Shown: piece by piece, positions 1 to 37,215 of the stretch | Position numbering within the stretch: position 1 is the first letter of the stretch | Layout of the letters: each line of letters begins with the position of its first letter | Source: a virus | Virus record (IMG/VR): IMGVR_UViG_3300033145_001500 | Span: 1 to 37,215 of that record | DNA: 37,215 nt | Direction: 5' to 3' (one strand) | Notes under the pieces: generated by a model | Told to the model about the DNA's origin: nothing | The model's database searches: none | The model's input: only the letters and a program-made list of their open reading frames with translations | Made by a program: the position numbers and the translations under genes

Positions 1-65
1 ACCGTGTAGAGCGCATTATTGACAAGTTAGAAAAGGAGAAGAAACCATGTGCCTCAGCGAACTAA
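1..65 (+). CDS. C-terminal end of an upstream gene (cut by window edge)
   Basis: The frame starting at base 3 is open from the window edge to a TAA at 63-65 and reads as a charged, probably helical tail (RVERIIDKLEKEKK...). It overlaps the start of the next gene by 19 bases, and the AGGAG-like ribosome binding site of that gene lies inside it. Tight overlap of this kind is typical of this genome. Only about 20 residues are visible, so no function can be given, and an accidental open frame is possible. Confidence 0.4.
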   Translation, partial: RVERIIDKLEKEKKPCASAN

Positions 66-415
66 TAGGAAAGAGAACGCTTAAACATGACAGAAAAGTA
101 TGGAAGTCTATGAAAGTTATTACTGGCACTGAATTCACGGATGACAGGGGCTATATAATCAAGAAAGGGTTAAATACTTTCGATACAAGTGTGAGAATAT
201 CCATCAGTACCCATATTGCAGGCACTGTGCCATGTTACAACTCCGGCTCTCATTGTTTTCTTCGTAAGAAAGATGCTAAAGCATGGTGCTCAAGCGAGGC
301 AAGACCTCTGAGTTACATCATTCCTGCGGGGACTGAAGTACAGTTTGGGATTCAGGTGGCAAAGAACATCCCCCGCAAAGTAGTAGTTACGCCTGTTCTT
401 TTTAACCCAAGATAG
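47..415 (+). CDS. Hypothetical phage protein, 122 aa
   Basis: An ATG at 47 follows a clear AAAAGGAGAAG ribosome binding site. The protein is small and soluble, with no membrane segment. It begins MCLSELIG and contains a central stretch around YNSGSHCFLRKKDAKAW followed by an Ile/Val-rich C-terminal part. The MCLS start and the 'SGSHCF ... A..W ... V....I' pattern resemble a family of small unknown phage proteins, recalled from general knowledge and not verified. It is the first complete gene of the rightward operon. Function unknown. Confidence 0.75.
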   Translation: MCLSELIGKRTLKHDRKVWKSMKVITGTEFTDDRGYIIKKGLNTFDTSVRISISTHIAGTVPCYNSGSHCFLRKKDAKAWCSSEARPLSYIIPAGTEVQFGIQVAKNIPRKVVVTPVLFNPR

Positions 416-488
416 GAGAAAAAATGAAACAATATACCCATTCATCTAATATCCGTGAGTAGTAAACCTTTAACAGAGAGGCTATAAA

Positions 489-1214
489 ATGATTATCCAC
501 AAACGTATTAAAGAACTGATTGCATTCGTTGGTACAAGCCATAACCGCGAAGCTCTTACAAAGATTCATGTCACTGACAAAGAATGTGTTGCGACCGATG
601 GACATGCTATGGTTATAATGCCGCGTTCGAATACTCTTAACGACGACGAATATCCGCTGACAAATCCACACATTGACGCTCAATACTGCTTATCCACACC
701 TATCAACCTTGACGTTGACGTGGTAAAGAATGCAGTGGCATCCTTGCCAAAAAAAGCAACATTGCCTGTTCTTAACTTTATACAAGTGGGCACAGAGGGG
801 GATCGGGCGATTATCAACGCGGGGCTGCCTGTCGTACGCTTTCCGGCTGGCGGCACAGACACGGCGTATCCAAACTACAAAGCAGTGATTCCTGATTATA
901 TCGAGCGAACCCCGATCACGTTCGCAGTCGACGGAAAACTTCTGGAAAAGGTCTGTAAACTTGCGCGATTGCATGGAGGCGAGATCAGTCATGGAATAAA
1001 GTTTACAATACCAACGACAAAAAATGAAGTATCTCGTGACAGTCAAGGTGAGGCAGTACTCGATGATAATGGCGATCCCATATTTGAAGCGCGACCAATT
1101 GAGAATTTTAACGAGCCTATTAAATTTTCCATTGAAAACGATGATGAAATGGGTGTACCTGTTTTTCATGGTGTGATCATGCCTTTGCGTCAAAAGTGGG
1201 GAGCAAGCCCTTGA
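489..1214 (+). CDS. DNA polymerase III beta (sliding clamp)-like phage protein
   Basis: The 241-residue product has sequence hallmarks of the DnaN clamp fold. There is an N-terminal ATDGHAMVIMP stretch, like the 'atDghrl' turn of beta-clamp domains. There is a mid-protein YPNYKAVIPDY, like the 'yPdy..viP' motif, and a C-terminal GVIMPLR, like the conserved 'imPmr' terminus. A cellular clamp has three domains and about 370 residues, so this is a shortened form, probably missing one domain. A clamp would tether a polymerase to DNA, and the window encodes a primase nearby but no polymerase. The start at 489 follows AACAGAGAGGC, a moderate ribosome binding site. The clamp reading is family resemblance judged by eye. 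An independent phage protein of similar fold remains possible. Confidence 0.6.
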   Translation: MIIHKRIKELIAFVGTSHNREALTKIHVTDKECVATDGHAMVIMPRSNTLNDDEYPLTNPHIDAQYCLSTPINLDVDVVKNAVASLPKKATLPVLNFIQVGTEGDRAIINAGLPVVRFPAGGTDTAYPNYKAVIPDYIERTPITFAVDGKLLEKVCKLARLHGGEISHGIKFTIPTTKNEVSRDSQGEAVLDDNGDPIFEARPIENFNEPIKFSIENDDEMGVPVFHGVIMPLRQKWGASP

Positions 1215-1256
1215 CAATGGAACAAGCCATCAAGAAAGCGAAAGGTAAGAACCAAA

Positions 1257-2258
1257 ATGAGTGTACTAATTTACTATAATGAGATAGACCGGTTTTGCAT
1301 AGAATGGCTTGGCAAGCTTATGGACGCCGGAGCTATACCCATGGGAGTTATAGACAACAGGAGTATTGAAGATGTTAGATCAGAAGAACTCGAACCATTC
1401 GACCAATGTCACTTCTTCGCAGGAATCGGGGTATGGGCTTATGCACTCAAACAAGCAGGATGGGGGGATAGGCCAGTCTGGACAGGAAGTTGCCCTTGCC
1501 AGCCTTTCAGCGCGGCAGGCAAAAGAAAGGGGATTGCTGACAAGCGGCACTTATGGCCAGCCTTCTTTCACCTTATTCAAAATGTCAGACCTGTCACAAT
1601 CTTTGGCGAACAAGTTGCAAGTAAGGACGGACTTGCTTGGCTCGATCTTGTACAAACTGACTTGGAAGGAGAGGGTTATGCCGTCGGGGCGGTTGATACC
1701 TGCGCTGCGGGCTTCGGTGCGCCGCACATCAGGCAAAGGCTGTACTGGGTGGCCAACACCGCGCTCAGTGGAGACAGGACATTCAACGGGGAATCCGGAA
1801 CGAGCATTCGACAAGAGGTCACGGATAGAGGATACGGTATTTCTGGTGGGATGGTGCAGTCCGATGAAGAGGGATTACAGCAGGGGCGGAAAGCCCCCAC
1901 GTCCTCAAGACACGGGAGTACCGCTGTCGCAACAAGTCACGCTGGTTTCGTGGCCGGCACCCACAACCCGCGACCACAAGGACGGGGATTGTTCGGAACA
2001 GCTAAAAGCGGGGACGATACTTATGAATGCGCTCGGTCGCCAAGTACTACTAACAAATTCTGGCAAGACTGCGAATGGCTCCCCTGTTCAGACGGAAAAA
2101 CAAGGGCAATTGAGCCCGGCACATTCCCGCTGGCTCATGGGGCTGCCAACCGTGTGGGACGATTGCGCGGTTATGGTAATGCCATTGTCGCGCCGCAAGC
2201 GACAGAGTTCATAAAAGCATTTATGGAGGTAAACCATGAAAACCATGCCCGTAGATAA
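1257..2258 (+). CDS. C5-cytosine DNA methyltransferase
   Basis: The product transfers a methyl group from S-adenosylmethionine to carbon 5 of cytosine in DNA, probably to protect phage DNA from host restriction. Its 333 residues show the ordered C5-methyltransferase motifs: motif I HFFAGIGVWAYAL (52-64), motif IV with catalytic Cys81 in SCPCQPFS, motif VI as GEQV (117-120) in place of the usual ENV, motif VIII QRLYWVA (160-166), and the C-terminal GYGNAI motif (304-309). The segment between motif VIII and the C-terminal motif should be the target recognition region. No restriction enzyme is encoded next to it, so it is an orphan enzyme. By eye the gene is richer in G+C than its neighbours. 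It may have been acquired separately, or its composition may reflect the second frame it contains (1366-2214). Confidence 0.93.
   Translation: MSVLIYYNEIDRFCIEWLGKLMDAGAIPMGVIDNRSIEDVRSEELEPFDQCHFFAGIGVWAYALKQAGWGDRPVWTGSCPCQPFSAAGKRKGIADKRHLWPAFFHLIQNVRPVTIFGEQVASKDGLAWLDLVQTDLEGEGYAVGAVDTCAAGFGAPHIRQRLYWVANTALSGDRTFNGESGTSIRQEVTDRGYGISGGMVQSDEEGLQQGRKAPTSSRHGSTAVATSHAGFVAGTHNPRPQGRGLFGTAKSGDDTYECARSPSTTNKFWQDCEWLPCSDGKTRAIEPGTFPLAHGAANRVGRLRGYGNAIVAPQATEFIKAFMEVNHENHARR
1366..2214 (+). CDS. Overprinted second frame inside the methyltransferase gene
   Basis: A 282-codon frame lies wholly inside the C5-methyltransferase gene, shifted +1 relative to it. It opens at TTG 1366, or more plausibly at ATG 1372, because an AGGAG at 1359-1363 sits 8 bases upstream of that ATG. 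The product is basic, without membrane segments, and has the stretches GLLTSGTYG, YKLTWKERVMPSGR, CTGWPTP, SWPAPTTRDHKDG and SRWLMGLPTVWDDCA. From memory I associate these phrases with hypothetical proteins in other phage and metagenome records that share this methyltransferase, which would mean the second frame is conserved. That is recollection, not a search result. A chance open frame favoured by the composition of this gene is the alternative. Confidence 0.5.
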   Translation: MKMLDQKNSNHSTNVTSSQESGYGLMHSNKQDGGIGQSGQEVALASLSARQAKERGLLTSGTYGQPSFTLFKMSDLSQSLANKLQVRTDLLGSILYKLTWKERVMPSGRLIPALRASVRRTSGKGCTGWPTPRSVETGHSTGNPERAFDKRSRIEDTVFLVGWCSPMKRDYSRGGKPPRPQDTGVPLSQQVTLVSWPAPTTRDHKDGDCSEQLKAGTILMNALGRQVLLTNSGKTANGSPVQTEKQGQLSPAHSRWLMGLPTVWDDCAVMVMPLSRRKRQSS

Positions 2259-2310
2259 GTATCGTTCAAAGCTCCTCGCTTTCAATAGAAAATTTTCCTA
2301 TGCTCATTAA
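2236..2310 (+). CDS. Possible 24-aa small protein
   Basis: The ATG at 2236 lies 5 bases after a GGAGGT ribosome binding site and opens a 24-codon frame (MKTMPVDKYRSKLLAFNRKF...) ending at TAA 2308-2310. It overlaps the last 23 bases of the methyltransferase gene. The strong ribosome binding site is the only support. The peptide is basic and has no recognisable motif. Confidence 0.35.
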   Translation: MKTMPVDKYRSKLLAFNRKFSYAH

Positions 2311-2363
2311 AATACTCAGTTGTATCTCACTACTTAAAGAACATAGTGGGTGGGGGAAGCAAA

Positions 2364-2513
2364 ATGAAAATCAAAAAACTTAGTAAGAAAACAGAAGAAC
2401 AATTGAAACGACGCAAGAAAAAAATCAAGATGAGAAATCAAGAGCGTTTTATTAAAAAGATTTTAGAACCAAGATGGGCAAAAATCAATTCCTTAGAAAG
2501 TATTAGATTCTAA
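2364..2513 (+). CDS. Small Lys/Arg-rich protein, 49 aa
   Basis: The ATG at 2364 follows GGTGGGGGAAGC and encodes a strongly basic, helix-prone 49-residue peptide, with lysine and arginine runs in the first half (KKLSKKTEEQLKRRKKKIK), ending in TAA 2511-2513. It lies between the methyltransferase and another small basic gene in the same direction. Such peptides are often nucleic-acid binding, but nothing here shows that directly. It is too short for most gene finders. Confidence 0.5.
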   Translation: MKIKKLSKKTEEQLKRRKKKIKMRNQERFIKKILEPRWAKINSLESIRF

Positions 2514-2527
2514 ATTAAGGAAAGATA

Positions 2528-2758
2528 ATGTTAAAATTAAGGAAAGTTCACGTTAAGATTTATGGAAAAACAGATGAATTTAGATTTGATTTTGATGTTT
2601 TTATCAATCCAAATACCAATTCTTTCAAAAAGAAAGTACGTGTGGCGACTCGAAAGGAAATAGCAAAAATCAAAAAACGATTTAAAAAGAATTCGTATGG
2701 CTGTTCTTTTGGCAAAGTCAAGTATATTCGATTTGAGGGCATAACTATCAAATTTTAA
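2528..2758 (+). CDS. Hypothetical basic protein, 76 aa
   Basis: The ATG at 2528 follows TTAAGGAAAGAT and lies 14 bases after the preceding small gene. The product is rich in Lys, Phe and Ile (for example RFDFDVFINPNTNSFKKKV and KKRFKKNSYGCSFGKVKYI). The alternating hydrophobic pattern suggests a small beta-rich fold. No known family is recognised. It belongs to a cluster of tiny genes between the methyltransferase and the repeat protein. Confidence 0.65.
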   Translation: MLKLRKVHVKIYGKTDEFRFDFDVFINPNTNSFKKKVRVATRKEIAKIKKRFKKNSYGCSFGKVKYIRFEGITIKF

Positions 2759-2772
2759 AAAGGGAGGTTGCA

Positions 2773-3549
2773 ATGTGTAATTTTTTATCCGGTATTGTTT
2801 TTCGTAATGGCGACATTCATACATCGCCGTATACTCAGTTACATGAGGATATGATTGAAGATCTCGGTCTTAATGATACTGGATCAGTTCTCAAAAACTG
2901 GCTCAGGGCAGAATATATATCAGACAATTTAGCTGATGCCAACTCTTATAAACTAAAAATTGGCGAGAATTACCCACATTGGGTAACGGATGAACTGTTA
3001 CGGCAGTGGACAGAGCAGTTTAAGACTCGCCTTGATTCTTGTTTTGTTCGAGAGGATAGAACAATATTACTTGGTGGTTGGCATATACTTGTCGGTGAAG
3101 TCACTATTAAAAAATTGGTAAATTCCACCATCGAACACGCTGGGTATGCAACTATCAAATACACTTGGTCTGCAACTATCAAGAACGCTGGGCATGCAAT
3201 TATCAAATACGCTGGGGATGCAACTATCGAGAACGCTGGGGATGCAACTATCGAGAACGCTTGGTCTGCAACTATCAAGGATGCTGGATATGCAACTATC
3301 AAGGATGCTGGGGATGCAACTATCGAGAACGCTTGGTCTGCAACTATCAAGGATGCTGGGCATGCAACTATCAAGGATGCTGGATATGCAACTATCGAGA
3401 ACGCTGGGGATGCAACTATCGAGAACGCTTGGTCTGCAACTATCAAGGATGCTGGATATGCAACTATCAAGGATGCTGGATATGCAACTATCGAGAACGC
3501 TGGGGATGCAACTATCAAGGATGCTGGATATGCAACTATCATTAAATAA
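2773..3549 (+). CDS. Octapeptide-repeat (probable beta-solenoid) phage protein
   Basis: The 258-residue product has two parts. Residues 1 to about 117 form a non-repetitive N-terminal domain (MCNFLSGIVFRNGDI... then WVTDELLRQWTEQF). Residues 118-258 are about 18 tandem copies of an eight-residue unit of the form xATI(K/E)(D/N)A(G/W). Regular Ile and Ala spacing with Gly or Trp at the unit boundary suggests a repetitive beta-solenoid. From general knowledge, several phages encode proteins with an MCNF-type start, a short N-terminal domain and an octapeptide repeat such as 'SSVxAxxN'. This looks like that architecture with a different unit; their role is unknown. It starts after GGGAGGTTGCA. 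The near-identical DNA units mean that copy number may vary, or be miscounted in assembly. Confidence 0.8.
   Translation: MCNFLSGIVFRNGDIHTSPYTQLHEDMIEDLGLNDTGSVLKNWLRAEYISDNLADANSYKLKIGENYPHWVTDELLRQWTEQFKTRLDSCFVREDRTILLGGWHILVGEVTIKKLVNSTIEHAGYATIKYTWSATIKNAGHAIIKYAGDATIENAGDATIENAWSATIKDAGYATIKDAGDATIENAWSATIKDAGHATIKDAGYATIENAGDATIENAWSATIKDAGYATIKDAGYATIENAGDATIKDAGYATIIK
3124..3546 (+). repeat. 24-bp tandem repeat array, about 17-18 units
   Basis: The 24-base unit reads approximately GATGCAACTATCAAGGATGCTGGG, with swaps at the aag/gag, gat/aac and ggg/tgg triplets. The period is a multiple of three and the unit lacks stops, so several other frames on both strands are also open. Units carrying Trp recur about every three or four units, forming a higher-order block of roughly 72-96 bases and implying expansion by slippage or unequal crossing over. 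There are no spacers, so this is not a CRISPR array. Confidence 0.95.
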
Positions 3550-3578
3550 TCATTGATAGGGGAAAGAGGTGGTTTCAA

Positions 3579-4322
3579 ATGTCATTATTAGCCCACACAA
3601 AAGCGACAGAATTAGAGGTATTATCTGTGCCAGAACCGGAATGGACAAAATCGTGGCATCCTGTATCACATGCCAGATGCTTTCATGTTCTCAAAGAAAC
3701 AGCACAGACTTTCGACCTGACGATACGAAAAAAAGATTATTCACTTTCAAAAGATGGTGCAAAACTGTTTGGTTCATGGGTAGTTGGTGAAGAAAATGAA
3801 ATTGCACAAGCTATTGTATTTCGGAATAGTTTGGACAAAACAATGTCATTTGGAATAGTGGTGGGAACCCATGCGTTCGTCTGTGATAATCTTGCTTTTT
3901 CAGGGGATTTTGTTGAATTCAGAAAACACACCAGCGGAATGGATGATAAAGAACTCCAAAGAGTGGTTTCCAATGGATTTGATATTATCCTTCCAAAGAT
4001 GGAACGATTTCAACAATGGCACGAAGCCCTTCATGAAGTAAAATTGATACCATCAAAAATGAAAGAGCTTTGCTATAATGCTGTTATTGAGGGGGTCATC
4101 AAAAAAACTAAGATACAGGATTTCAACCGATTACTATTTGGTAATGATGAAACCGAAGCCATATATAATAGCAGAGAGTTATTTGGATTTCATGGAGCTA
4201 ATACCCAGATACTTCGCGATAGTAATATGGCTTACTTCCATAATAGTGAAAGGCAAATGCACCTTCATAAATTTATCAATGACAAATATGGTAAATTTCT
4301 TCCAATCATCAATGAAAATTAA
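3579..4322 (+). CDS. DUF932-like phage/plasmid protein
   Basis: The 247-residue product resembles the DUF932 (phage/plasmid-like) family. Supporting stretches are AIVFRNSLDKTMSFGIVVG followed by HAFVCDNLAFSGDFVEFRKH, the usual core of the family. A C-terminal helical half contains LPKMERFQQWHEALHEVKL and ends near residue 247. Family members are common in phages and plasmids near replication or anti-restriction genes, and their activity is not established. The start follows AAAGAGGTGGTTTCAA. The gene ends 7 bases before the 88-bp element at 4330. Confidence 0.8.
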   Translation: MSLLAHTKATELEVLSVPEPEWTKSWHPVSHARCFHVLKETAQTFDLTIRKKDYSLSKDGAKLFGSWVVGEENEIAQAIVFRNSLDKTMSFGIVVGTHAFVCDNLAFSGDFVEFRKHTSGMDDKELQRVVSNGFDIILPKMERFQQWHEALHEVKLIPSKMKELCYNAVIEGVIKKTKIQDFNRLLFGNDETEAIYNSRELFGFHGANTQILRDSNMAYFHNSERQMHLHKFINDKYGKFLPIINEN

Positions 4323-4329
4323 ATAGGGA

Positions 4330-4417
4330 TTAAACGAGTTATTTTTTAAATCAATGGGGAATTACGGGGTAGACAGAGATAATCGATTCTACCCCCGTTT
4401 CCCAAAGGATTTGAGCT
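4330..4417 (+). repeat. 88-bp structured leader element, copy 1
   Basis: This 88-base block is identical, base for base, to the reverse complement of 26166-26253. It lies between the DUF932-like gene and the gene at 4452, 34 bases before that start codon. It folds into a long hairpin. AAATC 4348-4352 pairs with GATTT 4408-4412. TGGGGA 4355-4360 pairs with TTCCCA 4399-4404. ACGGGGTAG 4364-4372 pairs with CTACCCCCGT 4389-4398 with one bulged C. The loop is 16 bases. A perfect 14-bp palindrome, GCTATTTAAATAGC (4415-4428), follows. The placement suggests a cis-acting RNA or regulatory element. No known riboswitch or ncRNA family is recognised. There is no U-tract, so it is not a typical terminator. 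Confidence 0.85.
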
Positions 4418-4451
4418 ATTTAAATAGCAGCTTGCAAGGGGGTTATTTCAA

Positions 4452-4664
4452 ATGGAAAAGAAAAAGCAAGAAAGAGCTATTGAAATTCTCATCAAAAATG
4501 GATTCAAAGAAGTAGAAAGTCATTCAAAAAAATATCGAGTCATGCGACATCCATCAATAAGCAAAAATTTTTATATTGGAAAAAAAGGAGCAATAAGATT
4601 TGGTTTTTCTATATCAGATTCCATTTCTCTTACATCCCGTTTTTATAAGAATTTTGGGATATGA
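4452..4664 (+). CDS. Hypothetical basic protein, 70 aa, downstream of leader element
   Basis: The ATG at 4452 follows CAAGGGGGTTATTTCAA. This leader end resembles that of the gene starting at 26146 on the other strand, which also reads AAAGGAGG...TTCAAATG. The protein starts with a Lys/Glu-rich helix (MEKKKQERAIEILIKNGFKE), followed by a predicted beta segment with KYRVMRHPS and NFYIGKKGAIRFG. No family is recognised. Its stop codon overlaps the primase start by 4 bases (ATGA), so translation of the two is probably coupled. Confidence 0.7.
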   Translation: MEKKKQERAIEILIKNGFKEVESHSKKYRVMRHPSISKNFYIGKKGAIRFGFSISDSISLTSRFYKNFGI

Positions 4665-5569
4665 AAAAACCTGTTGACATTTTGAGGAACTTTCAAATCC
4701 CATTTGTAGAACATCATCAATCTGTATCAAAAAGTTGTGTTGGGATTGATTGTCCGTTTTGTGATGATCAAAACAAACATCTTGGTATTTTTAAAAAACA
4801 TGGTAATTTTTCATGTTTCAAATGTGGTAAAAAGGGTTCTTTATTCCAATTAATCAAAACCATTAAAAATATCAGTTATTCTGAATATCAAAGGATAGCT
4901 GGCATTCAAGAGGTAGGTGATTCTACTGAACAAACTTTAAAAAGTATATTCAACCCCAAAAAAGAGGAGAGAAGGATGGAGAATAAAGCAAGTACCCTTA
5001 TTCCAATAACCTGTGATGGGATGCCTAAAAATGCCGAATATCTGATTGATAAGTTTCTTATTGAAAGGGATTTTACTTATAAAGCTTTAATTGGATACAA
5101 TTGTAAATATGGTACAGCCGGTTTCCAAGCTTACCGATTAGTTATTCCAATTTATGATAAGAACAAAAATCAAGTGGCACAGATTGGAAGAGACTTAACA
5201 GGAGTCTCAAAAGCAAAGTATAAAGTTGATCCCCCTGGATTTGAATTGAGCAAGTATCTCTATTGGGCGGGATGTGGTCTACCAATACTTGTAGAAGGTG
5301 TATTTGATGCTTGGGCAATCGCTGAATATGGTGAAATGGGCATTGCTACTTTCGGTAGTAATATATCAGATTCTCAAATATCACAATTAGTAGAATTTGA
5401 CAAACTTATATATATGCCCGACGCGGATGTTCCCGCAAAAAAAGTTTTGGCAAATGCAGACAAACTCAATTCTATTATTCATGATGTGATAATTTGCCAA
5501 TGTGAAAAAGGTGACCCATGTTCAATGAATTCAGTCGAATTACATAAACTTATAGGGGGAAAATTATAA
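4661..5569 (+). CDS. DNA primase (zinc finger and TOPRIM)
   Basis: The product should make short RNA primers for phage DNA replication. Residues 31-34 (CPFC) and 52-55 (CFKC) form a zinc ribbon of the DnaG/CHC2 type. Residues 208-260 form a TOPRIM fold, with VEGVFDA supplying the catalytic glutamate (E212) and the DAD triad at 254-256 supplying the metal-binding aspartates. The central part (residues 120-200) includes AYRLVIPIYDKNKNQVAQIG, typical of the primase region preceding TOPRIM. At 302 residues it lacks a helicase domain, so a separate helicase is expected outside the window. It is the last gene of the rightward operon. Confidence 0.9.
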   Translation: MKKPVDILRNFQIPFVEHHQSVSKSCVGIDCPFCDDQNKHLGIFKKHGNFSCFKCGKKGSLFQLIKTIKNISYSEYQRIAGIQEVGDSTEQTLKSIFNPKKEERRMENKASTLIPITCDGMPKNAEYLIDKFLIERDFTYKALIGYNCKYGTAGFQAYRLVIPIYDKNKNQVAQIGRDLTGVSKAKYKVDPPGFELSKYLYWAGCGLPILVEGVFDAWAIAEYGEMGIATFGSNISDSQISQLVEFDKLIYMPDADVPAKKVLANADKLNSIIHDVIICQCEKGDPCSMNSVELHKLIGGKL

Positions 5570-5570
5570 C

Positions 5571-5606
5571 AAATATAAAAGCCCCCACCTGAAGTAGATG
5601 AGGGCT
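5571..5606 (-). terminator. Intrinsic terminator of the leftward operon
   Basis: On the minus strand AGCCCTCATCT (5606-5596), loop ACTTC and AGGTGGGGGCT (5590-5580) form an 11-bp stem including two G-U pairs, followed by TTTATATTT. On the plus strand those two G-U positions become C-A mismatches, so the hairpin is built for leftward transcription. It lies 61 bases beyond the last minus-strand gene and directly after the primase stop, so it separates two converging operons. Confidence 0.8.
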
Positions 5607-5666
5607 TCTACTTGTGAAAGGGAGGGATCACAAGCATGAACCAGTTGAAAAGGAGAAAGGACTGGC

Positions 5667-6020
5667 TCATTTATCACTAAGTTGTTTTTTGCGAGCGGCA
5701 AGAGCCATTTGAACAGCTGGATAAATTTCAGTAGCTTCTTTAATAATATCAGCCATTTCATCTTTAGTAATTTCCTTCCCACCATTACTTGTCTCTCGCG
5801 TAGCAGTATATATCTTATATAAGCAATCACCAAGTTCTTTAACAGCTTTTCCCCATAGTTTATAAGATGCTCCAAACATGCCAAGTGCTCCTATAATGCC
5901 ACCAATTATCAGCGATAATGCTTCTCCCTTAATATAGCCTGTAACTGTTTCAAAAACACTTGCATAAACAATTGTTGGTACTATGAGAATCAGAATTAAA
6001 AAAATAATAGAACGTTTCAT
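5667..6020 (-). CDS. Small membrane protein, candidate holin
   Basis: The 117-residue product has an N-terminal hydrophobic segment resembling a signal or anchor (residues 4-20, ending VYAS), a second hydrophobic glycine-rich segment (about 34-55, LIIGGIIGALGMFGA), and a charged helical tail rich in Lys and Glu. Two membrane segments, small size and a place at the end of the late operon beside the DUF5675-like gene suggest a holin or another lysis-linked membrane protein. This is inference from topology and position. No family motif settles it. The ribosome binding site is GAAGGGAGGTG. Confidence 0.6.
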   Translation of the reverse strand: MKRSIIFLILILIVPTIVYASVFETVTGYIKGEALSLIIGGIIGALGMFGASYKLWGKAVKELGDCLYKIYTATRETSNGGKEITKDEMADIIKEATEIYPAVQMALAARKKQLSDK

Positions 6021-6034
6021 TTTTCACCTCCCTT

Positions 6035-6490
6035 CTAACATACATTTAAATGTTGGATTTTATTTGGTTTTTCATAAGTAGCAATAGTCAATTCAAGAAT
6101 ATCCTCTTGTTTTGTTATTGCCATAAACTTATTATAAGTTTTTCCACTATTTAATACAGCGCGATTCCCACGGAGCTTGTCAAAATATTGTCCCAAAACA
6201 ATACAACCAAGAGTGTCCATTAATGTATTTCCAGCATGAAAATAAATATATTTCCTATTTGGCACATTTTCAATTTGCCATACTTCCCCTCTTGTTGGAG
6301 AATCATGCTTTGAACAGATATATTCTCCATCTGGAATGCACGAAATATTGTTCTCGTTATCATACCAGGGAAGTTCAAGTGTTACGCAAAAACACATGCC
6401 CTTTAATAAAAGTACTCCAAACGTACCATTATCAGTTTGTTCAACTCTAATAATAGAAATTTCCATATTAAACACCAGCCCTATCTTCAT
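6035..6490 (-). CDS. DUF5675-like phage protein (lysis region)
   Basis: The sequence has the conserved features of the DUF5675 phage family: CFCVTLELPWYDNENNISCIPDGEY, then a GEVWQIENVPNR segment, then IYFHAGNTLMDTLGCIVLG with the His-Ala-Gly-Asn and Gly-Cys-Ile pattern. The His and Cys suggest an active site, but the reaction of the family is not established to my knowledge. It is often found near lysis genes, as here. Two starts are possible. ATG 6490 overlaps the upstream gene by 23 bases. ATG 6466 lies directly after that gene's stop and matches the usual family N-terminus (MEISIIRVEQTDNG) better. Confidence 0.8.
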   Translation of the reverse strand: MKIGLVFNMEISIIRVEQTDNGTFGVLLLKGMCFCVTLELPWYDNENNISCIPDGEYICSKHDSPTRGEVWQIENVPNRKYIYFHAGNTLMDTLGCIVLGQYFDKLRGNRAVLNSGKTYNKFMAITKQEDILELTIATYEKPNKIQHLNVC

Positions 6491-6905
6491 AAAGCCTATC
6501 TATTCTCTTATGAACCCCAGATAATGCTTCCATTACCAATTCTTGATTCTTTTCAATTTTATCAGATTTGACATGGATTAAACTATTGAGAGAATGTGCT
6601 TGAAATTCTTTATTTAGTTTAGCAAGATTCCCATTATGTTTATCAAGCGTATTTTTCATGTCTCGAATAATCCCGCTATTTGTCATAACATTATTATTTA
6701 TATCAAGGAATATTTTTCTTGCGTTTTCACGTTCTAATTTATCCTTTTGGATTTCGCCTTTTCTCCATTTCCAGAAATATGGTATCCCATTGTAGATTAT
6801 AACAATAATAACAAATAAAAATATGTAGGCAACAGGATTATTTCTAACAAAATTATTGGCATCCATCCACTTTAACATCATAGCATTTACCATTTGGTTC
6901 CTCAT
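6468..6905 (-). CDS. Membrane-anchored coiled-coil protein
   Basis: The product has one strong hydrophobic segment (about residues 25-45, VAYIFLFVIIVIIYNGIPYF), then a basic stretch and a long charged helix with coiled-coil character (about 52-140). The architecture resembles small phage inner-membrane proteins such as spanin-like or holin-accessory proteins, but no family is recognised. It lies between the fibre gene and the DUF5675-like gene. The start at 6905 is weak. An in-frame ATG at 6893 has AGGA five bases upstream and may be the true start. Confidence 0.65.
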   Translation of the reverse strand: MRNQMVNAMMLKWMDANNFVRNNPVAYIFLFVIIVIIYNGIPYFWKWRKGEIQKDKLERENARKIFLDINNNVMTNSGIIRDMKNTLDKHNGNLAKLNKEFQAHSLNSLIHVKSDKIEKNQELVMEALSGVHKRIDRLYEDRAGV

Positions 6906-6907
6906 TT

Positions 6908-9900
6908 CTATTGACTTGTGTTTCTCGCTTTGGCTTTAAGTACAGCAACTTGCCCCGGATTCATAAAAAGGGTATCCCCATTACCACCCCCAAATGTGGA
7001 ATAGGTTGCCCAGTATTCTTCGGTTCCTAACGTGCATAAACCAGCTACCGAATATACGAACTTTCCAGTAAGAGAATCAAGAATACAGAATTTCGTATAT
7101 ACTGGATTACTATTAGTATCCAATACAAATTTAATATGAATACCATCAATCAAAGTTAATGTTATGTCCCCTGGAGTATTTGCGAATGTATATGCTGAAT
7201 CCGCTGATGAAACATACAAATCTGATGCACCCCCCTTGACTTGTACTTTCATTTGCTTGAGTTGATTTGGTGTATAGCCAGAAAGATTAATCGTTTCTGT
7301 ATTATTACCAGTAGAATCGATATAATCGTAAGTGAGAGCGTCGATTATTCTAAAACCATCCTCATCATCAGTATTATCTTGCCATGTAGCTGTAAATTCA
7401 GACGTAGACGTAGGTGTCAATGCAAAATTTGAGGGGGCTGTAGTTTCATAAGTGATTGACAAATATGGGGCATCATTGTTTGCCAAAAACATAACACTTT
7501 CATAAGTAGTTGGGGCTGTAGCTGAAAAATCCTTGCTTGACAATAAAGCTATAGCCAAACTGTCCCCGGCAGTCGCTCCTATTGAATTCAATCCCGCTTG
7601 ATTGAGTATTAATGTATCCCATCCAGCAGCATAGTTATCAGTGGCGTTCCATGTTTCATTGAGAACTGTTCCTGTATGGGCTGTCCCAAATGCTTGTCGA
7701 CCATCAAAATTAACAAAATCAGTTGTATCTAACGTTGGACGATATTCATTTGCCCCAACTATATTTATATCAAAATCAGTTCCAATAGATTCTGCATAAG
7801 CATATACAAATAGAGAACCAGCCGTTGCCGAAGTAGCCCCATCGGGCATTGGAAATGTCATAAATGAACGATATATTGCATCAATATCTTCGGTAATTTT
7901 ATATTGTCCTATTTTCAAAGTATCCACAACGGTTCCGGTGGCTACATCGCGGGAATAATTATAACTGTCATAAAAAACCTGCATATAAATATAGTCCACA
8001 TCAAGAGTAATATATTCATTAGTTGTCGGGGCTGTTGATGAACGGTCTCGTTCTGTCATTAACACAAATTCAGTATTACCTGTTTTATTAATTGCGGCAA
8101 GCCCAGCAGTATTCAATTTATAAAAGACATTTGTAGAATCACCAGGGGATAAAGCAGAAACATCTTCCCCCACAGCTAACTTTACTATCCCTGTATAAGC
8201 TCCGGAATCAAGCCATCCTGTGAATAGATGAAAGTAGTTGGTTTGTGCTCCAGTAAAACCTGAGGATTGTATTACATATAAAGAATCCCCTACGGCAATA
8301 GAATTATTGCTTGTCATTTTAAATTTTACCTTAACACTATCAATATCAGCGTCATCCGGTATCGAGGATGTGTTGAAAGTGACAAATCCTCGATACGTAG
8401 AATAAATTGAACCTGATAGTCTACGGCCTATTGTTAATGTTGGTGTGGCAGTTTCCGCCCACGGATAATTTCTTGCTCCTTCATAATCTGTTGAATCTGT
8501 TGTATCATAAATATATAAATTAGGAGTAAAAAGGTCATAATTAGAAGTTTGTGGAATACTAACCAATCCCCCTGCTTCGATAGCATTGATCGTGGTAGAT
8601 AAAGAAGCAAGCGTTACAGAACCCCATAGATAAGTGGTTTCAACATCATCACCATTTTTACCAACTATTCCAAGTAAATAAGTTTCACCATATATCAAAC
8701 CTGTGGTAATAGTAATAGCTTCCCATTGTGCTTCAGTTCGCCAAGTCTTTGTTCCAACAGGATCGCCAGACGCATCTAACCAAACATGGCGCAAGGAATC
8801 TCGAATAGCAAATAGAGTTCCAGCTGGATTACTGCCACCACTAAATGAAGGGGTAATCTCCAATGAGGAAGTTTCGGTAAAATCCCAAGCTGTTGGAGGA
8901 ACGGTAAGGGTATAAAGTGAATCGGTATTTGAATCACCTTTTACCCCTGACGAGTCAGCCCGGATGAAGAACGTATATAAAGTATTCGGTGTCAAAGCGT
9001 GGATAGTGATATTTACTCTACCTAAAGGAACGTATCGTTGAATGGTATTTTCCGGCGAGTGCATTATCGAAAGCGAATCAACACCCGCCCCCGAAAGTGT
9101 CCATTCAGCATCGATGTTTGTCGTGGTCGGATTACTCAAAGCAAATGATGTGGGCGGTGGATATTTATAAACATAAAGTGTACCAGTAACTTCTGCTGTA
9201 TTGATATTGTCCCCATTTCGAGCCATGACAGAATAACGAACAGTGCCGGTTACACCCGGATCGGTGATCGTTACTGCATCCCACGTAGCATACGTATCCC
9301 AATCAATAGTTTCGCCGAGTGTTCCATCAGTTTGTACCCATTTTTGATTTGTCGAATCCCGAACAGCAAACTCTGTCCATGCTGGGTTGCCATTCACCCC
9401 GAATCCAACATCTACTGTTCCTGTTGCCCCTATATTTGTGAAATTCCAACTGTTGGGTGGATTGGCAAGGGTGTATGTAACGACCGAATCTGATGGGTCT
9501 GACCAACCATCAGCGTTGAAAGCCCGGACTTCCAATCCATGACGGGTATTGATTCCCAATCCCTCGACAGTACCAACTTCGGCTTCGGCATCGTAAGTGC
9601 CGACAGTTGACGTGTCCCCGCCGGCGTTCTTGATTTTGAAACCATCCTCATCATCGGAATTATCCGTCCATGAATAAGACAGAGTCGTTGTGGTTGCTCC
9701 TGTATTGGCAAAATCTGTAGGGGCGATTGGAGGACTCGTGTAAGTTATTTGTAAATAACATTCATGATTATCAACAACACCAATACTCAAATATTGTTTA
9801 CCTGAAGGAGGCGCTTCGGCTATTATATCCTTACTACTCAAGACCACATATTTAGTTGTATCAGTTAATGATATTGCTGCCAAACCCGCCGCATTGAGTG

Positions 9901-11095
9901 TCACTTTAACACTATCATCTACCGCCCATGTAGACGATGCCACAGGCGTAATTAAATCAGTAACAGAATAAGTGCCACTTGATGCCCAGTTATCAAAATC
10001 ATTGAACCAAGTCGTTGCAGCTGGAGCATTCATAGTCCCATTAACTATATGGAGATCAAACCCCGTTTCATCACTATCTTGGCTGACATTTCCCAACCAT
10101 AAGGTAGCTGTGATAACTGAAGCCTCATTTGGTAGACTGGATGTATCAAACATATAATATGCGCGATATATCCAATATTCACCGGCTCCCTCTTGTCCTA
10201 TTCTTGAATAATACTCCACAAGATCAGCGGTTGTTTGATTTCTACCTGTTAAATACGTAACGTCCTTACTACTATATGAACTATTAAGCGTAGTCGTGTA
10301 CATCTCAGTTGTCGGATCAACCGTTATTGGCCATGTCATACCCGTCGAAGGTATAATAGTATAGATGAGTGTGTCACCGGAAAGAGAAACAGTTATGGGA
10401 ACTATTGTATTTTTCGCATCAGTTGCTGTTGGTGGTTCAATACAAAATATGGATGCTCCCCGTTCAAAATCAATAAACTGAATACGACCATCTGCCTGAA
10501 TACGTGGATCAGCGTTCGTTTCGATTGTCCACCGGAGTTTCCTGAGCGTCGTATCAATAATTGTATGTGTCTGCTTGATTCCGGTTGTCAGTGGTTTTGT
10601 TTCTGTCTTGACTTTCAATGTATCGTTCAACGAAGTGAAATTAACAGAATAATCACCTTTGAAAAATGTATAATTATGACGCTTTTCATCTTTCCATGTC
10701 GCACGGTAATTTCCTGCATCAATATATTTGTCAAATTTTCTTAACGGATTGAGCTTTGCCAGCGCCGAAACCTCTTTGACAGTCAAATCAATAGGTTTAT
10801 ATATACTATCTTCCGGGTCAAGATAGTTCTGTGGCACGGTGGTTATCATGGCGCTCTGATGCCGGTTATCAATTTTCCTTATACGCGCCGTTTCGGTGCG
10901 CATAGATACAATTTCGTCACCGGGTTTCGCCTTTTTCAGTTCCGCAATCCGAACAGAGTCTTTTTGCGTTTTATTCATATGAGAAAATCGAACGCGATTA
11001 GGGTCGGGTTCATCCCCGCCAGTTAAAACCATGAGCGCGACAAGTCCTGGGACACCCGCTGCTGCAAGCCATTTTTTCCAAGTTTTTTTGTCCAT
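6908..11095 (-). CDS. Giant fibronectin-III/DNRLRE-domain tail fibre
   Basis: At 1395 residues this is the largest gene of the window and probably forms the tail fibre or host-contact protein. It starts with a hydrophobic segment (about residues 9-25, WLAAAGVPGLVALMVLTGG). After a unique domain comes a DNRLRE-like beta module with YYMFDTSSLPNEASVITATL (about 270-460). A series of fibronectin type III-like repeats follows, the first with YSWTDNSDDEDGFKI. Two further DNRLRE-like modules follow, one with RGFVTFNTSSIPDDADIDSV, and then C-terminal FN3-like repeats beginning near TATWQDNTDDEDGFRI. The N-terminal hydrophobic segment is odd for a virion fibre. Its position after the hub and tail-tip genes fits a distal fibre. 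No enzymatic domain is visible. Confidence 0.8.
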   Translation of the reverse strand: MDKKTWKKWLAAAGVPGLVALMVLTGGDEPDPNRVRFSHMNKTQKDSVRIAELKKAKPGDEIVSMRTETARIRKIDNRHQSAMITTVPQNYLDPEDSIYKPIDLTVKEVSALAKLNPLRKFDKYIDAGNYRATWKDEKRHNYTFFKGDYSVNFTSLNDTLKVKTETKPLTTGIKQTHTIIDTTLRKLRWTIETNADPRIQADGRIQFIDFERGASIFCIEPPTATDAKNTIVPITVSLSGDTLIYTIIPSTGMTWPITVDPTTEMYTTTLNSSYSSKDVTYLTGRNQTTADLVEYYSRIGQEGAGEYWIYRAYYMFDTSSLPNEASVITATLWLGNVSQDSDETGFDLHIVNGTMNAPAATTWFNDFDNWASSGTYSVTDLITPVASSTWAVDDSVKVTLNAAGLAAISLTDTTKYVVLSSKDIIAEAPPSGKQYLSIGVVDNHECYLQITYTSPPIAPTDFANTGATTTTLSYSWTDNSDDEDGFKIKNAGGDTSTVGTYDAEAEVGTVEGLGINTRHGLEVRAFNADGWSDPSDSVVTYTLANPPNSWNFTNIGATGTVDVGFGVNGNPAWTEFAVRDSTNQKWVQTDGTLGETIDWDTYATWDAVTITDPGVTGTVRYSVMARNGDNINTAEVTGTLYVYKYPPPTSFALSNPTTTNIDAEWTLSGAGVDSLSIMHSPENTIQRYVPLGRVNITIHALTPNTLYTFFIRADSSGVKGDSNTDSLYTLTVPPTAWDFTETSSLEITPSFSGGSNPAGTLFAIRDSLRHVWLDASGDPVGTKTWRTEAQWEAITITTGLIYGETYLLGIVGKNGDDVETTYLWGSVTLASLSTTINAIEAGGLVSIPQTSNYDLFTPNLYIYDTTDSTDYEGARNYPWAETATPTLTIGRRLSGSIYSTYRGFVTFNTSSIPDDADIDSVKVKFKMTSNNSIAVGDSLYVIQSSGFTGAQTNYFHLFTGWLDSGAYTGIVKLAVGEDVSALSPGDSTNVFYKLNTAGLAAINKTGNTEFVLMTERDRSSTAPTTNEYITLDVDYIYMQVFYDSYNYSRDVATGTVVDTLKIGQYKITEDIDAIYRSFMTFPMPDGATSATAGSLFVYAYAESIGTDFDINIVGANEYRPTLDTTDFVNFDGRQAFGTAHTGTVLNETWNATDNYAAGWDTLILNQAGLNSIGATAGDSLAIALLSSKDFSATAPTTYESVMFLANNDAPYLSITYETTAPSNFALTPTSTSEFTATWQDNTDDEDGFRIIDALTYDYIDSTGNNTETINLSGYTPNQLKQMKVQVKGGASDLYVSSADSAYTFANTPGDITLTLIDGIHIKFVLDTNSNPVYTKFCILDSLTGKFVYSVAGLCTLGTEEYWATYSTFGGGNGDTLFMNPGQVAVLKAKARNTSQ

Positions 11096-11209
11096 TTATA
11101 TCATCCCCTCTATTTTTAATATCACAATAAAAATAATAACCAATACAAAAGTTATCGTCATTGGAACCCATAAAGGTATTCTCATAACTAAATTATCGAA
11201 CCATTTCAT
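11096..11209 (-). CDS. 37-aa single-span membrane peptide
   Basis: An ATG at 11209 opens a 37-codon frame (MKWFDNLVMRIPLWVPMTIT then a hydrophobic FVLVIIFIVIL helix and KIEGMI). Its TAA (11098-11096) abuts the ATG of the fibre gene, and the gap to the upstream gene is 4 bases, so it fills the space exactly. A GATAGGTGATATT leader supplies a modest ribosome binding site. The peptide has one membrane segment. Function is unknown; a lysis or superinfection role is conceivable. Confidence 0.65.
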   Translation of the reverse strand: MKWFDNLVMRIPLWVPMTITFVLVIIFIVILKIEGMI

Positions 11210-11213
11210 AATA

Positions 11214-13046
11214 TCACCTATCCCTTATTTCGCCTTCTTCGAGAGTTATATTATAAGGTCTGTCATTATCAGCGGTTAACGCCTCACCAGCAGGAAGTAT
11301 ATATTTTACTTTATTAATACCATCAATATATTCTCCGGAAACACCTTCAATTGGAACCGCGGAATAACTACTTCCACTTTTTTGATACCACCATCCCGTA
11401 ATATTAAATGAACTATCAAATACGTCAACCGTAGTACCATCAAAATCAGTAATTGTAAGTCTAAAGAATGCTTTTATCCCACCTTTTAATGGAGTCATAA
11501 TAGCTGACCATTCGGGTGTAGTATCTTTACCAAATGTGAACGTATCGACATTAATAACTGTTGGCTGTACTGGAGTATTGTCAATTGCAAAAGAATTAGA
11601 AGTTCGTGGTTCTCCAGCATCCCCTCCCAATGCAACCGCATCATAAGGAGTCAATCTCACGTATACAGTAGAATCTTTTTCAGATTTACCAGAATCCGTA
11701 TATGAATCCCAGTAAATCGTATGTTCAACGCCGGCCATATTCGAAGCAAGGTCTCTTGGATTTTCCCCCCTGCTTTCATCACTTGTTATTGTTCGAGCGG
11801 CTATTGGATTTTTAGAAAAACCAAATGTATATGCCGCATCAGAAGTAAAATAATCAAAAGTTATCGTATGCCCCGCTCCGGAATCTATAGTATATTTATA
11901 TGTTGCAGCACTAAATGTTACCTCAAAAGTAATAGTTCCGGTACCAGTCAAGGTGTCATTGGCATTCATAGCTGTTTCTAATGCTGTCGCCAAATCATCA
12001 GCAGTATCATAATCACCGTCAGGAATATCAATATTCGCGGAACCTTCATCACTTGTAAAAGCAATAACATCATTATCCGAAGTTATTGTGAAAAAATGCG
12101 TTCCAGCATAAAATGAAACGTTATCTTCTGAAAATTCAATACCAACACTACTTTCGGGAGTAGAGCCATCGCCAGAATTGTTGATGGTTACAAAAGTTAT
12201 GGCAATTGCACCATAACCACCAGCGCTATAAATATCATATTCTGTACTATCAATTGTTACACCATCTATTTTAATTTTAGTATTCCCTGTTGAAACTTCT
12301 CTTAATACGACATCAGAAGCTGTACCCCAATCCACCAGAATATTGCAATACATGTCGGCGGATGAGGCACCAAAATCACTCTCATTCAAAATATTTCTTG
12401 CTTTTACTTTATAAGTATATGTAGTGTATTGAGATAAACCATAAACAGTAACTCTGCCAGATTGACCACCACCACTCCAATCAGCTGCGGTTTGCCAAAC
12501 TTCCGAGGCATCCGTTCCACCAGTTGCTGATATATACTTCTCTTGTGTGTTATCATATATTGCAAATTCAACAGAACTATCATTATCATTTGTATCAATG
12601 TCAAAAGTTATTGTATCCGACGCTTCAGTTGGGGTATCCGAAGCTATTTCCTGTGAAGCAACAGCATCAGCGGTAAATCCAAACGTTGCTCCTGCATCAC
12701 TTCCGGAATTGGTATAAGCTATTGTATTTCCAATTCCGGAATCAATTGTAAATCCAAATGTTGCTGTATTATAAGATACTGTAAATTCAATTGACAACCC
12801 TGTCAACGTTTCACTATCATTCATAGCATTTTCAAGGGCTTCTGCTAACGCTGATGGGGAATAAAAAGCGTCTGCTATATCAATACTAACGGGGCCTCCT
12901 TTATTGCTTGTCAAAACAAGAACATCATTTGAACTTGTTATTCTAAATTGGTTATTTTCAACATAAACAGGTGCCCCCGGAGTATTGGGCGTTCCACCTT
13001 CATATGCACCGGGACTATAACCAGTATCAGTGGGCTCTACAGGCAT
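11214..13046 (-). CDS. Tail-tip/fibre-associated protein with two repeat modules
   Basis: The 610-residue product is probably a virion tail protein. It holds two copies of a ~105-residue module, at about 33-137 (FRITSSNDVLVLTSNKGG...) and about 317-424 (FFTITSDNDVIAFTSDEGS...). Each has the same order: a beta strand with NDV, an IDI.D..Y segment, a helix (LA.AL..AMN), then TIDSG and TFGF strands. Between the copies is an FN3-like segment with YTYKVKARN. The C-terminal third carries further beta-rich material (DTFTFGKDTTPEWSA). It lies between the hub and fibre genes, and its ATG overlaps the hub stop (TAATG). Confidence 0.7.
   Translation of the reverse strand: MPVEPTDTGYSPGAYEGGTPNTPGAPVYVENNQFRITSSNDVLVLTSNKGGPVSIDIADAFYSPSALAEALENAMNDSETLTGLSIEFTVSYNTATFGFTIDSGIGNTIAYTNSGSDAGATFGFTADAVASQEIASDTPTEASDTITFDIDTNDNDSSVEFAIYDNTQEKYISATGGTDASEVWQTAADWSGGGQSGRVTVYGLSQYTTYTYKVKARNILNESDFGASSADMYCNILVDWGTASDVVLREVSTGNTKIKIDGVTIDSTEYDIYSAGGYGAIAITFVTINNSGDGSTPESSVGIEFSEDNVSFYAGTHFFTITSDNDVIAFTSDEGSANIDIPDGDYDTADDLATALETAMNANDTLTGTGTITFEVTFSAATYKYTIDSGAGHTITFDYFTSDAAYTFGFSKNPIAARTITSDESRGENPRDLASNMAGVEHTIYWDSYTDSGKSEKDSTVYVRLTPYDAVALGGDAGEPRTSNSFAIDNTPVQPTVINVDTFTFGKDTTPEWSAIMTPLKGGIKAFFRLTITDFDGTTVDVFDSSFNITGWWYQKSGSSYSAVPIEGVSGEYIDGINKVKYILPAGEALTADNDRPYNITLEEGEIRDR
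11775..12098 (-). repeat. Virion module copy 2 in the tail protein
   Basis: The segment encodes about residues 317-424 of the 610-aa tail protein: ITSDNDVIAFTSD, NIDIPDGDYD, LATALETAMN, YTIDSGAGHTI, TFGFSKNPI. It resembles copy 1 at 12636-12950 and the insertion in the connector. Confidence 0.7.
12636..12950 (-). repeat. Virion module copy 1 in the tail protein
   Basis: The segment encodes about residues 33-137 of the 610-aa tail protein: ITSSNDVLVLTSN, SIDIADAFY, LAEALENAMN, FTIDSG, TFGFTADAV. It is the N-terminal copy in this protein and is followed by an FN3-like region. Confidence 0.7.
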
Positions 13047-15940
13047 TAGTACGCCTCCGATTCGATAGCTTCTATTTTTATTTCACCCTTTGAAAGGTTT
13101 TGATTTATATTAATTATTTTCCATTTTTTCGTATTCATTGTAGCTGTGCCAAACTGGTATTCAATATCGGCAAATCGTGCATTTATGAAATCGCCTATTT
13201 CAAAACATACCGCATTTAACCCAGAAGTTAATTCAATGATCCATCTCCTTTTGGTATACCATTCTATAAAATATTGGAGCAGTTTATTTGCTGTTGCATC
13301 GTCACGAATCGCCCATGCCTCAAATTCAAAGGTGTTCGTTGTAAGGACTACATTGTAAGAATTTGACGTGTAATACATAAGATTTAAACGTGTTTGGTTA
13401 TTTTCGAGATAACCCTCGACTATATTCGTATTAACAGAACCAATTTCCCCATTTCCATTAGTCATAAATAAAACTTTATTATATTCTCCTGTAGCATAAT
13501 TCTGACTGTACCTTAAAATGAAATCATTATATACTTTATCAAGAGAAATCTTCTTCATTTTATAAGAAAATATTGGATGTTTTGTAAAAACCGATGTATT
13601 TGGTGTTCCGGTAAATTCAAAAATATCTAAATCATCCGGATAATCAGTATCAGAATGAGGAAAATTATTATTGATGTTAAAAGCATTCATTTGTATCTTT
13701 CCAAGATTATCCCAAAAAACAGTTGCTTTACATTGTCTGGCAAGTTCTCCTATAATTGAATCCTGTCCACCAAAAGGAAATACATTGTTTATCCCAAGTT
13801 CATCAGACCATTGAAAAGCAAATTTCCAAGAATTTAATTGATTCATAGCTGTAATAAAAGTATCCCCAATATGAGATGAATTTAATGTACCTTTCTCAAT
13901 AGATAACCATTTTATAATTGATGCCGGATTTTCAATCAATTTTTTTGATGTTCCTGTATAAGTACCATTTATATCATCGGCAAGACCTTTTCCATTCATA
14001 TATAATTCTATCCCTAAATCGCTACTGAATCCTCGAATGATACAGATATTACTGAATTTTATTGGATTATCGGGATTAAAAGTCCCGGGAGCACCAAGAT
14101 TATCACCTGTTATGGTAATGTTGAGATTAACTTTTGTATTAGGAATGCTTGAATGGTCAAAATAAATAACTGTCTGTCCATTCACAGCTATTGGACTATC
14201 ATCACTTTTTAATTCACTGCCGTCATCTTTTAGTATTTTCCAATGTAAATTAAGATAATTTGTACCAAATCCTCCATCCGCTTGAACCTCTATTTTTATT
14301 GCCACAACAGGAAACATTTCAGAAACCCCCCAAGAATCATAATTCTGACCATTCCATTCATCGTCTTTGTGATTTATGGTAGACCAATTTGTTGGATCAT
14401 TATCTTGGGAATTGGCATAATCTGATATTCCTGTACTACTATTATATTCTATCGTCTTTACTATTATAGGTGCTAATGCTGGAATGGAATGGTGATCAGA
14501 TATAACGGCAGAAGTCAATGTATTAGGAAATACTTCTGCGCCAATTTCCATAAGATATATTCCATCACTATACCCTGTTAAATCACAAGGGAGAATAACA
14601 AACGAATTCAACTTACTATTCCATAAAGCGGCTATATCATTTACTGTGTGCATACCATGTTCAGCCACCAGATAATGATTAAATCCAACAGCTGTTTTGT
14701 ATCTTTTTACTAAATAAGATTTAAAGAAATCCGTATTTTCAATTCTCGTATCCCACAAAGTCTCAATAATACTTCCAACAAAATCCCTAAAACTTCTTTT
14801 AGTAGTAAAATCCCCAAATACTATTGGTTTACTTTTTCCTATATTATCTTCTGGTAAATATGGAAACTCACCGTCATCCCCGGTTGTTAGTATATTAGTT
14901 TTAAGACTTCTATTATATTTAAAATCATCATGCCGCAAATTTAATTGCAATTCCTTCTCGGTAAATGACCAGCCATCGACTATTCCTGACCAGACGTTCA
15001 GCATTGAGGATATATCTGTTGGCAAACCAGTTTCTTTGTCCTCAAAACCAAGATAAATTCTTGCCCTTTGATTATCGGGGGTGACTGTATTATACATGAG
15101 TTTCAATGAAGGCGTCGAATTAGAAATAACACTAAATTTTACAAACTCTGATGTAGTGGGGGCAACAGCCGTCCTATCATTTTCACTTATAATCATAAGT
15201 TTCACGGTAGTTCCAGCAACAGCATTATTAACTATCAAATCCCTACCAGCTTTATTTAATCGTAATCTTATAGTATTCTCAATATCAGATAAAGTATAAA
15301 ATTGCTCATTTAAAATAGTACCAATATAACTACCTGAACTTACCCATCCACTAAAGTCATTAAATGAAGCAAGCCCAATTGAACTATACCAATTTCCTTC
15401 ATATACTTTAAAATAAAAATCAGTAGTGGAAACATCAGCCGCTAAGGTAAATTCAATATAAGCATCTTCACAGGAGGTCAAAGCAAGAGCAGCAGGAATA
15501 TCAAATTGTATATAGCCACGAAATACCGAATATACTCCAGAAACAGTGGAATATGTTTGTCCCACTGTAAAATAATTATACAAATTCCCCGTGCCAATCG
15601 TACTATTTCGGGCTGTATCATAATCGGCATCAGATTTATAAATATATCCTGCACCAACTCGAACACCTTCTGGTTTTGGATATAGGGTTGCTTCACTATA
15701 GAACTTTATAGATTCACCAAGTTTCAATACAGATAACGATGTATCCGAAACAATACTCATACCCCCAGCACTGTCTACCCTTTCAGATATTCTAACGCCA
15801 CTTGATATTCTATTAGTATAACCTGATAAATCACTTGTTGTCGCCCATGACTTTCCGGCATTTTCTATATTCAAAAATAGTCTTGGACGTGATCCGGTTA
15901 AAAGATAATTATCAGTCACATTTGCTGGTAAAGTTTTCAT
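13046..15940 (-). CDS. Tail hub / baseplate-type protein
   Basis: The 964-residue product looks like a central tail-tip protein. Residues near the N-terminus read like a tail attachment domain (NYLLTGSRPRLFLNIENAG). A DNRLRE-like beta insertion follows (about 100-290, with FRGYIQFDIPAALALTSC). Next is a hub-type core with LQLNLRHDDFKYNRSLKT and NIGKSKPIVFGDF, a pattern I know from phage tail proteins that open with 'GkPiviG'. The C-terminal region (about 780-960) contains IGELARQCKATVFWDNLGKI and EIGDFINARFADIEYQFG, typical of hub domains that form the base of the spike. The domain reading is by eye. Confidence 0.7.
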   Translation of the reverse strand: MKTLPANVTDNYLLTGSRPRLFLNIENAGKSWATTSDLSGYTNRISSGVRISERVDSAGGMSIVSDTSLSVLKLGESIKFYSEATLYPKPEGVRVGAGYIYKSDADYDTARNSTIGTGNLYNYFTVGQTYSTVSGVYSVFRGYIQFDIPAALALTSCEDAYIEFTLAADVSTTDFYFKVYEGNWYSSIGLASFNDFSGWVSSGSYIGTILNEQFYTLSDIENTIRLRLNKAGRDLIVNNAVAGTTVKLMIISENDRTAVAPTTSEFVKFSVISNSTPSLKLMYNTVTPDNQRARIYLGFEDKETGLPTDISSMLNVWSGIVDGWSFTEKELQLNLRHDDFKYNRSLKTNILTTGDDGEFPYLPEDNIGKSKPIVFGDFTTKRSFRDFVGSIIETLWDTRIENTDFFKSYLVKRYKTAVGFNHYLVAEHGMHTVNDIAALWNSKLNSFVILPCDLTGYSDGIYLMEIGAEVFPNTLTSAVISDHHSIPALAPIIVKTIEYNSSTGISDYANSQDNDPTNWSTINHKDDEWNGQNYDSWGVSEMFPVVAIKIEVQADGGFGTNYLNLHWKILKDDGSELKSDDSPIAVNGQTVIYFDHSSIPNTKVNLNITITGDNLGAPGTFNPDNPIKFSNICIIRGFSSDLGIELYMNGKGLADDINGTYTGTSKKLIENPASIIKWLSIEKGTLNSSHIGDTFITAMNQLNSWKFAFQWSDELGINNVFPFGGQDSIIGELARQCKATVFWDNLGKIQMNAFNINNNFPHSDTDYPDDLDIFEFTGTPNTSVFTKHPIFSYKMKKISLDKVYNDFILRYSQNYATGEYNKVLFMTNGNGEIGSVNTNIVEGYLENNQTRLNLMYYTSNSYNVVLTTNTFEFEAWAIRDDATANKLLQYFIEWYTKRRWIIELTSGLNAVCFEIGDFINARFADIEYQFGTATMNTKKWKIININQNLSKGEIKIEAIESEAY

Positions 15941-16344
15941 GTATTTTGCTCTTCCAATAAAAAATTAACAATAGAATAACTGCCACCAACCATTTTCATT
16001 GAATAACCATTTATCATAAAAACGGTATGTGTTGTAGCCCCATCATTTTCTGTCCATGTAAAAGCGTTTTCAGCAAAATTAATATAGGTTGAACTTATAA
16101 ATTCTTCTATATCTGCAATATCTGTTTCCCCTTCATCACTATATGGAACTATTACAGTATATTTATATTGGGTTCGATTATTTCCTAAAGAATACGTTAA
16201 TCGAATACCCCCAAGTGTTATATCTGATATTTGATTTGGTATTATACTCTTTGAGTATTCAGCCAGCAATCTACCTGCTGTATCAAATGTCAGTGTTTTT
16301 GTAGCACCGGATATATTTGTAAATGAAAAAGTCTCACTTGCCAT
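15937..16344 (-). CDS. Minor tail protein, 135 aa
   Basis: The protein is beta-rich with no membrane segment (for example IRLTYSLGNNRTQYKYTVIV and FMINGYSMKMVGGSYSIVNF). It lies between the tape measure and hub genes, where siphophages carry a distal tail or hub-adaptor protein, and its stop overlaps the hub start by 4 bases. Position and fold type suggest a tail-tip adaptor. No specific family is recognised. Confidence 0.65.
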   Translation of the reverse strand: MASETFSFTNISGATKTLTFDTAGRLLAEYSKSIIPNQISDITLGGIRLTYSLGNNRTQYKYTVIVPYSDEGETDIADIEEFISSTYINFAENAFTWTENDGATTHTVFMINGYSMKMVGGSYSIVNFLLEEQNT

Positions 16345-16350
16345 AATAAT

Positions 16351-18468
16351 TTACCCCATAAAATTCAAACTTCCTTCTCTCCATAGTTCTCTGATATTGT
16401 TTGCTAACTCTTCTTTTCCTCTCGGTAAAATTTTATCAGTAAAGGACATACTAAATGACCGGTTGTCTGTGGTTCCTGTACCTATATTTTTCAGAGCATT
16501 CAATAATTCTGTCCCCAAAGTATCCACCGCAGGTTTTGGGAATACAAACTCCTGACCATGTACCATACCTACTGGTTTTGTCGGTGAATCAAAACCTGTG
16601 AATCCACCTCCCTGAAAACCAGTTACTTTTTTAACTATTGAGCGGAAAGAGGGAGCAGCAACCTGACCCGGCATTATTGCACCAAGTATCGACCAAATTG
16701 CAGCCCTCGCAAGTATTTGGGCTGTCATTTCTGCAAGCATGGCAGTAAAAGCCCTGCCTATAGAACTAAATGATAATCTGGATTCAATTAACATCCTTCC
16801 AAGATAGTCACCATATCGATTAGCAAATCTGCCTACGTCTGCTTGCATATTTGTTAATCTTTGTCTATTAATATCCTCAATTTTCAAAGCATATTCTTCC
16901 TCAAGCTGCGATTTTAAATAAAGGAAATCCTCTCTATCCTCAATCTCTTTTAAATTAGCTTCATGCTGTATTTCAGCAAGTTTTAATGATCTTTCTGTTT
17001 CATCCTCGATCCTATTTGCATTGATAGTAGAAATCCTTTGCTGTATTTCAAATTCTTTGCTTACCCTTTCATCTAATCGTTTTATCTGATTATCTAATCT
17101 TTTTTCTTCATCCGTTTCTAACATATCTCTGACTTCTGTATGAAATTCAGCCAGAGCCATTGCGGCTTTCTTTTCGGCATCAGCCGTTTCAGCAGCTTCT
17201 GGTGGTGGAGGAGGAGGTGGTTTTTTCGTAGTTCCTCCAGGTGGGATGTGCATTTTTAATCCTAAAGGAGCTTCTCCCGCTTTTGGTGGAAACAGTCTCA
17301 TTTTAAGAAAACCCATTGGGTCTTGAGCTAACTCGGTTAATTTATTCATAGCATCAGCGGTATCTCTCAAAAGATGATTCCGCTCTTCCAACATACCAAA
17401 GAAACCCCCCATTGCCCCGGTCAGTCCTTCCCATGATGCTTTTAGCCGTTCAATCCTACGAGTCATTGTCTTTTCCATCTCGGCAAAGGATTTTTCAGTC
17501 AATCCCAGAGCTTTTCCATTATCCTCTATATTTTTAGTAAATTTATCAAAAGCCTCTCCACCAAGAGCTAATACTGCGATCAAAGCCCTTTGATTAATAC
17601 CCAGTTGTGTCATCGTCTGAAGATTGCCTTTTGTTTTTTCACTTAATTCCTTCACGGTTTCAATTAATCCATCACCGCGTAAACGGGCACCACCCCATTG
17701 TATCCTCAATTCATTCCAAAGTTTAATTTGCTCCTCACTCGGGGTTGCCAATGCCACCATCATTCGACGAAGAGCAGTAGCCGCCTCTGCCATATCAATA
17801 CCGGAAGCGGTCATTGTAGATACGGCTCCATTCAAAACCTCAAAATTAATACCTAATTGTGCCGCAACAGGTATTAATCTGCCGTAAGATTGTGCCATTT
17901 CTGGTATAATAACTTTCCCTTTATTCTGTGTATCAAGTAACTGATCAGAAATTCTTTTGACATTCCCAACTTGAGCACCATAAGCGTTTTGAACGGTTGT
18001 GAGTAAATTAACAGCAGTTCTCGTATCAGTAAAACCCGCTACAGCTAATTTTGAGGCCGCTGTAGTAAATGCTATAACGTCATTTAATTTTACACCGGCG
18101 GATATAGCTTCATATTCAGCGGAAGCAAAACCAGCGGGGCTTACACCAATAGCAAGCGCAGCCTCTTTTGATTGAACTGAAAGGGTATGTAATCCTTCAG
18201 AGGATAATTGTAATATTGTATTTACACGAGCCATCTGATATTCGAAATCGGAAAACGATTTAATCATACCAGAAATAGCTCTTTTAACCGCATAAATACC
18301 AAAACTACCCGCTATAAGGGCTTTGAAATTTAGCTTATCAAAAAACCCCTGCATCTTTTTTGTACGAGTTTTAGCATCCTTTTCTGTCGCTTGCATTGCA
18401 GTGAGAAGTTTTTGGTTTTGTAATTTAACTTCCACAAACAATTCCGCTAATGTTTGACTACCTGCCAT
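16351..18468 (-). CDS. Tape measure protein
   Basis: The product determines tail length and is carried in the tail tube. The first part (about residues 30-370) resembles the TP901-type tape measure core, with FEYQMARVNTILQLSSEGL and later DMAEAATALRRMM. A Pro-rich linker (about 420) is followed by a charged coiled coil (about 430-540) and a hydrophobic region (about 575-600, AIWSILGAIMPG). The C-terminus has GFQGGGFTGF and VHGQEFVFP, common at the ends of tape measure proteins. At 705 residues it would imply a tail of roughly 100 nm by the usual 1.5 angstrom per residue rule. It follows the chaperone pair, as expected. Confidence 0.92.
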   Translation of the reverse strand: MAGSQTLAELFVEVKLQNQKLLTAMQATEKDAKTRTKKMQGFFDKLNFKALIAGSFGIYAVKRAISGMIKSFSDFEYQMARVNTILQLSSEGLHTLSVQSKEAALAIGVSPAGFASAEYEAISAGVKLNDVIAFTTAASKLAVAGFTDTRTAVNLLTTVQNAYGAQVGNVKRISDQLLDTQNKGKVIIPEMAQSYGRLIPVAAQLGINFEVLNGAVSTMTASGIDMAEAATALRRMMVALATPSEEQIKLWNELRIQWGGARLRGDGLIETVKELSEKTKGNLQTMTQLGINQRALIAVLALGGEAFDKFTKNIEDNGKALGLTEKSFAEMEKTMTRRIERLKASWEGLTGAMGGFFGMLEERNHLLRDTADAMNKLTELAQDPMGFLKMRLFPPKAGEAPLGLKMHIPPGGTTKKPPPPPPPEAAETADAEKKAAMALAEFHTEVRDMLETDEEKRLDNQIKRLDERVSKEFEIQQRISTINANRIEDETERSLKLAEIQHEANLKEIEDREDFLYLKSQLEEEYALKIEDINRQRLTNMQADVGRFANRYGDYLGRMLIESRLSFSSIGRAFTAMLAEMTAQILARAAIWSILGAIMPGQVAAPSFRSIVKKVTGFQGGGFTGFDSPTKPVGMVHGQEFVFPKPAVDTLGTELLNALKNIGTGTTDNRSFSMSFTDKILPRGKEELANNIRELWREGSLNFMG

Positions 18469-18697
18469 TTTTTAGTTCCCCTACATTTTTACAACCAAGA
18501 GCTTTTGCTGCTTCGAAATCACTTTCATTTGGTTCTTTATCTTTCCCCTTCTTTGGACTTCCCATAAATAATTCATTAATATTTGAAATTTCATCAAGAA
18601 ATAACAGTATTTGACGATAACTCAATTCCAAAACAGATTCAATTGTAAATGATGGAAAATAGTGTAGTAAAAGGGCAACGGAATTATTCATACTCAT
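18458..18697 (-). CDS. Second tail assembly chaperone (gpT-like frame)
   Basis: The 79-residue frame starts at ATG 18697 inside the stop region of the gene at 18694-19113 and ends 11 bases into the tape measure gene. It contains a short helical segment with VLELSYRQILLFLDEI and a basic Lys/Gly region. In siphophages the downstream chaperone frame is usually made as an extension of the upstream protein by -1 frameshifting. The A6 run 18697-18702 is positioned for that, and this frame continues directly from the -1 slip. Independent initiation at ATG 18697 is also possible because of the ATGA overlap. Confidence 0.75.
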   Translation of the reverse strand: MSMNNSVALLLHYFPSFTIESVLELSYRQILLFLDEISNINELFMGSPKKGKDKEPNESDFEAAKALGCKNVGELKNGR

Positions 18698-18702
18698 TTT
18701 TT
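18694..18702 (-). other. Candidate -1 ribosomal frameshift site
   Basis: On the minus strand the upstream chaperone ends GCG AAA AAA TGA. The A6 run (18702-18697) gives two tandem AAA codons just before the stop. A one-base backward slip changes TGA to ATG and continues in the downstream chaperone frame without a gap. The heptamer G AAA AAA is less ideal than A AAA AAG, but the A-site Lys codon can re-pair. No downstream pseudoknot was checked. Confidence 0.6.
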
Positions 18703-19113
18703 CGCCGCTGCCCTCTTCACGTTTTTTCTTTTATCTTTAACCTCACTTAATGAAGTTTGAATCCTACTTATATTTGCTATTTCTTCTCCTATCATATGGC
18801 TGAATAATCCATGAACATCTTCTAATGTCAATTCAGGATGTTTTTTTGATAATGAACGATGGATAAGAAAAAGCATGCCCTCAAGAGTATCGGCTTCTTG
18901 TTCAACTTCTGTATCCGTTATTTCCATTTTTACAACATCAGAAATGATTACTGCACGTTCTCCAAGACTCAATTCTTCCAAACTATTTACTTCTCGCAAT
19001 CTTCGTGACTTTATATGACTGCGTAAAGCAAGAAAATCAGACAATTTTGTTTCTGTGAGCGTATAAGTCTTGCCCCTGATTTCAATTTCAATCGTTTTTT
19101 CTTGTAAATCCAT
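18694..19113 (-). CDS. Tail assembly chaperone (gpG-like)
   Basis: The 139-residue protein is mostly helical and charged (IRGKTYTLTETKLSDFLALR... ending KRAAAKK). It lies directly between the major tail protein and tape measure genes, the standard place for the first tail assembly chaperone of long-tailed phages, which coats the tape measure protein during tail building. Family sequences diverge strongly, so the identification rests on position, size, helical make-up and the overlapping second frame. The ribosome binding site is AAAGGGAGAAT. Confidence 0.75.
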   Translation of the reverse strand: MDLQEKTIEIEIRGKTYTLTETKLSDFLALRSHIKSRRLREVNSLEELSLGERAVIISDVVKMEITDTEVEQEADTLEGMLFLIHRSLSKKHPELTLEDVHGLFSHMIGEEIANISRIQTSLSEVKDKRKNVKRAAAKK

Positions 19114-19134
19114 AATATTCTCCCTTTGATTTGA

Positions 19135-19818
19135 TTAAGTATCCCATTCTGTGGTTCTTGTAACGAGAGTTAAAACACCATCTCCTTGAAAAGTAATAGA
19201 TTGTTTCACAACACCCCCAATAGGCTCATCGGTGGAAACTCCGGTTACATCACACATTCCTTCATAGTAATATGATGGATTCTCTCCAGATGGAGTTGTT
19301 ACCCATTTGACAAAGAATCTTACCCATTTTTGCGTTCCGAGAAAATCATCATAAGCACCAGTTAACCAATAAGCCTCTGCCGTACCTGTCCAATCTTTAA
19401 TTATTGGAAGGTATATTTTATTATTATTAGAACCTCCGGCAGTGTCATCAAAATCTGTGATTTCTTCTACACCTACATTTTGATTAAAACTCCAATTAAA
19501 AAACCCTAATAACTGTGCATCGTCCGGAGCAGTTTTAATTGTAATTTCATTCCCAGCCGCTTCAAGAGTCAATTCTCCGGTCACTGATAAAAAAGCTGCC
19601 CCCACCTCATCAACCGTCCATGTATCATTATTCCCAGCTTCACCAGCACCAGTCACCACTATTTTATCACTTGTTTCAAAACCAGCGGATATCATACGTT
19701 CTTTTGAATCCGATATTCTATCTGTATCCGCAGCAAAACTAATAGTGGTATCCCGCAAAGTTGCTGTTGAATAATATAATGCCCCTGTTTTTCCAGCGAT
19801 TTCCCCACTTGCAGCCAT
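19135..19818 (-). CDS. Major tail (tube) protein, long paralog with inserted module
   Basis: The 227-residue product shares a framework with the next upstream gene (19855): an N-terminal IAGKTGALYY, then NVGVEEITDFDD, YLPIIKDWTGTAEAYW and EPIGGVVKQSITFQGDGVLTL. This fits a tail tube subunit. An additional ~75 residues (about 24-95, with ISFAADTDRISDS, DKIVVTGAGEAGNNDTWTV and ELTLEAAGNEITI) sit between the first two shared blocks. I recognise this as a kind of module found in other phage virion proteins. The start follows AAGGAGGTGGTTCAAC, a strong ribosome binding site. Confidence 0.75.
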   Translation of the reverse strand: MAASGEIAGKTGALYYSTATLRDTTISFAADTDRISDSKERMISAGFETSDKIVVTGAGEAGNNDTWTVDEVGAAFLSVTGELTLEAAGNEITIKTAPDDAQLLGFFNWSFNQNVGVEEITDFDDTAGGSNNNKIYLPIIKDWTGTAEAYWLTGAYDDFLGTQKWVRFFVKWVTTPSGENPSYYYEGMCDVTGVSTDEPIGGVVKQSITFQGDGVLTLVTRTTEWDT

Positions 19819-19854
19819 GTTGAACCACCTCCTTCCAAATCAAATAAGGGGTAA

Positions 19855-20220
19855 TTAACTGAGAGTCAAAAGACCATTACCTTGAAAATTTCCAGTACAC
19901 GTCACAACACCACCAACAGGTTCATTCACTGTGATCCCCACAAGAATTGCGGAACCTGTATAACTGCTGGTTCCATCAACAGTGAGAGTCAATTCGGCTG
20001 CTGCTGCACCAACAAGAGCAGTGTTTGCCGAATCCCAATTCATTTCCAACGTAGCAGTCCAGTCATTCAAAGTGGGTAGATACTTTTTGTATCCAACACC
20101 CCCATCAGCAAAATCTGTAATTTCCTCAACATCACCCACATTATTGATTGTAAATGATTTTACTGAAGTGCTAAAATTAGTGAAAGCCACACTTCCACTT
20201 TTTCCAGGTATTTCAGCCAT
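19855..20220 (-). CDS. Major tail (tube) protein, short paralog
   Basis: The 121-residue protein starts at ATG 20220 (MAEIPGKSGSVAF), chosen because AAAGGAG lies 8-14 bases upstream. The frame could extend to 20265, but that would overlap the glycosyltransferase gene and lacks a good ribosome binding site. It carries DVEEITDFADG, YLPTLNDWTATLEMNWD and VNEPVGGVVTCTGNFQGNG, the same blocks as the longer paralog downstream. The short, beta-rich form fits the core tube subunit. The two proteins may form a mixed tube, or one may be the decorated form. Confidence 0.75.
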   Translation of the reverse strand: MAEIPGKSGSVAFTNFSTSVKSFTINNVGDVEEITDFADGGVGYKKYLPTLNDWTATLEMNWDSANTALVGAAAAELTLTVDGTSSYTGSAILVGITVNEPVGGVVTCTGNFQGNGLLTLS

Positions 20221-20234
20221 TGTAATACTCCTTT

Positions 20235-20861
20235 CTAAACAGGGTTCCCAAACTTTACATGCCAAGCTATATCTATAGCGGCATTCGATAAATGCTGACA
20301 GGGAACCGCCATGTCAACATATATCTTATAACCCGATTTTCGAGCCTTGTCACAAAAAAAGTAATCATCACTCATAGTCATTTTTCTATTCTTTGTTTTT
20401 ATATGAAACCATGGATATTTTGTATTTTCAAAAACCTCCCTCTTTATCAGAATACAACCTGTACCAACGCGCTGTACCTCAATCATATCATTGCTTTCTA
20501 ATTCTTTTATTGTCAGGGGCTCTTCTTTTTTACCTTTAAATCGCACAGCACACGGGGTAAATGGTGGGTATCTTTTAAAATATAAAGCGCCCACTATATC
20601 AACATTTCGATTGAACATACCCACCAAAGCATTTTTATGAATCACCATATCAGTATCAATCTGCAATAAATGTGAGCATTTTGATTCTAAAAAAATTTGA
20701 ACTATTCCATTTCTTAATAATGCAATATCATGACCGGTTCTTGCTCGAATCAATTCAACGTCAAATCCGGTTTTATCCATCGTCAATATTGATGCCATAA
20801 AATCTTCATATACCATTGGAAAACTACATGGTAAACCAATTGCGATTTTTCTCCCTTTCAT
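20235..20861 (-). CDS. GT-A type glycosyltransferase in the tail gene cluster
   Basis: The 208-residue product looks like a nucleotide-sugar glycosyltransferase of the GT-A fold. It has an N-terminal IAIGLPCSFPMVYEDF strand-loop, an RTGHDIALLRNGIV segment, and the metal-binding DxD as DTD (69-71) within LLQIDTDMVIHKNALV. C-terminal DDYFFCDKARKSGYKIYVD follows, where the DD pair and the strand match family members that carry an acceptor aspartate. Being encoded between tail completion and tail tube genes, and overlapping its upstream neighbour by ATGA, it is expressed with virion proteins. It may modify a virion protein, DNA bases or a host glycan. No donor or target is shown by the sequence. 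Confidence 0.8.
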   Translation of the reverse strand: MKGRKIAIGLPCSFPMVYEDFMASILTMDKTGFDVELIRARTGHDIALLRNGIVQIFLESKCSHLLQIDTDMVIHKNALVGMFNRNVDIVGALYFKRYPPFTPCAVRFKGKKEEPLTIKELESNDMIEVQRVGTGCILIKREVFENTKYPWFHIKTKNRKMTMSDDYFFCDKARKSGYKIYVDMAVPCQHLSNAAIDIAWHVKFGNPV

Positions 20862-21274
20862 GAACTTTCTACCTCCACTTCGTATCTAATGTTATAATTC
20901 CAAACTCCCTCGACCCGTTCCACCCCGGAAGATGCCACTTGCTTCATATATATAAATGTGAATCCTTCGACCTCTAAAGTTGTTTCCATATATTCAAATA
21001 AAGCTAATAAATTTGTTCGTATAGATTCAATTTGGGCAGCCCCCCTTGTTTTACTATAACAGCTTATTTGAATTAATACATTCTGTTGTTTACCAGATGA
21101 AAAATTCCAGTCAAAATTTTCATCAAATGAATAATAAACAGAATATGGAAACTCTACTGATTGGGGAGCTTCTTGATAATAAAATCTACCCCCAATAGAG
21201 TTATAAAAAGCATTGTGGCTTTCTTCTGTTAATTCAGTAACTTTAGTATATATAGCGTCGTTAATTGCTTTCAT
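20858..21274 (-). CDS. Tail completion/terminator-like protein
   Basis: The 138-residue product begins MKAINDAIYTKVTEL, continues with FYYQEAPQSVEFPYSVYYSF, and ends in alternating beta segments (VLIQISCYSKTRGAAQIESI). The 'aiY..l....... Y.. aP......PY.vy' pattern is like the tail terminator/completion proteins of HK97-type phages. It lies between the HK97 gp10-like gene and the tail genes, as expected for a protein capping the tail tube. The assignment is by pattern and order. Confidence 0.7.
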   Translation of the reverse strand: MKAINDAIYTKVTELTEESHNAFYNSIGGRFYYQEAPQSVEFPYSVYYSFDENFDWNFSSGKQQNVLIQISCYSKTRGAAQIESIRTNLLALFEYMETTLEVEGFTFIYMKQVASSGVERVEGVWNYNIRYEVEVESS

Positions 21275-21275
21275 T

Positions 21276-21731
21276 TTATTTCCCTGACAAAATAGCCATT
21301 ATTTTACCCTTCATTCTTCTGAAAGCGGGATGAAGGTGTGGACGAGGAGCTTGGTTAATTCTTCTCCCACGTTTATCTGTTCCAACATACCCATATTCCA
21401 AACGTTTAGCTCGTTTTTGATTAGTACCAACTCTACCAATAATTATCGCTTTTACACCCGTAATAAAAACATTAAAGGTAAACGATCCCCGATACTGTCC
21501 TTTATCAACAGCCGGTGGCTCCCCTGGAGCCGAAACAACATGATATTTTTTTCTGCCCTTCCCTTTTGCTATTTTTGTAATTCTTCTACCACCTGCCTGT
21601 GCTACTTTATAAGCGGTAAAACTCTGCTTGACATCTCCAACAAGAAGTTGACAGGCTTCTTTCAATCTTTCAGCTTCTATACCCACAATTCTATTGAATT
21701 GCCTTTTCGTATACCACTTACTTTTATTCAT
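21276..21731 (-). CDS. HK97 gp10-like head-tail protein
   Basis: The 151-residue basic protein has the distinctive VSAPGEPPAVDKGQYRGSF stretch, a GTNQKRAKRLEYGYVG segment and a C-terminal APRPHLHPAFRRM. These match the HK97 gp10-like family (APGEPP...YR.S; A..LEyGt; PRPfl.PAl). Such proteins act at the head-tail junction or in tail completion. Its ATG overlaps the stop of the upstream head-closure gene by one base. Confidence 0.85.
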   Translation of the reverse strand: MNKSKWYTKRQFNRIVGIEAERLKEACQLLVGDVKQSFTAYKVAQAGGRRITKIAKGKGRKKYHVVSAPGEPPAVDKGQYRGSFTFNVFITGVKAIIIGRVGTNQKRAKRLEYGYVGTDKRGRRINQAPRPHLHPAFRRMKGKIMAILSGK

Positions 21732-22066
21732 TATCCTATCTCAATCAATTTACGAAGGTGTAATTCCAAGTGCCTATTCGCAGAAGCTGGATTTGCTATA
21801 TAGAGTATATCATAAAAATCAGTATCGTTTCGAAACCTATCTTCCGTAGAAATAGTAATTCCATATGGAAAATCAATTAGAAAATAATGAGTAGATACTT
21901 CAGTATCTTTCGAATATAATTCAACCACTCCACTTCTGCTCGAAGGGGACGAAGTTAGAATACCTTTTATCCTTCGTATATCTTCCCATGTTTCAGTCAC
22001 AGCCCCCTGCGTATCAACGGATTCTGTTCTTCGTTGTAATACCATTTCAGTTTTCTTGCCTCTCAT
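21731..22066 (-). CDS. Head closure (stopper) protein
   Basis: The 111-residue product has VLQRRTESVDTQGAVTETWED, typical of small head-tail adaptor/stopper proteins ('...v.v.r.t...d..G...e.w......'), and a C-terminal beta region with DFYDILYIANPASANRHLEL. It follows the connector and the 69-aa gene and precedes the gp10-like gene, the usual order for this module. It would close the connector after DNA packaging. Confidence 0.8.
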   Translation of the reverse strand: MRGKKTEMVLQRRTESVDTQGAVTETWEDIRRIKGILTSSPSSRSGVVELYSKDTEVSTHYFLIDFPYGITISTEDRFRNDTDFYDILYIANPASANRHLELHLRKLIEIG

Positions 22067-22067
22067 A

Positions 22068-22277
22068 TTACTTAGTCTTTCCTATTTTATAGTTTATAGC
22101 TGTATTCTCAAGATCAAATTCACAATTAACAACTAATGTTAAAGTGACTTCATTCAATCCGCCGACAAAAGATTTTATCTCAACCCCTCGCACAAATCTT
22201 GATATATCTACTTCACCCAAAACAACTTTTCCTCTTCCCCTCTTATCAAGAGAAAATTTTAAATCACATTTTTGCAT
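22068..22277 (-). CDS. Hypothetical small protein of the connector cluster, 69 aa
   Basis: The product begins MQKCDLKFSLDKRGRGKVVL and continues VDISRFVRGVEIKSFVGG then NEVTLTLVVNCEFDLEN, an all-beta pattern. Similar tiny proteins occur beside head-tail connectors in other phages, from general memory. The gene lies between the connector and head-closure genes. Function unknown. Confidence 0.7.
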   Translation of the reverse strand: MQKCDLKFSLDKRGRGKVVLGEVDISRFVRGVEIKSFVGGLNEVTLTLVVNCEFDLENTAINYKIGKTK

Positions 22278-22294
22278 AATTAACCCCCCTTTTT

Positions 22295-23425
22295 TTAAAC
22301 CAATCTTTTCTTATACCGATTCAAAATCAATCTCACATCGGATGGTAAAATCTTTTCAATTTTAGCGGAAGAATCCCCAAGTGAAAATGTTTCCGTTCCA
22401 AAAGTTTCTTCACTCCACCTTTGATACCAGAATTTCACAAGAATTTTTACTGCCAATTGCAAATCATCGGGCATTGTCGAATATCCGGCAGTATAATCAA
22501 CAAAAATATTCTGTTTGCCTTTTGGAAAAGACCTACTATTATTTATTACAATTCCGTAATTTTCATCCACATCAAAATAGTCCTCAGCCCCTTCATAAGG
22601 AATTTTTAAATTTACATAATTATTCTGAATACAATTTAAACCAAATTTTGTAATTAGTTCAGATGAAGCAAAACTATTATAAGTAGAACTTGTTACCTCG
22701 GCTGACCAACCACTTCCAATCGCATTAATGGCAGCAACCACAAGAGAAATCGTTGCATAATTAGCAAATAAAATTGTTGAATCATCAGAACCATCTTTTG
22801 ATAAAATGATTCCTGTTGATGTAACCGATACAGAAGCTCTTGTATACTTGCTTGTATTCGTGATTCGAATAACGTCACTGGTTCCTATAGCAACCCGTGT
22901 CAAAGCAGTAACCGGATAATTTTTTAAGTGTAAAATATTATAACCTGTACCATCATATTTTTCTTTTGAATAAGTGGTGCTGTCAAATATTCTTCTACAA
23001 TAATATTTTACAAAATCCTCTACCGAATCATGAATAACATCTACAATCGCAGTTGGATCACCTGCGGCTACATCCGATGTAATGATTCTCGCTGCTGCAT
23101 GATCATCGTTAAACCCAAATGTCAGTCCCCCATCTGAACCTGTATTAGTATATGTAAATGTATGTTCGGCTCCTGCATCAAGTGTGAATTTCCTTGTGGT
23201 AGAACTAAACGATACAGTTGATGTCATAGAAAAAGCGGTATCAAGTGCAGTTTTTAATGTCGCGGCAAGAGCATCCCCATCATATGTTCCATCAGCCACA
23301 TCTATTTCAGTGGCATCACCATCATCATATGTGATAATTAATACATCGTTAGAAGCTGTTATTTTGAAATAACCCTCTGCCACTTCCAAAAAACTATAAA
23401 TATTTGCAGATGATACAATTGACAT
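22295..23425 (-). CDS. Head-tail connector (gp6-like) with an inserted module
   Basis: Residues 1-17 and 125-376 read as a gp6-type head-tail adaptor. After an N-terminal SSANIYSFLEVAEG helix there is VDVIHDSVEDFVKYYCRRIF, then KEKYDGTGYNILHLKNYPVT, typical of the adaptor family. The C-terminal part has DYTAGYSTMPDDLQLAVKIL and a helical end. The adaptor is split by a ~100-residue insertion (about 19-119, FKITASNDVLIITYDDGDAT ... TLDAGAEHTF ... LTFGF) that matches the module occurring twice in the tail protein at 11214. The insertion falls between helix 1 and helix 2. A second insertion-like stretch is at about 175-260. The normal family length is about 100-200 residues. Confidence 0.8.
   Translation of the reverse strand: MSIVSSANIYSFLEVAEGYFKITASNDVLIITYDDGDATEIDVADGTYDGDALAATLKTALDTAFSMTSTVSFSSTTRKFTLDAGAEHTFTYTNTGSDGGLTFGFNDDHAAARIITSDVAAGDPTAIVDVIHDSVEDFVKYYCRRIFDSTTYSKEKYDGTGYNILHLKNYPVTALTRVAIGTSDVIRITNTSKYTRASVSVTSTGIILSKDGSDDSTILFANYATISLVVAAINAIGSGWSAEVTSSTYNSFASSELITKFGLNCIQNNYVNLKIPYEGAEDYFDVDENYGIVINNSRSFPKGKQNIFVDYTAGYSTMPDDLQLAVKILVKFWYQRWSEETFGTETFSLGDSSAKIEKILPSDVRLILNRYKKRLV
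23069..23371 (-). repeat. Virion module copy inside the connector
   Basis: This segment encodes about residues 19-119 of the connector. It shares with the module copies at 11775-12098 and 12636-12950 the ordered blocks ITxxNDV, IDxxDxxY, a helix around LAxxLxxA, (I/L)D(S/A)G and TFGF. The copies are protein-level homologues; I did not align the DNA. Confidence 0.7.
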
Positions 23426-23435
23426 AATAACTACC

Positions 23436-24026
23436 TCAGTCTAAATGTTCATATTCAAATGCATTCAGTTTTATACTAACAAGATTTGAAGCTGTTTCAG
23501 ATATTATTACATATAAATAAACTGTATTCTGTTTGAGAATCCATTCATTTATACCTTGTAATTCACCTCCAAAGCTCTTACGAGAACCCCATTTCTTTCT
23601 TGATATAAGGGTTCCATAATCAGTGGCAATATAATCTTTCTTTATTGTTACAGATGGAGAATTGCTACTATTTCTATTTCTATTATATAATAACAATGAT
23701 GCACCAGCAGTGGCTCCTGTTGGATTTTCATAAATTCTTGCTGATGTAACATATTCTCCGGCAAGTGTAAAATACATATGAGACCAAACCGTGGTATCTG
23801 GGGAGGTCACAGCAAGAAACAAAGAATCACCACTATTTAATAATGTATCAAATTGAGCGGAGTACATGCTTTCTTTATGAATTAGATAATGGACATATTC
23901 CATAATAACTGAAGCATCTGTATCCGCATCTGTTAAACTACGTGGGTTGCCTAAATCATTCATATTTTGTGCCAAAGCAAAATATGGACATAAAATAAAC
24001 ATGATTATTATAGATAGTTTTTTCAT
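23436..24026 (-). CDS. Capsid-region beta protein with signal peptide
   Basis: The 196-residue product starts with a typical Sec signal peptide (MKKLSIIIMFILCPYFALAQ, cut probably after ALA). The mature part has EYVHYLIHKESMYSAQF, YTLAGEYV-like strands, ARIYENPTGATAGASLLLYN with the RNRNSS stretch, and YLYVIISETASNLVSIKLN. The 'E.pt...G..l...NrNR' pattern resembles proteins commonly encoded near phage capsids and thought to be virion structural. The Sec signal is unexpected for a protein assembled inside the cell. Position is between another signal-bearing gene and the connector. Confidence 0.7.
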   Translation of the reverse strand: MKKLSIIIMFILCPYFALAQNMNDLGNPRSLTDADTDASVIMEYVHYLIHKESMYSAQFDTLLNSGDSLFLAVTSPDTTVWSHMYFTLAGEYVTSARIYENPTGATAGASLLLYNRNRNSSNSPSVTIKKDYIATDYGTLISRKKWGSRKSFGGELQGINEWILKQNTVYLYVIISETASNLVSIKLNAFEYEHLD

Positions 24027-24035
24027 AAGAACCTT

Positions 24036-24623
24036 CTATTTATATTTATTCACAAGTCTATGAATTCCATAAAGCGTATCCGCCACAGTATAACCATAAA
24101 TTTTTATTGAATCAAACAACGCAATATTAGTATTAATATATATATCAGATGAATCCCCAGAAGCCTTATTGAATTTCCAATCTACGGTTTTACTGCCTGA
24201 CATCAGATTACCCCAACCACCACTTATATTTCCAGAGGCTTTCGCCATTACCGTATAGTTACTTTCACCCGAAGTGGTGCTTGAAATAGTAGTAACTAAA
24301 TCAGTATAGCCTAATGTTGCGAAAGTCCTTCCTTGCCCTGCGGCAGTAATTGTGTCAATGTAGGTAGTGGATGTTTTTAGCGTTGCCCAAGCGCTTCCGG
24401 TATATACGTATATAAGCCCAGTATCTGTTTCAATAAACGTTGAGCCTGTCTGCCCCGCACTCATAGTAGGTTTTGTATCAGAGGAAAGACCATAATACGT
24501 AACTACCTGCTGTTGTAATCGAATAGCAGCAAGGGCATCTTCTGTTTCAATCATATCCATAAAACAGACAGATATCCAAAGAAAAAATACTGCTAAACAA
24601 AAAAGATAAATCAATTTCTTCAT
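24036..24623 (-). CDS. Capsid-region protein with N-terminal signal/anchor
   Basis: The 195-residue product begins with a basic start and long hydrophobic segment (MKKLIYLFCLAVFFLWISVC). It has TYYGLSSDTKPTMSAGQTGS then FIETDTGLIYVYTGSAWATL, a pattern found in many phage virion proteins. A beta-rich C-terminal domain follows (NYTVMAKASGNISGGWGNLM). With the next gene it forms a pair of exported-looking proteins amid head genes. A membrane-anchored or exported role is as likely as a virion role. Confidence 0.65.
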   Translation of the reverse strand: MKKLIYLFCLAVFFLWISVCFMDMIETEDALAAIRLQQQVVTYYGLSSDTKPTMSAGQTGSTFIETDTGLIYVYTGSAWATLKTSTTYIDTITAAGQGRTFATLGYTDLVTTISSTTSGESNYTVMAKASGNISGGWGNLMSGSKTVDWKFNKASGDSSDIYINTNIALFDSIKIYGYTVADTLYGIHRLVNKYK

Positions 24624-24624
24624 T

Positions 24625-24738
24625 TCAAACCCCCAATGTTATCCATATTCTCTTACAAATTGTATTTATCCTATTATCATATTCTTTTAAAGTAAATTTT
24701 AAAACAGATTCTTTTATTTGCTTTTTCACAATTGGCAT
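24625..24738 (-). CDS. Possible 34-37-aa small basic protein
   Basis: A frame opens at ATG 24738 directly after AGGAGG, or at GTG 24729 nine bases after it; the latter spacing is better. It encodes a basic peptide (VKKQIKESVLKFTLKEYDNR...) ending at TGA 24625-24627, one base before the next gene's ATG. It fills the gap between two genes exactly, which supports it. No motif is seen. Confidence 0.4.
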   Translation of the reverse strand: MPIVKKQIKESVLKFTLKEYDNRINTICKRIWITLGV

Positions 24739-24739
24739 C

Positions 24740-24758
24740 CTCCTATTAATCATAGGAG
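24740..24758 (-). promoter_or_regulatory. Hairpin covering the small gene's Shine-Dalgarno
   Basis: CTCCTAT and ATAGGAG form a perfect 7-bp stem with a 5-base loop (TAATC on the plus strand). On the minus-strand RNA the ATAGGAG arm contains most of the AGGAGG serving the small gene at 24625, so the hairpin would hide it until opened, for example by ribosomes or a bound factor. Confidence 0.45.
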
Positions 24759-24793
24759 ATGGCAATAAACCACCCCCTATTTCTCAATACTTG

Positions 24794-25726
24794 TTATGCT
24801 TCGTCAACAGAATCAGTTCCAGGCCACTCGATAGCTTTTTCACCATCAGCATTAACCACAAGAATTGGATCAAACTGGTGCATCTTACCAGGGACAATAC
24901 ATTCATCAATATTAGCTGCGTCATCACTTAATACACAGTAAATATTATACATATTGCCCGTCGCATTCGTGTCAACTTGAATACTAATATCTTCCGGTGC
25001 AGCCGTTTCAAGTAAAAGATTATAAAGCGTAAGATTTAATGCTTCATCACCTTCATTAAAAATTACCCCCTCTGACCAATCGCCACCATAAGCATGAATA
25101 TCATGAATAACGACATCATCACATCCATCAAGATGAATTGCATTAAGCGCATCACCATCAGTAGTATTTCTACCTCGAATAATTATATCATGCAAATGAC
25201 ATCTGGTTGCGCTTGCATTCAAACTAATAAGATCAAGAGCTTCACAAGCCGAAGCCTCAATAATCTCAATATCATAAATATGACAACCTGCGGCGGAAAT
25301 CTGAAAAGGATCGGTCGCAGCATCAATACCAACCGACCATCTAAAATTACGCATCACTGTCCCCGCACCCGATATAATCATAGAGGCGGCGGCAAGAGTT
25401 GTGATAGAAATCGTGGGTCTTTGGTCTCCTTCACCCAATCCAACAATAGTTAAACCATCAACATCAATAGCAAGCCCACCATCAGTTGTTATTGTCTCGG
25501 TATGACCTGGCATCACTATAATACGATCACCGTTATTAGCAGTACATCTGCCAACAGCGTAATCAATTGTAGAAAAAGGCTTATCCGGATTTTGACCACT
25601 ACCAACAGAATTAGCTTTTGTGGCTGATCCGGAATCTACCCAAAAAAGATTCCCAGTTGTATCTGTTTCATTTACAACTGTAAACATCCCCCCGGATTGT
25701 TTTCGTACAAACAGTGGAGTTTTCAT
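24794..25726 (-). CDS. Capsid-associated beta-helix (pectin-lyase-like) protein
   Basis: The 310-residue product is a likely right-handed beta-helix. The N-terminus reads FWVDSGSATKANSVGSGQNP then DKPFSTIDYAVGRCTANNGD and IIVMPGHTETI, a signature I know from beta-helix proteins of marine and environmental phages encoded next to the capsid. Successive Val/Ile-rich rungs follow (IVGLGEGDQRPTI, MIISGAGTVMRNFRW, DIIIRGRNTTDGDALNAI, VVIHDIHAYGG). A virion surface role, such as decoration or binding, is the usual guess. No catalytic residues are evident. Confidence 0.75.
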   Translation of the reverse strand: MKTPLFVRKQSGGMFTVVNETDTTGNLFWVDSGSATKANSVGSGQNPDKPFSTIDYAVGRCTANNGDRIIVMPGHTETITTDGGLAIDVDGLTIVGLGEGDQRPTISITTLAAASMIISGAGTVMRNFRWSVGIDAATDPFQISAAGCHIYDIEIIEASACEALDLISLNASATRCHLHDIIIRGRNTTDGDALNAIHLDGCDDVVIHDIHAYGGDWSEGVIFNEGDEALNLTLYNLLLETAAPEDISIQVDTNATGNMYNIYCVLSDDAANIDECIVPGKMHQFDPILVVNADGEKAIEWPGTDSVDEA

Positions 25727-25801
25727 AATAAATTACCTACTTTCTCCGGGTTCTAACCGGTGTGAAAGAATTACTTTGAAACGGGAGATTCAGCCATCAT
25801 T

Positions 25802-26146
25802 TTATTTTCTCCCAATGGTCTTTTTACCATCTTTTTCACGAATCGTTTTGCTGTTCCTCTTTGCATTAATTGGTTTGCCATTCCGTCCGTCAGATTTAGA
25901 ATACTTCCTTCCGGAAAACCCATCCATTCTGTTTCCAATTGAATTTTCATTTCTTTCCCCCTTATGTGAATTTACCTTTAGAATCCCGCTGTTTCTTTCT
26001 TTTTTTACCTTTTCAATATACAATTTACCTTTTGGAGGATTTATTTCGTCCCCATTCATTTCAGCAATACGAGAAGGGGATGAGAATTCTACTATTTGAC
26101 CAATTTCAAATCCCAAGCATTCCTCAATTATTTCATATTTTGGCAT
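25802..26146 (-). CDS. Hypothetical basic protein downstream of leader element
   Basis: The 114-residue product starts at ATG 26146 with AAAGGAGGTGTTCAA just upstream. The first ~50 residues (YEIIEECLGFEIGQIVEFSS...) could be a small beta domain. The rest is a low-complexity Lys/Arg/Asn/Ser-rich tail. It is the gene directly downstream of the second 88-bp element (26166-26253), whose end is 19 bases before the ATG. It lies between the capsid-associated genes at 26250 and 24794. Function unknown. Confidence 0.65.
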   Translation of the reverse strand: MPKYEIIEECLGFEIGQIVEFSSPSRIAEMNGDEINPPKGKLYIEKVKKERNSGILKVNSHKGERNENSIGNRMDGFSGRKYSKSDGRNGKPINAKRNSKTIREKDGKKTIGRK

Positions 26147-26165
26147 TTGAACACCTCCTTTGAAC

Positions 26166-26253
26166 AGCTCAAATCCTTTGGGAAACGGGGGTAGAATCGA
26201 TTATCTCTGTCTACCCCGTAATTCCCCATTGATTTAAAAAATAACTCGTTTAA
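26166..26253 (-). repeat. 88-bp structured leader element, copy 2
   Basis: This block is the exact reverse complement of 4330-4417. On the minus strand it begins with the TAA stop of the gene at 26250-26960 (bases 2-4 of the element) and ends 19 bases before the start of the 25802-26146 gene. It has the same orientation relative to its downstream gene as copy 1. It folds into the same three-part hairpin. Both copies are followed by a purine-rich Shine-Dalgarno and TTCAAATG. Confidence 0.85.
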
Positions 26254-26960
26254 CTTTGTGTAGCAGCGACCTTCCCGGCTCCAATAGCTGACGGCATTGG
26301 AAGCCCTCTGCGTCTCGGATGCGTGAGAAGAATGAAACCACCAGCGAGAGTAGCTGCACCCGGATCGGCAAGACAAACTCTGAAATGGTCATAATCATCG
26401 GCCACTGTTAACATTTCCGCATCGACTTCGATCGCATATGATTTGAAAGTAACTGCGGGAACAGTTATTGTTGACGATGGCGCTGAGTAAAGAGGAATCA
26501 AATTATCCTCATCCTGCCCGGTACCATCCATCACAGCAGAAGCACCACTTGTCCCACCACTAATCGTTTCCCCATCTGTCCATGTCGTTCCACCTGTAAG
26601 ATTACGAACGAGCAGGTAATCTTTGGAAACTTCATAAACTTCTGCTGTCAAATTACTTGAACCTCCGGTTACTGTTTCACCCACAGTAAATGTACCAGAA
26701 ACCGTATTGATTACCAGTTTCTGACCGGTTGATTTCGCGGCAGTATAAGCAAGTGTCTGAGAACCAGTGCCCGCATTATCGGTCGCTTCTTGCAAAGTTA
26801 CCGCAAATGTATCTCCCGCTGTATCCCCAACCATAATATAAACCGTGGCATGTCCATAATTGGAAAGACTAACCCAATTTGAATACACAGCAGCATCATC
26901 AATATCCTGTGGGGGAATTGGAACTATTCCCACGTTTTGCGTTGCATCTCTTCCAAACAT
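26250..26960 (-). CDS. Capsid-decoration-like structural protein with GET-rich module
   Basis: The 236-residue product lies directly downstream of the major capsid gene. Its N-terminus (MFGRDATQNVGIVPIPPQDI) and C-terminus (DHFRVCLADPGAATLAGGFI) appear to be one small beta domain. They are interrupted by residues about 85-150 carrying two similar blocks (FTVGETVTGGSSNLTAEVYE and TDGETISGGTSGASAVMDGT), a module I recall in many phage virion proteins. Location suggests a capsid cement/decoration protein. Its stop is inside the 88-bp element. The ribosome binding site is CAAAGGAG. Confidence 0.7.
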   Translation of the reverse strand: MFGRDATQNVGIVPIPPQDIDDAAVYSNWVSLSNYGHATVYIMVGDTAGDTFAVTLQEATDNAGTGSQTLAYTAAKSTGQKLVINTVSGTFTVGETVTGGSSNLTAEVYEVSKDYLLVRNLTGGTTWTDGETISGGTSGASAVMDGTGQDEDNLIPLYSAPSSTITVPAVTFKSYAIEVDAEMLTVADDYDHFRVCLADPGAATLAGGFILLTHPRRRGLPMPSAIGAGKVAATQS

Positions 26961-27030
26961 TTTGAAACTCCTTTGTAATAGTGTTTTTACTTTTTTGTAA
27001 AGGAAAGAATTTTAAGAACCCCGAGCGGAA

Positions 27031-28302
27031 TTATGCTCTTTCAGCGATTACCACGTATGGACTTAATGTGTCTCCCTTCAAAGGAGCGAACGGACGTGGC
27101 CACCACGGCTGCCCATCAATATACATTGTAAACTGAAATGCATGTTGACGATAATCAAATTTCAGATGAGCAGAATCCGTCATCTTTAAACCCGCCATAC
27201 CAGTGAACTGTCCTATGAGATATTGTCCCCAATCAATAAACATGAGATCGCCGGCATCGCCAAGAATGGGCATGGTTTGGTCATACTCAATAGGAGCACC
27301 ATGTAAACTCGACGGGAAAGAACCTGTTGCTTGCGGAATACCCCCGCCGGATGCAATAAACACTGCGGAACCTCCAGCACCAACAGATACATTCATTACA
27401 CCAAGTTGTGGAATAATAGTTCTCGAAGCATACCATTGACCAGTTTTACCATAAAATCTGGCAAGTACTTTCAATGTATTTTCGTAAACGATAGTATCCG
27501 CAGCCTGACCATTCTCTTTTGGAACAGAAATAAGAGCCGGACTATTGAGAACACCCATTGGTTTACTTGCACCGGTTCCATTTACGAACGCATTAGCAAG
27601 TCCGAGATCAAGCGCCTCATCAACTGCCGTAGTAATAAAAGGCTCGATAGAAACGGGTGAGAAATCCATTAAACGATTACTGATATATACCATACAGTTC
27701 GCTTCACGAAGCCTCAATTCAATCTCTTCCCACTTTACTTGGCTACCAGTTGCCGCAGCATTTTCCGAAACCCATCTGAATTTGACATTACCAGCAGTAG
27801 TCCCTTGTGAATTATCAAAATCCTTTAAATATGGAATTTGAATAACGTCAGAACCCATAGGAACCAACATTGCGCTGTTCATAATCGAGGAACGCTCTTT
27901 CGCGCGTGTAAGCGATGTGCGGGAATATTCAGGAGGAATGAGAACCCCACCAGCCTGTAAACTTCCAACAGTCTGTGATGGAGAACCAGCAGCCTTCTCA
28001 ATAGCAAGGCTCTTTTGAGTCCAACTTTTCAGTTTTTCATTAGGATTAACCATCCCTTCGCCAGCATCATACACCGATTTGGCAAAATCTGCAAAGTTTA
28101 TAAAACCCCCTTTTGGATCCTCAGTACCATCACTAAATGGAGTTTTAACTTCTTTTCCAACATCCTTCACAGCTTCTTGGACAAGCTCTTTTGCTACTCC
28201 CCGAATCTCGTCCGTCACTTCAACTTTTCGGAGCTTGAGTTGTTCCTCAATATTTTCTTTGATTACATTTCCAAGCTCTTCTTTAGTAAGCAATTTAGGC
28301 AT
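27031..28302 (-). CDS. Major capsid protein (HK97 fold)
   Basis: The 423-residue product is the main shell subunit. Residues 1 to about 100 form a helical, charged N-terminal region like the delta (scaffold) domain that the prohead protease removes. After it come HK97-family segments: AGSPSQTVGSLQAGGVLIPP, VIQIPYLKDFDNSQGTTAG, VKWEEIELRLREANCMVYIS, DEALDLGLANAFVNGTGASK and PMGVLNSPALISV. The C-terminal part has MTDSAHLKFDYRQHAFQF. Its place downstream of the protease gene and upstream of decoration genes is canonical. The start follows AGAAAGAGGTACACAAA. Confidence 0.93.
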   Translation of the reverse strand: MPKLLTKEELGNVIKENIEEQLKLRKVEVTDEIRGVAKELVQEAVKDVGKEVKTPFSDGTEDPKGGFINFADFAKSVYDAGEGMVNPNEKLKSWTQKSLAIEKAAGSPSQTVGSLQAGGVLIPPEYSRTSLTRAKERSSIMNSAMLVPMGSDVIQIPYLKDFDNSQGTTAGNVKFRWVSENAAATGSQVKWEEIELRLREANCMVYISNRLMDFSPVSIEPFITTAVDEALDLGLANAFVNGTGASKPMGVLNSPALISVPKENGQAADTIVYENTLKVLARFYGKTGQWYASRTIIPQLGVMNVSVGAGGSAVFIASGGGIPQATGSFPSSLHGAPIEYDQTMPILGDAGDLMFIDWGQYLIGQFTGMAGLKMTDSAHLKFDYRQHAFQFTMYIDGQPWWPRPFAPLKGDTLSPYVVIAERA

Positions 28303-28361
28303 TTTGTGTACCTCTTTCTATTGTTAATTTTTTAATTAAGTTCTATTTGTCCCCAGTATTG

Positions 28362-28398
28362 TAGTTTCCTAATATTTCTCAGATATTTCCAGAAACTA
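28362..28398. other. Intergenic hairpin between protease and capsid genes
   Basis: The 111-base gap between the protease and capsid genes holds an inverted repeat: TAGTTTC (28362-28368) pairs with GAAACTA (28392-28398), and inside it AATAT with ATATT. No U-tract follows, so it is not an evident terminator. It may stabilise or process the capsid transcript, but no test is possible here. Confidence 0.4.
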
Positions 28399-28413
28399 TT
28401 GTACCTGACAACA

Positions 28414-29886
28414 TCAAACTTTTCCTTTCATTCGTTTTATTTCGTCGATAAGATCAGATTTGGCAACACTAAAAGCAAGATCACTTTTCAATTCAACAAA
28501 AGCGTCTTTAATTTTTGAAGTTACAAAATCAGCGTCTATGATATTGGAATCCTCTGCTTTTTCCTCCTCATCAATTTCAATCTCGTAATCTGTCTCTTCC
28601 AGTTCTATTACTTCACTAAAATCAAAACCATAATAATCAAAGAGAAATTCTTGAATAAGAGATTCACTGTTTTCATAAAAGCATTCGGCAAATTCTTTTA
28701 ATTCTCCATCATCAAGATTTTTTAATAAATCAGAATGCTCTGCTAACCAACTCTTTGCTTTTGCAAGAGTCCATTTCTCTGCTTTTGGAAAGATCACAGA
28801 CTGAATCTTCATAGTGGTTTCACCTTTTAGCTTCCCCATTACTGAATTTACTTTTGGTGAGTCCCGCTTGATTGGAACTGTTCTGAATGTGCCCTCCTGA
28901 AAAGCACCCGGGTCTCTAACTCTTCTTCTATAAGAAGTTTCAGTCTCATCCCAACCCGGTTTTTCAACTGGCACAAGTTTCAAAAAGTCATCCTCATCAA
29001 GAGCTTTACCGGGGCCGGGACGCTCAACACGTCTCATTTCCCCACCACATTTTTCGCATTTAATTTCATTACAATGCTTATCTGTAGTTATTTTCCACCC
29101 ACATTTAATACATTCACATTCATAAGCCTTCTTTTCTTCAATAGAAGCTCCCAGATTCCTTTCTGACCCATCCCCTTTAATTTGGGGTTCTGTTTTGTTT
29201 TCAGTTTCTTCTGGGAGCTCCATTTCCTCAATAGCTGATTCCAGTAGTTTAACCGTCTCATTCTCACCAATATCCCCCATCCATTCATCTGCTTCTTTCT
29301 CGGTAAGAAGTCCCTTACTAACAGCAAGCGCCACAGCATCAGGATTAGATGGAACAGGAACATCCGAATATTCAAGAAGAATCCATTTATCATAACGCCT
29401 CAGTGTCCCCTGTTTTCTTTCTTCTGAACCCTCATCAAATTTAGTAACCTTTAATGGGATAAAACCAATAGATTTTGCAAGAGGAAAACCCTCCTTCTGA
29501 AATTCATATACATCATTCGCAAGCTGATGATTTGCATAAACTGTTTTTGCCACAAGTCCCTTCTCATCACGTTTTATCCATATATTCTTACCAATAGGCA
29601 ATCCCCCCGAATGGTCATGACCAAATAATACTACTGGATTTTTTCGATAATCAGTTAGAACAGCACCGTTTGGAGAAACAATCTCATGATCCCTATCCAC
29701 AGTATCCGTTGTAATGTGAGAAATCACTGCTCGTTCATTTTCCTCAAATTTTAAATCATCCGGTGTCAACCCTTTCATAACGAATTCCGAATCTGCATCA
29801 ATTTCATGTTCTTTGCATATATCAGCAAATTTCTCCGGAAAAGCATCCCTTAATTTCAATCGCCGTGTTACGAGTTCAATTGCCAT
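28414..29886 (-). CDS. Prohead protease with zinc ribbon and scaffold-like tail
   Basis: The 490-residue product is an HK97-type prohead protease fused to extra domains. Residues 1-200 hold the protease: FGHDHSGGLPIG (His90 candidate) and AKSIGFIPL (Ser139 candidate), as in the U35/S78 family. Residues 257-280 form a zinc ribbon (CECIKCGW ... CNEIKCEKCGGEM). Residues about 315-360 (RVRDPGAFQEGTFRTVPI...) and 370-400 read like a linker I recall in other phage head proteins. The last ~110 residues are a very acidic helical tail that may act as scaffold. It should cut the capsid delta domain during maturation. Confidence 0.88.
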   Translation of the reverse strand: MAIELVTRRLKLRDAFPEKFADICKEHEIDADSEFVMKGLTPDDLKFEENERAVISHITTDTVDRDHEIVSPNGAVLTDYRKNPVVLFGHDHSGGLPIGKNIWIKRDEKGLVAKTVYANHQLANDVYEFQKEGFPLAKSIGFIPLKVTKFDEGSEERKQGTLRRYDKWILLEYSDVPVPSNPDAVALAVSKGLLTEKEADEWMGDIGENETVKLLESAIEEMELPEETENKTEPQIKGDGSERNLGASIEEKKAYECECIKCGWKITTDKHCNEIKCEKCGGEMRRVERPGPGKALDEDDFLKLVPVEKPGWDETETSYRRRVRDPGAFQEGTFRTVPIKRDSPKVNSVMGKLKGETTMKIQSVIFPKAEKWTLAKAKSWLAEHSDLLKNLDDGELKEFAECFYENSESLIQEFLFDYYGFDFSEVIELEETDYEIEIDEEEKAEDSNIIDADFVTSKIKDAFVELKSDLAFSVAKSDLIDEIKRMKGKV

Positions 29887-29905
29887 TTTTAATCTCCTTG
29901 AAAAG

Positions 29906-30742
29906 TTATATAGATAAAATTGCTACAGTTGTACATCTACAGTTTACCAATTCCTCTGGCTTGCCAATCCTAGAATCCCCCGGAAACTCCATCCCATTAG
30001 AAAACATTCTTCCCATCACAGCTACTTGGTTGTGCATCCTTGAATGAGAATCCCTAACCCTATCATCAAGCGTCGCTATCCATCTACGCTTGCCAACCCT
30101 TCCTGTTTGTCGGTATGATTCATTTGCTGCAAAATTCATAGCCTCATTTACTTCGGTCCTTGCTATTGTTCTCGTTCGGGACCTCACAGCAAAATCAAAA
30201 ACACTGTCAAGCCTTTGGGCTATTTCATTTACATTTTCGCCCAATCTAATTCCGGAAGAAATCGCCACACGTACCATACTTTCTGTGGTGTCATTTACCA
30301 TTATTGGAAAATTATAGACAGCGGGATTAAATACTTTTCTATCCAAAAATCCCTGCACATTCGGATCGCGTACATTAAAAGATGTCCCAAATTGAGCAGA
30401 GACATCGGAACCTTCCACTATAACTGTTTGTCGAATAACTGTCCCACCGCGCTCTCTAACTATATCGTCCCATTTATCCCTATCAAATAAATTATCAGTA
30501 TAATCCTTTCTATATGATTTAGGTGGGTTTCTAAAAAATTTATCAAGTATATCCACCCTCTGATCTCTGAATATTTGCCTCATTACATTTCGCATATATA
30601 CTTCAAATTTAAAAAATCGCATATTAAACTTGTTCAATATATATTGATGAAGACTGCCCCCATATGAAACAGGAGCTGCGGAAGCAGCGAAATCAAAATC
30701 CGCCAATACAACTTCCGCTATTTTATCACACAGAACCGACAC
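29906..30742 (-). CDS. Phage Mu F-like minor head protein
   Basis: The 278-residue product ends with a Mu gpF / SPP1 gp7-like domain. The motif RTRTIARTEVNEAMNFAANE is followed by KRRWIATLDDRVRDSHSRMH and ends PGDSRIGKPEELVNCRCTTV, with the terminal NCRC typical of the family. Such proteins are carried in the head and may act in capsid assembly or DNA delivery. The gene overlaps the portal stop by 17 bases, and lies between portal and protease genes as usual. Confidence 0.88.
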   Translation of the reverse strand: MSVLCDKIAEVVLADFDFAASAAPVSYGGSLHQYILNKFNMRFFKFEVYMRNVMRQIFRDQRVDILDKFFRNPPKSYRKDYTDNLFDRDKWDDIVRERGGTVIRQTVIVEGSDVSAQFGTSFNVRDPNVQGFLDRKVFNPAVYNFPIMVNDTTESMVRVAISSGIRLGENVNEIAQRLDSVFDFAVRSRTRTIARTEVNEAMNFAANESYRQTGRVGKRRWIATLDDRVRDSHSRMHNQVAVMGRMFSNGMEFPGDSRIGKPEELVNCRCTTVAILSI

Positions 30743-32129
30743 TAATACGCTCCTTCACTTTGTTTGCTATCGCGATTATAGTTTCTTCAACCATTTCTTC
30801 ACTTGGTAGTTGCCCCGGAGTTTCTTCCTGAACCTGGGAACCAGATAACCCCAATGGGATCATATTCATCTGAACCAATGGCATGTCCCCACCCATAACA
30901 GGTTCTTTTCCACGTTCCTTTCTCACTTCATTTATAGCAAATATACCATTCCTAACAAGTTCAGTGTCCTCTTTCAATTTGAATTCATTATCAGCAGGAA
31001 CCACCTCATCAAAAGCAAGAAAAAGTTTTTCATCAAACAATGGCACAAGTTGCTCATTCAGTTTCTCCTCAAATCGACGCAATCTTGGTTGTATTCCATA
31101 TTTCATGTAAGTGAATTGTGCAGCCTCCGCATTTGCCCTATTCGCTTTCTCATCAAATAAACCCATAGGAGTATCAAATGCTTCAAATATTTCTGCTTTT
31201 GTCCAACGCCTTCCTTGCATAAAGTTTAAATCTCTTGGTGATAGATTCAGAGCCTTATATTTCAACCCATAGTCAAATAAACCAGATTTACCGGTATTAG
31301 TGATTCCATGATAAACTTCATTGAGTTCCTCTTTCAACCGCTTGAACGCCACATCATCAAGTTCTTGTTCTGTGGTAAAGTATCCTTCTAATCGGGCATT
31401 ATTAGAAAATAAAGCATTCTCATACCGATTCATGTTCGTATTTATATTAACCATTCCGGCTACTGCTTGTAGTGGCGACATTCCATAGTATAAATCGTTT
31501 GGATTAGGCCATTTAAAATGAATAATCTGATCCTTTTTTAATATAAGTTTCTGACTATTTATAGTATATACATAATGTTTAATAAACTTATTCTTATCAG
31601 GTACAATTCGCATTCTGTTCGGAGGAAGTGGCCAAACTTCTTTTGGAACCTTCCAAACAGGATCATTTACAAGAAGCCAATACGCATCACCAGTTAATTC
31701 CTGATGTAAATCACTTAATTCAAATAAATCGGTTTTATTCATAAATGGATTCACTTGATATAATAAATCAAGAATTTGATGATCCTCTACCTCTTCGATT
31801 TCAATTGCTTTTTTCACAGCGGGTATATTAGAAAAATTCTTAAACAATCTTTCTTGTTCTGCCACACCTACTTTTTTGGTTGGAACAAGTAATTTTACTC
31901 TTTGGCTGGGTTTTGCCACAAATAATTTAATTGGGGTAGATGCAAACGAAGCGGCGTTCCTTGATGCAGCCACATATACCCACGATAGATACGCCGCAAG
32001 AAGTGAATCATTATCGCGTCCGGTTACCCATTCCTTACCTCCGTAAAACCAGCGGGAAAGAAATTCTGGTAAAATTCTCCTAAAACGATCTCTTTTTGCT
32101 TTATGTATCTCATAACCAAAGAATTTCAT
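30726..32129 (-). CDS. Portal protein
   Basis: The 467-residue product forms the DNA entry ring at one capsid vertex. Family features include RDNDSLLAAYLSWVYVAASR near the N-terminus, ELTGDAYWLLVNDP, IIHFKWPNPNDLYYGMSPLQ, MNRYENALFSNNARLEGYFT and AEIFEAFDTPMGLFDEKANR, the order seen in HK97-type portals. A C-terminal low-complexity region rich in Glu and Pro follows the ring domain. The start overlaps the terminase stop by 4 bases. Confidence 0.92.
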   Translation of the reverse strand: MKFFGYEIHKAKRDRFRRILPEFLSRWFYGGKEWVTGRDNDSLLAAYLSWVYVAASRNAASFASTPIKLFVAKPSQRVKLLVPTKKVGVAEQERLFKNFSNIPAVKKAIEIEEVEDHQILDLLYQVNPFMNKTDLFELSDLHQELTGDAYWLLVNDPVWKVPKEVWPLPPNRMRIVPDKNKFIKHYVYTINSQKLILKKDQIIHFKWPNPNDLYYGMSPLQAVAGMVNINTNMNRYENALFSNNARLEGYFTTEQELDDVAFKRLKEELNEVYHGITNTGKSGLFDYGLKYKALNLSPRDLNFMQGRRWTKAEIFEAFDTPMGLFDEKANRANAEAAQFTYMKYGIQPRLRRFEEKLNEQLVPLFDEKLFLAFDEVVPADNEFKLKEDTELVRNGIFAINEVRKERGKEPVMGGDMPLVQMNMIPLGLSGSQVQEETPGQLPSEEMVEETIIAIANKVKERISVGSV

Positions 32130-33778
32130 ATTAACACTGCCCTCGGTCTTGATTTTGTAATCATTTCTACCAATCCGGTAAGGGCATCAGGAGCATCATC
32201 GTGCTTGTTCGTCCCCTCTCGTTGGTAGGTAGTCACAGCCTTATAAAATTTAGGCCACCGTATATCCCAATCATGTGGAAAATAAATGTTTTGCATGACA
32301 TAATTTGAATTTGCTATTATTCGAGCACGTTTATTTTCAGTTTGATGAAACCATTTAACAGGAACTATAGACCATGCCCTTAGATATTCATCATCACCTT
32401 TTTTTATATTTCTTTTTTTATAATTACTGCGATTCATCTTTTTTACAAATCGTATATGCTTCGCTAATCTTTCCGATTCAAGCTCATATTGCTCATGAAT
32501 GATTCTGATTACAGCGCGAGCAAAGCCCCTACCACCATTGTTTGATTCTATTTTGCAGAAACCAACCTTATTTGTTGCCAGCAAAATTGCTGTCTCTTCT
32601 TCCGTAATTTCCATCCCTTCTTTTGAATATAAAACATCAATAAGCCATCCTTGTCCATCCTTTTCGCCCGCTACAAGACCACAAAGAAAATCATCGCCTT
32701 CATCAGCAGTGTCCACGTAGGCTATAATTCTGTCAAATAGAAAATCACGTGGAAATATCGGATGTGTTTTATGATAACGTTCTGCCCGGGGCTTAACAGG
32801 TAAATCAGTATATGTCTTTAATTCCTGATATAGTCTACCTGTTTCATCAAGGGGTATCTGGTGATAATTTGCCATAAAAACATTTTTATCCATGCTTTTT
32901 TGGAGTTCATTATAAGCATCCCTTGATAAAATAGAATCACAGGTCATTTTATCATTTTCAATATCCTTCGCCTCTATCATCAATCGATACCATAATTCAC
33001 TATCTTCACCCTCCAACACCCTACCAGTGGGATCATTAGTCACCCATCGGGTCATATTTATAATTTCAATGGCATCAGGCTCTTTTCGTGATAAAAAAGT
33101 ACCCGAATACCATGTCCATATACGATCTATAGCATTTTCATTGTATGCGGTGGCGGCATCTTTAATAGGATCGTCTACTATAAGGGTGGTTCCACCTTTC
33201 CCGGTAATGGAACCACCCATCCCCGCGCCGATATAACTAAAAAATTGTCCCTCAAGCGCCCATTTTTCAAATGAAGCGTTGCCTTCTTTTATTTTTGAGT
33301 AAGGGAATATGTCGGAATATACTATCTGATGAGGCAAATTCTTTGTTTCATTAATACCATCTCGTACATATCTGCTAAAATCACCCGCGGATTTATCATT
33401 ATAAGAACAATAAATGATACGTTCTGTTGGTTTTTTACCCAAAATCCACATGCAAAACAGCATTAATGTACGGGATTTTCCAAATCTTGGAGGTTCATTC
33501 ACAATCATCTTGTGATACATTACAGGATAAGCACCTTTACTGCCACCACAAACCATTTTTCTCACAAGTTTGCGTTCCCACAGTTTTTGCAATGTATCGC
33601 ATAATTCTTTCAGATACAGTCTATCCGGCAAATAAAATTCGGGAGCAAGCACCCTGCAAAATGTCCAGAACGACTTTATGCATTGTCTGCGTGTCTTTTC
33701 TATAGTCAAAACAAGAAGCTCTTCCACTTCTGTTCTGTCAATCGTTTTCAAGCTTCTTTGTAAGGTTGCTGATTTCAT
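32126..33778 (-). CDS. Terminase large subunit
   Basis: The 550-residue ATPase-nuclease pumps DNA into the prohead and cuts it. The ATPase half has Walker A NEPPRFGKS (94-102) and Walker B TLIVDDPI (around 198-205). The nuclease half begins with YVDTADEGDD (about 354-363, first acidic metal ligand) and ends with HDDAPDALTGL, the usual terminal metal-binding segment. The start at 33778 follows AAGGAAG and overlaps the small terminase gene by 41 bases. Confidence 0.93.
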   Translation of the reverse strand: MKSATLQRSLKTIDRTEVEELLVLTIEKTRRQCIKSFWTFCRVLAPEFYLPDRLYLKELCDTLQKLWERKLVRKMVCGGSKGAYPVMYHKMIVNEPPRFGKSRTLMLFCMWILGKKPTERIIYCSYNDKSAGDFSRYVRDGINETKNLPHQIVYSDIFPYSKIKEGNASFEKWALEGQFFSYIGAGMGGSITGKGGTTLIVDDPIKDAATAYNENAIDRIWTWYSGTFLSRKEPDAIEIINMTRWVTNDPTGRVLEGEDSELWYRLMIEAKDIENDKMTCDSILSRDAYNELQKSMDKNVFMANYHQIPLDETGRLYQELKTYTDLPVKPRAERYHKTHPIFPRDFLFDRIIAYVDTADEGDDFLCGLVAGEKDGQGWLIDVLYSKEGMEITEEETAILLATNKVGFCKIESNNGGRGFARAVIRIIHEQYELESERLAKHIRFVKKMNRSNYKKRNIKKGDDEYLRAWSIVPVKWFHQTENKRARIIANSNYVMQNIYFPHDWDIRWPKFYKAVTTYQREGTNKHDDAPDALTGLVEMITKSRPRAVLI

Positions 33779-34073
33779 CCAAAACTTCCTTATCAGTCAG
33801 ATATGAAAGATTTCCTTTAATATTTATATCTCCTTCGATCTGTTTCAAATCGGGGATTAACTTTTTAGCCAACGCTATCAAAACGGTGCTATTACTGAAT
33901 GCTTCTTCAACCATGTGATCAAGAAGTTTCAATCCTTTACGCTTTTCTACCCGTCGGATTGATTCTACAAGCTCATCTACCTTCGCTACACGAGGCTTCC
34001 TTGTAGAATTAAACAATCCCACATGGCTTGCAGCTATTTGTTCTTTGGCTTGTGGGTTATGGTTTCTTTTCAT
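33738..34073 (-). CDS. Terminase small subunit (candidate)
   Basis: The 111-residue basic and helical protein sits directly before the large terminase. It has an RVAKVDELVESIRRVEKRKG helix, then ALAKKLIPDLKQIEGDINIK, a segment I recall near the C-terminus of small terminases and related proteins. The N-terminus lacks an obvious helix-turn-helix, so it may be a shortened form. Size, order and the transcription start just upstream support the call. The ribosome binding site is AAGGTGGAATGAATT. Confidence 0.7.
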   Translation of the reverse strand: MKRNHNPQAKEQIAASHVGLFNSTRKPRVAKVDELVESIRRVEKRKGLKLLDHMVEEAFSNSTVLIALAKKLIPDLKQIEGDINIKGNLSYLTDKEVLDEISNLTKKLEND

Positions 34074-34094
34074 AATTCATTCCACCTTATTTTC

Positions 34095-34129
34095 CTGTTT
34101 GTTATTGATTTTCTGTTTGTTATTGATTT
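34095..34129 (-). repeat. 17-bp direct repeat in the late leader
   Basis: CTGTTTGTTATTGATTT occurs twice in tandem with an 18-base period (34095-34111 and 34113-34129), between the terminase gene and the candidate late promoter. Its position downstream of the -10 box suggests a binding site for a regulator or a transcript leader feature. Confidence 0.75.
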
Positions 34130-34158
34130 ACTATAGTAAAACACCATTTCTATGTAAA
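34130..34158 (-). promoter_or_regulatory. Candidate late promoter with palindromic -10 region
   Basis: On the minus strand TTTACA (34158-34153), a 17-base spacer and TATAGT (34135-34130) match a sigma-70-type promoter. The -10 box is inside a perfect 14-bp palindrome TTTACTATAGTAAA (34127-34140), a likely operator. It is 57 bases upstream of the small terminase start, so it would drive the head-tail operon. The tandem 17-bp repeats follow directly. Confidence 0.6.
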
Positions 34159-34226
34159 ATTAAAAAGTTTGGTCGAACTGCCAATCACCAGAGAATATTC
34201 CTTTGAACTTTTCGCATACCCCCCCT

Positions 34227-34616
34227 TTATAGGACAACACAGTAGTTACCAATAGATATATCACCAATGGTCACAGCCAACACAGTTTCTAAGTTACAAC
34301 CAAAACCAACGGAACCACAACCATCTGAGTTATAACCAGAACCATAACCATCTAAGTTACAACCAAAACCAAAACCAGTTCCTAATTGGCTACAACCATA
34401 ACCAAAACCAACTGAATCACAACCAAAACCAAAGCAAACATCGTTGGAAGGAACCAATTGGTTATAACCAAGACGAGTACTATCAAAAGGAATTGATTGG
34501 TTTACAGTATCTATTTTAGTGGAAGCACGCTCTCTATTGCGCCTGTTATGTATTGAATATCTCTTACTTTTATTCATTGTCAATAACCTGTCAAGTACGT
34601 AGTTTAAAGGGTTCAT
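34227..34616 (-). CDS. Gly/Cys/Tyr-repeat hypothetical protein
   Basis: The 129-residue ORF has an ordinary N-terminal half with basic residues (MNKSKRYSIHNRRNRERAS) and a C-terminal repetitive region of the form GFG(C/Y)..., for example CFGFGCDSVGFGYGC and GFGFGCNLDGYGSGY. It reflects a DNA repeat built from TTGGTTTTGGTTGT. The leader TAGGAATCCTCT gives a modest ribosome binding site. It may be a Gly-rich coat-like or metal-binding protein, or a simple repeat that happens to be open. It lies alone between two promoter-like regions. Confidence 0.5.
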   Translation of the reverse strand: MNPLNYVLDRLLTMNKSKRYSIHNRRNRERASTKIDTVNQSIPFDSTRLGYNQLVPSNDVCFGFGCDSVGFGYGCSQLGTGFGFGCNLDGYGSGYNSDGCGSVGFGCNLETVLAVTIGDISIGNYCVVL

Positions 34617-34726
34617 AGAGGATTCCTATATTAGTTAATTATGATTCTTATTGTGTCATGAGCACACATTATATCCAATTTGTAATAAATATATATAACC
34701 GCAAGCCATTATGCGATATACAACTT

Positions 34727-34755
34727 ATTATATTAATATAAACTTTATCTATCAA
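34727..34755 (-). promoter_or_regulatory. Candidate minus-strand promoter
   Basis: TTGATA (34755-34750), a 17-base spacer and TATAAT (34732-34727) give a near-consensus sigma-70 promoter reading leftward. It lies in an AT-rich, gene-free 216-base stretch (34617-34832) and is about 111 bases upstream of the Gly/Cys-repeat ORF. The strength of the match is higher than anywhere else I noticed in the window. Confidence 0.65.
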
Positions 34756-34760
34756 TATGG

Positions 34761-34790
34761 TATTGGTAATAGAAAGATATTGGTAATAGA
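34761..34790. repeat. Short direct repeat upstream of the promoter
   Basis: TATTGGTAATAGA occurs at 34761-34773 and 34778-34790, with a 17-base period. On the minus strand it is directly upstream of the -35 box, a place where activators bind. The rest of 34617-34832 holds no gene that I can see. Confidence 0.6.
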
Positions 34791-34832
34791 TTGGATATAC
34801 TAAGGGGAACTCAGGTTATACGGGATTATGTT

Positions 34833-35075
34833 CTATATTACCACATTATATCTAATATTCTTCCACAAGCCATTTTCTATTTCATTTGAGCAAATCTTTC
34901 TTTTATAAGATGCTGCGTTCTTGTTTCTTCTTTTACATCTATATTTTTCTCGTTGGCGTTCTCTCGCTTTTACTGCATGTTCATAACAATACGTTTTATT
35001 AAAAAGTGGTTTACCACATACTCTACACCTGCCTTCATCAATCATCTTTAATTGATACTTTTGTTGACGTGTCAT
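34833..35075 (-). CDS. Small zinc-binding-like protein, 80 aa
   Basis: The product starts MTRQQKYQLKMIDEGRCRVC and has CRVCGKPL, then NKTYCYEHAVKARERQR, giving a Cys-x2-Cys ... Cys-x2-His arrangement like a small zinc finger, followed by a strongly basic tail. Similar short proteins are frequent in phage genomes from memory, with unknown roles. The ribosome binding site is GAAAGGAGAAGAAAA. It overlaps the end of the methyltransferase remnant by 38 bases. Confidence 0.7.
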   Translation of the reverse strand: MTRQQKYQLKMIDEGRCRVCGKPLFNKTYCYEHAVKARERQREKYRCKRRNKNAASYKRKICSNEIENGLWKNIRYNVVI

Positions 35076-35349
35076 TTTTCTTCTCCTTTCTACAATTGAA
35101 ATTCATATGTCGTTTTTTAAGGTTAATACGTTTTTTTGCTATCTCAAAATATGTGGGATCAATTTCTATGCCAATATATCGGCGGTTGGTTTCGATACAA
35201 GCAACAGCAGTCGTGCCAGAGCCAAGAGTAAAGTCCAATACTAATTCACCTTCATCGGTATAAGTCTTAATTAGATATTCAAACAGTGCTACTGGTTTTT
35301 GGGTTGGATGCAAACCAGTTTCCTTGTTAAATTCATGATTTTCTCCTTT
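35038..35349 (-). pseudogene. C-terminal remnant of a beta-type DNA methyltransferase
   Basis: The frame encodes TGLHPTQKPVALFEYLI then LVLDFTLGSGTTAVACIETN and RRYIGIEIDPTYFEIAKKRI. These are the last motifs of a DNA N4-cytosine/N6-adenine methyltransferase, including the SAM-binding FxGxG-type motif. The catalytic (D/N)PP(Y/W) motif and the preceding domain are missing. A TGA at 35352-35350 lies just upstream of conserved-looking residues KGENHEFNKETG, so the frame has no N-terminal half; a TTG at 35313 could start a short form. No second fragment lies next to it. It looks like the 3' end of a deleted gene. Confidence 0.7.
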
Positions 35350-35352
35350 TCA

Positions 35353-35784
35353 TTATATCAATTCCTTTCCACCTTCTGTTTCTGTTATGTACCAAGCATT
35401 ATGTATATCAGGACTAAAAATCACTTGTTGTGCAACAATATAATCTGTATTATAAAAATCAGCCACAGCTTTGAATAATGCTTTGTCATTATCATACTTC
35501 TGCCTGTTGTGAAGATAGTATAACCTGATTTGGAGATCACGTAATGGGGCAGATAATAAATCATATTGCCTTATTCTTCGTTCTATCTGTCTTATCTGTA
35601 AAATCACAGCATCAATGTGCTCCGCAAGTAATGCCAATTCTGCTATTCTGGCTCCGGAACGTTTTTCATTAAAATATAAATTACGAATCTTTTCATATCT
35701 CTGGAGCCTTGCAAATTTGTCAAGAACTTGTGCTTTTTTAATATTCTTTCGATGAAATTTCTTGCTTTTCCGTCTCTTTAACAT
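35353..35784 (-). CDS. Hypothetical basic helical protein, 143 aa
   Basis: The 143-residue product starts with a strongly basic stretch (MLKRRKSKKFHRKNIKKAQV), then long helices (ELALLAEHIDAVILQIRQIE and RRIRQYDLLSAPLRDLQIRL), then ADFYNTDYIVAQQVIFS. It has no recognised family. The ribosome binding site is AAGGAGAAGGAAATCC, and its start overlaps the upstream gene by 7 bases. It ends at the point where the methyltransferase remnant begins. Confidence 0.65.
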   Translation of the reverse strand: MLKRRKSKKFHRKNIKKAQVLDKFARLQRYEKIRNLYFNEKRSGARIAELALLAEHIDAVILQIRQIERRIRQYDLLSAPLRDLQIRLYYLHNRQKYDNDKALFKAVADFYNTDYIVAQQVIFSPDIHNAWYITETEGGKELI

Positions 35785-36170
35785 TGGATTTCCTTCTCCT
35801 TTTCATGGATTGTGCCAATGTGCTTGAGGTTTTGCGATAAAATCTGTGAGAGTGTTTTGACATCATCATAGCTGGTTTTACACTTAACCAAAATCTTCCA
35901 TGTATAATCTGCATTTGAAAATATTAGTGTGCCACGCAATTTTCTTTGTTGATAATCATAATCAATTAGGTCACCCTCAAAAATCCATTTATCCCCGACC
36001 TTAATACCGAGTTCAAATACAATATCTCCATCACCGAAATGTTCAAGATGTAGTGATCTATCAAAATTTATTCCATCTTTCGAGTAGATTGCTCTGCCAT
36101 CTAAAAGCTGCATGTAACAGAGTATCTTGTTATTTATCACAAGCCGCAGCCTTAATTCTTTCTGTGCCAT
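35778..36170 (-). CDS. YopX-like protein
   Basis: The 130-residue protein has a pattern like the phage YopX family: an LGIKVGDKWIFEGDLIDYDY segment like 'yeGDiv', a following GTLIFSNADYTWKILV strand region, and a C-terminal LSQNLKHIGTIHE like 'ieviGNiye'. The family is common in phages of Gram-positive and other bacteria and has no established role. It lies in the right accessory arm with other small genes. Confidence 0.65.
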   Translation of the reverse strand: MAQKELRLRLVINNKILCYMQLLDGRAIYSKDGINFDRSLHLEHFGDGDIVFELGIKVGDKWIFEGDLIDYDYQQRKLRGTLIFSNADYTWKILVKCKTSYDDVKTLSQILSQNLKHIGTIHEKEKEIQC

Positions 36171-36408
36171 TATTCACCTCAATAAGTAAAAGTGTCTCGG
36201 TGGTTTTGTTAAGTTTTCTGCTATCTAATTATGACCATTCATTAAGCACTATTCACTCAGTATTTTCATCCTCTGCGTCGCCGCCATCTTCATCATCATT
36301 GTAACTATTTTCCCGTTTTCATTTGCCCTCCGGAAATTGATTCCACACCCGCCCGCCGAGTTCGGGCATCTTTACGAGTTTGCCATTTATATTTCCCTCT
36401 TTAGAATT
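36171..36408 (-). other. Gap with a split small reading frame
   Basis: No convincing gene fills this 238-base gap. In the same minus frame as the TM gene ending at 36409, the gap reads a stretch NGKLVKMPELGGRVWNQFPE (stop TGA 36319-36321) and then an acidic stretch NDDEDGGDAEDENTE (stop 36253-36255). The two parts look like one small protein broken by a TGA. A decayed gene is the simplest idea. No ribosome binding site supports a start. Confidence 0.25.
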
Positions 36409-36564
36409 TTACCTCAATATAAGCATTATTACAAAGACAAGCACACCAAGAACAAGGCAGCCAATCCTTAAAACTACTGCTCCACTTGTCTCCTCGGACA
36501 TAGGCGCAAAAACAACATACATACACGTTATAAAGATTATAAGCCATCCCTGAAATTCAGTCAT
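36409..36564 (-). CDS. Small two-span membrane protein, 51 aa
   Basis: Start ATG 36564 is chosen because AAGGAGGAG lies just upstream; the open frame extends to 36600 without a good site. The product begins MTEFQGWLIIFITCMYVVFA and ends in a second hydrophobic stretch IGCLVLGVLVFVIMLIL, so it should span the membrane twice. It overlaps the upstream gene by 8 bases. Function unknown; it is not a recognised holin. Confidence 0.65.
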   Translation of the reverse strand: MTEFQGWLIIFITCMYVVFAPMSEETSGAVVLRIGCLVLGVLVFVIMLILR

Positions 36565-36748
36565 AATTCTCCTCCTTTGCAAGTTTCGTGAAGTGGTCAA
36601 TAATAAAGTCTGAACATTCTACATTTCCTGCATCCTGGCATGGCTCCAAAATAGGACAATCATGACACATTATACCACTGCTCCAACTACCTGCCATTAG
36701 CTCAATAACCCTATCCTTCAACACATCCGTTTCTGATATAGTATTCAT
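36557..36748 (-). CDS. Small Cys-rich hypothetical protein, 63 aa
   Basis: Start ATG 36748 overlaps the preceding stop (TGATG), with GGAG upstream; a GTG one codon before is possible. It encodes a Cys-rich segment IMCHDCPILEPCQDAGNVEC then SDFIIDHFTKLAKEE, with Cys-x2-Cys plus two further cysteines, so a metal-bound small protein is plausible. Similar short proteins occur in other phages by memory. Function unknown. Confidence 0.65.
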   Translation of the reverse strand: MNTISETDVLKDRVIELMAGSWSSGIMCHDCPILEPCQDAGNVECSDFIIDHFTKLAKEENYD

Positions 36749-37215
36749 CACAGTTTCTCCATCGTCGGCACTTCAACCCAAACATTCTGCTCCCAAAGAA
36801 ACCTACCGAAACGTTTGATAAAACCACTTTTAAATTTCTCTGGATATCTCACGTCTTGCACTTGACATACCAGATTATGAGTTATCTTAAACCTATGACG
36901 GATAGACTCAAATGGCTGACAAGTAGAAGCCCGCCATTTAGCAAACGGGAGATGGTTAAAGTCAGCTCTGTAAAGGTGCTTTCTTTGGTGGTTTCCACTA
37001 TGAAGCCAAGCTTCCCGTCCAAGGACTTCGGAACTGATGAAAAATTGCAACACACAACCCCAGGGTTTATCCCATCCTCGAAATATTTCCTTATAGAATA
37101 CAGCTGTGCCCATAAGTAAATGACCAAACTCATATCTTTCTGGTGGCTGTTCCTTCAACGGTCTTACTACTGTCAATCTACCTGTCTTAGCGCGTTTGGC
37201 TTCGTGCTGGTCAAG
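36748..37215 (-). CDS. Hypothetical protein, cut by the window edge
   Basis: The frame is open from TGA 36748-36750 to the last base of the window. A TTG at 37176 could start a 142-residue form, but 13 more in-frame codons run to the edge and no ribosome binding site favours TTG, so the gene probably begins outside. Visible segments include RYEFGHLLMGTAVFYKEIFR, GWDKPWGCVLQFF, HRFKITHNLVCQVQDVRYPE and FIKRFGRFLWEQNVW. No family is recognised. Confidence 0.65.
   Translation of the reverse strand, partial: LDQHEAKRAKTGRLTVVRPLKEQPPERYEFGHLLMGTAVFYKEIFRGWDKPWGCVLQFFISSEVLGREAWLHSGNHQRKHLYRADFNHLPFAKWRASTCQPFESIRHRFKITHNLVCQVQDVRYPEKFKSGFIKRFGRFLWEQNVWVEVPTMEKL

Follow-up and report, generated by a model that had tools for sequence, protein, structure and literature searches.

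A conserved coding sequence nested in the +1 frame of a phage C5 methyltransferase gene probably encodes a second subunit that brings target recognition and motif IX to this enzyme

Does an open frame hidden inside a phage methyltransferase gene encode a protein, and, if so, what would this protein contribute? This question is raised by a C5 methyltransferase of 333 amino acids (positions 1257-2258, herein alpha), which is encoded in the stretch of 37,215 nucleotides analysed in the present study (the window), a tailed-phage genome with genes for terminase, portal, capsid and tape measure. The original prediction, made from the sequence of the window, was that a real overprinted gene of 849 bases is open in the +1 frame of this methyltransferase, that AGGAG lies 8 bases before its ATG, and that methyltransferase motifs IV, VI, VIII and GNAI are intact in the main frame. 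Each of these elements was found: the +1 frame (herein beta) was reproduced at exactly 1366-2214 on the plus strand, AGGAG is present at the predicted spacing, and the motifs were located in alpha, with motif VI as the variant GEQV (Table 1). The product of this frame comprises 282 amino acids if TTG 1366 is the start, or 280 amino acids if ATG 1372 is used.

Table 1. Positions of the two overlapping frames and of their observed or proposed elements in the window
Feature	Position	Strand	Basis
Alpha, catalytic chain of C5 methyltransferase (proposed role), 333 aa	1257..2258	+	PF00145, phrog_363, M.HhaI/M.HaeIII matches
AGGAG, Shine-Dalgarno-like site of beta	1359..1363	+	sequence
Beta, putative overlapping recognition/motif-IX subunit, 280 aa, +1 frame	1372..2214	+	phrog_1008, open in relatives, dN/dS by frame
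Beta N-terminal extension, 54 codons; stops avoided, amino-acid constraint absent	1372..1533	+	dN/dS, stop counts
Alpha motif I (FAGIG)	1416..1430	+	sequence
Alpha motif IV (PCQPFS)	1494..1511	+	sequence
LLTSGTYG, start of constrained beta; possible second start TTG 1534	1534..1557	+	fourfold-rate fall, codons 85-96
Alpha motif VI variant (GEQV)	1605..1616	+	sequence
Beta helix-strand-strand element (SILYKLTWK ... RLIPALRAS), sole confidently modelled part	1639..1716	+	pLDDT
Alpha motif VIII (RQRLYWVA)	1731..1754	+	sequence
Beta WPTP-type repeats, proposed recognition module (WPTP 1750-1761, WCSP 1852-1863, WPAP 1951-1962)	1750..1962	+	consensus, homology to in-frame modules
Alpha linker across recognition region; of low complexity and without constraint, disorder predicted	1764..2057	+	main-frame dN/dS, stop counts, pLDDT
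Motif IX in beta frame (LSPAHSRWLMGLPTVW)	2110..2157	+	aligned with motif IX of in-frame proteins
Alpha motif X (RLRGYGNAI), 2 bases after end of beta motif IX	2160..2186	+	sequence

Openness and selection in the two frames

The openness of the +1 frame was compared with chance by permuting synonymous codons with the methyltransferase protein unchanged (n = 20,000). The longest +1 open run is 286 codons, against a permutation mean of 109 and a maximum of 281, and no +1 stop occurs in this run, against approximately 7.4 expected. The alternative-frame protein matched 213 phage records in a tblastn search, 160 of them across at least 80% of its length. Because selection by the frame under test was to be avoided, relatives were seeded on the main frame, and 80 loci were gathered in this way, of which 78 were newly fetched and 74 were distinct. 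Conservation of both frames had been predicted, and frequent stops in homologues with an intact methyltransferase were named as an observation that would count against it; in all 78 newly fetched loci the +1 frame stays open along 83% or more of the gene. After column 95 (column 40 being ATG 1372), the 74 distinct relatives contain no stop in the beta frame, against 214.5 expected under synonymous permutation, and in the +2 frame of the same 74 relatives stop depletion was absent. The phrases of the beta frame that had been called familiar, GLLTSGTYG, CTGWPTP and others, are conserved across 209 distinct relatives.

Synonymous depletion and frame-specific dN/dS had been proposed as checks, and both were determined. 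In 61 disjoint gene pairs drawn from the 209 distinct genes, the main-frame fourfold synonymous rate is about 0.30-0.35 at codons 1-84, drops to 0.03-0.24 at codons 85-312 (about 1509-2192 of the window), and is back to about 0.29 or more past codon 312. The dN/dS values of 45 pairs, given here as main/alternative frame, are 0.14/2.9 ahead of the overlap, 0.10/2.05 around 1372-1510, 0.25/0.77 over the remaining core, 1.43/0.35 in the recognition region (0.92/0.52 when the alignment is guided by the main protein) and 0.54/0.34 in the last part, where both frames are constrained. Constraint passes between the frames along the gene, and the main frame is freer to vary in the target-recognition region, as had been anticipated, with the alternative frame under purifying selection. 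The hidden +1 frame is a real, conserved coding sequence, and the prediction of an overprinted gene is borne out by the permutation, the conservation in relatives and the dN/dS by frame. Because the alternative frame is under purifying selection in the recognition region and the main frame contains no stops there (0 observed against 428 expected), we read this region as translated in both frames, the alternative frame for its sequence and the main frame to reach motif X.

Concerning the start of beta, alternative-frame stops are not depleted before column 40, and 19 are observed in columns 40-94, against about 122-129 expected. Of the 209 relatives, 165 have an in-frame ATG that is preceded by a Shine-Dalgarno match of 4 or more bases and is not followed by a stop, against 24.7 expected; initiation at ATG 1372 behind AGGAG is thereby supported. 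Since both the stop depletion and the conserved Shine-Dalgarno/ATG begin at approximately 1372, the first 54 codons of beta are probably translated yet tolerant of many sequences, and the constrained part of beta comprises 226 of its 280 amino acids. A start only at TTG 1534, suggested by the constraint boundary at approximately 1510-1534, was rejected because stop depletion and Shine-Dalgarno/ATG conservation begin at about 1372, and a start only at ATG 1678 was rejected because this codon is found in just 27 of the 209 relatives. Columns 95-97 hold a start codon in 163 of the 209 relatives (78%, where 57% would be expected), and a second, shorter beta product from 1534 is possible.

The two chains and their relatives

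Alpha matched PF00145 in Pfam (1.1e-13) and phrog_363 in PHROG (5.8e-80), with M.HhaI among its profile matches and M.HaeIII and M.HhaI among its fold matches. The chain carries motifs I, IV, VI, VIII and X, and no IX-like peptide was found in it from the recognition region to GNAI. Between motifs VIII and X, the alpha consensus consists of a variable glycine/arginine-rich stretch and a conserved NGFWRDADWL...VEPGTFPLAHG block, and nothing else. In the structure prediction, residues of approximately 1-174 and 310-333, i.e. the core and the motif X helix, are well folded, and residues 176-262 have a pLDDT below 50 and are predicted to be disordered.

Beta matched phrog_1008 in PHROG (5.5e-28), and sequence searches of Pfam, NCBIfam and PDB gave no useful match. 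The consensus of the alternative frame contains repeated GWPTPTARD followed by LNPAHSRWLMGLPPEWDDC, stopping just ahead of RLRAYGNAI of alpha, and motif IX of beta is near-invariant in 87 relatives. When the beta profile was compared with 46 in-frame TRD-IX-X proteins, beta residues 34-263 were matched with a probability of 98% (E 2.7e-13), and this alignment puts motif IX on motif IX. Modelled alone, beta is poor (pLDDT 60.6, pTM 0.29), with a pLDDT of about 80-91 at residues 71-120, and a fold search with this low-confidence model returned weak, meaningless matches only; such a result might be expected for a chain that needs a partner. These comparisons suggest that beta does have an assignable role: most likely it is a second subunit of this methyltransferase, contributing target recognition and motif IX. 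The origin of beta as a de novo overprinted gene was considered and rejected on the basis of homologues outside the overlap, namely gp82 of Mycobacterium phage BabyBack and the 46 in-frame proteins.

Related modules are arranged in several ways. Loci in which PTP repeats and WMMGLP are followed by motif X in the same frame (LGNGVVPxQA) were retrieved with a DNA pattern for WMMGLPxG, a peptide resembling motif IX (n = 120). Of these 120 loci, 34 were classified as split, automatically and by simple motif patterns: their catalytic ORF terminates before the module, which occupies a separate ORF. A few are single-chain; in L448, motifs IV, VI and VIII, the PTP repeats and motifs IX and X occupy one frame of 373 amino acids. 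BabyBack gp83/gp82 is a split pair of non-overlapping genes, with gp82 matching beta at 2.8e-10, and the loci L281 and L290 are intermediate, with the core overlapping the module in a different frame and motif X on the module side. In the VEWLMG set, 93 of 120 loci, again classified automatically by simple motif patterns, are nested like the window. The VEWLMG proteins, likewise obtained by DNA pattern, were rejected as stand-alone relatives after a frame check, most of them being overlapped by a methyltransferase frame. We give an even chance to the scenario in which the nested pair arose from a monomer, not by classical overprinting but by a shift of the recognition/IX module to +1 with the core and motif X unshifted and with the alpha linker and the beta N-terminal extension as the truly new parts, and in which the nested form then became standard in a large phage methyltransferase family, with beta setting the specificity.

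In the T4-like Krischvirus phage KMB43 (L384, 2008-2859), the nested pair is flanked by ribonucleotide reductase genes, and beta is reduced to an open frame of 232 amino acids with one WQTP repeat. The alpha and beta frames of Pseudomonas phage PACT201 (L385, 1785-3033) are both split into several ORFs and are apparently decayed. A prophage methyltransferase relative in E. coli Ec1117 (L386, 4863-6032) is present in RefSeq as two partial pseudogene pieces, which adjoin a frameshifted MT-A70 methyltransferase gene.

Competing explanations

Herein, we propose that one DNA stretch gives two polypeptides, a catalytic alpha and a nested beta with recognition and motif IX, which form one C5 cytosine methyltransferase, and we regard this explanation as highly probable. 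Catalysis would fall to alpha, which bears motifs I-VIII and X and whose recognition region would serve as an unstructured linker up to motif X. Beta would be initiated independently within alpha, at the +1-frame ATG that follows AGGAG, and would bring the WPTP-type recognition module and motif IX, and both chains would assemble as a single enzyme, as in M.EcoHK31I. We infer the use of the beta start, the formation of the alpha-beta complex and the recognition of DNA by beta. Several points stand against this explanation: the poor model of beta alone and its lack of a fold match, the absence of sequence matches for beta in Pfam, NCBIfam and PDB, the assignment of the predicted TRD of M.EcoHK31I to the larger chain (PMC3404938), and an amino-acid constraint that begins about 54 codons past the proposed start. 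The absence of such constraint in the +1 frame at 1372-1510, together with the fact that GC-rich relatives are poorer in stops in every frame, might instead suggest that codon bias and the conservation of the methyltransferase keep the +1 frame open in a gene for a single protein. However, this explanation is scarcely credible given the results of synonymous permutation and the fall in the fourfold rate, and the monomeric relatives L448 and L466 have 11-12 stops in their +1 frames (12 in L448); the lower dN/dS of the alternative frame in the recognition region refutes it as a general account.

Two further explanations accept the coding capacity of the +1 frame. Programmed frameshifting could produce one fused enzyme by a shift to +1 after motif VIII, passage through the recognition region and motif IX, and a shift back for motif X, and the resulting order of core (0), recognition/IX (+1) and X (0) would rebuild a monomer like L448. 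Such a mechanism is very unlikely, needing two efficient shifts, and it is at odds with the avoidance of alternative-frame stops, which sets in at the conserved Shine-Dalgarno/ATG, long before motif VIII, with a main frame that remains open across the recognition region, and with the separate genes of related loci. Beta might also be a real protein with a function apart from methylation, e.g. a regulator or a counter-defence protein, consistent with its having no Pfam or PDB match and an uncertain model when predicted alone. However, alpha has neither a motif IX nor an ordered domain for recognition, both of which are carried by beta, and in monomers the homologues of beta form one chain with the catalytic core, so that a separate function is very unlikely.

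Known systems, annotation and neighbouring genes

Two-chain enzymes are the closest basis for comparison with the proposed alpha-beta enzyme. M.EcoHK31I has the target YGGCCR and M.AquI the target CYCGRG. Lee, Kam and Shaw reportedly described in 1995 that the small gene of M.EcoHK31I is nested in the large one and read in a different frame, as is beta in alpha; the smaller chain of M.EcoHK31I reportedly comprises 176 amino acids, compared with the 280 (226 constrained) of beta. Both enzymes are two-chain C5 methyltransferases; the larger chain of M.EcoHK31I contains motifs I-VIII and X and its predicted TRD, the smaller chain contains motif IX, and the break in M.AquI falls after motif VIII (PMC3404938). 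The window pair resembles M.EcoHK31I in a large chain with motifs I, IV, VI, VIII and X but without IX, which the small chain would supply, and differs in carrying the recognition module in beta instead of in the larger chain, to which the TRD of M.EcoHK31I was assigned (PMC3404938), and in being phage-borne with no restriction enzyme recognised beside it. M.EcoHK31I was sought by name among the plasmid and E. coli matches and was not found; by its architecture, the window pair most likely belongs with this enzyme, matched by description rather than by sequence. M.AquI is similar in having two chains, and L281, L290 and BabyBack gp83/gp82 resemble it, but its small chain also has motif X, which in the window lies in alpha. 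The monomers M.HhaI and M.HaeIII share the core and fold of alpha; in these enzymes and in Dcm, however, the recognition domain and motif IX are in the chain of motif IV, whereas in the window they are in the other frame. The PHROG families of alpha and beta are both labelled only DNA methyltransferase, with nesting and the division of motifs unstated, and a literature search found no description of nested phage methyltransferase pairs. The nested principle is already known from one bacterial enzyme, M.EcoHK31I; what is new is how broadly it occurs, the evidence that constraint swaps frames, and the series of monomer, split and nested forms.

Among the records opened, only the alpha-like gene is listed for E. 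coli E21, a Salmonella plasmid, epsilon15 and AeroV_348, and both genes are listed for K1ind2 and PhiXhv-28. Judged from the loci compared, the nested arrangement is widespread in phages and usually unannotated. The beta gene of coliphage K1ind2 (L002, 2980-3777) carries the label of a putative Mte8-like protein, a name which, we presume, may come from the Swiss-Prot entry for M.EcoHK31I. As annotation usually gives one chain, an "orphan" methyltransferase could be cloned minus its recognition subunit and seem dead. The likeliest use of the pair would be to shield phage DNA from host restriction. Moreover, the gene is an exceptionally clear natural example of constraint passing between two frames along one DNA stretch, and it has relatives in which the module shares a single frame, occupies an adjoining gene or is nested. 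The pairs might be used to test methods of detecting overlapping genes.

Other ORFs in the window were also observed. Directly upstream of the pair, an ORF of 241 amino acids (489-1214, plus strand) matched a RusA-like resolvase profile (3.4e-11) and a DNA polymerase processivity factor (5e-4); these matches are mixed and weak, and the protein is clamp-like by eye. An ORF of 258 amino acids at 2773-3549 on the plus strand has many near-identical short repeats in its C-terminal part (ATIKDAGYATIENAGDATIENAW...), and long ORFs are open across this repeat in several frames on both strands; it looks repeat-expanded and has a weak match to a baseplate profile and no other. On the minus strand, an ORF of 129 amino acids (34227-34616) is glycine/cysteine-rich and repetitive in one half (GFGCDSVGFGYGCSQLGTGFGFGC...).

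Follow-up and report, generated by a model that had tools for sequence, protein, structure and literature searches.

Why would one 88-bp sequence stand, unchanged in every base, at both an early and a late gene junction of the same phage? The window analyzed here, which is the whole stretch of DNA studied, is a linear contig of 37,215 bp from an uncultured IMG/VR virus record. Early-type genes occupy its plus strand (47-5569) and structural genes its minus strand (5667-37176). The two copies of the element and the genes around them are located as follows.

4330-4417, plus strand: early copy of the 88-bp element, with near-identity reaching 4424
26166-26253, minus strand: late copy of the 88-bp element, with near-identity reaching 26159
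3579-4322, plus strand: DUF932 gene, upstream of the early copy
4452-4664, plus strand: 70-aa ORF after the early copy, family unassigned, overlapping the start of the primase gene and absent along with the element from the related contig G009
4661-5569, plus strand: DNA primase gene, downstream of ORF 4452; its G009 homologue abuts the DUF932 homologue
26250-26960, minus strand: conserved gene following the major capsid gene, upstream of the late copy, decoration-like by position
25802-26146, minus strand: 114-aa ORF downstream of the late copy, with N-terminus and position conserved in the relatives L010, L012, L064, and L067

The original prediction that the copies are identical on opposite strands was confirmed by direct reading, a repeat search, and string comparison. 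All 88 of 88 bases are the same, forming an inverted repeat across the two operons. The repeat search extends it to a near-repeat of 95 bp at 98% identity (4330-4424 and 26159-26253), with two mismatches that are both transitions and both lie within the last 7 bases. The longest repeats in dinucleotide-shuffled windows are 14-17 bases, and chance is therefore excluded for the 88-base repeat. The early copy begins 7 bases past the stop of 3579-4322, and 34 bases separate its end from the ATG at 4452. The late copy starts one base ahead of the TAA (26252-26250) of 26250-26960, so that this stop codon lies inside the element, and its end is followed by 19 bases and then the ATG at 26146. Both copies are sense relative to the downstream gene. 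The description of the element as an intergenic, structured, sense-oriented sequence before a small gene, with a Shine-Dalgarno at both sites, is thus supported. A shared start context had also been proposed; TTTCAAATG is indeed present at both copies, but it is not unique to them, as it also precedes the element-free gene 3579.

Relatives with matching late gene order were gathered by capsid and terminase searches. A homologue of gene 26146 is present in L010, L012, L064, and L067, and the element is absent in all four; it was not found in any relative record examined. The gap between the post-capsid gene and the 26146 homologue is 24 bp in L010/L061, 22 bp in L064/L065, 11 bp in L012/L066, and 30 bp in L067, compared to 103 bp in the window. 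Since the relatives lack the element at this site, their orthologous late gene can dispense with it. L063, L068, and L069 lack gene 26146, and the gap to the next homologue is 44, 90, and 58 bp, respectively. The L068 gap (7921-8010) contains a 16-bp hairpin that is unrelated to the element and was equalled in stability by 0 of 1000 shuffles. Another unrelated hairpin, of 10 bp, lies in the L069 gap (7610-7667), where 72 of 1000 shuffles were as stable, a level not significant alone. Since these hairpins occur without the downstream gene, a hairpin at this junction may serve the upstream transcript or the boundary itself. They favour a role in intercistronic mRNA.

At the early junction, G009 (53 kb, the contig of L064) is the only relative with a homologous locus, encoding both DUF932 and primase homologues. 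There are 0 bp between these two genes in G009, and the element and ORF 4452 are both missing. The window has 338 extra bases here (4323-4660), comprising the element, the ribosome site, and ORF 4452. This empty-site comparison consists of one relative, with 38% primase identity. ORF 4452 appears to be an insertion-like extra gene. No relatives of it were found in phages, viral contigs, Pfam, PHROGs, or NCBIfam. Structure matches to its predicted model (pLDDT 77), which include HicA and an RNase H3, have E values of 0.05 or worse and are too weak to name it.

Both copies are best read as lineage-specific gains, because the late gaps are 11-30 bp in the relatives versus 103 bp in the window and the early gap is 0 bp in G009. 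Loss in every relative would be a possible, though less economical, alternative. The recent duplication proposed from the 88/88 identity fits the absence of the copies from the relatives' orthologous sites, and the pattern looks like a recent double insertion rather than an ancient conserved leader. The flanks of the early copy offer a further hint.

4315-4428, plus strand: early copy with the 8-bp direct repeat TTAAATAG on each side, a possible target-site duplication

A flank repeat like TTAAATAG is equalled at 0.3-0.7% of genome positions; if it were closed, the resulting junction would be compact and ordinary, with a good ribosome site. The late copy is flanked by CAAAG, a 5-bp repeat equalled at 17-25% of positions. 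The candidate duplications are thus unequal (8 versus 5 bp), and terminal inverted repeats are not convincing. A clear transposition signature is not seen, because the flank repeats of the two copies differ in length; transposition as the route of arrival is at most suggested by the flanks.

The related contig G009 carries intergenic repeats of its own. One pair (12551-12652 and 14577-14679, minus strand) is about 105 bp long and 88% identical, with each member just before an early-gene ATG. These repeats carry TTGACA-N17-TATTTT and an upstream A/T-rich stretch, and are probably a duplicated early promoter cassette. A second, inverted pair (11686-11779, minus strand, and 32393-32481, which is L113 12393-12481, plus strand) is 76% identical over 94 bp, and each copy begins right after a stop codon with GATAAACGGATTTTAAGGCGCTGAAATG. 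No homology was detected between the G009 intergenic repeats and the element in the window. They indicate that, in this phage group, intergenic stretches of about 100 bp are copied from one operon to another.

The transcript of either copy is predicted to fold into a single interrupted stalk of three parts with a 16-base loop.

4345-4415, plus strand: hairpin stalk of the early copy, with outer stem UUUAAAUC/GAUUUGAG, middle and inner stems, and a 16-base loop
26168-26238, minus strand: hairpin stalk of the late copy, whose 3' strand has an alternative pairing partner in GUUCAAAU, at the start codon of 26146

The three stems recognized earlier are all present, the third with a one-base bulge, and they stack into one stalk. 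The minimum free energy is -30.0 kcal/mol, versus a shuffle mean of -16.5, and a value as low was reached in 1 of 2000 shuffles. With flanks included, z is -4.2 for the early copy and -2.9 for the late copy. An intrinsic terminator was considered and rejected, as a U-tract is absent and neither copy has a terminator-like site on its coding strand.

At both sites, therefore, a strong stalk without a U-tract lies in sense orientation between cistrons. Our leading explanation, which we hold tentatively, is that a hairpin cassette was inserted twice and recently, and acts as an intercistronic RNA structure. A cassette of about 88-95 bp would have entered compact operon junctions of this phage lineage on two occasions: behind the capsid genes in one case and, in the other, between the DUF932 and primase genes, together with or beside the 70-aa extra gene. 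One copy was probably templated by the other, or both derive from a shared mobile source. In the transcript, the stalk would most likely be an RNA structure at the cistron boundary that alters mRNA stability or processing on either side, and translation of the downstream gene would be affected only secondarily. Its manner of action would resemble that of the malE-malF REP hairpins. REP-type intercistronic hairpins of this kind raise the stability of upstream mRNA. Like them, the element is a stable hairpin without a U-tract, positioned inside an operon directly at the stop codon of a gene that is probably expressed at a high level. Unlike them, it has two copies only, and the likeness is one of placement and fold. 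Of the readings, we rank this intercistronic mRNA structure highest; a translational switch comes next, with a neutral mobile element close to equal to it. The originally proposed cis-acting RNA that would coordinate one early with one late gene is possible, but was unsupported in that form: the element is absent from the relatives' orthologous sites and start accessibility is ordinary.

A translational operator or switch is unlikely. Here GGAUUUGAGC would pair either with AAAUC, leaving the stalk closed and the ribosome site free, or with GUUCAAAUG, shutting the start. A phage protein or the folding path would choose between the two states, so that both genes share one repressor or timer. In the late copy, the minimum-energy fold pairs AUUUGAGC with GUUCAAAU across the start codon, and its ensemble energy beats that of the closed outer stem by about 2.4 kcal/mol, but in the early copy the equivalent pairing is about 5.6 kcal/mol worse. 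Both element-bearing genes also have TTCAAATG, which is found at just one other start among the 44 in the window. Translation of T4 genes e, 32, and 43 is governed by structures near their starts, and a hairpin shortly upstream of or over the start codon can repress it (PMC3014915). Unlike these gene-specific operators, however, one identical element precedes two unrelated genes here and is missing from their orthologues, including the orthologous late gene of the four relatives. Start-site accessibility of the two downstream genes ranks 7 and 14 of 44 in long context and 7 and 36 in short context. This is unexceptional against all 44 genes, and unusual occlusion of the start sites was rejected. 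A broader form seems more doubtful still. It holds that the element is a very small portable RNA switch of about 90 nt which, once inserted downstream of a stop codon and ahead of the following ribosome site, would use mutually exclusive UUCAAAUG-start pairing to place any downstream gene, early or late, under a single translational signal of the phage.

A miniature mobile element of the REP or MITE kind, neutral or selfish, mobilized by an enzyme supplied from elsewhere and left at intergenic sites since insertions at others would be lethal, is likewise improbable. Two lineage-specific insertions of identical sequence, a palindromic core, and the 8-bp flanking repeat at the early copy are what such an element would leave. 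Nevertheless, no transposase is present among the annotated genes examined, significant terminal inverted repeats are absent, and the flank repeats are inconsistent in length. The like orientation of both copies to transcription also weighs against it, though as a 1-in-2 argument. No further copy was found by the patterns used in 84,980 species genomes, viral contigs, phages, or plasmids; searches of hosts and other phages with 25-mer, 21-mer, and exact-stem/free-loop patterns gave nothing, nor did blastn against plasmids. The two database checks suggested with the original prediction were similarly negative. Rfam covariance models gave no family at the gathering threshold, with permissive matches at E 0.29 or worse, and BLASTN across phages returned only matches of 23-28 bases (E 0.9). 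Two other identities were discarded. The one open frame of the element (LNELFFKSMGNYGVDRDNRFYPRFPKDLS) matches nothing in phages or the PDB and does not point to a protein-gene fragment, and a tRNA or attachment site, raised by the T-arm-like AATCGATTCTACCCCCG, was rejected, as the window has no tRNA; a weak match in L053 showed, by eye, no further similarity.

A DNA-level control site that spread to both operons, serving a phage-encoded regulator as binding site or promoter, is less probable again. The early leader repeated in G009, with its TTGACA-N17-TATTTT, provides a parallel, and G009 also encodes a sigma-70-family protein (L112 12651-13184, minus strand) whose gene adjoins one early-leader copy. 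The inverted repeats of the cluster K mycobacteriophage ESAS were similarly judged likelier to be protein-binding DNA than RNA hairpins (PMC3203893). In the window, a search of the coding strand for sigma-70-like sites identified no promoter within the two copies or directly following them. There are two copies only, and the unusual RNA stability of the stalk is not required of a DNA site.

The element was further compared with two known families of repeated phage elements. ESAS consist of 17-bp half sites beside the 13-bp SAS, occur in many copies in the non-structural half only, and are conserved at the same genes of related phages (PMC3203893). Like ESAS, the element takes the form of an imperfect inverted repeat, lies immediately ahead of the ribosome site and ATG in some genes only, and is repeated in the genome. 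Unlike ESAS, it occurs just twice, including once in the structural operon, and is missing at the orthologous late junctions of four relatives. The 13-bp SAS of cluster K, GGGATAGGAGCCC, is not present between the element and the ATG at either copy. The T4-type PeSLs (promoter-early stem-loops), as described in papers that cite the original work, combine an early promoter with a stem-loop terminator, occur in many copies, and behave as mobile regulatory cassettes, with a similar motif in the archaeal virus HGTV-1 (PMC4503421, PMC3950731). The element resembles the PeSLs and the HGTV-1 motif in being a short repeated intergenic stem-loop cassette tied to the insertion of an extra gene between existing genes (PMC4503421, PMC3950731). 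Neighbouring genes come and go between relatives here as they do beside PeSLs, ORF 4452 being absent in G009 and gene 26146 in L063, L068, and L069. The element differs from PeSLs in having no recognized promoter (sigma-70-like) or terminator (U-tract), and in having two copies, one in the late operon. Because the promoter and terminator of PeSLs and the SAS and conservation of ESAS are lacking, we assign the element to neither family, although by analogy it may work like either of them.

In the tightly packed operons of phages, one seldom gets to see a control element arrive. In this case, related phages provide junctions for comparison, some having the element and some lacking it, at two places. 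If the hairpin alters expression, regulation would have spread by the copying of a ready-made hairpin, beyond the T4 and cluster K cases; if it is inert, it would be a minimal mobile element of phages.

An assembly artefact, with one copy or the junction between the copies false, is very improbable even for identical copies on an uncultured linear contig: four relatives share the gene order and strand found across the late copy, which makes misassembly there unlikely, the early flanks have the order and strand of G009, the flanks differ between the copies, and the near-repeat ends carry two transitions. Recombination between the inverted copies would invert 21.7 kb (4418-26165) and swap the genes after the early and late copies. 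As against such a flip, the arrangement seen in the window agrees with that of the relatives at the late junction.

Some other features of the window were also observed. The ORF at 2773-3549 (plus strand) contains about fifteen 24-nt tandem units encoding an 8-residue repeat (DAGYATIK / NAGDATIE). The ORF at 34227-34616 (minus strand) is glycine-rich, with repeats every 27-36 nt of the GFGFGCN / GYGSGYN type. The region 35038-35313 (minus strand) contains a fragment, ELVLDFTLGSGTTAVACIETNRRYIGIEID, that by eye resembles the final part of a DNA methyltransferase; a full gene is lacking.
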